Position numbers and translations under genes: made by a program. 64,000 nt of DNA from NCBI GenBank assembly GCA_037349105.1, contig JAYJMM010000116.1:3720001-3784000 (forward strand). Reading direction: 5' to 3'. This stretch comes from Limnomonas spitsbergensis. Taxonomy: Eukaryota; Chlorophyta; Chlorophyceae; Chlamydomonadales. This document shows, piece by piece, positions 1-64,000 of the stretch (the first letter of the stretch is position 1; each line of letters starts with the position of its first letter). The notes beneath the pieces are model-generated. The model was not told where the DNA came from. It worked only from the letters and a program-made list of their open reading frames with translations, and did no database searches.

Positions 1-769
1 CAAAACAACCAATTTGTTCCTCAAACAGCTGCATGCATTGCCTGCAACCTTATCCCCAATAACCATATTTTGTGCAGGTGATCTTGATAGGACGACAGCT
101 GTTTCGGATTGCAGATTGGGGTGCAGACACTGCCAGGGCCCACATGGAACATCCTTTGGTATCGTGCAGAAATCTTATGTAGACTGGACTGGTTTACGTC
201 TAGGGTTTAATGTGCCCTGCATAAACCCTGTTCCTCCTTTGATCTCATGCAGATGGAGAAGGGTTTAGGCACGGGATTCGGCATTAGCCCAACCCTATCT
301 CCTCCGACCCCCTGTAGACGGAACAAAATTTGGGCAACGCCTTTACCGCCTAAACCCTGTCCCGCCTGCATGAGATCATAGATTTGAACATTCCCAAGTC
401 CAACCCGTATCTCCCTCAACCTCCAGCAGACAGGACAAGGATTTATCTCCGACGCGCCAAATAAAGGCCGCCCCATTCCCTTCTTACAGAAACATCTTCC
501 ATGATGTCCAGAAGGCTCCCAAGCACCCCCCCCCTGATCTGTTGGAGGGGGCAGCACCTCCTCCCTTCCTTTGCGTTTCATTCTCCTGTTCAAGGCCAAC
601 CGTCCTACTCTGTGCGGTACCCTCACCTTGTCAACGATGATGTGCCACCCCCCAGCCTCCTGTTGGTGGGAACCCACCCCATTCCTCTTGTTCACCATCC
701 CATTCCTATTGGTGAGAACCCACCCCATTCCTCTTGTTCACCACACCGTCTACTGTGCGGTGTCCTCAC
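1..769 (-). other. Helicase intron 13 (left-edge intron), no exon found
   Basis: Downstream of the exon ending at 770 the next expected block is the rest of motif II plus the following residues (xHER...DFLL). I found no such coding block on the minus strand to position 1, so this is treated as intron. It contains short tandem duplications of a 'cccacc ccattcctcttgttcacca' type sequence and a decayed copy of the preceding exon end near 590-645. Confidence 0.6.
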
Positions 770-3700
770 CTCATCCACAATGATGTGTGACACCCCAGCC
801 AGCCAGGGATCACCCGCCAACCTCCTCAACAAGATACCTACATCAGAACCAGGGGCGAGGGTGTAAGCAGGAATCAACCAACAAGATTCATCACCTGTGT
901 TAAACAGGGGTCAGAAACCAGGCAGCAGCTGCTTGCAGCCCCCAGCCAGGCCCCCACCGTCCCCATATATTTGAAAGCAAGGGACCCGCACATGGCGCTA
1001 TGCTCGCGGAGCATGCCTAAAACAACAGTAATTATATACGAGTTCACTGACGGCCTGGCTCCGTCAGTGCACCCCTTGCTGTCATCCCCCGGCACCCGCC
1101 TGTGGTGCAGAAGGTGAGGCGTGTTGCCCTGTTGACGGTGGACTCCATTCGCACTTGGTAGGAGACGTGGCAGCCGTGGGCTTCTATACGCCTCTCACCC
1201 CTCTCAGCCGCCACCCTGATATAGGGCAGGGACAAGGGGGTGTGGGGGGGTGAGAGAGGGGCAAATCGTAATCTGCCTCTCATCCCTCTCAGCTGCCACC
1301 CTGATATAGGGCTGGGACAGGGGGGAGGGATGTGAGGGGCAAGGGGGCCTAATCCGCCTCTCACAGCTCTCAACTGCTACCTTCATGCGGACAGGCCGCA
1401 AGAGAGAGACAAAGGGGCAGTGGGAGAGGGATAAGGCGGCAGTGAGAAAGGAGCAGGGGGCAGTGAGGTCCCCGATTCAGATCCGCGGCATACCCTTGAT
1501 GCAAATTAAAGGCAGGCCACTCATGCGAATCAGCAGCATGCCACTCATGCAAATCAGCAGCATGCCACTCATGCAAAGTAGCAGCAAGTCCTTCAGGCAC
1601 ACAAACGGCATGCCCATCGGCACATCGGCGGCAGGCCCCGCATGCTTCTGCACGGCATGCCCAACCTCTCTGCAACTGATATTGCGGCGATCCTCCGCGG
1701 CTGCGTGCAGATGATGTTGGTGGCTGCAGCAGTGCCCATCTCCACAGCCTGCTCCAAGATGTATTGCGGCACCTGCGGGGGCGACACGGCGAAATGAGAT
1801 GACGCTATAAGCCAACACGTTGCAGGGCCCCAGAGCTAGGAGAAGGTGTGTCTCCTCCACATTGAGCACGAAATTATCGCCCATGCAAAGCACAAAGTCA
1901 CCTGCTCAGTCAGTTCGATAAATTGACGACCAGCTGTTGCTTTCACTGGCCCACATCATCTGCCTAGAAGCTTCCGAGAAGAATCTTGAGGATAAGATGA
2001 ACTAGACACAGGGTCAAGGCCAGGAGCAGCAGCATCATGCTTAAGCCTCTGCTTCAGATTATGCTAGGATTGTCACCGGAGGCGGTCTGGGGGCCCCCGG
2101 CTAGTTACAAGAGCGTCCGGGCAGCACCTCCCTGTACAGGAAAACCTGAAAACGGCAAACAGTTTCACCAGAGGTTACCCCAGGTACGCCTTAACACGTG
2201 CGTCATAAACTCGTAATTATCTGGGGCGCCTCCTGCCCTGGGTGCAGATGCGGCAGGGGGTGCAGGTGGGGCCTGCCCTGGGTGCTGATGTGGCAGGGGG
2301 GGTAGGTGGGGCCTGCCCTAGGTGCTGATGTGGCAGGGGGGGTAGGTGGGGCCTGTCCTAGGTGCTGATGTGGCAGGGGGGGGTAGGTGGGGCCTGTCCT
2401 GGGTGCTGATGTGGCAGGTGGGGTAGGTGGGGCCTGCCCTAGGTGCTGATGTGGCAGGTGGGGTAGGTGGGGCCTGTCCTAGGTGCTGATGTGGTAGAGG
2501 GTTTAGGTGGGGCCTGTCCTGGACGCTAATGTGTCAGAGAATGTAGGCAGGGTCCTGCCCTGGGTGCTAATTTGTCAAAGGGTGTAGGTGGGGTCTTGCC
2601 TGGGTCGTCTTCCCACATCCAGTGTCTCCGCAAACGATTATGACATCAGTTTCATGGAGCGCCTCGAGCAGCGGATCGCGCACCGCCACAATCGGCAGGC
2701 CCCCCCGCTTGCTCGCCATGGCCCGGCCCGCCTCGCTAGCGCGCCATGTCCGGTCCCGCTGCAGCATCTGCTCGCTCAGCCGCCGCGCCTCGTCCTCCCC
2801 GCGGGAAGGAGGCGCCCCGCCCGCTCCCTGCTCCCCGCTCGACACATCCCCCGGTCGCCGGGCAGCATCCCGCAGAGCAGAGGGCGCTGCCACATCCTCC
2901 CAGCTGTCCTGGCCTGCTGGGGGTGGGCCGCTGCGGGAGTTCGCACTGTTGCCGCCTGTTGCCTTGTCACTGCTGCTGCCAGCTACAGCCCGGGCGCCTG
3001 CAGCAGGCAGTCCCGAGGCTGACTTGCCAGCCAGGAGGCCCTGGACGAACTTGAGGCGCTCAGCCATCATCAGCTCTGTCTCCTGCTCAAGGTCTGGTCG
3101 CTGCTCGTCCCCGCTCTCCCACCTGCATGGGCAGGGGTTAAAGGGGTCAGGGGTCAGGGTTTAGGTTTGAGAATGCACAGCATTGGGACAAGTCTGGCAC
3201 CTGGAGGCGAAACAGCCTTACCTGACAAGTTGATACCCGCACATTTCTTTTGTTGAATAGCCGAGCTCGGAACTGCGGATGCAGGCTCCTCTTACAAGTG
3301 CCCAGTCAGGCTACAAAAGAATTGCTCAAGGTTGGCTGCCATGCACTGTGAAAGTCTGGTAACAACTGAAGGGTGCGACTCGATATGTGTGTTTAGGGGG
3401 GGGGGTCACCTTTGCCAGAGGCTCTGGAACTGAGGCGGCATGCTGGCGTGCAACGCTGGTTGGTCCGCACGGAGAAGCTCCCATAGGGCGCGGGTGGCGG
3501 CCTCATTTTGCGCCTCCTGGGAGGGGGAAAGGCAGGGCGCAGACTCAAGCAGTTGGGCAGTTGGGCAGTTGGGCAGGTGGGCAGGTGGGCACTCTGATTC
3601 AACAGGCGATTTTGGGGCTTGGAAATATGTGAGGCTTCCATTCTGGATTATGACACCCAGCTGGTGCTCTCAGCGCATGGAAATTCAGGTGGTAGGGCGT

Positions 3701-6700
3701 ATTGTTTATGGACCGTTTTCAGAGTAGGGCAATGGCAGGTAGTGACTGCCTGCCAGCCGTTTTTTTCCAGGCTGAAATACATAGAGTGCCTCGATTGGCG
3801 CGCGAAGCACCTTATTGGTCTATAAAGAACATCCATTGGAGGACCACAGGCAGGCATGTGGGTTAAATGCAAAGAGTTTTCATGGTTACACGCAGGCAGA
3901 TCGGAACCTGCATGCCACCAGAGCTTAAGATCCAATGGGGGGAAAGAGGGTGGGCGCCCTACCTGGATGCTGACAATGCTGGATCCATCTGGGGGGGTGA
4001 AGGTTCGCACTCCGAACAGGCCCTTCTTCTTATTCACGCCCCTGATCAGAGGTGGGTGGGGGCATCAAGGGAAAATGTAATGCATGCACAGTTGTGCAGA
4101 CAAACTGTCCAAGAGAGTGTGTCTCCTGGTATGAGATGAGCGGAACAGGATAACAAAGGGCGCCTATGGAGGTGGGGCTGCGGGTCACAGGTTTTTCATT
4201 TTCTCCTTCCGATGTAGAATGCGCCTAGGACAGTAACCCCAAAGCTACCAGCTGGTCCTGGCTTGACCCGAGCAGCTTGTTCAAAGCAGGTGAAGCTGTA
4301 AATACAAATGTGCCTTACGCTTTGCTGCGCGCATCGAGGAGGAGGAGGCAGTCCCTGCCATCTAGGAAATTGGGACCCCAGCCACCCTGGAGCCACATGA
4401 GCTGCAGGTACCGGTAACCATAAATGTACAGGCATGATAGGCATTTGAACAACAGATACGGTACTAAAAATAAGCCGCATCCCATGATAAGTTGACATAC
4501 GTGGAAAGCTTGCCACTTTTCGATTCATTTCGCCGGACAGGCTCGCACAGGGCCTCCCTCCGAGGGTATGATTCCAGATGCTTAGGACCTCACAACAAAA
4601 GCCAATCCTGAAGAATGAATAACCGGTTTGACTCACCTCGCCGGCCCCATATCGATGACGGCCGAGTAGCGCAGGCCCTCGCCCGTGCCTGCAGCCTCCT
4701 TCACGAGCCTCGGCTGAGCCCAGCCAGCTTTCTGGCAGTGCTGAGAGAGCAGTGCCAGCGGCTGCCGCTGCTCCACTGCCGGGGCCGCCTTGGCAGCCCG
4801 TCCGCCGGCCTTGGCAGCCTTGCCAGCCTTGGCACCCACGGACGCCGGGGGAGGGGCGCCGACCGGCGCCGACCTGTCGGCAGGGGCGCCGGCAGAGGGT
4901 AGGTCTGCCAGGCCAGAGTCTGCGCCGTCCCCAAAGAGGTCCAATTCAAAGGCCCAGAACTGATCCTCGTCCCTCTTAGCCGCCGGCTGGGCCGCCGCCG
5001 CCGCCGCACTGGCGAGCAGGCCGTCGCCGTCGCCGCCGCCGCCCGGGGCGCGCTGCTGCTCTTGCGGCTGCCTGCTGCCAAGCGGCGCAGCTTCTCCCTG
5101 GCCCGCCCCGCCGGTCGCTCCAGTGCCCTCGCTGCCCTCATCAAAAAGAGCCTCCTCATTTGGCTCCCATTCGTCCTCCTCGTCTAGCCAGGCGGGCTGA
5201 ACCACCGCAGCTCCGCCGCCGTCGTCGTCTTCCTCAACCGCCTCAGGCCTCTGCGGCCCGACAGGCCCATCCTCGTCAGCACCAGGTGCACCGGCATCAA
5301 ACTCCAAGGCCGGGTCCGCGAGATCAGATGCCGCACCACCTCCTGCAGTAGCAGCACTGATCTTCTGCGCAGGAACCGAAAAGTCTTGGGCTGTATCCAT
5401 ACCGACAGGCCGCTGTTGCTCCTGCTGAGGGGGCCGTTGCTGCTGTTGCTGCTGTTGCTGATGCTGCTGGTTGATGGCTACTGCGACAGCCTCGCTGAGT
5501 CCCATGCGTTCCATCTCGGTTTTTAAGTCCTTGATGAGCGTGCCTGCGTCCCTCTGCTTGCTTTTATCACCTGCAGAAAGAGCATCAGGGCATGCTTTCA
5601 GGGTATGCTTTCAGGGTATGCTTTCAGGGTATGCTTTCAGGGTATGCTTTCAGGGTGTGCTTTCAGGGTATGCTTTCAGGGTATGCTTTCAGGGTATGCT
5701 TTCAGGGTATGCTTTCAGGGTATGCTTCAGGGTATGCTTTCAGGGTATGCTTTCAGGGTATGCTTTCAGGGTATGCTTTCAGGGTATGCTTTCAGGGTAT
5801 GCTTTCAAGGGCATACTTTCAAGGGTATGCTTTCAGGGTATGCTTTCAAGGGTATGCTTTCAGGGCATGCTTTCAGGGTATGCTTTCAGGCCAGGGCATG
5901 CTTTCAGGCCAGGGCATGCGTTCAAACAAGGGCATTCAAACAAGGGCATGCTTTCAAGGGCAGGGGTGACTGAGAGGTTGTGTGCACGAGGAATGATCAG
6001 GAAGGCGTGCAAACGCTGTTACGGCTATCCCCAACAAGAAAAGGGACATGAATAAAAGGGACATGTTTAAAGGGAATAAACAGCGGGTTGGGGCAAATTG
6101 GAGCCACAGGCAGGCATATCCTAGGACAAAGGGCGCAACTGCCAGAGGCCGGCAGCCTGAGGTGCAAGTGCCTAGGCTCAATCCACACCAGACGTTTTGT
6201 TGAAGCATGGGCAGCCAAGATGCAACACCTTCTCCTTGCTTAACCGTATGCAGTTTGAAAGCTACCGGAAGTCGACTTGTCAGCGGGATCCAGAAGCATC
6301 AAACAGTCGGCGAAGCCTTTTTACAACGCTGGCCATGAAAGCGTGATGCAGGGGCCGAGGCCGACCGCCAGCGTTGCGAGTGGAAAGCACCACTGGCTTA
6401 CCTGAGGACTTTGCGAGTGCTGCGATGAAAAGCGCCACTGGCTTACCTGAGGACTTTGCCAGTGCTGCGCACATCTTGGCTCGAGCGTACTCCAACGAAA
6501 CCTGCTTCCTGCGCTCCTGCATAGCGTAATGGGATTGAAACAAGGGAGGAGGGCTAGGGACAAGTTTGCGACTCTTGTCTGAGAGCAGTGGCCCATCCCA
6601 ATCTACCTTTTATGGGGCGAAAAAGCTACAGTTAAACGACAGCAAGGCCTTCAGCCAGGGAAGCCTGGTGCAGCAAGCCCTGCCGCTGGGACCCTGGCCA

Positions 6701-9700
6701 TTAGGCGGTCAGGGTCTGGTCCCCATCAGCCCACATGTGTCTGCCTAGCAGCATGCCCAATACGTCTACTACCGGTATGCATAAAATGAACTCTATGAGA
6801 GCAATCTTGGACCTGCGGCATCCAAGCTCAAGCAGGAAGGCGCCCATCCCCGGACACAATGGTTCAGAACTCTTGCCTCAAGTAGGTCTGCCCGGCTGGC
6901 TGTCCATAAACTGAGGCCACCCTCTGCCGGCAGGTCCATACCGCGCTGCCCCACTAATTGATCGGCTACCTTGAGGTGGAGTGTAAAAAGTAAAAAGGGA
7001 AAAGTGAAAAGTAAAAAGTAAAGAGTAAAGAGTAGAAATGGAAAATATTCTCAGCTTATCCTGATGGGTCCTGACCGCACAGCCTAAATATTACACCTGA
7101 TATCACCCCTTAATATTACCCCTGATATTACCCCTGATATTACCCCTGATATTACCCCTGATATTACCCCTGATATTACCCCTGATATTACCCCTGATAT
7201 TACCCCTGATATTACCCCTGATATTACCCCTGATATTACCCCTGATATTACCCCTGATATTACCCCTGATATTACCCCTGATATTACCCCTGATATTACC
7301 CCTGATATCACCCCTGATATCACCCCTGATATTACCCCTGATATTACCCCTGATATTACCCCTGATATTACCCCTGATATTACCCCTGATATAACCCCTG
7401 ATATTACCCTTGATATTACCCCTGATATTACCCCTGATATTACCCCTGATATTACCCCTGATATTACCCCTGATATTACCCCTGATATTACCCTTGATAT
7501 CACCCCTGATATTACCCCTGATATTACCCCTGATATTACCCCTGATATTACCCCTGATATTACCCCTGATATTACCCCTGATATTACCCCTGATATTACC
7601 CCTGATATTACCCCTGATATTACCCCTGATATTACCCCTGATATTACCCCTGATATTACCCCTGATGTTACCCCTGATATTACCCCTGATATCACCCCTG
7701 ATATCACCCCTGATATTACCCCTGATATTACCCCTGATATTACCCCTGATATTACCCCTGATATTACCCCTGATATTACCCCTGATATAACCCCTGATAT
7801 TACCCTTGATATTACCCCTGATATTACCCCTGATATTACCCCTGATATTACCCCTGATATTACCCCTGATATTACCCCTGATATTACCCCTGATATTACC
7901 CCTGATATTACCCCTGATATTACCCCTGATATTACCCCTGATATTACCCCTGATATTACCCCTGATATTACCCCTGATATTACCCCTGATATTACCCCTG
8001 ATATTACCCCTGATATTACCCCTGATATTACCCCTGATATTACCCCTGATATTACCCCTGATATTACCCCTGATATTACCCCTGATATTACCCCTGATAT
8101 TACCCCTGATATTACCCCTGATATTACCCCTGATATAACCCCTGATATTACCCCTGATATTACCCCTGATATTACCCCTGATATTACCCCTGATATAACC
8201 CCTGATATTACCCTTGATATTACCCCTGATATTACCCCTGATATTACCCCTGATATTACCCCTGATATTACCCCTGATATTACCCCTGATATTACCCCTG
8301 ATATTACCCCTGATATTACCCCTGATATTACCCCTGATATTACCCCTGATATTACCCCTGATATTACCCCTGATATTACCCCTGATATTACCCCTGATAT
8401 TACCCTTGATATTACCCCTGATATTACCCCTGATATTACCCCTGATATTACCCTTGATATTACCCCTGATATTACCCCTGATATTACCCCTGATATTACC
8501 CCTGATATCACCCCTGATATTACCCCTGATATTACCCTTGATATTACCCCTGATATTACCCCTGATATTACCCCTGATATTACCCCTGATATTACCCCTG
8601 ATACTACCCCTGATATTACCCCTGATATTACCCCTGATATTACCCCTGATATTACCCCTGATATTACCCCTGATATTACCCTTGATATTACCCCTGATAT
8701 TACCCCTGATATTACCCCTGATATTACCCCTGATATTACCCCTGATATCACCCCTGATATTACCCCTGATATTACCGAGCACATTGGCCTGCCCTGCAAC
8801 CTCATCTCTGCTGGAGGATCCTTACCAAGGAGTCTCAGCCTCAGTCCCAGCCTTTCACAGCTCATACTGGCAGGTGCCACCAGCTCATCTCTTCTAGGAA
8901 TTTTAGCCTCGTCCATCCCACCAACACACCTCCTCGGGAAGCTTCCCTCGCTTCCGGTCAGCCTTGCGGCGCTGTACCTCACGAGGGTCCGCCCAGAGCT
9001 CCCAATCGTCCAGCTCTGCACTAGAGCTTGATCCCTGCAAGCAGAGGTGGCAGTGGTGGTAGTGGTGGCAGAGGTGGTATTGGCAGGGATGATTATGTTC
9101 AACCTACCAAACGTTTTGCACGTTTCACACACGCATCCACTGATCATGCTTCCCTCCTGCCAAAACCAAACAGGAATCCCCCCACTAAAAAAAACTTTTG
9201 TCCCCGTCTCAGTCCCTCTCCTGCAAGCAGGTGCACCGCCCACCCACCCACCCACACTCACTCACTCACCCATTCACCCACCCACCCACCCACACTCACT
9301 CACTCACCGAAAGCCTCTCAACGAAGCTTACTGTCGGAGTCGCTGTCACTCTCCTGCATGAAGTACAGATCCAAGCAGTTCCACACAACCTCACAACTTC
9401 ACACCTATTCACCCACAAAACGAGCCTCACTGTCCTCGCCGTCTCTCTCCTGCAAGTACTGCAGGATCCAAGCAGTTTCACGCATCTTCAAACCTTCAAA
9501 CCTGTCCACCCAATAGACCAACCTCACTCTCTTCACCGTCTCTCTCCTGCATGTCCTGCAGGATCCAAGCAGTGCCACACACCTCCACACCTATCCACAC
9601 ACACACACACCCACTTACCTCACTGTCTTCACTGTCTCTCTCCTGCATGAAGGACAGGATCCAAGCAGTTCCACACAACCTCACGCCTTCACACCTATCC

Positions 9701-11469
9701 ACCTACCCACCCACTAAACGAACGGACCTCACTATCTTCACCGTCTCTCTCCTGCATGTACTGCAGGATCCATGCCTTGCTTTTGGCCAGTGCAGGCTGC
9801 TCCTCCTCCTCCTCCTCCTCCTCCTCCGCGCCACCAGGCACCTGGCCTAAGCCGCTGGCACCAAAAGCAAAGCGATCAGACTCGTCATCACCTCCCGAGT
9901 TACCACTGCTGCTGCTGACATTCGTTGGCTCTCTTGGTCGATCCGTGGCTGCTGATAGCACTTTCACCTGAAGCACACCAGGGGGAGAGCATGTGACCAG
10001 TGACCCTGGGCGGGAGGATGCTACCCTGCTGACAGAACCTTGAGCTGGATCAAACCAGGGGGTTGGCGGCGATGCAACCAGCTGTCCACGGCGTGAGAAT
10101 GCTGACTCAGCAATCCTGACTGGCGCAATACGTGTATACATACAAATGGCACTCAACAGCCTTATCACAGGAACGAAATCCCTTGCCCTCTCCTGGTTTC
10201 CCAACTCACTTTTTCACCATATTTTCGAATGTCCGTCCAAATGTTTGCCCAAATCTTATCCAAATCATCTTCCCGTGCCCTACCTCCCCTCCCCTTCAAG
10301 TTGGGCTGGGGTTTCCAGGAGATTCCTCCTCTGATTCCTGAGGTTACCTGTGTCCCTAGCGGGGCAGCTCTCGAGGCAGAGGCAAACCTCCTCGGCAGCT
10401 CATCCGATGGAAGGTTTAAGCAAAGCCAGTCCAGGCTGCGCTTCAGGTTCGCGCGCCCCTGTGCAGCGGTGGATGCAGAGGGAACGGCAGGCGGTTCAAC
10501 AAGGCGCATAGCTGCCACTAGTTTTAAGGCAGTAATGGGGAATCAGGTGTGTGGCTGGTCTGGACTGGGCTGGTCTGGGGAATCAGGCCTGGGTCTAGGC
10601 TGGACAGGGCTGAACAAGTGAACCAGGGGTGTGGCTGGGCTGAGCTGGGCTGGGCTGCGTAGGGGAATCAGGTTTGGGTCTGGGCTGGGCAGGGTTGGGG
10701 AATCAAATGTCAGGCTGAGCTTTGGGTGCAGCCTGCACACCTGACCTCAATCCACGAGGGGAACTAGGAAATCATGGTACCATCAGCTTCTCAAAATTTA
10801 GATAATTTATATTAAAAATAATATTCAGTTTATTTAAGTTTGTATGGGTATCGATATATGTTAAAAAATGTTTGAATGAGATGGAATGTATGCCTTACCG
10901 GTGGGATTGCCGCCAAGACTGTTCGCACTTGGTTCTGCGTGAAGCCTGCAGCCAGGAGGTCATCGTACAGCTTGGCGTACTGCTTGAGGGCCTGCTTGCT
11001 CCCAGCTGAGTCCGCGTGGACCTCGGAGGAACCAAAGTCCTGCATCACCCATGCATGCACATTCTTCGCTTCGCTTCGCTTGTGTGTCGGACAGATTTGT
11101 GTGACACGTGTCGCGATGAAGCTGCGTCGTGCGCGTTCACTCGGCAGCGCCTTTATCTTTGATTGATACACCACAAAGGCACATACATGTAGATACCCCT
11201 GTCATGACGATGACGATCTGATTCGCTTATTTGCATGGGCAGAATGGATGAAAATCTGCTTGGGCAGCATGGGTGGCCCCCACCATGCAAACACGCAGGG
11301 GAGGGTATCGGCTCTGCTAGCCCACAGGAGGAGGCATTTCACTCCCTGGCCACACCTTCAAGAGCTCCTTGAGTTCGGCCTCAGTCTCATTTGACAGGCT
11401 GATCACTTTCTTCTGAGTGACCACTGCCGAGGGAGCCGAAGGCTGCTGAGATCGTTTCTTTGGAGCCAT
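1..11469 (-). CDS. DHX29: DHX29/DHX57-like DExH-box ATP-dependent RNA helicase, 5' portion (gene continues past the left edge)
   Basis: Minus-strand gene assembled from 13 exons whose phases agree at every join: 11356-11469 (ATG at 11469), 10899-11039, 10348-10458, 9728-9967, 8930-9034, 6447-6516, 4637-5570, 3963-4041, 3410-3516, 2600-3122, 1666-1772, 1100-1215 and 770-837, about 905 codons. The N-terminal half has a UBA-like block (LYDDLLAAGFTQNQVR), then LDWLCLNLPSDELPRRF, an acidic linker with nine Glu, DDWELWADPREVQRRK, and a polyQ/acidic region in the 934-nt exon. A dsRBD-like block follows (PLALLSQHCQKAGW ... EAQNEAATRALWELL). The helicase core shows motif I GDTGCGKTTQ (about residues 799-808), motif Ia TQPRRIAAISVAER, YQVRMES, FCTTGILLRRL and the start of motif II (HIIVDE, about 900-905). 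This order matches the family that unwinds structured RNA; DHX29 assists 48S scanning on the ribosome. DHX57-type proteins share the N-terminal blocks, so the orthologue is less certain than the family. The HA2/OB C-terminal part lies outside the window. Confidence 0.92.
590..805 (-). repeat. Duplicated 3' exon end plus donor (helicase exon 13)
   Basis: The genuine exon end around 770-800 reads HIIVDE|GTGAGGACACCGCACAG. A diverged copy near 596-640 reads HIIVDK|GTGAGGGTACCGCACAG, about 150 bp further into the intron. Coding bases, donor and intron flank are all copied, so this is a tandem duplication across the splice site rather than chance similarity. Confidence 0.75.
1173..1395 (-). repeat. 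Triplicated acceptor plus exon start (helicase exon 12)
   Basis: The exon at 1100-1215 begins after ATATCAG with VAAERGERRI. Two further copies lie upstream in the intron, near 1278-1316 (VAAERDERQI after ATATCAG) and 1352-1386 (VAVESCERRI). Each copy preserves the coding reading and the first two keep the AG acceptor. Confidence 0.8.
1486..1590. repeat. Short tandem repeat, about 24-27 bp units
   Basis: Repeats of a unit containing GCCACTCATGCAAATCAGCA, about four to five copies, inside helicase intron 11. Confidence 0.7.
2222..2600. repeat. About 40-bp tandem array in helicase intron 10
   Basis: Nine to ten imperfect units, each containing GGTGCTGATGTGGCAGGGG on the plus strand. On the gene strand each unit restarts with a sequence like the exon-10 donor (CCCAG followed by GCAAGACC or GGCAGGACC), so the array may have grown from the splice junction at 2600. 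Confidence 0.75.
5586..5955. repeat. 13-bp tandem array in helicase intron 6
   Basis: About 25-28 copies of a 13-bp unit (TATGCTTTCAGGG), decaying towards 5950. All three plus frames stay open because the unit has no stop in any frame, which creates spurious ORFs of 120-190 codons. The array lies between the exons starting at 5570 and ending at 6447. Confidence 0.9.
6375..6480 (-). repeat. Duplicated exon end plus donor (helicase exon 6)
   Basis: The exon-6 end (ALAKSSG split by GTAAGC at 6447/6446) is followed 51 bp later by a second copy reading ALAKSSG with an identical GTAAGCCAGTGG donor. Both donors look usable; the first one is in phase with the exon starting at 5570, and because the offset (51 bp) is divisible by three the second would add 17 residues in frame. 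Confidence 0.8.
7088..8776. repeat. 12-bp satellite, about 140 copies, in helicase intron 5
   Basis: Unit CCTGATATTACC repeated almost without interruption for about 1.68 kb. Sparse point variants occur (TATCACC, TATAACC, ACCCTTG, TGTTACC, TACTACC). It sits in the intron between the exons at 8930-9034 and 6447-6516. Because 12 is a multiple of three, two minus frames stay open (ISGV and NIRG repeats); these are not genes. Confidence 0.95.
9325..9790 (-). repeat. Five tandem copies of exon end plus donor (helicase exon 4)
   Basis: The genuine exon end at 9728 encodes AWILQYMQERDGEDSE. Four degenerate copies follow in the intron (about 9619-9668, 9525-9572, 9425-9475, 9329-9382) encoding AWILSFMQERDSEDSE, AWILQDMQERDGEESE, AWILQYLQERDGEDSE and a frame-broken version. 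The donor after the genuine copy is GTCCGT, weaker than GTAAGT in the second copy. Confidence 0.85.
10540..10735. repeat. GGCTGGGCTG-rich degenerate tandem repeat in helicase intron 2
   Basis: Three to four imperfect units combine a GGCTGGGCTGAGCTGGGCTG-like stretch with GGGGAATCAGG. An AT-rich segment (about 10,790-10,880) follows before the exon at 10,899. Confidence 0.65.
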
Positions 11470-12062
11470 TTTCCCCAGGTCCTTCAACAAGAGGCTGCCA
11501 CCATCTTATTTCGGTCGAGGCTGCTGCTTATAAACACACTGCAGCAAGACAATGCGCGTAGATGGTACATGCCCGCGCCCGTAGGGTTGTCCTTAAGCCA
11601 CGAACCACGAGTGTGATAAGTGTGAACCACAGGCAAGCGACAATGTTGACGTGTGTCGTGGCTTTGCCGAACGCTGGCGTCGTGATGAAGTGACGGTTGC
11701 ACGACCTGTATTAAGCATGTGAGCTATGCGATGTGTGTCGGGGTTCACACTTATCGGTCCAAGGGGTATATCACTCTCCTACTCTCACTCTATGCTCCGA
11801 CACGCGCACTTTGCAGGTCGAGATTCCCCACGTGCCCGGTACATAAGGTGTGTGTGAACCCTACGCAGCCCCTGTCTCTGTGTCGTCAGCCGTCGTGCAC
11901 GCCAGCTTATTAATCTCATCCAGCTGGAAAGATGCCTTTCTTCCTTCCCGCCTAATACCGGCACTGTGAGGGCTAACTAGCTCAGCAGCAACAAGGCCGT
12001 TCCTGAATCGAAAAACGGCGTTAGAAGGCGTATAGGCGATACCCCCGCCTCTGAGACACGCA
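11470..12062. promoter_or_regulatory. Divergent intergenic region between helicase and P-protein genes
   Basis: 593 bp separate the two divergent start codons (11469 minus, 12063 plus). On the minus strand TTTATAAG at 11534-11527 lies about 58 nt upstream of the helicase ATG, a reasonable TATA-like position. No convincing TATA element was seen for the plus-strand gene. A bidirectional promoter is inferred, not shown. Confidence 0.4.
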
Positions 12063-15000
12063 ATGCCAACGTCAACAATGGATTCCACTCATCAGCACCA
12101 CCACTCTTCAAAGGATTTATCCATGACAGCAGCTGGCAAGGCAGTGAGTCTGCCATGAGTTGACCATCATCTCCATGCCCTCAATCAGCACCCAGCTAGT
12201 TCATCCTGGCCTGATCCTCACTCCCCAGGTGGCAGCCAAGGCCGATGCACTTGAAAAAAAAGACAGCCTTGTCACCCTCGAAATGGGGGAGGATTACATT
12301 GCAACCAATCACATGGAGATGAAGAAAACCTCGGAGTATGAGGAAGAGGTGGCCGAGGGCAAGCCGGCTGCTGCTGGACGGCCGCTCCAGGAGGCGCTGT
12401 ACAACTCCTGGTTGCTTGCTGTTATGGGAGGGTTCTTAGCCATCATCTGCTTGTCAAGCGACCGAACGAAAACGCCGCAGCCTGGCAGCAACTGGTACGC
12501 GGCCAGGCGGCCACTGCATTCAAAAGAAGGGCAGGGGAATAACTGGAAGCCCGCGCTGAGCGGTTCAGATTATTTTGCGCGCCAGACCACCTCCTGCAGG
12601 CCGCTTTGTGTCCACCACTGGGCCAATGGGGACGAAACCTTGGCCGGCCTTCCGCCGGTTCCCCAGGGAGCAAGGCTTGATGCACCAGGCCCTCGTGGCC
12701 ATTGGCCGAGCTTAACCTGGAGCACCTTCAAAAATATGTAATGGGCGCTAAACACTGGCCCCTTCCCCCCCCACCTGCTGCTGACAAGACCGCCGTGCAT
12801 GCTTGCAGGTACTCTGTCGGCTACACCAACCCGTTCATCATGCAGCTGAAGGGCGACCCCGTTTACCTGGAGACCGCCATACTCATGCCCCCTTGGTCAG
12901 CACAAGAGATGTACTCAACTGGGATACTCCACCACGGACCGCATGAAGGCTTCAGGTATGGAGGGCCTATGTTGCCAACAAGTGGTCATTTTAGAGCGCA
13001 AGACCACTTCTTGGAGGTCGCCGGGCGGCCACCACTGGGCTGATGGGCCTTAACCTTGACCGGCCTACGGCCCGTGGCCGAAAGTAGCAGGGATCTTGCT
13101 GCAGGAGGCCCAGCCGGCTGTAAGCCGGGTGCTGAAGTGTAACTGAAGCACGATGATATGAGAAGCGTGGGACGACGCCTACTCTGAACCACAAGTGGCC
13201 AGACATACATTCAAACAAGCACACACACGCGCTGAAATCAGAAATAAATAAATGGGGTATTTGCAGTATTGCTCCACTTGCTGGATGGAGTAATGCCCTG
13301 CTCCGTCTCCTCCCTTCTTGGTTCTGAAGCCTCACTCTCGGTGTGCCCTACATACCTGACTGTTTGTGGCCCCGTGCCTTCAGGAAGCTCCTGTCCAGTC
13401 CTGTGAAGGACTACAAAGATGTCCCACGGGTCTCCAGGCGTGCGATGCGAGGCTTCCAGAACGTCGCGCGGGCCGAGCCTGCTACACCCGGGCAGCGCCG
13501 TCGTCTGTCCAGCGCCGGAAGCAGCGATTCTCACCCACCGTCCTTGCTGGTAGGAGGCTAAGCTCATGTCCTGTCCCAGCTCCCATCCCCTCTTGATCTT
13601 ACAGAATCTATTGATGATGCTCTGTGAGTGCGAGTGTTTATTTGAGGGTGCTTCAGCAACGCGTAGCAATGTGTCCTCACTAGTGGGAGACTAGGCTCTG
13701 ACGTCATCCTGGATCCCTTCCTAAAACCCTCCCGGATCCTCTCCCCTCCCCTCCCCTCGCCACCCCTCCCCTCCCCTCAACTCACCACCCCTCCCCTTCC
13801 CTCCCCTCCCTGCTCCTTTTCCCTCCCCTCCCCTCCAACCCTATCCCATCCCATCGTAATCTTGCGGAGACCATAGATGGCACTGTGTGCATGACAACAC
13901 TCTGTGGGAGTGTGCAAGCCAGTGTATATATGAGAGTGCTTCACTGCTTCAGCTATTCCGCAGCTACACCCCAGCCTGGAGCCGAGGGGGCCTTGTGCTG
14001 CAGGCCCCTGCTGCCTGGACCACTGGCTGTAGGGTGGTCAAGCTGTGGTCCCTACTGGTCCTGTGATATCTGCGCAGTGGCCTGACGGAAGTGGTTTGGT
14101 GTGCACGGAAGAGAAGACTGGTGTGTATCACCACAGACACATGGGGACAGTATCAGTTTTGTATTCCGTGGCCCAGGCTTTTCACTTAATGGCGACTCCT
14201 ACCCACCTCTCTGGCTGGTGCCAGGCAATGCTCTCCCTCCATCCCCCAGCTCACATCCCCCAAGTTCCCTTGCTTGCAGCATCCAGCAATGACTCTCTGT
14301 GCATGGTGACACATGATGCTCCGCCCTGCGTGCCCCCTAGGTCTATGTGGCTCAAGCCCTGCACTCGGACGCACTGCATCCTGAGCCACTCAGCAACTGG
14401 ACTGCTATCTCCTACGCCAGCACGTGCGTCTTCGACCAAGCGCAGTCGCGGTCGTGTAACGTGGAGATGAAGAACCTGCAGCGCGTCAACACCGACCTAC
14501 CCTGCTTCTTGGTAGTGTCGCTGATACACCCGGATGCGTCGCTCAACATGTCCAGCCTTGTAGATGCGAGCCAGGTAAGCAGCTGAGCTGAACCCTTAAC
14601 CCAGAGCACTCAACCCTTAACCCTAAAACCGCAACTCAAGAGCACTCAACCCTGAACCCTAAACCAAAACATGTCCAGCCTTGTGGATGCGAACCATGTG
14701 AGCAGCTGAGCGTTCTTGATGCACGGCTGTTGCCTAGTTGTCATTAACCGAGCTGTTGCGCACCTGTTGCACAGTCGTACGTGGATGTGCGCTAGGTGGA
14801 TTTGTGTGTTGCTGTTTCACACAATCAAAGAGGCCGGCCAGGTATTCAGGTCGATGCTTTACAGAACTTGAGATACTTTACTTGTGCAGAGAAATGAACT
14901 GTCACAAAGTAAAGCATTTCAGGCTAGGTGCTTTACTCAGTTCAGAGTAAGCGGTGGGCCGTGGGCCAGGCAGTAGGGAGCTATCAGCTGGTGTGGGTGG

Positions 15001-18000
15001 CGCGGGACCAGTCTACCCCTTAATGGTGCAGCTCGTTGAGTGGGTAGTTCATAAACGCTAGCAATTTCTGTAGGTACTCCATGTATAATACGGTTCAAGC
15101 ACCAAAATTATGCTGTTGTTCCTAATACTTGACAGATGCAGGAAATATAAGTACATGAGGAATGTACACTAAAAATGCTAGTTAAACAAATAAATTCAAG
15201 GCTGGACAGGAGCTGCATGTCCTGGCTGTGGATCCACTGTCTTGCCTCCCTGCCCCCTCCGCCTCCTCCTCCACTGTGTGTACAAGTGGTTGTCCGCATC
15301 AACGGGCTCTAGAAGACGGGGTTGACCGTCGAGAACCGTTGTTTGACCGTCGAGGATGGATGGACAGGGTCAAATCTCTTTGTCTGTGTAGCTCTGATCC
15401 TCTCTTCCCCCCCCCTCCACCCTCCACTTCTGCCCTCTCCACCGCATGTGCAGGTGGCTTTGTAGCTCTAATCCTCTTCCCCACCTTGCCCTCCACCTCT
15501 GCCCTCTCCACCGCCTGTGCAGGTGGCTGTGCGTATCAACGCGCATCAGATGGGCGGTTTCGGCCTGGTCAAGGAGTGGATTGCGCTGCTGGTGGTGGCG
15601 CTGGTGCTCATTGCGCTGGCGGCTGAGATCGCGCACCGCACGTGGATCGCCTTTACGGGCGCCTTCGCAATGCTCGGTGAGGATTGCAGATTGTTTGCAC
15701 TGGGCCCGGTCCCTGGAGTGCCCCGTGGGAACAGGGCCTGGCCGCCGCAGATCTTGTATGCCTTAGCGGCGAATTTCATATTGGTTTCCTTTACGGGCGC
15801 CTTCGCAATGCTGGGTGGTAAGAATTACAGATATTTTAAACCGGGCCTGGTCCCTGCAGTGCCTCCGAAGGATCAGGGCCTCGCCGCCGCAGCTCTCTTG
15901 CGCCTTTGCGGCGATTTCGAGATCTGTTTCCATTGCTGGCGAGTTGTCAGTGCTGAGAGGGGTGGAGGGCCAGTGTGTGGAGGGCCAGTGTGTGGAGGCT
16001 GGCAGGACAAGCTGTTTTCAGGAGCCCAGTAAATGAGGGCTTGGCTTGCCTTACCTTGCCTGCCTTTCCATACTTGATGCAAAGTTAATGAACTCTGAAA
16101 GCCTCCTGAATGGTGGCTCTGCCTCTGCTGCTGCCTGCTGTGTCCCTAGGCCTGTTGCTGCTGGCCAACGCGGTCCCAGACATCGAGGAGGTCATGCAGT
16201 TTGTGGATTTCGGCACCTTGGGCCTCCTTTTCGGAATGATGCTCATCGTGGGTCAGGTGCGTGAGAGTCAAGACTAAGCGACAAAATGTGATATGGTATG
16301 GCAAACACATGCTCCATCTTTTGGAAGGCAAAGCAAACACATGTTTTGCTGATTTGTTGCGTTATAGATGCCACTTATAGATGCCTGCCCAGAAAATGTA
16401 TCAACCAGCCTCATGATCAGAAAGCCATAGTGGCACCCGCTCTGCTGTGCAAGCTGCTGAAGCAGGACACCCCATGCACCCCTCTGACTGCAGCTTCAGA
16501 AAACCGGCATTTTTGAGGTCATCTGCTCGGCCTGTTTGAAAGCCAGCAAGGGCAACCTGCTCGTCGTTACGTGCCTGCTGGCCCTCATCACGGCATTCAT
16601 GTCGGCATGGTACGTGGGCAGGGTTTGCCGCAAGTAATCTAGGAGTCATCAGCATCTAATGAGTGATGGTGTGACGTGCCTGCTGACCCTCATCACGGCA
16701 TTCATGTCGGCATGGTACGTGGGTTGGGGAGCTGAATATATGCTGATACATGGAATCTAGGAGTCATGAGCGTCACAGGGATGGTAGTACGGCTGTTGTA
16801 GCGTGCCTGTTGACCCTCTTCGCAGCATTCATGTCGGCATGGGTTTAAAGGTGGGGGACCTGAACTCTTAGCTGATGCAAAGAATCCAAGAGTCGTCAGC
16901 GTCAAAACAAATTTTTTATTTTCTTTGGCTCGGCTATGGCTCAGCTTTCTTTCAGCCACCTCTTCGCCGTCGGTTAGAGGCTTGATGCGCGACCAGCCTT
17001 GCTGCTTGGGTCTGTGTCTGTAGGCCGGTCAAGGTTTGACCAATGTGGGTTCTTTGGCGTCCGCAGGACGGAACGCCAAAAGTGGATTTGTAGCAGGACA
17101 AAGAAACGCTACATCGAAATTATAATTGTCTGGCTACTGCTCATTATTTGCAGGCGGGTCTGACAGATTATTTCCAGTCTGCCTTAGTGCATCTCTTCGC
17201 CAAGCTTGCCAGTGCAGGCTGAGCAACGTTGCCAATCAATTCCAAGTTGATCTGATGCGCTTGTGTGTGTTTGATCCGTTCGTAACCAATCTGTTATAAT
17301 GCCTCTTCCTTGCCTGCCTTTATGCATCTTCCTTTCCACACTTGTCCGTGCAGGCTGGACAATGTGACAACTATGCTACTGATGGTGAGGGAAATAGGGA
17401 GGGCAGGGAGATGGAGGACATTGGTGTGGTATCATGGCCAATGATGTAGTTGCACCTGTCCTGCTGAAGTGCAGATTGGATCATGTAGAGACGATGCGGC
17501 GGATGGGAGAGGAAATCCTGATAGAGCCATGGGGAATGCAGGAGATTGGAGGTCAAGGGTGTGATGTCACCGTAGATGATAATATGATTATATGAGGGAG
17601 GTACTGCGTACCGCAGTACTGCTATACTGCTGTGTACAGCTTGGAGACTGCTGCGCCTTTTGGCTCCAAAACGATTTTCTCAATTGCCCTGTCCACCCTG
17701 TTCGGCAGGCCCCAATGACCATGTCGGTGTTTGAGGCTGTGGGCCGTGATCCGCGGCCGCTGCTCATGGCTCAGGTGGGGAGGGGGGCCGGCTTCATGGG
17801 CATTATATAAATCTCCCCTTGTACTGCAGGCTCTGTAGTGCCACTTGCATATCAGGCAGAGGGATGAGGCCCGATGGAAATAGGTGGATCATGCACGGGC
17901 AGTTCCTGTGTCCCGCTATGGCAGGCAAGCAATGCCGGTCCACAAGGAACCACTGGCAGAGGCCACGTGTCATTATTTGCCATCTTTTTTTCATGCAGAG

Positions 18001-21000
18001 CTTTGACATGACAACATCCTTAGTTGGTAACGACCATCCTGTCCATGGCGCCAGGGTTTAATCCTGTCTACCCTGCTCATATGCATAGAGGAGCTAATCA
18101 AGGGCACTGCTTTCACGCATGTGAAGCATCTGTCGCCTTTACCCGCCAACCTCACCGGGATGGACAATTTGTATTTCCAACTAATTAAGTGTCGCATTTA
18201 AATGCACTTAATAGTAGTAGCAGTAAATGCATTTACCCCCTCTCCCTGACACACTGCATTGTTGTGTGAGCGATATGAGAGCAATCAGATCTGGCAATAT
18301 CGCAGATGGCGCACCCCACGGCACCCCATAGGGTGTGTTGCGTGCCGAGTGATGCTGTGAGGACAGCTGCTGGGAGGGGTGGGTGTGGCATCAGAAACAG
18401 CTCCTTTAAGATCCCTGTTCTGTAGTGTGATGCGCCTTTCCTTGTTTTGAAGCTGCCTTTAATGTGGTGTGTATGCAGGCCATGCTGAGCAACATGGGCG
18501 GCACGTCCACTCTCATTGGTGACCCACCGGTAAGCCCCAGGATTGGACCTCGATCGGCTGCTGTCCTTGCAGATCACAGTGGCAGGCTTCCTGTCTCAGA
18601 TCTATATTTGCTGGTCTGTCACAGTAGCTTACCCAGTGCTACGGCCGCTCTGGTGGCTCCTGCAAACCATGACCCAGAAAATGTATTGTTTTCAAAAGGG
18701 AACCATGCCGTATTGTGGCTACGCATTGATAGCCTTGCCGGGCTGTGAATGCTGTTGTCTGCACCATGTCTCCCTCGTCGCTAATAATGCGGATTTTGCT
18801 TCCTTGTGCAGAATATCATCATCGGACTGCGCTTTCAGGAGGAGTTGGGGTTCATAGACTTCATGGACAACTTGGTGCCGGGGGTCGTGTTTGCGATATT
18901 TCCGTGCCTGGCCCTGCTGGTTTGGATATTCAAAAACGACCTGACAGGTGGGTGCCCTGCATGTGGATATAAGGGGTAGTTGCCACTGTTTTGATTGGGT
19001 TGCCTCAGCTGCTCTTCAGCTACAGCCCGGCCTACAGGCTTAGTGTAGCAAGCCCTGTTGCTTAGGCCACCGGCCTTGGGCCGGTCTAGGTTTGGTCCCT
19101 ATTTGCGCAGAGGTGGCCGCCCGTGGTGGCCGTCCCCCCAATTTGGTTTGCTGCGTACTAAAATGGACACTGGTGGCTGGGGACAATGAAGTGTCTAGGG
19201 AATGGTCTCAAGGTTCGAGACCCCCCTGGCTGATGCATGTGGCCCAAATTAAAATACAAAGACTGGTGATCAGCTCTGACGATGACTGAGCTGTTTTTTT
19301 GCCACAGTTTTCTATTGTGGCCCGGCTACATTTCAGCTGTGTTTCAGCTGTCTCCTGGCCTCGGGCTGAAGGCCCCATGCCCGGCTCGACACGCTGCCTG
19401 GGCCTGTGTCTGTTGGTCCTTCAAGGTTTGTTTGATGTAAGGCCTTTGTCAGCTGCGGGGCGGTCCCCAGCCGACAGGTCATCTTCGAGATGGAAAATAT
19501 TGAAGGGGTCATGAACAATGGTGTATCCAATCCTCCCTGCAACACACCTATGCACACTCACCCCTCACCCCTCACCCCTCACAGGCCAAATCCCCAACTT
19601 TGAGGAAGTCATGATACTTGTCGGCGACTGCAAGATCAAGGACTGGAGGCTGTTCTGCCGGTCAGGCAAGTAATGTGGGGGCTGTTAAGCTGGCAAGGCA
19701 GGGAGTGTGGGACGGTGTAGGCTGTTCTGCCGGCCTGGACAGCAGGGCTGTCAAGATTACAACCCCTGCTATGGATTGGATCAGCAGCCTTGGTCAGTCT
19801 CATCACAGCTTGATGTCTCCTATGTACCCTGATGCTCCAAAGCTAGTCAAAGTGTGGATGTACCGCTTCAGAGTTTGTACACCTCCGTTGCTTGCGAATT
19901 AGAGGTACCAGAATAAGCTCTACCTCTACAGCATTCCTACCTTTTTATATAAAGCAACCCAAGTGGACAGCTTGTGTCCACAGCCTAGTATTCAGGTTCA
20001 TCACAACGCTTCTCCATGAAAGGCATGCATTGGCAAGCACGGGCCAGGCATGAGTGTGTTGCTCACTAGCCACCTTGCCCCTCGTCCCCCCTTACCTCAG
20101 GCTACATCACTGTTTGCGTCATTATCGGCTTTCTGCTTCAGCCTGTGTCGGGTCTCAACCCCGCATGGCTAACGCTTGTGGGTGCGGTAGTGCTGACCAT
20201 CACTGTGTCCAGGAAGGAGGCCCATGAGATCATGCATGTGAGAGCAGGGACGGGAAGGGGTATGTGAGAGTGAGTGCGGTGGTACTGACCATCACTGTGT
20301 CAAGGAAGGAGGCCCATGAGATCATGCATGTGAGAGTGGGGACGGGGAGGGTATGTGGGAGTGGGAGTGCTAAGGATCACTGTGTCGAGGAAGGAGGCTC
20401 ATGAGATCATGCATGTGAGAGCGGGGACGGGGAGGGGTATGTGAGAGTGGGAGTGCTAAGGATCACTGTGTCGAGGAAGGAGGCTCATGAGATCATGCAT
20501 GTGAGAGCGGGGACGGGGAGGGGTATGTGAGAGTGGTAGTGCTAAGGATCACTGTGTCGAGGAAGGAGGCTCATGAGATCATGCATGTGAGAGTGGGGAC
20601 GGGGAGGGGTATGTGAGAGTGGGAGTGCTAAGGTTCACTGTGTCGAGGAAGGAGGCTCATGAGATCATGCATGTGAGAGCAGGGACGGGGAGGGTTATGT
20701 GGGAGTGGGTGCGGTGGTACTGACCATCACTGTGTCAAGGAAGGAGGCCCATGTGATCATGCATGTGAGAGCGGGATCGAGGAGTATGCGAGGGTGGGGA
20801 CGGCGTCGGGCGCGTCACGTTGTGGTGCATTATAGCTCAAGGGCTTCACATGACATATTTCCACGAAGCCTTACCGATGTATGTCCTGTGAGCCCTAATG
20901 CCTCTTGTGAGTTGCTTGGACACACCGCTGCCAGTCTTCAGCCTGCATTCCCAATCAGGCCTTTGGCGGCCGCTGGCGGCCTGCCGAAGGTGGACTGGTC

Positions 21001-22474
21001 GTCGGAAAAAGAAACCCTGTGCCTGCCTGCCCCTGACCCCGCAGATGGTGGAGTGGGACATGCTGCTCTTTTTCTGCGGGATGTTCATCATGGTGGAGGG
21101 TGCAGTCGGTGAGATTCCGTAGATATCTTGTTTTATGCCCTGCCTGCCCCCTGACCGCGTCTTCTTTGCTGAAGTGCTTCAGCCACACTTCCAAGGACAG
21201 CCTGGCCTGTGTCTTGCAGGGCTTGTGGCAGCCAGCCTTGTTGTTCGGGCCACCGACGCAAGGCCGGTGAAGTTGTTTCCAACTTTGGCCCAGTCGTAGC
21301 CGTTTGGCAGCCCACCAAATGGTGTTCTGGTGCACACTTAAGTGCGCCCTAACCTTTGTGATGCTTCATTGCCGCCCCCTAGGCTGCCCCTGCCCGCCCC
21401 CTCCTCTCCTGTCCTGAACCCTTGACGGGTCCTGATATTAATGTGTGTTGATGATGGTGTCCCATCTGCGCGCAGAGCTAGGCCTGATCAATCGCATCGC
21501 GCAGCTGTTGCAGCTCATCATTGATACCGCACCGGAGTCTGCTCAATTGGTAAGAAAGGTCAAGTTTGTTTTCAAACCCTTAACCCTGAATCATTGAGCC
21601 GGAGTCTGATCATCTGGTAAGAGGCCACTGTGGACCACTAACCCTAAACACTAAACACTAACTCTAAACCCTTAACCCTAAAACTAGAGTCCACTAGGCA
21701 CCCAGTGTCTCGAAATATGTGTCAAACCCCACATTGGTGAATGCTGTCACTCTCCACCCACCCTCCACGCACGCGCTTGCTTCCACTCGTGTCACCACGG
21801 TTATATGAGGATGGTGCACCCACATTTATAACTGCCTCCCAATCAAGCCTCCTCCCGCTTGCTTCCAGATTGCCGCCATTCAGGTCATCATTTGGTTCAG
21901 TGCCATCTTCTCAGCTCTGCTGGACAACATCCCGTGAGTGGCGCACTTTGCTGTTCAGCATACCTCTGGGGCTTTGTTGGGCTTGCTTCAGAGGTTTCCT
22001 TCGCTGTCCTTGGGGTGCCATACATACAGCTCGCGGGACCCGCCCCTGCGAACCCTTTGGGCAGTGCCAACAGACAAAAATACCTAACCCTGTTTGACCC
22101 CGGTCTTTCAACATCACGACCATTGTATCAGTTTTCGCTCACCCCTGAACTCTCTTGAAATCAATTCCGTGCATGCTTACTCGGCTGCTGCTGTGTGTAG
22201 GTACACAATCACGCTGCTGCCAGTTATTCAACAGCTGGCTCTGGACAACCCCCAACTCGAGCTGCCCATCCTAGCTTGGGCCCTGGCTTTCGGGGCCTGC
22301 TTTGGAGGCAACGGCACCATTATCGGAGCCTCCGCCAACATTGTGACGGTGACCCTGGCGGAAAAGAAGGGCCACCGGATAGGATTCCTGCAGTGGATGC
22401 GTGTCGGAGTGCCTGTCACGATCTTGAGCGTGGCCCTTGCGGACGCTTACATGCTGATGCGCTACTGCACGTAG
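12063..22474 (+). CDS. OCA2: P-protein (OCA2)-like permease, ArsB/NhaD superfamily, complete 18-exon gene
   Basis: Exons with matching phases: 12063-12143, 12229-12494, 12809-12955, 13384-13549, 14341-14574, 15523-15676, 16150-16256, 16494-16609, 17354-17384, 17709-17774, 18479-18529, 18812-18947, 19585-19665, 20101-20237, 21045-21108, 21476-21549, 21869-21933, 22201-22474; 2,250 nt, 749 residues. A second ATG lies at 12078. Residues 1-87 are a His-rich then acidic cytosolic tail. TM1 is about 88-103. A large extracytosolic loop (about 105-310, with LVVSLIHPDA) precedes a cluster of membrane segments. Diagnostic motifs are AFMSAWLDNVTTMLL, SNMGGTSTLIGDPPNIIIG (about 460-478) and the C-terminal pseudo-symmetric FGACFGGNGTIIGASANIV (about 689-707). 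Human P protein is about 838 residues. Relatives move anions, Na+/H+ or dicarboxylates and act in acidic organelle membranes; the substrate here cannot be read from sequence. The exon at 13384-13549 is the least conserved and rests mainly on phase and splice sites. Confidence 0.92.
12578..13130. repeat. Dispersed GC-rich repeat family, first two copies
   Basis: Two copies (about 12578-12720 and 12985-13130) share GGCGGCCACCACTGGGC/CCACTGGGCC, ACCTTGRCCGGCC and AGCAAGGC/CAGCAAG blocks, in the introns on either side of exon 3. Further copies recur at about 13975-14070, 16950-17100, 19005-19180, 19310-19480, 20935-21010, 21175-21345, 52790-52945, 55425-55520 and 57295-57490, in both orientations. 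No protein is encoded; it looks like a short non-autonomous element (SINE or MITE). Confidence 0.6.
14545..14712 (+). repeat. Duplicated exon end plus donor (P-protein exon 5)
   Basis: The exon end at 14574 (NMSSLVDASQ|GTAAGCAGCTGAGC) is copied about 120 bp downstream (14668-14712) as NMSSLVDANH|GTGAGCAGCTGAGC. The spacer holds CCCTAA-type telomere-like motifs. Confidence 0.8.
15396..15535 (+). repeat. Duplicated acceptor (P-protein exon 6)
   Basis: The acceptor before 15523 (polypyrimidine CCACCTCTGCCCTCTCCACC then TGTGCAG|GTGGCT) has an upstream copy ending TGTGCAG|GTGGCT at about 15456, roughly 73 bp earlier. The upstream copy soon meets a stop (GTGGCTTTGTAG), so the downstream one is taken as genuine. 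Confidence 0.75.
15650..15845 (+). repeat. Duplicated exon end plus donor (P-protein exon 6)
   Basis: The exon end TTTACGGGCGCCTTCGCAAT with donor at 15676 is repeated at about 15,790-15,830 with a mutated junction (CTGGGTGGTAAGAATTACAG). The flanking intron, including a CCGGGC...GTCCCTG block, is duplicated too. Confidence 0.8.
16566..16880 (+). repeat. Triplicated exon end plus donor (P-protein exon 8)
   Basis: The genuine exon end at 16609 encodes TCLLALITAFMSAW with donor GTACGT. A second copy at 16671-16726 keeps ITAFMSAW and the GTACGTGGG donor. A third, decayed copy at about 16799-16850 ends GCATGGGTTT. The intron segment with 'AATCTAGGAGTCAT' is triplicated along with it. Confidence 0.85.
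16950..17100. repeat. Dispersed GC-rich repeat copy
   Basis: Contains ACCAGCCTTGCTGCTTGGG, TAGGCCGGTCAAGGTTTGAC and AAAAGTGGA blocks of the family, within the P-protein intron before the 31-nt exon. Confidence 0.55.
19005..19480. repeat. Two adjacent copies of the dispersed GC-rich repeat
   Basis: Copy one (19005-19180) has CAAGCCCTGTTGCTTAGGCC, GGGCCGGTCTAGGTTTGGTC and GGACACTGGTGG. Copy two (19310-19480) has TGCCTGGGCCTGTGTCTGTT, GGTCCTTCAAGGTTTG and CTGCGGGGCGGTCC. They occupy the P-protein intron before exon 13. Confidence 0.55.
20185..20790 (+). repeat. Seven tandem copies of exon end plus donor (P-protein exon 14)
   Basis: The exon end at 20237 (TVSRKEAHEIMH|GTGAGAG) is followed by six tandem copies at about 85-95-bp spacing. 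Each retains AGGAAGGAGGC, ATCATGCAT and the GTGAGAG donor. Together they make up most of the intron up to the exon at 21045. This is the clearest junction array in the window. Confidence 0.9.
21175..21345. repeat. Dispersed GC-rich repeat copy
   Basis: Contains CAGCCAGCCTTGTTGTTCGG, GGCCACCGACGCAAGGCCGG and GGTGTTCTGGTGCACA blocks; lies in the P-protein intron between exons 15 and 16. Confidence 0.5.
21530..21690 (+). repeat. Duplicated exon end plus donor (P-protein exon 16) and telomere-like CCCTAA repeats
   Basis: The exon end CCGGAGTCTGCTCAATTG|GTAAGA at 21549 is copied at about 21598-21625 as CCGGAGTCTGATCATCTG|GTAAGA. The spacer and following sequence contain AACCCTTAACCCTGAA and AACCCTAAACACTAAACA, similar to plant/algal telomere repeats. 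Confidence 0.75.
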
Positions 22475-23860
22475 ACCGGATATAAACTGTACGTAGGCAT
22501 GCTGATCGGCGACTGCATGTAGACTGCTTTTAAGCACGGTGTTTACACAATGTTAGTGCCGCACACAAATAATTGTTTCCTCCAGGTTGAGTCCTTAGAC
22601 ATTGCTGGATATTCTTGAGACCATGAAACTGCCCCTTCCTCCTAAACTGTCCACATGTGTGACCCGCTGGTCCACACGTGAGGTTATGACCCACATGTGT
22701 GGTTGTGACTGCGGGAATAAGGGGGCTGTACCACAGCAATCCATGGTTTAAATCGTTTGTTCAGGGGGGGAGGGCTGCTGAGACATTCGAGATTGAAGGC
22801 TATCTTCCGAATTATGCTTTGAGGTAGCATGTAGGGGAGTGTGTGATTCATAAACATTGAATACTTGCTGTTCCCATGGATTGCTTACCTTACGTTCATA
22901 AATATAATGGCACTGGATGTGATCATATGTTTGCAATGACATGGCATGTGTCCACTCGTCTCTTTCCTTGGTTGGCGATTTCGAATGGTTGGGAAGTCTC
23001 TCCTCCTGCCCGGTGTCATCACTCTCACCACAGTCAGTTTTACCGAGGTTAGGGAGACCAGTTTTAGAGCACCGGAAAGAGATTGTTTTTTGCGCAGATG
23101 ATGGAATCGTTTTGTATTTGCATGTAAGAAACCCTCTTAAATACCTCGCTAAGCATAATCAGAAGGGCGGAAGGAATGCTTTTCTACCTACCACACATTG
23201 ACTGTTGGCAAATTACTTTGATATACGGTACCCTAGTTTACTGGGCCTAGCGAGAGGTGCATAAAATAAGTCCGTGGCTGCTTTGGCCACTGAGCATGGC
23301 ACATGTATTCATAACTGCTTACTCTGCTGCAACTCTGTTAAATTTTGTGAAGGTTTACAGTACATAGGGGAATCACATTTGATTCACGAGAACAAGCTCT
23401 GGTTTGCGCAATAGACACTGCTACGTTCAGTCCAGCTGAGTAGGCTTCTTCACAAGCGCCCGATGACCCGAGTCACTAGGGTGACTCCCAAAGAGCCGTG
23501 TCTGATAACTGTACGCATGATTGTTTGAATCTGGATAGTGTCTCCGAGGAAGAATGGTGAGATGAAAAATACCACAGCATTAGACGCTAGAGGATTCAGG
23601 GTTCTGAGAGGCGCCATCTTAACAAAAAGCCTGTTTGGAAACTCAAGACAGAAGGCACGAGCGAAAATAAGGGTAAGAGGTGGGCGTGTGCCAGCAGTGT
23701 AGTATTGAGCCCATCCAAGCCAGCAGCCGATGAAGTCAAGAGGTGGTGACAGGTGAGGTACTCTATGACCACTAGGATGTGAAGTTTTGAGATGTGAAGA
23801 TGTTGAGTTTGTGAAGTCAATGACGTCTGGGCCCTGCTCAAAAAGGCATAGCCGCGTGGG
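22475..23860. other. 3' flank of the P-protein gene, no gene seen
   Basis: No conserved coding block on either strand. The P-protein 3' UTR presumably begins here. A TGTAA motif, used as a poly(A) signal in many green algae, occurs near 23124, too far downstream to assign with confidence. Confidence 0.4.
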
Positions 23861-23869
23861 CGCCTAATT

Positions 23870-24262
23870 TGAGGGTTGGGAGGAAAGAAAGCAAAGTTTG
23901 TGAAGTTTTGAGACCGGATGAGAGAGTGGTGGGCAAGGAATTCCCCACCATGCCGAAGGTGCGAAGGGAGTGTGATTGTGTGCGCATAAATTTGCGACTG
24001 CGGCTCGTCGCGATCAGCACGGCTGATACCAGAGGACGGCGCAACGGTCAGCGGCGAGAGGCACGCTACTGCCAGCGGTGTTGGGCACGGGGGGGTAAGT
24101 AGAGACCAGGTGGAGGATGCGCTACATGTGTGCTTCCAGTGCCCTAGTGTCAGGGAGCAGTTACGGGAGCGGGGGTGGGCAGGTCCTCCAGGTGCTGCCA
24201 CTAACTTCCACCAGCTGTACCAGGCTGAGCAGGTGTGGGATGCACTTGCTTTTGTGAACTGA
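23870..24262 (+). mobile_element. Decayed non-LTR retrotransposon (LINE) 3' coding end with zf-RVT-like motif
   Basis: Plus-strand reading gives RLRLVAISTADTRGRR, then GQRREARYCQRC (CX2C). After a frame break comes VEDALHVCFQCPSVREQL (HX4C) and finally QVWDALAFVN plus stop at about 24262. The CX2C...HX4C zinc-binding tail after an arginine-rich stretch is typical of the end of LINE reverse transcriptases. The frame break and the lack of any upstream RT domain make it a 5'-truncated, inactive fragment. Confidence 0.6.
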
Positions 24263-24630
24263 GCTGTGGGCATTGTTGAAGATTAGTCTCCAGGGATTCT
24301 GGGGCGCCGGTGTCGTTTGCCTTTCTGGCCTTCCATTTTGATCATTTCTTTTTGTTGTTGTTGTTTGCCCCCTTTTTAGGTTCTTCTCTTCTCGCTTCTG
24401 ATCAGTGGGTGCCCTCGTGGCCAAGCAGGGGTGGGATACGCTTGCTTTTGTGGACTTTTATTTTCTCAGAGGCTTTGTTGAGGGCTCGTCTCTAGTAGAA
24501 CTCAGGTGTCGGACTTGGTCTTCTCTGCTTTCCCGGCCTCTCCTTTTGTTCCTATCCCCCCTCTTCCTTTTAGTGTCTTCTTTTCTCCCTTCTGAACAGT
24601 TGGGCGCCCACACGGCTGAGCTTTGAGCGG
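24220..24630 (+). repeat. Tandemly duplicated retroelement 3' end
   Basis: The segment from GTGTGGGATGCACTTGCTTT (about 24233) through a T-rich tail is followed about 195 bp later by a diverged copy (GGGGTGGGATACGCTTGCTT, about 24429). Both end in TTTT-rich sequence, TTCTTCTCTTCTC/TCTTCTTTTCTCC and CTTCTGA(T/A)CAGT. Confidence 0.5.
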
Positions 24631-25260
24631 GCCCAGAGGTGTAACGTTATTGACCATGCCGAAGGACCAAACATCCAGGCTGATGACAGATGTCAGTGTG
24701 GCATTGCGCCGCTAAAGCCTTTTCGTCTCTGAAGCCTCATGGCTAGCAAGATTAGATAGCTTGGGAACCCGTATCCTGAGTGTCCTCAGTACCCGTATTT
24801 TGAGTGAATGAGTATCCAGTGGACATCTTTTATTTGTTTCTATTTGATTCACCAATTCATATTTCTGAACCAGCTGCTTAAGCTTATCCAGAAGGAACGC
24901 ACTATTGAGTTGAATGGAATGGACCTCTATCACCCCTCATATTGCCGGCACTGATATTTACTGAGACATCGAGGTTCTACTGGGTCACGGAGGCAGGGGG
25001 GGGACACAATAGTGGTTTCATGCTCATTATAGGATGGTTTGTTTAGCTCACGGCCTTGCATCTCGTGATATGTTGCCCAGGACGGTCTGACAAGCAGGGG
25101 TGACATGTGTCCTGAAAGTGTGAACCAAAATGACTTTCCCATTAGGGCAGGAAACAATGTAGTTTCAGCTCTCCTAATCGGGTCGGAGACGCTTGGTATA
25201 TGAGGATGTAAACGAGGGAGCAAAGCCCTCATACTTGCCCAGAGGTGTAACGTCATTGAC
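24631..25260. repeat. 24-bp direct repeats flanking about 580 bp
   Basis: GCCCAGAGGTGTAACGT followed by (T/C)ATTGAC occurs at 24631-24654 and again at 25237-25260 with a single mismatch. The 582 bp between have no recognisable gene. The repeats could be insertion duplicates or the termini of a small element. Confidence 0.45.
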
Positions 25261-25399
25261 TTGCTCTCAACTGATCCCTGAAGTCCTCACATACACTGAA
25301 GAAGATCCGTTGGCCAAAGAGTACAAAACGTGAAGTCAATCAACAAATCAACAAGGGGCCCTCGTCCAAACAAACGGCTTCACAGCAAGCACGGCCATT

Positions 25400-27446
25400 T
25401 CAGGCCAAGTGCACCGAGAGACCTTGGAAGCTCGAGCCCAGCACAGGGAAGTAGTAGTGCACCACGTGTGCAGCAGCTCCGGCTGCGTCACCTCCCCGCG
25501 AGCCGCCCAACAAGCCCGGCCGGCGGCCCCAGCTCCCGGCACCCAGCCTGCGCTCCCGCCTCGCCAATCGCCCCTGCCGCACCAGCATTGCCAGCAGCTG
25601 GCGGCAGCTCCCAGGGCACACCGCGTCCATCTGTTGCACCACCGCCTGCTCGGACAGGCCCGGGTGCCGGTCAACCAGCGCCAGCATGCGTCGTGTCAGG
25701 CCGTTCAGCATCGGCGCGTTGACCTTGCCCAGATGGTCCAGCCAAGGCCTCAGCGGTACCTCTGAGGGAGCCTCAGCCTCGCCAGCAGCGCCGACACTTG
25801 AGGCACACGTGGCAGCCGGGCCACCTGCTGCGGCAGCCGGCTGTGCTGCCGGGCGCACGTGGACCAACGTCTGGCTGTGCTCCGAAGCCACCAGGTGCTC
25901 CTCCAGAAACCCTGTCAGGTTGCGCACCAGCCCATGCGCCAGCAGTGCCCGCATCGCCCTCCTCACAGCTGATGCATGGGCTGCATCACAGGCGCACTCC
26001 GCCGCTGCTCTCTCCTCGCTGCTGTCCCCCGCACCCTTCGGGGCCTCATCCGCTTTACCGAGAGCCACATGCTCTTTCAGGAGCGCCGGCAGGGTGAGGC
26101 CCTCCGAGCCTGCGCCACGGATGAGCTTCAGGCATGCCGAGGTGCACTCAGAATCTGTGCCGACGAAGGACGACGCCTTGTCGCTGGTCCTGGTCGGGCC
26201 GTGGCCTGGCGGAGAGCAAGCGTCCAGGCAAGCAGCCTCTGCGGCAACACGCACGTCGGCATCGATGGCCACGGCACCGGGCGCAAACATAGGATGCGTG
26301 ACGTCCGCACCCAAGCTCGCTCCCTCTCCTCCATTCCACTGGTGTCCCAGGGCCTCTGTCCCACCCCTGGCACGAGGCTCGGTCCGTGACCGAGCCGCCC
26401 CCCCGTGCTCCCCCGCGGGCCCAGAGCTGAGCTCAATCACCACATCCACGTGCAACGGCCCGGTTAGCGCCATCACGTCCGCCAGCGCTTGCTTCACGTC
26501 CACACAAGGCCGCATCTTGAGCGTGCTGCGGGTCGTGGCCGCAAGCACCGCCGCAACGAGTTCCGCCGGGACCTCCGGGACGCTGTCCACCAGGACGCGC
26601 CCGCGCTCCATGTCCAAGTGCACCAGGTCATCCAGCCAGGGGGGCGCCTCAGGGCCGCCTGTGGATGCCGGCTGGCCACTGCCGCCGCCGCTGCCGCCCG
26701 CCGCGACCACCATCATGGCGTCGCCGGCAGCGGGATGGTTGTCCATGGGCCCCTGGGCTGGAGAGGAGAGCGAGCGGCGTCCCGAACGGACGCGGGACAG
26801 CACGTGGCAGCTGGCAGCTGCGGTGGCCTGGAGCAGGCCTGCAGGGTAGATCTCGCCCTGTCCCGATAACAACCGGTTGCGGGCGCCCACGGACATGGCG
26901 AATGGGTTGGGGCCATTGGCAGGGTTGACCTGGGCAAAGGGAAGGGCAGGGATGGGGATGTCATGGGCGAATGTGAAATAGAGTGTGGGACGGGTGACTG
27001 GGTGTAGGTTGGAATAGGTTAACGCTCAACTATCCCAGGCCTATGCCTTGGGGAGGCAAGGGCAAGGACTGAAAGCAAACGCAATGGGAGCTGGGCCATC
27101 TTGGCTTACTAGTATAAAAGCATGTTTTTAATTTATTGAAAAGCATACAACACCGGTTGTCATAAAAACATGTTTTGGGGGGGAAATACCGGTTTACGGT
27201 ACCGGTATTTTTATCGATATAAACTTATAATCATTTCCGTTTTCTATACAAGAAAAGACGCTTCCACCCTCCTCAACAAAGCAGAGGCTTCAAGCCACAT
27301 GTTAGACGCACCCAGCCGGCCGCCCGCAGCTCCCCAAACGCCCGCTTTATCTCCTCCTCGCTGAACCGCGCTGCCAGGGCTTCGGCGCTGCTGGCCGGCA
27401 GGGGGCGACAGGACGCCGACTCGCCCAGCACCATCAGAGAGCGGAC
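25400..27446 (-). CDS. GTF3C1: GTF3C1-like C-terminal exons
   Basis: The exon at 27312-27446 encodes [12 protein letters not shown]...[18 protein letters not shown], which matches the C-terminal helix-turn-helix region of plant TFIIIC1. The last exon (25400-26929) starts [20 protein letters not shown], has a low-complexity linker, and ends with the conserved tail [20 protein letters not shown]...[20 protein letters not shown]. The donor after 27312 is GTGCGT and the acceptor before 26929 is TTTGCCCAG; both exons are in phase 0. A plus-strand open frame of 387 codons over the same DNA is an antisense shadow. Confidence 0.85.
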
Positions 27447-30400
27447 CTGCGGGATGCAAATTTGTTGTAAAGTTTAACAGACCATCAGAGCATCACATTT
27501 GATGCATGGGACATGTGCCCGTAAACCGGTACAGGCACTTGATACTTGGGAGGGTGGCGCAGCAGGCGTTCTTACAAGGCCCACACAGGCCATCCCTACC
27601 ACTATGGCTGAAGCTAGGCCACAAAAACACAATCGGAAACCAATCAGCCACTAAGGATACCTGTCAGCTCTCCTTTGAGGTGGGGCTGGAGTCACATCCT
27701 CAGAGGGACGGCTGAGCAACGGTGAGCATGGGGATGCCTGCCAATGGCTAAGTAGCAGTGAGCATGGGGATACCTGCCAATGGCTAAGTAGCAGTGAGCA
27801 TGGGGATACCTGCCAATGGCTAAGTAGCAGTGAGCATGGGGATACCTGCCAATGGCTAAGTAGCAGTGAGCATGGGGTTGCCTACCAATGGCTAAGTAGC
27901 AGTGAGCATGGGGTTGCCTACCAATGGCTAAGTAGCAGTGAGCATGGGGTGCCTGCCAATGGCTAAGTAGCAGTGAGCATGGGGATACCTGCCAATGGCT
28001 AAGTAGCAGTGAGCATGGGGTTGCCTACCAAAGGCTGAATAGCTGGGAGCATGGGGTGCCTGCCAATGGCTAAGTAGCAGTGAGCATGGGGATGCCTACC
28101 AATGGCTAAGTAGCAGTGAGCATGGGGATACCTGCCAACGGCTAATTAGCAGTGAGCATGGGGATACCTGCCAATGGCTAAGTAGCAGTGAGCATGGGGA
28201 TACCTGCCAATGGCTAAGTAGCAGTGAGCATGGGGATGCCTGCCAATGGCTAAGTAGCAGTGAGCATGGGGATACCTGCCAATGGCTGAATAGCAGTGAG
28301 CATGGGGATACCTGCCAATGGCTAAGTAGCAGTGAGCATGGGGATACCTGCCAATGGCTGAATAGCAGTGAGCATGGGGATGCCTGCCAATGGCTAAGTA
28401 GCAGTGAGCATGGGGATGCCTACCAATGGCTAAGTAGCAGTGAGCATGGGGATACCTGCCAATGGCTAAGTAGCAGTGAGCATGGGGATACCTGCCAATG
28501 GCTAAGTAGCAGTGAGCATGGGGATGCCTACCAATGGCTAAGTAGCAGTGAGCATGGGGTGCCTGCCAATGGCTAAGTAGCAGTGAGCATGGGGATACCT
28601 GCCAATGGCTAAGTAGCAGTGAGCATGGGGTGCCTGCCAATGGCTAAGTAGCAGTGAGCATGGGGATACCTGCCAATGGCTAAGTAGCAGTGAGCATGGG
28701 GTGCCTGCCAATGGCTAAGTAGCAGTGAGCATGGGGATGCCTACCAATGGCTAAGTAGCAGTGAGCATGGGGTGCCTGCCAATGGCTAAGTAGCAGTGAG
28801 CATGGGGATACCTGCCAATGGCTAAGTAGCAGTGAGCATGGGGTGCCTGCCAATGGCTAAGTAGCAGTGAGCATGGGGATACCTGCCAATGGCTAAGTAG
28901 CAGTGAGCATGGGGTGCCTGCCAATGGCTAAGTAGCAGTGAGCATGGGGATGCCTGCCAATGGCTAAGTAGCAGTGAGCATGGGGTGCCTGCCAATGGCT
29001 AAGTAGCAGTGAGCATGGGGATGCCTGCCAATGGCTAAGTAGCAGTGAGCATGGGGATACCTGCCAATGGCTAAGTAGCAGTGAGCATGGGGATGCCTAC
29101 CAATGGCTAAGTAGCAGTGAGCATGGGGATGCCTACCAATGGCTGAATAGCAGTGAGCATGGGGATGCCTACCAAAGGCTGAATAGCAGTGAGCATGGGG
29201 ATGCCTGCCAATGTCTAAGTAGCAGTGAGCATGGGGATGCCTGCCAATGGCTGAATAGCAGTGAGCATGGGGATGCCTGCCAATGGCTGAATAGCAGTGA
29301 GCATGGGGATGCCTACCAATGGCTAAGTAGCAGTGAGCATGGGGATACCTGCCAATGGCTAAGTAGCAGTGAGCATGGGGATGCCTACCAATGGCTAAGT
29401 AGCAGTGAGCATGGGGATGCCTACCAATGGCTAAGTAGCAGTGAGCATGGGGATGCCTGCCAATGGCTAAGTAGCAGTGAGCATGGGGATGCCTACCAAT
29501 GGCTAAGTAGCAGTGAGCATGGGGATGCCTACCAATGGCTAAGTAGCAGTGAGCATGGGGATGCCTACCAATGGCTAAGTAGCAGTGAGCATGGGGATGC
29601 CTACCAACGGCTAAGTAGCAGTGAGCATGGGGATGCCTGCCAACGGCTAAGTAGCAGTGAGCATGGGGATGCCTGCCAATGGCTAAGTAGCAGTGAGCAT
29701 GGGGATACCTGCCAATGGCTAAGTAGCAGTGAGCATGGGGATGCCTACCAATGGCTAAGTAGCAGTGAGCATGGGGATGCCTACCAATGGCTAAGTAGCA
29801 GTGAGCATGGGGATGCCTACCAATGGCTAAGTAGCAGTGAGCATGGGGATGCCTACCAATGGCTAAGTAGCAGTGAGCATGGGGATGCCTACCAATGGCT
29901 AAGTAGCAGTGAGCATGGGGATGCCTACCAATGGCTAAGTAGCAGTGAGCATGGGGTTGCCTACCAATGGCTAAGTAGCAGTGAGCATGGGGTTGCCTAC
30001 CAATGGCTAAGTAGCAGTGAGCATGGGGATGCCTACCAATGGCTGAATAGCAGTGAGCATGGGGATGCCTACCAATGGCTGAATAGCAGTGAGCATGGGG
30101 ATACCTGCCAATGTCTAAGTAGCAGTGAGCATGGGGATGCCTACCAATGGCTGAATAGCAGTGAGCATGGGGATGCCTACCAATGTCTAAGTAGCAGTGA
30201 GCATGGGGATGCCTGCCAATGGCTAAGTAGCAGTGAGCATGGGGATGCCTACCAATGGCTAAGTAGCAGTGAGCATGGGGTTGCCTACCAATGGCTAAGT
30301 AGCAGTGAGCATGGGGTTGCCTACCAATGGCTAAGTAGCAGTGAGCATGGGGATGCCTACCAATGGCTGAATAGCAGTGAGCATGGGGATGCCTACCAAT

Positions 30401-33400
30401 GGCTGAATAGCAGTGAGCATGGGGATACCTGCCAATGTCTAAGTAGCAGTGAGCATGGGGATGCCTACCAATGGCTAAGTAGCAGTGAGCATGGGGATGC
30501 CTACCAATGGCTAAGTAGCAGTGAGCATGGGGATGCCTGCCAATGGCTGAATAGCAGTGAGCATGGGGATGCCTACCAATGGCTAAGTAGCAGTGAGCAT
30601 GGGGATACCTGCCAACGGCTAAGTAGCAGTGAGCATGGGGATACCTGCCAATGGCTAAGTAGCAGTGAGCATGGGGATACCTGCCAATGGCTAAGTAGCA
30701 GTGAGCATGGGGATGCCTGCCAATGGCTAAGTAGCAGTGAGCATGGGGATACCAGCCAATGGCTGAATAGCAGTGAGCATGGGGATACCTGCCAATGGCT
30801 AAGTAGCAGTGAGCATGGGGATACCTGCCAATGGCTGAATAGCAGTGAGCATGGGGATGCCTGCCAATGGCTAAGTAGCAGTGAGCATGGGGATGCCTAC
30901 CAATGGCTAAGTAGCAGTGAGCATGGGGATACCTGCCAACGGCTAAGTAGCAGTGAGCATGGGGATACCTGCCAATGGCTGAATAGCAGTGAGCATGGGG
31001 ATGCCTGCCAATGGCTAAGTAGCAGTGAGCATGGGGATACCTGCCAATGGCTAAGTAGCAGTGAGCATGGGGATACCTGCCAATGGCTAAGTAGCAGTGA
31101 GCATGGGGATGCCTACCAATGGCTAAGTAGCAGTGAGCATGGGGTGCCTGCCAATGGCTAAGTAGCAGTGAGCATGGGGATACCTGCCAATGGCTAAGTA
31201 GCAGTGAGCATGGGGTGCCTGCCAATGGCTAAGTAGCAGTGAGCATGGGGATACCTGCCAATGGCTAAGTAGCAGTGAGCATGGGGTGCCTGCCAATGGC
31301 TAAGTAGCAGTGAGCATGGGGATGCCTACCAATGGCTAAGTAGCAGTGAGCATGGGGTGCCTGCCAATGGCTAAGTAGCAGTGAGCATGGGGATACCTGC
31401 CAATGGCTAAGTAGCAGTGAGCATGGGGTGCCTGCCAATGGCTAAGTAGCAGTGAGCATGGGGATACCTGCCAATGGCTAAGTAGCAGTGAGCATGGGGT
31501 GCCTGCCAATGGCTAAGTAGCAGTGAGCATGGGGATGCCTGCCAATGGCTAAGTAGCAGTGAGCATGGGGTGCCTGCCAATGGCTAAGTAGCAGTGAGCA
31601 TGGGGATGCCTGCCAATGGCTAAGTAGCAGTGAGCATGGGGATACCTGCCAATGGCTAAGTAGCAGTGAGCATGGGGATGCCTACCAATGGCTAAGTAGC
31701 AGTGAGCATGGGGATGCCTACCAATGGCTGAATAGCAGTGAGCATGGGGATGCCTACCAAAGGCTGAATAGCAGTGAGCATGGGGATGCCTGCCAATGTC
31801 TAAGTAGCAGTGAGCATGGGGATGCCTACCAATGGCTGAATAGCAGTGAGCATGGGGATGCCTGCCAATGGCTGAATAGCAGTGAGCATGGGGATGCCTA
31901 CCAATGGCTAAGTAGCAGTGAGCATGGGGATACCTGCCAATGGCTAAGTAGCAGTGAGCATGGGGATGCCTACCAATGGCTAAGTAGCAGTGAGCATGGG
32001 GATGCCTACCAATGGCTAAGTAGCAGTGAGCATGGGGATGCCTGCCAATGGCTAAGTAGCAGTGAGCATGGGGATGCCTACCAATGGCTAAGTAGCAGTG
32101 AGCATGGGGATGCCTACCAATGGCTAAGTAGCAGTGAGCATGGGGATGCCTACCAATGGCTAAGTAGCAGTGAGCATGGGGATGCCTACCAACGGCTAAG
32201 TAGCAGTGAGCATGGGGATGCCTGCCAACGGCTAAGTAGCAGTGAGCATGGGGATGCCTGCCAATGGCTAAGTAGCAGTGAGCATGGGGATACCTGCCAA
32301 TGGCTAAGTAGCAGTGAGCATGGGGATGCCTACCAATGGCTAAGTAGCAGTGAGCATGGGGATGCCTGCCAATGGCTAAGTAGCAGTGAGCATGGGGATG
32401 CCTACCAATGGCTAAGTAGCAGTGAGCATGGGGATGCCTGCCAATGGCTAAGTAGCAGTGAGCATGGGGATGCCTACCAATGGCTAAGTAGCAGTGAGCA
32501 TGGGGATACCTACCAATGGCTAAGTAGCAGTGAGCATGGGGTTGCCTACCAATGGCTAAGTAGCAGTGAGCATGGGGTTGCCTACCAATGGCTAAGTAGC
32601 AGTGAGCATGGGGATGCCTACCAATGGCTGAATAGCAGTGAGCATGGGGATGCCTACCAATGGCTGAATAGCAGTGAGCATGGGGATACCTGCCAATGTC
32701 TAAGTAGCAGTGAGCATGGGGATGCCTACCAATGGCTGAATAGCAGTGAGCATGGGGATGCCTACCAATGTCTAAGTAGCAGTGAGCATGGGGATGCCTG
32801 CCAATGGCTAAGTAGCAGTGAGCATGGGGATGCCTACCAATGGCTAAGTAGCAGTGAGCATGGGGTTGCCTACCAATGGCTAAGTAGCAGTGAGCATGGG
32901 GTTGCCTACCAATGGCTAAGTAGCAGTGAGCATGGGGATGCCTACCAATGGCTGAATAGCAGTGAGCATGGGGATGCCTACCAATGGCTGAATAGCAGTG
33001 AGCATGGGGATACCTGCCAATGTCTAAGTAGCAGTGAGCATGGGGATGCCTACCAATGGCTAAGTAGCAGTGAGCATGGGGATGCCTACCAATGGCTAAG
33101 TAGCAGTGAGCATGGGGATGCCTACCAATGTCTAAGTAGCAGTGAGCATGGGGATACCTGCCAATGTCTAAGTAGCAGTGAGCATGGGGATGCCTACCAA
33201 TGGCTAAGTAGCAGTGAGCATGGGGATACCTGCCAATGGCTAAGTAGCAGTGAGCATGGGGATGCCTACCAATGGCTGAATAGCAGTGAGCATGGGGATG
33301 CCTACCAATGGCTGAATAGCAGTGAGCATGGGGATGCCTGTCAATGGCTAAGTAGCAGTGAGCATGGGAACGCCTGCCAATGGCTAAGTAGCAGTGAGCA

Positions 33401-36400
33401 TGGGGATACCTGCCAATGGCTAAGTAGCAGTGAGCATGGGGATGCCTACCAATGGCTAAGTAGCAGTGAGCATGGGGATGCCTACCAATGGCTAAGTAGC
33501 AGTGAGCATGGGGATGCCTGCCAATGGCTAAGTAGCAGTGAGCATGGGGATGCCTACCAATGGCTAAGTAGCAGTGAGCATGGGGATGCCTGCCAATGGC
33601 TAAGTAGCAGTGAGCATGGGGATACCTGCCAATGGCTAAGTAGCAGTGAGCATGGGGATGCCTGCCAATGGCTAAGTAGCAGTGAGCATGGGGATGCCTG
33701 CCAATGGCTAAGTAGCAGTGAGCATGGGGATGCCTACCAATGGCTAAGTAGCAGTGAGCATGGGGATGCCTGCCAATGGCTAAGTAGCAGTGAGCATGGG
33801 GATGCCTACCAATGGCTAAGTAGCAGTGAGCATGGGGATGCCTGCCAATGGCTAAGTAGCAGTGAGCATGGGGATGCCTACCAATGGCTAAGTAGCAGTG
33901 AGCATGGGGATGCCTGCCAATGGCTAAGTAGCAGTGAGCATGGGGATACCTGCCAATGGCTAAGTAGCAGTGAGCATGGGGATGCCTACCAATGGCTAAG
34001 TAGCAGTGAGCATGGGGATGCCTGCCAATGGCTAAGTAGCAGTGAGCATGGGGATGCCTACCAATGGCTAAGTAGCAGTGAGCATGGGGATGCCTGCCAA
34101 TGGCTAAGTAGCAGTGAGCATGGGGATGCCTGCCAATGGCTAAGTAGCAGTGAGCATGGGGATGCCTACCAATGGCTAAGTAGCAGTGAGCATGGGGTTG
34201 CCTGCCAATGTCTAAGTAGCAGTGAGCATGGGGATGCCTACCAATGGCTGAATAGCAGTGAGCATGGGGATGCCTACCAATGGCTGAATAGCAGTGAGCA
34301 TGGGGATGCCTGTCAATGGCTAAGTAGCAGTGAGCATGGGAACGCCTGCCAATGGCTAAGTAGCAGTGAGCATGGGGATGCCTGCCAATGGCTGAATAGC
34401 ATTGAGCATGGGGATGCCTGCCAATGGCTGAATAGCATTGAGCATGGGGATGCCTGCCAATGGCTGAATAGCAGTGAGCATGGGGATGCCTACCAATGGC
34501 TAAGTAGCAGTGAGCATGGGGATGCCTGCCAATGTCTAAGTAGCAGTGAGCATGGGGATGCCTACCAATGGCTAAGTAGCAGTGAGCATGGGGATGCCTA
34601 CCAATGGCTGAATAGCAGTGAGCATGGGGATGCCTACCAATGGCTGAATAGCAGTGAGCATGGGGATGCCTGTCAATGGCTAAGTAGCAGTGAGCATGGG
34701 AACGCCTGCCAATGGCTAAGTAGCAGTGAGCATGGGGATGCCTGCCAATGGCTGAATAGCATTGAGCATGGGGATGCCTGCCAATGGCTAAGTAGCAGTG
34801 AGCATGGGGATGCCTGCCAATGGCTGAATAGCAGTGAGCATGGGGATGCCTACCAATGGCTAAGTAGCAGTGAGCATGGGGATACCTGCCAATGGCTAAG
34901 TAGCAGTGAGCATGGGGATGCCTACCAATGGCTAAGTAGCAGTGAGCATGGGGATGCCTACCAATGGCTAAGTAGCAGTGAGCATGGGGATGCCTGCCAA
35001 TGGCTAAGTAGCAGTGAGCATGGGGATGCCTACCAATGGCTAAGTAGCAGTGAGCATGGGGATGCCTACCAATGGCTAAGTAGCAGTGAGCATGGGGATG
35101 CCTACCAATGGCTAAGTAGCAGTGAGCATGGGGATGCCTACCAACGGCTAAGTAGCAGTGAGCATGGGGATGCCTGCCAACGGCTAAGTAGCAGTGAGCA
35201 TGGGGATGCCTGCCAATGGCTAAGTAGCAGTGAGCATGGGGATACCTGCCAATGGCTAAGTAGCAGTGAGCATGGGGATGCCTACCAATGGCTAAGTAGC
35301 AGTGAGCATGGGGATGCCTGCCAATGGCTAAGTAGCAGTGAGCATGGGGATGCCTACCAATGGCTAAGTAGCAGTGAGCATGGGGATGCCTGCCAATGGC
35401 TAAGTAGCAGTGAGCATGGGGATGCCTACCAATGGCTAAGTAGCAGTGAGCATGGGGATGCCTACCAATGGCTAAGTAGCAGTGAGCATGGGGTTGCCTA
35501 CCAATGGCTAAGTAGCAGTGAGCATGGGGTTGCCCACCAATGGCTAAGTAGCAGTGAGCATGGGGATGCCTACCAATGGCTGAATAGCAGTGAGCATGGG
35601 GATGCCTACCAATGGCTGAATAGCAGTGAGCATGGGGATACCTGCCAATGTCTAAGTAGCAGTGAGCATGGGGATGCCTACCAATGGCTGAATAGCAGTG
35701 AGCATGGGGATGCCTACCAATGTCTAAGTAGCAGTGAGCATGGGGATGCCTGCCAATGGCTAAGTAGCAGTGAGCATGGGGATGCCTACCAATGGCTAAG
35801 TAGCAGTGAGCATGGGGTTGCCTACCAATGGCTAAGTAGCAGTGAGCATGGGGTTGCCTACCAATGGCTAAGTAGCAGTGAGCATGGGGATGCCTACCAA
35901 TGGCTGAATAGCAGTGAGCATGGGGATGCCTACCAATGGCTGAATAGCAGTGAGCATGGGGATACCTGCCAATGTCTAAGTAGCAGTGAGCATGGGGATG
36001 CCTACCAATGGCTAAGTAGCAGTGAGCATGGGGATGCCTACCAATGGCTAAGTAGCAGTGAGCATGGGGATGCCTACCAATGGCTGAATAGCAGTGAGCA
36101 TGGGGATGCCTACCAATGGCTGAATAGCAGTGAGCATGGGGATACCTGCCAATGGCTGAATAGCAGTGAGCATGGGGATGCCTGCCAATGGCTAAGTAGC
36201 AGTGAGCATGGGGATACCTGCCAATGGCTAAGTAGCAGTGAGCATGGGGATACCTGCCAATGGCTAAGTAGCAGTGAGCATGGGGATGCCTACCAATGGC
36301 TAAGTAGCAGTGAGCATGGGGTGCCTGCCAATGGCTAAGTAGCAGTGAGCATGGGGATACCTGCCAATGGCTAAGTAGCAGTGAGCATGGGGTGCCTGCC

Positions 36401-39400
36401 AATGGCTAAGTAGCAGTGAGCATGGGGATACCTGCCAATGGCTAAGTAGCAGTGAGCATGGGGTGCCTGCCAATGGCTAAGTAGCAGTGAGCATGGGGAT
36501 GCCTACCAATGGCTAAGTAGCAGTGAGCATGGGGTGCCTGCCAATGGCTAAGTAGCAGTGAGCATGGGGATACCTGCCAATGGCTAAGTAGCAGTGAGCA
36601 TGGGGTGCCTGCCAATGGCTAAGTAGCAGTGAGCATGGGGATACCTGCCAATGGCTAAGTAGCAGTGAGCATGGGGTGCCTGCCAATGGCTAAGTAGCAG
36701 TGAGCATGGGGATGCCTGCCAATGGCTAAGTAGCAGTGAGCATGGGGTGCCTGCCAATGGCTAAGTAGCAGTGAGCATGGGGATGCCTGCCAATGGCTAA
36801 GTAGCAGTGAGCATGGGGATACCTGCCAATGGCTAAGTAGCAGTGAGCATGGGGATGCCTACCAATGGCTAAGTAGCAGTGAGCATGGGGATGCCTACCA
36901 ATGGCTGAATAGCAGTGAGCATGGGGATGCCTACCAAAGGCTGAATAGCAGTGAGCATGGGGATGCCTGCCAATGTCTAAGTAGCAGTGAGCATGGGGAT
37001 GCCTACCAATGGCTGAATAGCAGTGAGCATGGGGATGCCTGCCAATGGCTGAATAGCAGTGAGCATGGGGATGCCTACCAATGGCTAAGTAGCAGTGAGC
37101 ATGGGGATACCTGCCAATGGCTAAGTAGCAGTGAGCATGGGGATGCCTACCAATGGCTAAGTAGCAGTGAGCATGGGGATGCCTACCAATGGCTAAGTAG
37201 CAGTGAGCATGGGGATGCCTGCCAATGGCTAAGTAGCAGTGAGCATGGGGATGCCTACCAATGGCTAAGTAGCAGTGAGCATGGGGATGCCTACCAATGG
37301 CTAAGTAGCAGTGAGCATGGGGATGCCTACCAATGGCTAAGTAGCAGTGAGCATGGGGATGCCTACCAACGGCTAAGTAGCAGTGAGCATGGGGATGCCT
37401 GCCAACGGCTAAGTAGCAGTGAGCATGGGGATGCCTGCCAATGGCTAAGTAGCAGTGAGCATGGGGATACCTGCCAATGGCTAAGTAGCAGTGAGCATGG
37501 GGATGCCTACCAATGGCTAAGTAGCAGTGAGCATGGGGATGCCTGCCAATGGCTAAGTAGCAGTGAGCATGGGGATGCCTACCAATGGCTAAGTAGCAGT
37601 GAGCATGGGGATGCCTGCCAATGGCTAAGTAGCAGTGAGCATGGGGATGCCTACCAATGGCTAAGTAGCAGTGAGCATGGGGATACCTACCAATGGCTAA
37701 GTAGCAGTGAGCATGGGGTTGCCTACCAATGGCTAAGTAGCAGTGAGCATGGGGTTGCCTACCAATGGCTAAGTAGCAGTGAGCATGGGGATGCCTACCA
37801 ATGGCTGAATAGCAGTGAGCATGGGGATGCCTACCAATGGCTGAATAGCAGTGAGCATGGGGATACCTGCCAATGTCTAAGTAGCAGTGAGCATGGGGAT
37901 GCCTACCAATGGCTGAATAGCAGTGAGCATGGGGATGCCTACCAATGTCTAAGTAGCAGTGAGCATGGGGATGCCTGCCAATGGCTAAGTAGCAGTGAGC
38001 ATGGGGATGCCTACCAATGGCTAAGTAGCAGTGAGCATGGGGTTGCCTACCAATGGCTAAGTAGCAGTGAGCATGGGGTTGCCTACCAATGGCTAAGTAG
38101 CAGTGAGCATGGGGATGCCTACCAATGGCTGAATAGCAGTGAGCATGGGGATGCCTACCAATGGCTGAATAGCAGTGAGCATGGGGATACCTGCCAATGT
38201 CTAAGTAGCAGTGAGCATGGGGATGCCTACCAATGGCTAAGTAGCAGTGAGCATGGGGATGCCTACCAATGGCTAAGTAGCAGTGAGCATGGGGATGCCT
38301 ACCAATGTCTAAGTAGCAGTGAGCATGGGGATACCTGCCAATGTCTAAGTAGCAGTGAGCATGGGGATGCCTACCAATGGCTAAGTAGCAGTGAGCATGG
38401 GGATACCTGCCAATGGCTAAGTAGCAGTGAGCATGGGGATGCCTACCAATGGCTGAATAGCAGTGAGCATGGGGATGCCTACCAATGGCTGAATAGCAGT
38501 GAGCATGGGGATGCCTGTCAATGGCTAAGTAGCAGTGAGCATGGGAACGCCTGCCAATGGCTAAGTAGCAGTGAGCATGGGGATACCTGCCAATGGCTAA
38601 GTAGCAGTGAGCATGGGGATGCCTACCAATGGCTAAGTAGCAGTGAGCATGGGGATGCCTACCAATGGCTAAGTAGCAGTGAGCATGGGGATGCCTGCCA
38701 ATGGCTAAGTAGCAGTGAGCATGGGGATGCCTACCAATGGCTAAGTAGCAGTGAGCATGGGGATGCCTGCCAATGGCTAAGTAGCAGTGAGCATGGGGAT
38801 ACCTGCCAATGGCTAAGTAGCAGTGAGCATGGGGATGCCTGCCAATGGCTAAGTAGCAGTGAGCATGGGGATGCCTGCCAATGGCTAAGTAGCAGTGAGC
38901 ATGGGGATGCCTACCAATGGCTAAGTAGCAGTGAGCATGGGGATGCCTGCCAATGGCTAAGTAGCAGTGAGCATGGGGATGCCTACCAATGGCTAAGTAG
39001 CAGTGAGCATGGGGATGCCTGCCAATGGCTAAGTAGCAGTGAGCATGGGGATGCCTACCAATGGCTAAGTAGCAGTGAGCATGGGGATGCCTGCCAATGG
39101 CTAAGTAGCAGTGAGCATGGGGATACCTGCCAATGGCTAAGTAGCAGTGAGCATGGGGATGCCTACCAATGGCTAAGTAGCAGTGAGCATGGGGATGCCT
39201 GCCAATGGCTAAGTAGCAGTGAGCATGGGGATGCCTACCAATGGCTAAGTAGCAGTGAGCATGGGGATGCCTGCCAATGGCTAAGTAGCAGTGAGCATGG
39301 GGATGCCTGCCAATGGCTAAGTAGCAGTGAGCATGGGGATGCCTACCAATGGCTAAGTAGCAGTGAGCATGGGGTTGCCTGCCAATGTCTAAGTAGCAGT

Positions 39401-42400
39401 GAGCATGGGGATGCCTACCAATGGCTGAATAGCAGTGAGCATGGGGATGCCTACCAATGGCTGAATAGCAGTGAGCATGGGGATGCCTGTCAATGGCTAA
39501 GTAGCAGTGAGCATGGGAACGCCTGCCAATGGCTAAGTAGCAGTGAGCATGGGGATGCCTGCCAATGGCTGAATAGCATTGAGCATGGGGATGCCTGCCA
39601 ATGGCTGAATAGCATTGAGCATGGGGATGCCTGCCAATGGCTGAATAGCAGTGAGCATGGGGATGCCTACCAATGGCTAAGTAGCAGTGAGCATGGGGAT
39701 GCCTGCCAATGTCTAAGTAGCAGTGAGCATGGGGATGCCTACCAATGGCTAAGTAGCAGTGAGCATGGGGATGCCTACCAATGGCTGAATAGCAGTGAGC
39801 ATGGGGATGCCTACCAATGGCTGAATAGCAGTGAGCATGGGGATGCCTGTCAATGGCTAAGTAGCAGTGAGCATGGGAACGCCTGCCAATGGCTAAGTAG
39901 CAGTGAGCATGGGGATGCCTGCCAATGGCTGAATAGCATTGAGCATGGGGATGCCTGCCAATGGCTAAGTAGCAGTGAGCATGGGGATGCCTGCCAATGG
40001 CTGAATAGCAGTGAGCATGGGGATGCCTACCAATGGCTAAGTAGCAGTGAGCATGGGGATACCTGCCAATGGCTAAGTAGCAGTGAGCATGGGGATGCCT
40101 ACCAATGGCTAAGTAGCAGTGAGCATGGGGATGCCTACCAATGGCTAAGTAGCAGTGAGCATGGGGATGCCTGCCAATGGCTAAGTAGCAGTGAGCATGG
40201 GGATGCCTACCAATGGCTAAGTAGCAGTGAGCATGGGGATGCCTACCAATGGCTAAGTAGCAGTGAGCATGGGGATGCCTACCAATGGCTAAGTAGCAGT
40301 GAGCATGGGGATGCCTACCAACGGCTAAGTAGCAGTGAGCATGGGGATGCCTGCCAACGGCTAAGTAGCAGTGAGCATGGGGATGCCTGCCAATGGCTAA
40401 GTAGCAGTGAGCATGGGGATACCTGCCAATGGCTAAGTAGCAGTGAGCATGGGGATGCCTACCAATGGCTAAGTAGCAGTGAGCATGGGGATGCCTGCCA
40501 ATGGCTAAGTAGCAGTGAGCATGGGGATGCCTACCAATGGCTAAGTAGCAGTGAGCATGGGGATGCCTGCCAATGGCTAAGTAGCAGTGAGCATGGGGAT
40601 GCCTACCAATGGCTAAGTAGCAGTGAGCATGGGGATGCCTACCAATGGCTAAGTAGCAGTGAGCATGGGGTTGCCTACCAATGGCTAAGTAGCAGTGAGC
40701 ATGGGGTTGCCCACCAATGGCTAAGTAGCAGTGAGCATGGGGATGCCTACCAATGGCTGAATAGCAGTGAGCATGGGGATGCCTACCAATGGCTGAATAG
40801 CAGTGAGCATGGGGATACCTGCCAATGTCTAAGTAGCAGTGAGCATGGGGATGCCTACCAATGGCTGAATAGCAGTGAGCATGGGGATGCCTACCAATGT
40901 CTAAGTAGCAGTGAGCATGGGGATGCCTGCCAATGGCTAAGTAGCAGTGAGCATGGGGATGCCTACCAATGGCTAAGTAGCAGTGAGCATGGGGTTGCCT
41001 ACCAATGGCTAAGTAGCAGTGAGCATGGGGTTGCCTACCAATGGCTAAGTAGCAGTGAGCATGGGGATGCCTACCAATGGCTGAATAGCAGTGAGCATGG
41101 GGATGCCTACCAATGGCTGAATAGCAGTGAGCATGGGGATACCTGCCAATGTCTAAGTAGCAGTGAGCATGGGGATGCCTACCAATGGCTAAGTAGCAGT
41201 GAGCATGGGGATGCCTACCAATGGCTAAGTAGCAGTGAGCATGGGGATGCCTACCAATGTCTAAGTAGCAGTGAGCATGGGGATACCTGCCAATGTCTAA
41301 GTAGCAGTGAGCATGGGGATGCCTACCAATGGCTAAGTAGCAGTGAGCATGGGGATACCTGCCAATGTCTAAGTAGCAGTGAGCATGGGGATGCCTACCA
41401 ATGGCTGAATAGCAGTGAGCATGGGGATGCCTACCAATGGCTGAATAGCAGTGAGCATGGGGATGCCTGTCAATGGCTAAGTAGCAGTGAGCATGGGAAC
41501 GCCTGCCAATGGCTAAGTAGCAGTGAGCATGGGGATGCCTGTCAATGGCTAAGTAGCAGTGAGCATGGGAACGCCTGCCAATGGCTAAGTAGCAGTGAGC
41601 ATGGGGATACCTGCCAATGGCTAAGTAGCAGTGAGCATGGGGATGCCTACCAATGGCTAAGTAGCAGTGAGCATGGGGATGCCTACCAATGGCTAAGTAG
41701 CAGTGAGCATGGGGATGCCTACCAATGGCTAAGTAGCAGTGAGCATGGGGATGCCTACCAATGGCTAAGTAGCAGTGAGCATGGGGATGCCTGCCAATGG
41801 CTAAGTAGCAGTGAGCATGGGGATGCCTACCAATGGCTAAGTAGCAGTGAGCATGGGGATGCCTGCCAATGGCTAAGTAGCAGTGAGCATGGGGATACCT
41901 GCCAATGGCTAAGTAGCAGTGAGCATGGGGATGCCTACCAATGGCTAAGTAGCAGTGAGCATGGGGATGCCTGCCAATGGCTAAGTAGCAGTGAGCATGG
42001 GGATGCCTACCAATGGCTAAGTAGCAGTGAGCATGGGGATGCCTGCCAATGGCTAAGTAGCAGTGAGCATGGGGATGCCTACCAATGGCTAAGTAGCAGT
42101 GAGCATGGGGATGCCTGCCAATGGCTAAGTAGCAGTGAGCATGGGGATGCCTACCAATGGCTAAGTAGCAGTGAGCATGGGGATGCCTGCCAATGGCTAA
42201 GTAGCAGTGAGCATGGGGATACCTGCCAATGGCTAAGTAGCTGTGAGCATGGGGATGCCTACCAATGGCTAAGTAGCAGTGAGCATGGGGATGCCTGCCA
42301 ATGGCTGAATAGCAGTGAGCATGGGGATGCCTACCAATGGCTGAATAGCAGTGAGCATGGGGATGCCTACCAATGGCTAAGTAGCAGTGAGCATGGGGAT

Positions 42401-45400
42401 GCCTGCCAATGTCTAAGTAGCAGTGAGCATGGGGATGCCTAACAATGCCTAAGTAGCAGTGAGCATGGGGATGCCTGCCAATGGCTAAGTAGCAGTGAGC
42501 ATGGGGATACCTGCCAATGGCTAAGTAGCAGTGAGCATGGGGATACCTGCCAACGGCTAAGTAGCAGTGAGCATGGGGATGCCTGCCAATGGCTAAGTAG
42601 CAGTGAGCATGGGGATGCCTGCCAATGGCTAAGTAGCAGTGAGCATGGGGATGCCTGCCAATGGCTAAGTAGCAGTGAGCATGGGGATGCCTGCCAATGG
42701 CTAAGTAGCAGTGAGCATGGGGATGCCTACCAATGGCTGAATAGCAGTGAGCATGGGGATACCTGCCAACGGCTAAGTAGCAGTGAGCATGGGGATGCCT
42801 GCCAATGGCTAAGTAGCAGTGAGCATGGGGATACCTGCCAACGGCTAAGTAGCAGTGAGCATGGGGATGCCTACCAATGGCTAAGTAGCAGTGAGCATGG
42901 GGATGCCTGCCAATGGCTAAGTAGCAGTGAGCATGGGGTTGCCTACCAATGGCTAAGTAGCAGTGAGCATGGGGATGCCTGCCAATGGCTCAGTAGCAGT
43001 GAGCATGGGGATGCCTGCCAATGGCTAAGTAGCAGTGAGCATGGGGATGCCTACCAATGGCTAAGTAGCAGTGAGCATGGGGATGCCTACCAATGGCTAA
43101 GTAGCAGTGAGCATGGGGATGCCTACCAATGGCTAAGTAGCAGTGAGCATGGGGATGCCTACCAACGGCTAAGTAGCAGTGAGCATGGGGATGCCTGCCA
43201 ACGGCTAAGTAGCAGTGAGCATGGGGATGCCTGCCAATGGCTAAGTAGCAGTGAGCATGGGGATGCCTACCAATGGCTAAGTAGCAGTGAGCATGGGGAT
43301 GCCTGCCAATGGCTAAGTAGCAGTGAGCATGGGGATGCCTACCAATGGCTAAGTAGCAGTGAGCATGGGGATGCCTACCAATGGCTAAGTAGCAGTGAGC
43401 ATGGGGATGCCTGCCAATGGCTAAGTAGCAGTGAGCATGGGGATGCCTACCAATGGCTAAGTAGCAGTGAGCATGGGGATGCCTGCCAATGGCTAAGTAG
43501 CAGTGAGCATGGGGATGCCTACCAATGGCTAAGTAGCAGTGAGCATGGGGATGCCTGCCAATGGCTAAGTAGCAGTGAGCATGGGGATGCCTACCAATGG
43601 CTAAGTAGCAGTGAGCATGGGGATGCCTACCAATGGCTAAGTAGCAGTGAGCATGGGGTTGCCTACCAATGGCTAAGTAGCAGTGAGCATGGGGTTGCCC
43701 ACCAATGGCTAAGTAGCAGTGAGCATGGGGATGCCTACCAATGGCTGAATAGCAGTGAGCATGGGGATGCCTACCAATGGCTGAATAGCAGTGAGCATGG
43801 GGATACCTGCCAATGTCTAAGTAGCAGTGAGCATGGGGATGCCTACCAATGGCTGAATAGCAGTGAGCATGGGGATGCCTACCAATGTCTAAGTAGCAGT
43901 GAGCATGGGGATGCCTGCCAATGGCTAAGTAGCAGTGAGCATGGGGATGCCTACCAATGGCTAAGTAGCAGTGAGCATGGGGTTGCCTACCAATGGCTAA
44001 GTAGCAGTGAGCATGGGGTTGCCTACCAATGGCTAAGTAGCAGTGAGCATGGGGATGCCTACCAATGGCTGAATAGCAGTGAGCATGGGGATGCCTACCA
44101 ATGGCTAAGTAGCAGTGAGCATGGGGATACCTGCCAATGTCTAAGTAGCAGTGAGCATGGGGATGCCTACCAATGGCTAAGTAGCAGTGAGCATGGGGAT
44201 GCCTACCAATGGCTAAGTAGCAGTGAGCATGGGGATGCCTACCAATGTCTAAGTAGCAGTGAGCATGGGGATACCTGCCAATGTCTAAGTAGCAGTGAGC
44301 ATGGGGATGCCTACCAATGGCTAAGTAGCAGTGAGCATGGGGATACCTGCCAATGTCTAAGTAGCAGTGAGCATGGGGATGCCTACCAATGGCTGAATAG
44401 CAGTGAGCATGGGGATGCCTACCAATGGCTGAATAGCAGTGAGCATGGGGATGCCTGTCAATGGCTAAGTAGCAGTGAGCATGGGAACGCCTGCCAATGG
44501 CTAAGTAGCAGTGAGCATGGGGATACCTGCCAATGGCTAAGTAGCAGTGAGCATGGGGATGCCTACCAATGGCTAAGTAGCAGTGAGCATGGGGATGCCT
44601 ACCAATGGCTAAGTAGCAGTGAGCATGGGGATGCCTGCCAATGGCTAAGTAGCAGTGAGCATGGGGATGCCTACCAATGGCTAAGTAGCAGTGAGCATGG
44701 GGATGCCTGCCAATGGCTAAGTAGCAGTGAGCATGGGGATACCTGCCAATGGCTAAGTAGCAGTGAGCATGGGGATGCCTACCAATGGCTAAGTAGCAGT
44801 GAGCATGGGGATGCCTGCCAATGGCTAAGTATCAGTGAGCATGGGGATGCCTACCAATGGCTAAGTAGCAGTGAGCATGGGGATGCCTGCCAATGGCTAA
44901 GTAGCAGTGAGCATGGGGATGCCTACCAATGGCTAAGTAGCAGTGAGCATGGGGATGCCTGCCAATGGCTAAGTAGCAGTGAGCATGGGGATGCCTACCA
45001 ATGGCTAAGTAGCAGTGAGCATGGGGATGCCTGCCAATGGCTAAGTAGCAGTGAGCATGGGGATACCTGCCAATGGCTAAGTAGCAGTGAGCATGGGGAT
45101 GCCTACCAATGGCTAAGTAGCAGTGAGCATGGGGATGCCTGCCAATGGCTAAGTAGCAGTGAGCATGGGGATGCCTACCAATGGCTAAGTAGCAGTGAGC
45201 ATGGGGATGCCTGCCAATGGCTAAGTAGCAGTGAGCATGGGGATGCCTGCCAATGGCTAAGTAGCAGTGAGCATGGGGATGCCTACCAATGGCTAAGTAG
45301 CAGTGAGCATGGGGTTGCCTGCCAATGTCTAAGTAGCAGTGAGCATGGGGATGCCTACCAATGGCTGAATAGCAGTGAGCATGGGGATGCCTACCAATGG

Positions 45401-48400
45401 CTGAATAGGAGTGAGCATGGGGATGCCTGTCAATGGCTAAGTAGCAGTGAGCATGGGAACGCCTGCCAATGGCTAAGTAGCAGTGAGCATGGGGATGCCT
45501 GCCAATGGCTGAATAGCATTGAGCATGGGGATGCCTGCCAATGGCTGAATAGCATTGAGCATGGGGATGCCTGCCAACGGCTAAGTAGCAGTGAGCATGG
45601 GGATGCCTACCAATGGCTAAGTAGCAGTGAGCATGGGGATGCCTGCCAATGTCTAAGTAGCAGTGAGCATGGGGATGCCTACCAATGGCTAAGTAGCAGT
45701 GAGCATGGGGATGCCTACCAATGGCTGAATAGCAGTGAGCATGGGGATGCCTACCAATGGCTGAATAGCAGTGAGCATGGGGATGCCTGTCAATTGCTAA
45801 GTAGCAGTGAGCATGGGAACGCCTGCCAATGGCTAAGTAGCAGTGAGCATGGGGATGCCTGCCAATGGCTGAATAGCATTGAGCATGGGGATGCCTGCCA
45901 ATGGCTGAATAGCAGTGAGCATGGGGATGCCTACCAATGGCTAAGTAGCAGTGAGCATGGGGATACCTGCCAACGGCTAAGTAGCAGTGAGCATGGGGAT
46001 ACCGGCCAATGGCTAAGTAGCAGTGAGCATGGGGTTGCCTACCAATGGCTAAGTAGCAGTGAGCATGGGGATACCTGCCAACGGCTAAGTAGCAGTGAGC
46101 ATGGGGATACCTGCCAACGGCTAAGTAGCAGTGAGCATGGGGATGCCTACCAATGGCTAAGTAGCAGTGAGCATGGGAACGCCTGCCAATGGCTAAGTAG
46201 CAGTGAGCATGGGGATGCCTGCCAATGTCTAAGTAGCAGTGAGCATGGGGATGCCTAACAATGCCTAAGTAGCAGTGAGCATGGGGATGCCTACCAATGG
46301 CTAAGTAGCAGTGAGCATGGGGATACCTGCCAATGGCTAAGTAGCAGTGAGCATGGGGATGCCTGCCAATGGCTAAGTAGCAGTGAGCATGGGGATGCCT
46401 ACCAATGGCTAAGTAGCAGTGAGCATGGGGATGCCTACCAATGGCTGAATAGCAGTGAGCATGGGGATGCCTACCAATGGCTGAATAGCAGTGAGCATGG
46501 GGATGCCTACCAATGGCTAAGTAGCAGTGAGCATGGGGTTGCCTACCAATGGCTAAGTAGCAGTGAGCATGGGAACGCATGCCAATGGCTAAGTAGCAGT
46601 GAGCATGGGGATGCCTGCCAATGGATGAATAGCAGTGAGCATGGGGATGCCTGCCAATGGCTGAATAGCAGTGAGCATGGGGATGCCTGCCAATGGCTGA
46701 ATAGCAGTGAGCATGGGGATACCTGCCAATGGCTAAGTAGCAGTGAGCATGGGGATGCCTACCAATGGCTAAGTAGCAGTGAGCATGGGGTTGCCTACCA
46801 ATGGCTAAGTAGCAGTGAGCATGGGGATGCCTACCAATGGCTAAGTAGCAGTGAGCATGGGGATGCCTACCAATGGCTAAGTAGCAGTGAGCATGGGGAT
46901 GCCTACCAATGGCTAAGTAGCAGTGAGCATGGGGATGCCTACCAATGGCTAAGTAGCAGTGAGCATGGGGATGCCTACCAATGTCTAAGTAGCAGTGAGC
47001 ATGGGGATGCCTACCAATGGCTAAGTAGCAGTGAGCATGGGGATGCCTGCCAATGGCTAAGTAGCAGTGAGCATGGGGATACCTACCAATGGCTAAGTAG
47101 CAGTGAGCATGGGGATGCCTACCAATGGCTAAGTAGCAGTGAGCATGGGGATGCCTGCCAATGGCTAAGTAGCAGTGAGCATGGGGATGCCTGCCAATGG
47201 CTAAGTAGCAGTGAGCATGGGGATGCCTGCCAATGGCTAAGTAGCAGTGAGCATGGGGATGCCTGCCAATGGCTGAATAGCAGTGAGCATGGGGATGCCT
47301 ACCAATGGCTGAATAGCAGTGAGCATGGGGATGCCTACCAATGGCTAAGTAGCAGTGAGCATGGGGATGCCTGCCAATGTCTAAGTAGCAGTGAGCATGG
47401 GGATGCCTAACAATGCCTAAGTAGCAGTGAGCATGGGGATGCCTGCCAATGGCTAAGTAGCAGTGAGCATGGGGATACCTGCCAATGGCTAAGTAGCAGT
47501 GAGCATGGGGATACCTGCCAACGGCTAAGTAGCAGTGAGCATGGGGATGCCTGCCAATGGCTAAGTAGCAGTGAGCATGGGGATGCCTGCCAATGGCTAA
47601 GTAGCAGTGAGCATGGGGATGCCTGCCAATGGCTAAGTAGCAGTGAGCATGGGGATGCCTGCCAATGGCTAAGTAGCAGTGAGCATGGGGATGCCTACCA
47701 ATGGCTGAATAGCAGTGAGCATGGGGATACCTGCCAACGGCTAAGTAGCAGTGAGCATGGGGATGCCTGCCAATGGCTAAGTAGCAGTGAGCATGGGGAT
47801 ACCTGCCAACGGCTAAGTAGCAGTGAGCATGGGGATGCCTACCAATGGCTAAGTAGCAGTGAGCATGGGGATGCCTGCCAATGGCTAAGTAGCAGTGAGC
47901 ATGGGGATGCCTGCCAATGGCTAAGTAGCAGTGAGCATGGGGATGCCTGCCAATGGCTAAGTAGCAGTGAGCATGGGGATACCTGCCAATGGCTAAGTAG
48001 CAGTGAGCATGGGGATGCCTACCAATGGCTGAATAGCAGTGAGCATGGGGATGCCTGCCAATGGCTAAGTAGCAGTGAGCATGGGAACGCATGCCAATGG
48101 CTAAGTAGCAGTGAGCATGGGGATGCCTACCAATGGCTAAGTAGCAGTGAGCATGGGGTTGCCTACCAATGGCTAAGTAGCAGTGAGCATGGGAACGCAT
48201 GCCAATGGCTAAGTAGCAGTGAGCATGGGGATGCCTACCAATGGCTGAATAGCAGTGAGCATGGGGATGCCTGCCAATGGCTAAGTAGCAGTGAGCATGG
48301 GAACGCATGCCAATGGCTAAGTAGCAGTGAGCATGGGGATGCCTACCAATGGCTGAATAGCAGTGAGCATGGGGTTGCCTACCAATGGCTAAGTAGCAGT

Positions 48401-51400
48401 GAGCATGGGAACGCATGCCAATGGCTAAGTAGCAATGCGCATGGGGATACCTGCCAATGGCTAAGTAGCAGTGAGCATGGGGATGCCTACCAATGGCTAA
48501 GTAGTAGTGAGCATGGGGATACCTGCCAATGGCTAAGTAGCAGTGAGCATGGGGATGCCTGCCAATGGCTAAGTAGCAGTGAGCATGGGGATGCCTACCA
48601 ATGGCTAAGTAGCAGTGAGCATGGGGTTGCCTACCAATGGCTAAGTAGCAGTGAGCATGGGGTTGCCTACCAATGGCTAAGTAGCAGTGAGCATGGGGAT
48701 GCCTACCAATGGCTGAATAGCAGTGAGCATGGGGATGCCTACCAATGGCTAAGTAGCAGTGAGCATGGGGATGCCTGCCAATGGCTAAGTAGCAGTGAGC
48801 ATGGGGATGCCTACCAATGGCTAAGTAGCAGTGAGCATGGGGATGCCTACCAATGGCTAAGTAGCAGTGAGCATGGGGTTGCCTACCAATGGCTAAGTAG
48901 CAGTGAGCATGGGGTTGCCTACCAATGGCTAAGTAGCAGTGAGCATGGGGATGCCTGCCAATGGCTAAGTAGCAGTGAGCATGGGGATGCCTACCAATGG
49001 CTAAGTAGCAGTGAGCATGGGGATGCCTGCCAATGGCTAAGTAGCAGTGAGCATGGGGTTGCCTACCAATGGCTAAGTAGCAGTGAGCATGGGGATGCCT
49101 ACCAATGGCTGAGTAGCAGTGAGCATGGGGTTGCCTACCAATGGCTAAGTAGCAGTGAGCATGGGGTGCCTACCAATGGCTAAGTAGCAGTGAGCATGGG
49201 GTTGCCTACCAATGGCTAAGTAGCAGTGAGCATGGGGTTGCCTACCAATGGCTAAGTAGCAGTGAGCATGGGGATGCCTACCAATGGCTAAGTAGCAGTG
49301 AGCATGGGGTTGCCTACCAAAGGCTGAATAGCTGGGAGCATGGGGTGCCTGCATTCGGCTGAATAGCAGTGAGCATGGGAACACCTGCTTGCCAGAGTCA
49401 GATGTTCACAATGCCGAGCTCAAGGACTAAGCTGCATGCCTGGGGAAAGACATGTAGAACATGGGTAAGTTAAGCAGTCAGAAACCGCAATCTCTGTCAA
49501 CACCGCGGCTGGATTACAATATCAGCAGACGAGTTCTTCAAGGCGCACCAGGTCCATTGCCACCGCCACACGGAGCCCAATGGGAGCAGAGGAGGAGGAC
49601 GGCTGGCAAAGATGGGGCCAGCCGCCACGATGCCTGCCGGTGAGGCCCAGTCGGGCTGCCAAGGATCCACTGTCCCCGCGGCGCGAAGGCCGCCCGATGT
49701 AAGCCGCCATGTCTGCCTGCGCATGGATAACATTTTGTTAGGACGAGTAGGGTCCAGGGTTCAGCTGCCAATATGGCTGCACATTATACCCTGTCAGGTC
49801 CGCCTGTGCATCAATGACGGGGTCATATGAGAGGATGAGGGGTCCACCTCAGAGAGCATGTTAAATTCCGTCAGGTATGCCTGTGCATCAATCGGTCGTG
49901 TGAGGGGTTAACCCCAAAGAGAATGTAGGGTGAAACCCCCTTAAGTCAGTAAATGAAAGAATATAGGGCTAAAGGAAAAGTGAGGAAGCAGGGTTTGCAC
50001 CCCCCCTCCCCCCTCCCCAACCATTTGTCAGTGCATGGCAACTGGGCGATGAGAAAACATAGCATGGATGAGGGTAAACATTTATATGCCAGAGAGCTTT
50101 GGGGGCAGAAGTTGGAATCAAGACATCTGGCTGCAGCCTCAGCTGGCGCCCCCTAGTCTCCCATAACCGCCACAACGTCGGCACCCTTTGGCGAGATGCG
50201 GAGAGAGGTCGAGAGGCTGTAAGATCAGCCCTCAAGGGTTTGGGGTTTCCCTTCCAAGCCAACAGAAAGGATGCAAACACGATCTGCAAGCGCCGACTCA
50301 AATGAAGCGCCCAGACACAGCACATCACGAACGAAAGACAAATCACATTCACATATAACACAAAACACAAAGCACATTCACAAACAAAACTCAAAGCGCA
50401 TTCACAAACAAAACACAAAGTGCATATACACACGATAAATCCCTTGAGCACTGCTCTTATCGCACCTGGGCTGCCATGGCCGCCATGATGGCCGCTGAGC
50501 CCCCGGTCCTCTGCAGGTCGGCCAGCGAGTCCAGCAGATTGGACTGGTCCGGCAGGTCCTTCCGCGCACCCGGCCGCGGAATGGAACGGGTGGACGGGGC
50601 CGCCGCGGCCGAGCCATCCGGATTGAGGAGGGACGGGTCGATGGGCTTGACGCGAATGCGCGGCGGTCGCTTGATGGCCGAGTGCCGCCGGCGGGGCACA
50701 GCTGCGACCAAGGCCTGTGAGATGGGGGGGCAGGGCGAGTAATGGGCGCAGGTACTCAGCAGCTGTTGATTCTGCCGGGATGCATCCCCGTATTGTGACC
50801 TAGAGGTAACCATGGCCCCCCCCTGCCAAATCCAGTCCCAGATGTTGAACTGCATCCAGGAGGCATTTTGATACGACCAACAGGCTCACGGTAGCTCAGC
50901 ATCTGTTGAGCCAGATTATGGAAGCTCATCCCTGGAGCCCAGGTGTGAAACACACAATCCCTTGGGCCCAGCCGTGAAACACAATAATTTGAGCCCAGCC
51001 CCCCTAGTTGTGGATGCCTGTCGGCTCCTCTTCACGCACCTCGGCGATCACCATCACGGCATCCAACAGGGATTCCAGGTTGGCCGGGTCCGCCCCCTCG
51101 ATCACCCGCAGCACCTCAGGGTTCATTGGCATGGCCAGCGCGACAACGCTCTCGTCCGCGATCACAGGGCCGGACGCGGCAGAGGCAGAGGCAGCGGGAG
51201 TGGTGCCGACGCCCCTGAGCGCCCCTGCGTAGATCGTTATGGGCAAGCGGGGCCCGGCGGGTTCTTCTACCGCCTCCGCCCTCGCATCCACGCGCGGCTG
51301 CTCGTGCTGCGCTGGCCGGTCAGAGCCGTCTGCCTCGGCCGCCCCCTGCTCCAGCTGGCCAGGCAGGCCCTCATCCTCCGCAGCCCCAGCCCTCCCCGTG

Positions 51401-54400
51401 TCGGCATCCTCCCCGCCATCCTCCGGTAAGCGAGGCTGCAGCTCCGGCGCCACACCGGAGGCCCCGGCTCGCCTCTTCCGCCGCAACGTGCCCCAGCAGC
51501 CGCCTTTCAGCTCCCCTGGTCCCGCGGGCGCCCCCGTTGCCTGCCTCCACTTCTGCCTCGCGGCCAGCATGGCCTGCACAAACGGCTCAAACAGGTCCGG
51601 GCGGCGCAGTGCCATCATCTGGATGCGCACCATGCAGGGCTTCGCGAGATATGGCAGCGAACCGCTGGCTAGCAGCTGGCGCAGCCACTCCTCTCCGGCG
51701 GCGCCGCCCACACCGCCCTGGCGGCGCAGCACGCGCGGCCCGTTCTCCACCCGGTACTTGGCCATCCCTCGTAGCATGACACGGTCCTCCGCGGGTGTCC
51801 AAAATATCCGTGGACCGGACAGCGGCCGCCGCTTGCCGGCCTCAATTCCAGCTCCTCCAGCAGCAGGTGTCAGCCACGGCTGTCTGGAGACGCCGGCTGG
51901 GCCGTGCAGGTCGGGGAGCTCAGTGTCGGTCATTTCGTTGCCCGCTCCGTCATCTGCCTCACCGCCCTTGAGAGCAGTGTGTGGGTTGCTGGGAAGAGCA
52001 CCACCCTTGCCAAACCTTTTGTCCAGAGCGGCATCTGCGTCAGCCTTGGAAAGTCTGGACGGATAAGGGAGGGAGGGCAAGGGACACGTCACACACGTCC
52101 CTGCACCGGTGGCGTACGGGTTTTATGTGTCACGAGTCCTGCTGCTGGGGCACTGCGTCCTGAGATGCTATCAGCCACACGCTTTAACTTTTTGACAGAC
52201 TAGCATAAAAATGCTGTTTCAAAAAGTTACTTAAATTATACAACTTTTCCCACTCACCCTGATTTCAGCAGGCGCACCAGCTCCCGCTGCCTCACTCGCT
52301 TCTGCTTGACGTCCTGCTTGGCACGCGGCTCGCTCGCCCCCGCGGCTTCTGCGCCCTTCCTCCCAGCCACGGACGGCAGCGCGCTCCTGTTCCCGGCGGC
52401 AAGCACGGCCGGAGAGAGCCACTTAACTGAGACGGAGGCCTGCCGTCGCCGGCGCTGCTGCGGCCTCGGCCCCCCTTGCACCTCCGTCTGCGATGCGGGC
52501 GCCAGCCGCTGACTCAGCAGCTGCATGCGCAAGCCGCCCACTCGTGTGACGTTGCGGGCGCGCGCCCCCAGCCTTGCGGCGTGCATGGTGACCTGTGCCG
52601 GGGAAGGCATCAGCAGGGTGCAAAGGGATGGTCAGCGGGGTAGCGTGTCTCGAAACTGAATGCTTTAATATTTTGCTTCTGAGCTGAATTGTGAATAAAT
52701 GGCTACGGTCGGTTGCAGAGGGAAGTCCCAGCCCAGTCAGCGGCACGGTCCCAAGGGCCGCACACGCATCCGGGCAGTGTTCCTTTTTTCTTGACTCGGC
52801 CAGCTTAACTCCAGCCTCTGGCCAAGGGGCCCATTTGAGGCCAGCCATGCTGCTTTGGCCACTATTTGTTGGCCAGTCCAGGATTGGTCCCAACCGGGCG
52901 TTTCACGGCCGCGGGGCGTCCTGCCAAAGCTGGACTTGTAGCCAAGAAAGGAATCACTGCATCCGCGGCACCTGCCTCTTCTGCTGCCTCCGGTAGGGGC
53001 AAGGAAGCAGGGCGTGCGGTATTGAAAGCTGTGGCCTGGCCACCAGCTCATCCAACTTCTCAACTAGGCGACCGCAGCCACAGACTCGCACACACAAAGT
53101 CAACAGACTGTTCTGAAGGGCATTCGTGCACGGCTGCTAGGCCTCACAAGCACAAACCCAGCGTCACCGTCTGCCCAGTTCCCGCAATCAGCATGCTCCA
53201 CAACCCAGGGCAGGCAGGAGTCCCCCACTGCCATACCTCCAGAATCGCATACGCGGAGCGAGGGTGCTGAACCTGCCTCGCGGGACGCAGCCCGCACCCT
53301 CCCTCTGGCCGCCAAGGTCAACCCTCACTAACGCTGACTGAGCACGTCACGCCCTCCCCCTACCAAAGCTCCCAGACGCAGCTATAGCAACCTCAGTTGC
53401 TAAAGAATATTTCATGTGAATTTCAGTGTAGCGAGCTCCGCCTCGCTCTACACAGTCTGTGTCTCCATGATATCTCTCTCATCATTCTACACAGTCCAAG
53501 TCATACCAAGGCGTCCCTCAGTACGTCTTGTACAGCCTTAGAACCAAGTAGCATGGAACCCTACAGCAGCCAACATGACCCACTTCACCCCGGCCCCCTC
53601 ACCCTCCCTCAGGCCACCAAGGTCACCCTCACCAAGGCTGACTGAGCACGTCATGACCCCCCCCTACCAAAGCTCGCAGATGCAGCAAACATGACCCACT
53701 TCACCCCGGCCCCCTCTCCAAGACTGACTGAGCACGTCATGACCCCCCCCCTACCAAAGCTCGCAGATGCAGCAAACATGACCCACTTCACCCGGCCCCC
53801 TCTCCAAGACTGACTGAGCACGTCATGACCCCCCCCCCTACCAAAGCTCGCAGATGCAGCAAACATGACCCACTTCACCCCGGCCCCCTCTCCAAGACTG
53901 ACTGAGCACGTCATGACCCCCCCCCTACCAAAGCTCGCAGATGCAGCAAACATGACCCACTTCACCCCGGCCCCCTCTCCAAGACTGACTGAGCACGTCA
54001 TGACCCCCCCCCTACCAAAGCTCGCAAATGCAGCAAACATGACCCACTTCACCCTGGCCCCCTCTCCAGGACTGACTGAGCACGTCATGACCCCCCCCCT
54101 ACCAAAGCTCGCAGATGCAGCAAACATGATCCACTTCACCCTGGCCCCCTCTCCAGGACTGACTGAGCACGTCATGACCCTCCCCCTACCAAAGCTCGCA
54201 GATGCAGCAAACATGACCCACTTCACCCCGGCCCCCCCCACCTGGGCGTAAGGAATCCCAATGTCACGTGAAATCGACTTGCACGTGACAATGTCCAACA
54301 CGGGCTCCTCCTCAAGGCGTTGCACGAGGCTGAACCATTGGGAGGCCGTAAGGAGCGGCAGCGGGAGCCAGTTGCGCAGGGCCAGGAGCTCGGGAACATC

Positions 54401-57400
54401 TACAAGGGAGCAGAGCAAGGAGGGAAGGTAGGAAGCAGGGAGGGGAGGGAGGGTAGGAAGCAAAGAGGCCGGGCAGGGAGGGAGGGATGCAGGGCAGGGA
54501 AGGAAGCAAGGAATCAGAGCCAGAAGCTCAGGAACATCTACAAGGGAGCAGGGCAAGGAGGGAGGGATGCAAGGAGGGGAGGGAGGGTAGGAGGCAAGGA
54601 GGCCGGGCAGGGAGGGAGGGATGCAGGGCAGTGAAGGAAGCAAGGAAGCAGAGCCAGGAGCTCGGGAACTACTAGAGAGCAGGGCAAGGAGAGAGGGTGC
54701 TACAAGATGTTGTTTGAGGTGCATACCGGAGCACGCACGTGTGGCCACGACTGGACCGATGAGGACCAAAGCTAGACCAGTCCTGCATGGCTGGAGGGCT
54801 GCACACTGAGCAGAAAAAGCTGCCTGCACCAGGCCCGCTTTCCCGTAGGCCGTGAGCCTGAGATGTAGCTGATGAGATGTTGCGGGGTGTTGCAGGATGT
54901 TGCAGGATGTTGCAGATGTTGCAGGATCGCACTTTAACCAACATGTTTGCTGAACTGCTTACTTCTGCATGCAGTGAATACTGGTTTACTAGTGCAGTGA
55001 GACCGGAGGATAAACCGGCTCTAGAACGGTGCGTCATGCGTTCACACAGTCTGGGCACACGGCCGAGTCACCTTTGCCTGGGAATGTTTCCCTCAGACGC
55101 TCCTTGCCCTCGATGTTGCGCGATGTGAACAGGTACTGCAGCTGCTCCCAGTACCTACCAGGGGCACAGGAGGACAGCGGAAGGAAAGTCTCACATACAT
55201 CAGAGTATCAGACACCGGTTATGCACAGTTCTAAACATACATCAGACACTGCTACCATGCAACACTCCAACGGAGGCGTCGTGAAAGCCTGGCCTGTGTC
55301 ATGCGCATGCATGCAGCAGAACCATCCCGGCGCGGAAGCCTGGGAGACTCTTCAATGGGGTGCTTATGAGAACCAAAGCTGCCAATGGTACCTGACTACA
55401 ATGTTTCTTTTTCCGGCTACCAGTTCACCTTGGGCAGGCTCTCCTGCGGCCGTCAGAGGACCCATCAGGACAAAACCTGGACCGGCCTACGGCCGGCGGC
55501 AAAAGCAGCATGCCTCGCTACAAATGGGGTCACCGGACAGAGGCCAAAGTGTTGCTGACATGTAGCTGAGACACGAGAACAAAAACTGCCTGACCAACCT
55601 GCGGACAGGTGCAGAGCCACCACAGAGCACTAGCTGTTGCAGTGCATGCAGAGGCTACCAGCGAGGGTACAGCCTTGAGCCAGCATACACACCGCACACA
55701 CGCACACACGTCCTTACCGTTCAAACGCTGCCGCGCCGTCTGGGCCGTTCAAGTCAAACGCCACGCGCGTGGACTGCCGCCCCTCCCGACCAGCGGCCTC
55801 TGCCTCGCGTCCGGCCAGCAGGACGGCAATGTTGGTCGTGTGCGGCGGGCGGTGCTGGGGCAGAGCTGACGGCCGCTCCCGGGCGGCCCCGCCGTCCCCT
55901 CCCGCAGCCTGCAGCGCTTTCTTCTCCAAATCCTCTCCACTGCCGCCGCCCCCCTCTTCGGGCTCTGGCTCGGGCGTCGGTGTCGCCGCTGCCTGCTTCT
56001 TCCTCCTCTTCTTCTGCTTCTTGCTCAACGGCGGCTCTTCCTCGTCCTCGTCGGCGCCCTCCAGAGCTGTTGGGTCGATTCCAATGGGCTCCTCGATCAA
56101 GGCTGGGGCGGAGCGAGGCAGCGATTAGGAGAGGGGCGATACCCAATGCACAGCAGTCAGGAGAGGGGGCAGTGCGGGTGTGCAGCATGGTAGAGGGGGC
56201 AGTATGGAGGTACAACGATGACAGAGGGGGCAGTTTAGGGTGTACAATATGATGGACAGGGCAGTACGAGTGTACAGCATGAGAGAGGGGGCAGTACGGG
56301 TTGTACAATATGACAGAGAGGGCAGCATGAGGTGCACAGTGAATTGGGCAGACATCAGGATCCATCATGGGCAATGCGCCAAAGCGATGAGTTGATTTGA
56401 TTTGAGTGACTGCAAGCAATCTGCGACAGACACGCTGCAATGTTTAGATCTATCAGACATCGTCAGAGCAAGATAAATTTAGAACCCTAGAATCCGTTGA
56501 AACCACGGCAGGTTGGTGTTATTTGGGAATACGGGCCTGGGCAATGAATTCAAGTCGAGTGCGTGTCTCAAGGATCTAGTGTAAGAGCACATGCCTCCTC
56601 CCAAGTTTGGCCAAGGCTTCGACCACTCCACACGCCACTTCGCAGAGCCTCTGTGCCTTTAAAAGTCAGTTCACTACTCATTGCCTGATGTCTCTCTTTG
56701 GGCACAGGCACAAACGGGAGCCGATATCTTCCACTCTTTGAATCGATCAGTAAAAGGGGTTACACTAATCAGGCTCCTCTCCGGATGCTCATGAGTCATG
56801 ATCACTGCTGGTGTTCCCTGCGTGCCACTCTTTCACAGCGTAGTGGAAATACTTGTGTAGCCCTGCTTCTTGCCCTCATGATTGGGGACCATGCCCCCCC
56901 CCCCTGTCCTACCCTCATAAAGCATCACAGCACGCCCCCCACATCCCCTCATATTGCCATGAAGCATCATCATAGCAGACCCCCTCCTACCCTCAGGTCG
57001 CGCCACAAACTGCAGCTCTGAGTTGGTGGAGTTCCCGACGTCCTTGGTCCACGTCGCGGCCTCCACGAGCACATCCATCAGCCCAAGCCTGTAAAGGAAG
57101 AGGGGGTCAAAAGATGAGGCACGGTCTTAACAGCCGCGTTCGTCTCTTTTAAACTCATCCTCATGCTCATAATCTAGCCCTGCTGCTTGAACCACCAGGC
57201 ATAGAGGCAGGTCGAGGTTACGGGTCTCCATGGAACCACAGGTAGCCGCCCAGAAGCCTGCCAAAGGTGGTCTACTTTGCCTCTTTCTCCGTGACTCAGC
57301 TGCATATTTCAGCTAGGATCCCACTGTCCGCCAGAGGCCCCAGGTGTAACCAGTAAACCAGCCATGCTGCTAGGGCCGCCAGCCAAAAGACGGTCCAGGT

Positions 57401-60400
57401 TTGGTCCCCATCCGGCCCCTGACGGCCGCGGAGCGTCCTGCTGATTGTGGCCGTGTTGCCGAAAAAATGAACACTGGTGGTCTGATGTGCACTAACAACA
57501 CCTGGCACTCCTACTCAGGATATTTACCAACATGTGCGTCAGGGTGCTCCGGCTAACTTCTTTACCGCCTACGGCCGTGAGAACCTGGTACGGCTAGCTA
57601 CAGCACCATCAACCCTATACCCTAGATTGCACCCTGACCCCAGGTCGTAACGGACGCCATCAACCCTATACCCTAGACTGCACCCTGACCCCAGGTTGTA
57701 ACGGACGCCACCAACCCTATACCCTATACTGCACCCTGACCCCAGGTCGTAACGGATGCCACCAACCCTACACCCTAGACCACAGCCTGAGTCCCTGACC
57801 CCAAGGCAGCAGCGGATGCCAACGACCCTCCCCCTTTCCACCCGATCTCCATTGAGGCAGCAGACGCAAATCCCCCTAACGGCTGGCGCATCAAGTTGGG
57901 GGTGAGGCCGGTTGGGGGGGGGGGGGGTCCAGAGGCACACCATCTATCATGATGTATGACGGCGTTGGCATCATCCCTGGTTGATAAGTTATCAGCTTTT
58001 ATTAACGCATTCCCTGCCTGCACATCAAGTGGAGGGAGCTCCAGTGGTGTAACAGCTAAAAGGATGCACATCACATATTTTATGTATGGTCACTCTTCCT
58101 TGGCTGGCGCCCCTCTGAAACCTATTAACCCTGTGACGTGCTAGATATCTCAAGCTGTGGTGTTTCCACCTTTTACCATTGTGTCTCATCCCCTGGCATT
58201 TAGCCAATTGTTCCGAAACCCGGAATTTCAGTTAAGCCCATTTCATAATGATAAAACATTTGTTTTAAACGCCCCCCTACCTGCGCATCAGGGTGAGTGA
58301 GTTCCAGAGGCGTGTGCGGTAGCCTGCGTCAAACATCGCCGTCATCTGCTGCGGGGTGAGGTCGGACATTTTGCGTGTCTCTGACTGGCACAGTGCTGTC
58401 AAGGCTGCCGGTCGCTCCAAGGAGGTGCCCAGGACCTGTGGAGGCAGGGGAGGCAGTTGGGGGGGGTCCTTAGGGAGGCAGGGGAGGCAGGTGGGGGTTC
58501 CTCAGGGAGGCAGGGGAGGCAGGTGGGGAGGGTCCTTAGGGAGGCAGGGGAGGCAGGTGGGGAGGGTCCTTAGGGGGCCAGGGGAGGCAGGTGGGGGGGG
58601 GGGGTCCTTAGGGAGACAGGGGAGGCAGGTGGGGGGGGGGTCCTTAGGGAGGCAGGGGAGGCAGGTGGGAGGGGGGTCCTTAGGGGGGCAGGGGAGACAG
58701 GTGGGGGGGGGGGTCCTTAGGGAGGCAGGGGAGGCAGGTGGGGGGGGGTCCTTAGGGAGGCAGGGGAGGCAGTTGGGGGGGGTCCTTAGGGAGGCAGGGG
58801 AGGCAGGTGGGGGGGGTCCTTAGGGGGGCAGGGGAGGCAGGTGGGGAGGGTCCTTAGGGAGGCAGGGGAGGCAGGTGGGGGGGGGGGGTCCTAAGGGAGG
58901 CAGGGGAGGCAGGTGGGGGGGGGGGGGTCCTTAGGGAGGCAGGGGAGGCAGGTGGGGGGGTCCTTAGGGAGGCAGGGGAGGCAGGTGGGGGGGTCCTTAG
59001 GGAGGCAGGGGAGGCAGGTGGGGGGGGGGGATCCTTAGGGAGGCAGGGGAGGCAGGTGGGGGGGGGGTCCTCAGGGAGGCAGGGGAGGCAGGTGGGAGGG
59101 GGGTCCTTAGGGAGGCAGGGGAGGCAGGTGGGGGGGGGTCCTTAGGGAGGCAGGGGAGGCAGGTGGGGGGGGGTCCTTAGGGAGGCAGGGGAGGCAGGTG
59201 GGAGGGGGGTCCTTAGGGAGGCAGGGGAGGCAGGTGGGGGGGGGGGGGTCCTTAGGGAGGCAGGGGAGGCAGGTGGGGGGGGGGGTCCTTAGGGAGGCAG
59301 GGGAGGCAGGTGGGGGGGGGGTCCTTAGGGAGGCAGGGGAGGCAGGTGGGGAGGGTCCTTAGGGGTTCCTTTGGGGGTGGGGAGGGTCTTTAGGGAGGGA
59401 AGGTGGGGAGGGTCCTTAGAGGGTCCTTCGGTGGTGGTTAGGGTCCTTCGGGAGCGAAGGTGGGGAGGGTCCTTCGGGGTCCCTGGGGGGGGTCTTTAGG
59501 GGGGGAGGGTCCTTATGGAGGGGGACTGGGGGAGGTCTGAAGTACCTAGCAGCTGTTGAGGTCGGCAGGTTGGGCAGGAGGGGGAAGGGAGGGGCCTTGC
59601 ACCTCCATTATTTCTGGTCTGGTACAGTACCCGCAAACAAACGCATGCCATCCCGTAAACAGGGCTGGTGAAAACAGGGGGAAATCACGACCTGGCAGGG
59701 GGGACAAAAATCCTGCGCAGAGGTGAAAAGAGGAAAACATCACAACCAGACAAAAGAGCCAAACGAAACTTGCAACTCCCCGAAAACCCCAAGCTCTTCT
59801 CAGCGGGTGGTCAGGCAGGAACGGTGACCCCCTTGCAATCCCACCTGCATTGCTTGCTGCAACGTCAACGAGTTCAGGAGCTGACTGACGCTGAACATGT
59901 ACTGCTCATGCACAACAGATCCAGGTCCGTGACCCCCCAGGAGAACCATTGCGGATCCAGTTCCGGGCATGATCCCCTCCGGGGCTCCCGACACTCCTCC
60001 TGGAGGGGCGGCGCTCAGCACTTCTGACGCCTCAGCGACGTCTGGTGCACTCCCTCCGACCTCTGCGCTGCTGGCTGGTGGCGCAGCTTGCTTGCTCCCT
60101 TTCATTTCTGCGCTGCTGGCTGGTGGCGCAGCCTGCTTGCTCCCTTCCATTTCTGCACTGCTGGCTGGGGGCGCTGTCTGCTTGCTCCCTTCAACCTCTG
60201 TACTGCTGGCGGGGGGCGCTGCCTGCTTGCTGCCTTCGTTCTTGTTACCTCTGGCTGGGAGCGCTGCCTGCTTGCTGCCTTCGTTCTTTTTACCGCTGGC
60301 TGCGGGCGCTGCCTGCTTGCTGCCTTTGTTCTTTCTACCACTAGCTGGAGGTGCTGCCAACGCCTCAGGAGCCTCGTCACTGCTGGCTGGGGGTGCTGTC

Positions 60401-63400
60401 TGCTCGCTGCCGTTATCCTGTTTACTGCTGGCTGGGGGCCCTGCCACCGACCTAGTAGCCACACCACCACCACCTCCCTCCCGCTCAGAGACCGCGTCAA
60501 TTTCTGGCTGCTCCTGCTGCTCCGAGACCATGCCAGCCCCTGGCTGCTCTGGCTGCTCCATGACCGCGACAGTGCCTGGCTGCTCATGCTGCTGCATGAC
60601 CGCGACAGTGCCTTGCTGCTGCTCCGAGACCGCGTCAGCGCCCTGCTGCTCCTGCTGCTCCGAGACCACGTTTAGCTGCTCCTGCTGCCCCGCTTGCCCC
60701 TGCGCCAAACCTGCAGGGCAAAAGAGTGCGACGTCATTGTGAGAGTACGAGCTTACCCAGCTCAGCGCAGTGTCCTTGGCTCCTTGCTGCCCGCCTTAAC
60801 ATAGACTGCTCTAGGCTCGGAGGCGGATTCAGCCTATACGCATGCCAGTGTTTTTTTGATTGGAGAAAAGGATGTGGCTGGCGCGATACCGAGTTTTGTC
60901 CGCAAATATCCAGGTTTTTGTTGGTAGAGACCCGTTGCTTATTACCCCAGGATACCTCCACATTTGAATGTCAAGGTGGCCTTCAAATCACTCATAGGAA
61001 CAGCCTGGGAACCATGAAAAGCTGAAGAAAGCTGCCCAACAGCCCCGGAATGGCCAACGCACCCCTGCGCGTTGCTCTAACAGCAATCCTGCCTGCTGCT
61101 ATTACATGACTCACCTCGAAAATTGCCAGGGGGGGCTCTCCCATTCAGGGTCGAGTCATAACCACGAATCAGGGTCGAGTCAAACCACTTAACAGGGTCG
61201 AGTCAAAACCACGAATCTGCCTCTTAAACCACTCCGCGGCAATGTCACCAACGCGTCTTCCCACTGGAAAGGGAAACAACAGGACTGACCGATCAGGTTG
61301 CAGATGGCCTGGTGCAGTATCCTGGCCCGTGTGATCTTGGCCACGACGTAGCCGTTGCGGACGAGGCGCTCTGCGGCCTCAGTCGCCTCCTTGCGCGAGT
61401 TGTAAGGAAGCAGGGAGGAGGCACTGGGATGGGAGGCTCCGAGACCGCCGACCAGGGCCGCGTAACCAATCTCCTCCGAGGCCACCGCAGCGGCGTCGGC
61501 AAGGCCCCCCAGTGGCCGCAGCGCCAAAGTCCAGTCAGGCGGCAGCAGCGGCAGCAGCCGCGCACCGCCCTCGGCAGGCGCAGTGGCCGCATCGGCGGAG
61601 GCAGCACTGATGTACGGCCTCCTGAAATAATGGAAAAAATTAACGGCATGGTACCGGTGGACAATGAAGCTTTGTCAAAAGTCATCATATGAATCGAGGG
61701 CACCCCAGGACAGGCCTTACACGCACTCAATCTAGAGCGCCCCAGCACTCACCTGGCACTGCCGGATCAAATGTCCTCCGAGTGCTGATGGCCAGCCCAT
61801 GCTACCCAGCCTAAGCCAGTCGCAAACCCACGCCACAGCCCACCCAAGCCCATCTCACTCAGCGCGGAGCCCATGACTTCGGACATTGCTCCTGTGGCAA
61901 CACTATTACAAATCCAAGCTTTTCCAAAAACCCTTAGCTAATAACCCAGACCATGACGTCCGATCTTATCTTGCTGCCCTGCCCGAGGTGCTTCATGTCC
62001 AGCAAGCGCTCTCATGGTCAGCCTATGCTGTAGCCACGGGACCCATCCCACTCCGTGCGGAGCCCATGCTGCCCAATTTTAGCTAACAGCCCTGCCCTTA
62101 ACGCCCAATCTTCGCTCGTCGCACCGCCCATGATGCCCTCTGTTCACCAAGCGCTGACAGTCAGCCCATGCTGCAGCAACCCGCCCATCCCACCGCGCCC
62201 ATTTCACCATGCCCATCCCACCGTGCCCATCCCACCTGGCAACGACTCGGTCCGGGAGCAGGGAGGCGATGTGGTCCATCGTCGGCACTTGCAGCTTGAG
62301 CTCCGCCTCGGCGCGCTCTGCAAAGACCCGAGCCGAGCTCTCGTGGCGGCTGGTGTACTCAAAGTTGACAATGTAAGTGGAGATCTGCATAGTGACAACG
62401 GTTTAGGGTTAAGGGTTGAGGGTTTAGGTGTTCTCGAAGTTGATAATGTAGGTGGAGATCTGCATAGTGAAAACGGTTTAGGGTTAAGGGTTGAGGGTTT
62501 AGGTGTTCTCGAAGTTGACAACGTAGGTGGAGATCTGCATAGTGACAAGGGCTCAGGGGTAAGGGTGAAGGTGTACTCAAAGTTGACAATGTACCGGTGG
62601 TGGAGATCTGCACAGTGACAAGGGTTTAGGGTTAAGTGCTTCGGGTTTAGGTGTACTCAAAATTGAAAGTGTAGGTGGAGATCTGCACAGGGACAAGGGT
62701 TCAGGGTTTAGGTGAACTAAAAAATGACAATGTAGGTGGAGATCTGCACAGGGACAAGGTCAGGGCATTTTGGGACATCAATGACAGCTCCCTGGCTGTA
62801 CCGTGTCTAACTGCGTAGATAACTCTTTCATGTTGAAACATGATACATATTGATCATCTGAGAGGGGAGGGGATGAGGGGCTAGATTTCTGCTGAGTCCA
62901 TGACCATATGTTCACGGTGCACTTCAATCTACAAGATATCATTTGCTTCTCTTAGAGGGTACATGCTCAGAAAACAATGTCATGGTATTGCACATGAAGC
63001 ATGGCGGCGGACCGTCTTCCAGAAGTGCACTATGTGGGAGTGGGCAGGCACAGGTGACGAGAGCAGATCAGGGTGACAGACACAGACTCTTCAGAGCCCT
63101 AAAGAGTCACGGCTCAGTATACCCCCCTCCCCACCTCACCCCCATCCACTGCCCCCAACATAAAAAAGAGAAGGACGGAAGCCTGAGAGAATTCAATTAT
63201 AAAGTCTGGCCATATAGCCGGCAGCATCGCCGCACAAATCAACAGCCAAACCAAGTCCTGAACATTGACCTCCCCCCGCTTGGCCCCCCCTCACCTCCTG
63301 GACCAGGCGGTCATCCACAACGAGGTCGGGCAGCAAAAGGACCTCCGCCTGGCAGTGGGAGATGGAGAATGAGAGGGCAGACATAGTTAAGGTGCTTAAG

Positions 63401-63536
63401 TTGAAGGCGAGGACATCATGCAAGCTGCTGCAGCAGCAGCAGTAGCAGCAGAAGGACCTCCGCCTGACAGTGGGGATTGGGTAATGAGAGGGCAGTCATA
63501 GTTAAGGTGCTTAAGTTGAAGGTGAGCAAATCATGC

Positions 63537-63575
<39 letters not shown>

Positions 63576-63944
63576 AACCTCCGCCTGACAGTGGGGGATT
63601 AAGGAATGAGAGGGCAAACATAGTAAAGGTGCTATACGGTAGTTGGAGGTGCGCACATCATGCAAGCTGCAGCAGAAGGACCTACGCCTGACAAGGGCGG
63701 GAGGTGGGGTGGGGGATTAGGGGTCATTGCCAATGTGGTGCCTGGAGATGAGGGGGACGACCTGGGCAGGGTGGTATGCCTTTGAGGTTCACGGTTTGCA
63801 CAAGCGACTCCCACGGGACTTAAGACTCACAGGCCCCAGCGAGGGCCAGCCCCCGCATGAAGCAGCGCAGCAGCCGGACATCGTCACTCATGAGCAAGTC
63901 GCCCTTGAAGAGGGCACTCACCCCCTCCCTCCTACCAACTCCCT
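25400..63944 (-). CDS. GTF3C1: TFIIIC subunit 1 (B-block binding, GTF3C1-like), long minus-strand gene, 5' end beyond the right edge
   Basis: At least 17 exons with consistent phases span over 38 kb: (63831-about 63944, uncertain), 63295-63348, 62236-62384, 61290-61621, 59845-60710, 58281-58435, 56991-57088, 55718-56102, 55072-55154, 54242-54399, (52972-53063, probable), 52258-52592, 51040-52054, 50466-50714, 49549-49602, 27312-27446 and 25400-26929 with TGA at 25400-25402. Known exons give about 1,900 residues; plant homologues are about 1,800 and human GTF3C1 about 2,100. TFIIIC recognises the B box of tRNA-type promoters and recruits TFIIIB for RNA polymerase III. The identity rests on ordered blocks: [63 protein letters not shown] and [20 protein letters not shown]. 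One join, between 54242 and 53063, is unresolved. Confidence 0.85.
27709..49385. repeat. 36-bp satellite array, about 600 copies, inside a GTF3C1-like intron
   Basis: The plus-strand unit starts CTAAGTAGCAGTGAGCATGG and is 36 bp long. It runs almost uninterrupted for about 21.7 kb, 98% of the 22.1-kb intron 27,447-49,548. Variation is confined to a few positions: CTAAG/CTGAA, GATGCC/GATACC/GTTGCC/GAACGCC, TACC/TGCC, GGCT/GTCT, plus occasional 35-bp units missing one base (GGGGTGCC). The ends decay into AAGGCTGAATAGCTGGGAGC-type units near 28,030 and 49,320. Long minus-strand open frames (up to 1,617 codons, [12 protein letters not shown] repeats) arise only because 36 is divisible by three. 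No spacers or genes are present. Confidence 0.97.
31140..41500. repeat. Higher-order duplication within the 36-bp array (2,585- and 5,177-bp periods)
   Basis: A rare ACCAAAGG variant occurs at 29171, 31756 and 36933: spacings of 2,585 and 5,177 bp. A rare TTGCCCACC variant at 35532 and 40709 is again 5,177 bp apart. 2,585 equals 72 units and 5,177 equals 144 units, each less seven bases. Each block begins with seven alternating 35-bp units (for example 36,318-36,750). Recent segmental amplification is implied. Confidence 0.85.
49386..49548 (-). other. Intron flank between satellite and the 54-nt GTF3C1 exon
   Basis: Short unique sequence with no repeat unit or gene; the donor GTGCGC of the 49549-49602 exon lies at its right edge. 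Confidence 0.6.
49549..53063 (-). CDS. GTF3C1: GTF3C1-like middle exons, including the Myb/SANT-like block
   Basis: The exon at 52972-53063 ([20 protein letters not shown]...RRQQKRQ) enters in phase 1, but the exon before it exits in phase 0. A small exon in the 86-bp repeat array, or use of one of its TTTG|GTAGGG donors, is needed to connect them. The exon at 52258-52592 is basic. The 1,015-nt exon (51040-52054) holds [20 protein letters not shown] and [20 protein letters not shown], the SANT-like region of TFIIIC. The exon at 50466-50714 has [20 protein letters not shown]. The 54-nt exon at 49549-49602 ([18 protein letters not shown]) continues directly into [12 protein letters not shown] at 27446. 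This places the satellite array inside one intron. Confidence 0.8.
52790..52945. repeat. Dispersed GC-rich repeat copy in GTF3C1 intron
   Basis: CCAGCCATGCTGCTTTGGCC, GGCCAGTCCAGGATTGGTCC, CACGGCCGCGGGGCGTCCTG and AAAGCTGGACTTG are the family blocks. It lies between the exons at 52972-53063 and 52258-52592. Confidence 0.6.
53290..54245 (-). repeat. About 86-bp tandem array downstream of GTF3C1 exon ending 54242
   Basis: Seven good units and one diverged unit (near 53340), each with GACTGAGCACGTCATGACCC and CTACCAAAGCTCGCAGATGC on the plus strand. On the gene strand every unit carries TTTG|GTAGGG, a donor-like site that would supply the phase needed by the next exon. The array may therefore be a multiplied exon-intron junction. 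Confidence 0.75.
54242..63944 (-). CDS. GTF3C1: GTF3C1-like N-terminal and central exons
   Basis: In order of translation: [20 protein letters not shown] (63831 and up), [38 protein letters not shown], a 332-nt exon ending [20 protein letters not shown], and an 866-nt exon. The 866-nt exon starts with a Gln-rich segment, holds six to seven imperfect 15-16-residue repeats rich in Lys/Ala/Pro/Ser, and ends [20 protein letters not shown]. Then come [40 protein letters not shown], an acidic-then-basic linker ([12 protein letters not shown]), and [20 protein letters not shown]. The last exon of this block is [20 protein letters not shown], ending YAQ at 54242. The pattern of winged-helix-like blocks separated by charged linkers agrees with TFIIIC1. 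The repeat-rich insertion is not conserved in the family as far as I know. Confidence 0.8.
54383..54680 (-). repeat. Triplicated acceptor plus exon start (GTF3C1 exon 54242-54399)
   Basis: The acceptor CTTGTAG followed by VPELLAL (54399) is copied upstream at about 54512-54545 (CTTGTAG then VPELLAL) and 54650-54672 (CTAGTAG then VPELLAL). The copies are separated by GGGAGGGAGG-rich sequence. Confidence 0.8.
56160..56350. repeat. Tandem repeat of about 35-40 bp
   Basis: About five imperfect units with GAGGGGGCAGTACGGGT and TGTACAATATGA lie in the GTF3C1 intron upstream (gene sense) of the exon at 55718-56102. Confidence 0.65.
57295..57490. repeat. Dispersed GC-rich repeat copy
   Basis: CCAGCCATGCTGCTAGGGCC, ACGGTCCAGGTTTGGTCCCC, TGACGGCCGCGGAGCGTCCT and ATGAACACTGGTGGTCTG give one of the most complete copies of the family, about 195 bp. 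Confidence 0.6.
57595..57790. repeat. About 55-bp tandem repeat
   Basis: Four copies of a unit containing AACCCTATACCCTAGA and CACCCTGACCCCAGGT in the GTF3C1 intron between the exons at 58281 and 57088. Confidence 0.7.
58437..59400 (-). repeat. GGAGGCAGG-rich tandem array, about 35 bp units, next to a GTF3C1 acceptor
   Basis: About 26 units of GGTCCTTAGGGAGGCAGGGG with variable G runs. On the gene strand each unit ends GCCTCCCTAAGGACC, resembling the genuine acceptor of the adjacent exon (GCCTCCACAG|GTCC at 58435). The array therefore looks like multiplied, decayed acceptors. Confidence 0.8.
60040..60360 (-). repeat. In-frame 45-48-bp coding repeats in GTF3C1 exon
   Basis: Six to seven imperfect copies of a block reading like [15 protein letters not shown] lie inside the 866-nt exon. 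The reading frame is kept across all copies. They add about 100 residues of low-complexity, lysine/alanine-rich linker. Confidence 0.75.
62355..62760 (-). repeat. Six tandem copies of acceptor plus exon start (GTF3C1 exon 62236-62384)
   Basis: The genuine start [17 protein letters not shown] at 62384 has five upstream copies at about 62430-62470, 62506-62545, 62570-62615, 62652-62693 and 62713-62753. Each has (T/C)GCAG|ATCTCCACC and a decaying version of the coding start. Spacers hold GGGTTTAGG-type telomere-like motifs. Confidence 0.85.
63335..63725 (-). repeat. Four tandem copies of acceptor plus exon start, with CAG microsatellite (GTF3C1 exon 63295-63348)
   Basis: The acceptor CTGCCAG|GCGGAGGTCCTTTTGCTG at 63348 is copied at about 63452-63545, 63577-63668 and 63676-63700 with CTGTCAG acceptors. 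The copies are joined by (CAG)n tracts, the longest at about 63537-63575. Confidence 0.85.
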
Positions 63945-64000
63945 GTTTGGTTCATACTAGGTGGTTCCCCCCCCCCCTCCCCACCACACACACACACAAA

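Follow-up and report, generated by a model that had tools for sequence, protein, structure and literature searches.

Tandem copies of splice junctions within introns of a green alga, probably a product of general tandem duplication and selection

Introduction

Minisatellite-like tandem duplications lying across intron-exon boundaries, both 5' and 3', are known from the Adh3 and globin genes of amphioxus, where they were named 'mirages'; in the cited part of that report many units carry AG/GT signals, and transcripts and allelic variation are reported (PMC3087553). Internal tandem repeats also modify genes in human segmental duplications, with exon elongation or new introns reported in the section cited (PMC2812944).

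Here we describe tandem copies of splice junctions in Limnomonas spitsbergensis, in a stretch of 64,000 nucleotides (the window) and in genes outside it. By analogy these copies appear to match the amphioxus arrays, being boundary-spanning tandem repeats at donors and acceptors alike; they differ, as far as the cited portion of PMC3087553 goes, in coming from a green alga, in affecting at least six genes, in having been measured against chance and against the intron background, and in being known from genome sequence alone. The literature search found no report of boundary-spanning minisatellites in algae. With the human repeats, as presented in part of PMC2812944, they share minisatellite expansion at exon-intron boundaries and coding units that are mostly in frame, whereas in the alga the exon seems to be left as it was, the extra sequence being intronic. 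The Rogers AGGT introns and the potato RdRp case likewise involve tandem duplication of splice-signal-bearing sequence, in the passages cited (PMC4974935); in the alga, however, existing introns lengthen and intron ends are not copies of the opposite exon. Introners are also intron-related repeats present in large numbers within one genome, but are dispersed over many loci according to the part of PMC9860276 cited here, whereas a genome-wide search with one algal array, in which one candidate place was scored, gave 6 matches, all within the array's own locus.

Results

Analysis of the reading frames supported three genes in the window (Table 1). The P-protein gene has 18 exons that join in a single clean frame encoding 747 aa (749 after correction of exon 8), and its product shows 49-56% identity to the four closest homologues. 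The helicase has a DEAD Pfam match, DHX36 chains align through junctions 1215 and 770, and the frame is clean from exon 3 to junction 770 after removal of a false exon (4401-4319). The TFIIIC1 gene contains a 23,019-nt intron; its N-terminal exons, to the right of the window, match B-block_TFIIIC, and the frame is clean from the second exon onward, the first exon (63942-63831) having no in-frame join. The shuffle, scanner, profile, placement and AGGT tests and the intron counts were made with the false helicase exon in place, one intron being counted as two. A scan of the window with Rfam at gathering scores gave no match.

Table 1. Genes, junction copies and tandem arrays in the window (coding bases copied as given by the duplication scanner)
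Feature	Position	Strand	Coding bases (nt)	Remarks
DExH-box helicase gene, 5' part	1..11469	-		exon models and frame check; rest beyond left window edge
Copy of donor junction 770	611..657	-		22/27 bases, P 0.002; junction of the copy judged by eye
Two copies of acceptor junction 1215	1275..1381	-	30
40-bp array touching donor 2600	2232..2605	-		about 6 coding bases included; TRF, cluster list
45-bp tandem duplication over donor 6447	6367..6469	-	27	TRF; copy 6377-6421
97-bp array over donor 9728	9345..9772	-	53	TRF; three copies resolved: 9410-9465, 9506-9562, 9617-9649
P-protein / ArsB-like transporter gene	12063..22474	+		18 exons, clean frame
Copy of donor junction 14574	14668..14711	+	33	telomere-like CCCTTAACCC spacers between copy and junction
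Decayed copy of acceptor 15523	15269..15307	+	22	18/22 coding bases
141/142-bp tandem duplication over donor 15676	15650..15931	+	38	TRF; copy 15788-15829
Two copies of donor junction 16609	16675..16842	+	47	39/40 and 35/40 coding bases
Incomplete copy of exon end 19665	19716..19733	+	22	without splice site; absent from first-pass annotation
86-bp array, donor 20237, six intronic copies	20199..20775	+	64	TRF; donor score of every copy equals functional 5.6
Copy of donor junction 21549	21599..21622	+	24
TFIIIC1 gene, 3' part	25404..63942	-		15 exons modelled (first uncertain), frame check
134-bp array, acceptor 54399, two copies	54376..54697	-	31	TRF
Tandem repeats within TFIIIC1 coding exon (contrast)	60050..60692	-		units 45, 36, 66, 30 bp, all multiples of three
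75-bp array, acceptor 62384, five intronic copies	62352..62757	-	40	TRF; acceptor scores 6.4-7.3, functional 6.4
115-bp array, acceptor 63348, three copies	63330..63707	-	26	TRF

A first-pass annotation had proposed that at least a dozen junctions were copied into the introns of these genes. The 40-nt coding flanks of 88 junctions of the three genes were compared with their own introns against 100 dinucleotide shuffles, and 13 beat all 100, with about 0.9 expected. The 88 include two junctions of the false helicase exon (86 otherwise), neither of which has a copy, and three edges that were later shifted by 1-6 nt (the start of P-protein exon 8 and the ends of TFIIIC1 exons 7 and 11). Twelve of the 13 junctions listed earlier fall among the 88: eleven were among the winners, together with the unlisted 19665 and 58281, and junction 15523 gave P 0.02. 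Junction 770 was tested separately because its intron, of 1,244 nt, runs beyond the window edge; its copy was significant against 500 mononucleotide shuffles. A recognisable intron copy was found for all 13 listed junctions, as proposed.

Of the 88 junctions, 15 (9 donors and 6 acceptors) had 12 or more coding bases copied according to the duplication scanner, which places boundary-spanning tandem repeat units of both kinds in the window. These include weak copies at donor 58281 (30 nt) and acceptor 17354 (12 nt). The description of introns as built from such copies was too strong: junction-touching arrays occurred in 14 of 43 introns and, with the 23-kb intron excluded, covered 16.4% of the intron bases of the window (25,879 bp), compared with 24% for inner arrays.

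Copies often retained a usable site, as had been stated, 23 of the 31 window copies having one within 2 score units of the functional site when shifts of up to 8 nt were permitted. Decay with distance held in part only, since at 20237 six copies are about equally close to the exon; the inner units of this array look alike in sequence (single haplotype). Some copies match the exon at 38-39 of 40 coding bases, and the duplication process is therefore probably recent.

Copies were also found outside the window, in upstream exons of TFIIIC1 and in SecA, citrate synthase and xanthine-dehydrogenase-like genes. The gene models there were ab initio and some of their exons are doubtful: of 18 junction events, 12 lie in genes with Pfam-matched products and the other 6 are less sure, one of them (intron 13680-17153 in the block at 1.0 Mb of contig C116) probably involving a falsely predicted repetitive exon. 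A 19th event on the list belonged to junction 63348. The distribution was uneven: 29 of 125 introns had junction copies on contig C116, which carries the window, and 1 of 34 on five other contigs, and the rate followed the regional load of inner duplications (Spearman 0.79, P 0.011, 9 blocks). Of the suggestion of a pervasive, ongoing intron growth, a probably recent process in which every event adds intron length can be kept, but not uniform pervasiveness.

Profiles of duplication coverage were obtained across the junctions. On the donor side of the window, coverage rose from 0-3% within the exon (75-200 nt in) to 23% at the edge and 25-41% more than 30 nt into the intron; on the acceptor side it was 15% at the edge and 18-33% more than 30 nt into the intron, with exon interiors also reaching 0.15, which we ascribe to coding repeats. 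No marked peak at the junctions was seen in the window. The donor profile outside the window was non-monotone: coverage stood at 0.16 at the edge, dropped to 0.09 at 30-60 nt into the intron and rose to 0.26 deep inside. Exon interiors outside the window reached 0.18-0.28, perhaps in part from false exons. Real junctions showed no clear excess of copies over intron-internal pseudo-junctions, either in the window (11.8% and 5.9% real vs 16.9% and 14.4% pseudo; 34 predicted introns) or outside it (5.1% of real donors and 11.1% of real acceptors vs 10.0% and 8.4% pseudo; 117 predicted introns).

Clusters protruding across a junction were more frequent than uniform placement predicts, with 17 vs 7.1 expected of 34 in the window and 40 vs 19.1 of 89 outside, where the null, our choice, required the duplicated unit to include no less than 6 nt of intron at donors and 25 nt at acceptors. 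The test covered predicted genes with a total score of at least 40, predicted introns of 40 to 5,000 nt with flanking exon scores above 4 and, generally, introns up to 6,000 nt; wholly exonic clusters were left out, and clusters covering at least 90% of an exon were not scored as protruding. With an assumed, not measured, two-fold gain in detectability from a conserved exon partner, the 2.1-2.4-fold excess shrinks to 1.3-1.5-fold, leaving 17 vs 11.7 (P 0.046) and 40 vs 31.5 (P 0.039), respectively. The excess came mainly from older copies: below 90% identity, 51 clusters protruded vs 23.0 expected of 101, and at 90% identity or above it was not significant (6 vs 3.3 of 22, P 0.09).

Unit length was divisible by three in 13 of the 16 TRF rows in exons, compared with 20 of 51 rows in introns and 3 of 9 at junctions (Fisher 0.0039); the rows overlap, and 8 further rows elsewhere include 2 divisible by three. 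Within the copies, the acceptor AG was retained above neighbouring base pairs (0.91 vs 0.68, P 0.014, 16 junctions), an effect noticed on and tested with the same data, and retention of the donor GT was not above background (0.86 vs 0.74, P 0.24).

Clusters of AGGGTT/AACCCT occur eight times in the window. Seven are shared among the three copy-bearing introns at 14574, 21549 and 62384, and one lies in the intron after 770. A reading of these telomere-like spacers as a sign of break repair was dropped because, of 21 clusters in predicted introns outside the window, 16 are in introns without junction copies.

Discussion

These findings are probably best explained by general tandem duplication followed by selection, the junction copies being that part of the duplications which straddles exon borders. 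The alga would generate many tandem duplications and minisatellites in its gene regions, with units mostly of 10-150 bp, by slippage or unequal exchange. In coding sequence almost only in-frame duplications would survive; in introns nearly all would, presumably as neutral changes. Duplications over a donor or an acceptor would survive as well, because the exon stays intact if the spliceosome continues to use the outermost copy, the first of the donors or the last of the acceptors. The surplus copies would turn into intron, taking a strip of coding sequence and the splice site along, and the arrays may later expand, homogenise and decay. Copies with a conserved exon partner should be recognisable longer than those between intron segments, and junctions would look favoured for this reason.

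Alternatively, junctions may themselves attract duplication, for example through transcription- or splicing-linked breaks, so that introns grow preferentially from their ends. The protruding clusters, the modest excess left after the detectability correction and a weak local maximum in the donor profile outside the window agree with such targeting; the window profile, the pseudo-junctions and the most similar clusters do not, and we consider it rather unlikely. A special junction-directed process, as the first-pass annotation envisaged, is thus unsupported. Birth of the introns by tandem duplication of AGGT-containing coding segments (the Rogers model), also invoked there, would account for copies in which GT follows an exon end or AG precedes an exon start. 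Its signature was at background: of 154 introns, none had a 3' end resembling the upstream exon end (0.45 expected) and 1 had a 5' end resembling the downstream exon start (0.3 expected), which makes this origin extremely improbable. Nor is it credible, beyond a very slight chance, that collapsed or stacked haplotypes produced the copies: high-identity tandem repeats are prone to mis-assembly, but the majority of copies diverge from the exon by about 5-25%, with distinct changes.

The copies could also take part in splicing, whether regulated or occasional, as alternative exon ends or as duplicated exons. The scores of many inner sites are like those of the functional sites (examples are the six donors at 20237 and the five acceptors at 62384), the gene finder itself chose or met inner sites at 770, 6447 and 15676, and an acceptor copy in the xanthine-dehydrogenase-like gene, read by eye, differs mainly by silent or conservative codon changes. 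The over-retained acceptor AG points the same way and is unexpected under plain neutrality. On the other side, P-protein homologues have no extra residues at six of the seven clear copied junctions (when seven homologues are aligned, no gap falls at 15523, 15676, 16609, 19665, 20237 or 21549, and the region around exon end 14574 is variable), units of junction arrays show no bias toward multiples of three, and at helicase junction 770, where the functional exon ends in HIIVDE, the copy reads HIIVDK and would change the DEVH motif to DKVH. Reading frames and protein homology thus suggest that inner copies are not used in splicing, and we regard such use as very unlikely.

A bolder view, which we hold unlikely, is that junctions are genuine preferred sites of duplication from which introns lengthen, the equally strong decoy sites of the arrays being kept silent at donors and acceptors alike by strict adherence to an 'outermost wins' rule (first of seven donors, last of six acceptors). 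If true, exon definition would be implied for a protist whose introns are long, and the over-retained acceptor AG would mark copies still serving as alternative sites.

The copies also call for caution in gene prediction, our own gene finder having run into them at 770, 6447 and 15676. In this alga, pre-mRNAs with as many as seven nearly identical splice sites in series come ready-made. Such arrays would reveal which copy the spliceosome takes, as a natural test of splice-site choice, and would show how introns lengthen without damage to the protein.

Gene models

The three genes studied encode a DExH-box helicase, a P-protein (ArsB-like transporter) and TFIIIC1. They lie on contig JAYJMM010000116.1 (C116; 6.46 Mb), in a genome that totals 260,226,709 bases over 124 contigs; for this snow alga, Limnomonas spitsbergensis, the available text of the published genome report gives 260,248,090 bp, 124 contigs and 54.15% GC, and groups it with UWO 241 (PMC11228838).

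The named relative closest to the P-protein came from Chlamydomonas sp. UWO 241 (52% identity); those from Raphidocelis and Monoraphidium ranked next. Exon 8 was shifted to 16494 because the homologues read GQLQKTG. An alignment with seven homologues crossed the copied junctions (named by exon-edge position) 15523, 15676, 16609, 19665, 20237 and 21549 without gaps; exon end 14574 fell within a variable stretch of it. For the helicase, the false exon 4401-4319 was removed to obtain a clean frame, and the start of exon 3 is uncertain. DHX36 chains aligned across junctions 1215 and 770 in the motor region; the exon following 770 lies 1,244 nt further, beyond the window. TFIIIC1 exon 1 (63942-63831) joined out of frame and was also skipped by the gene finder; the N-terminal exons, with a B-block_TFIIIC match, are located to the right of the window. 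Three likely GC donors (CAG/GC...) were seen among the window introns, at 19665, 2600 and 1100.

Genes and repeats of the window (window positions)
Feature	Position	Strand	Remarks
P-protein gene	12063-22474	+	18 exons, single clean frame; 747 aa, 749 with corrected exon 8
Helicase gene	from 11469, past left window end	-	clean frame from exon 3 to junction 770
TFIIIC1 gene	63942-25404	-	clean frame from exon 2 onward
Coding minisatellites, TFIIIC1 exon	60050-60692	-	units of 45, 36, 66 and 30 bp, every one a multiple of three
36-bp satellite	27722-49379		about 602 copies; occupies most of one TFIIIC1 intron of 23,019 nt
12-bp array (ATATTACCCCTG)	7088-8776		about 141 copies, inside a single helicase intron
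Telomere-like degenerate spacers (TTTAGGG type)	14593-14660; 21577-21679; 62406-62707		in three junction arrays

Some splice junctions are copied into their own introns

Each 40-nt exon edge was aligned to its own intron and to 100 dinucleotide shuffles of that intron. The set comprised 44 introns and 88 junctions, plus donor 770; without the false helicase exon, which is free of copies, 43 introns and 86 junctions are left. The real score was unmatched by any shuffle at 13/88 junctions, and acceptor 15523 gave P 0.02 in the same test. A second method, using ungapped high-identity windows at most 1,500 nt away with low-complexity sequence removed, found at least 12 coding bases copied at 15/88 junctions (9 donors and 6 acceptors, 58281 and 17354 being weak); junction 770 has one further copy. 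Between the shuffle test, the ungapped windows and a separate test of 770, a copy was present at every one of the 13 junctions named in the first-pass annotation. The junction copies are real and had been correctly placed.

Intron birth and intron growth

Duplication of AGGT-containing exon segments, by which introns are born in the Rogers model, had also been invoked. Such an intron must look like the end of the upstream exon at its 3' end and like the start of the downstream exon at its 5' end; the two resemblances were scored with mismatched pairs as the null. Both stood at background (0/154 introns, 0.45 expected, and 1/154, 0.3 expected), so this origin was not borne out. Under the same null, resemblance between the upstream exon end and the adjoining intron start stood out in 10/154 introns (0.65 expected), and between the downstream exon start and the adjoining intron end in 3/154 (0.35 expected); these adjacent-edge resemblances are the junction-copy signal proper.

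Clusters of local duplication touching a junction made up 16.4% of window intron bases and inner clusters 24.4% (25,879 bp in 43 introns, the 23-kb intron excluded). Outside the window the shares were 12.1% and 14.9% (78,140 bp in 116 introns).

Are junctions preferred targets?

Duplication coverage by distance revealed no marked peak at junctions in the window. On the donor side it was 0-0.03 at 75-200 nt into the exon, 0.23 over the final 10 exon bases, 0.20-0.25 in the initial 45 intron bases and 0.28-0.41 farther in. On the acceptor side the edge had 0.15, the nearest 45 intron bases 0.16-0.21 and the deeper intron at most 0.33; coverage also reached 0.15 at 150-200 nt within exons. With ab initio models, pseudo-junctions within 34 window introns were copied at 16.9% (donor-like) and 14.4% (acceptor-like), versus 11.8% and 5.9% for real ones; outside, the figures for 117 introns (one ending at junction 63348 and later removed) were 10.0% and 8.4% versus 5.1% and 11.1%. 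The coverage profile outside is less clean and partly contrary to a lack of junction preference: the donor edge (0.16) exceeded the intron at 30-60 nt (0.09) without attaining the level of the deep intron (0.26), and coverage within exons rose to 0.18-0.28.

An excess at junctions does appear when whole clusters are placed uniformly, exon overlap being allowed if the splice site is preserved: 17/34 window clusters protruded into exons versus 7.1 expected (P 0.00015), and 40/89 outside versus 19.1. It resided mainly in clusters below 90% identity (51/101 versus 23.0 expected; at least 90% identity, 6/22 versus 3.3, P 0.09). Since copies paired with a conserved exon should diverge roughly half as fast as two intronic copies, the expected share was doubled, a factor that is an assumption. 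This raised the expectation to 11.7 in the window (P 0.046) and 31.5 outside (P 0.039). As the correction shrinks the excess, much of it, though perhaps not all, is explicable without a junction-specific process if the assumed factor of two holds.

Unit lengths were compared among TRF rows with units of at least 9 bp, several rows belonging to one array. Units were divisible by three in 13/16 coding-exon, 20/51 intronic, 3/9 cross-junction and 2/8 other rows (exon versus intron plus junction, Fisher exact P 0.0039, with overlapping rows). Among coding arrays the clearest were the TFIIIC1 repeats at 60050-60692. Junction arrays resemble intronic arrays in this behaviour. Given the frame bias of exonic units, exons and introns seem to be struck by one mutation type, exons retaining mainly the frame-preserving cases.

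Splice sites within the copies

Sites were scored with position weights trained on this genome. Functional donor 20237 and its six inner donors each scored 5.6, and acceptor 62384 scored 6.4 against 6.4-7.3 for five inner copies; sites were weakened at 15676 and in the distant copy of 54399, and lost at 15523. For 23/31 window copies the site was within 2 score units of the functional one. AG was retained at 0.91 versus 0.68 expected from adjacent base pairs (P 0.014; 16 junctions with aligned copies), an effect spotted in and tested on one dataset and needing an independent sample; GT was retained at 0.86 versus 0.74 (P 0.24; 14 junctions).

Distribution beyond the window

The analysis was extended to a further 170 kb with a simple self-trained gene finder, which recovers most modelled exons and errs at some repeats; at 6447 and 15676, for instance, it ran on into the copies, and after 770 it took an inner donor. 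Introns with junction copies numbered 13/43 in the window, 8/65 in the C116 flanks, 8/17 at 1.0 Mb of C116 and 1/34 on five other contigs (C116 versus these, Fisher P 0.006). These counts do not support uniform pervasiveness across the contigs sampled. Across nine blocks the junction-copy rate followed the inner-duplication load (Spearman 0.79, P 0.011). Locally duplicated bases formed 20-41% of introns on C116 and 5-12% of sampled introns on contigs C124, C120, C117, C112 and C108; C116, or its region, may be unusual in duplication load.

Pfam-matched predicted genes held 12/18 outside events (xanthine-dehydrogenase-like 8, TFIIIC1 2, SecA 1, citrate synthase 1). In the xanthine-dehydrogenase-like intron 3750-4002 (block C116:1000001-1020000), the acceptor copy differed from the exon, by eye, largely in silent or conservative codons; it might be an older, once-used (alternative) exon piece. 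The predicted gene chain of that block opens, also by eye, with reverse-transcriptase-like sequence beside the xanthine-dehydrogenase-like gene, probably a retroelement joined on by the gene finder. As for the telomere-like repeats, GGGTTTAGGG occurred 16 times in the 234-kb sample versus 0.5 expected, outside the window mostly away from junction copies.

Discussion

Boundary-spanning junction copies are rarely reported. In the available text, the mirages of amphioxus, boundary-spanning minisatellites (PMC3087553), have an anatomy identical to that of the algal arrays. Related systems are the Rogers model and, in potato, the case of PMC4974935, though both, as far as their available text goes, are about new introns; human internal tandem repeats (PMC2812944), likewise related, concern new introns or longer exons. 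No report of boundary-spanning arrays in algae was found among the papers listed by the literature searches, which mostly excluded subscription journals. The mechanism would be ordinary, as far as sequence can tell, a reading drawn from a small and uneven genome sample with an assumed detectability factor.

The available text of a Chlamydomonas comparison describes conspicuously long introns without known cause in core-Reinhardtinia (PMC8226300), and tandem growth could contribute to them. The junction arrays are a useful natural experiment on splice-site choice.
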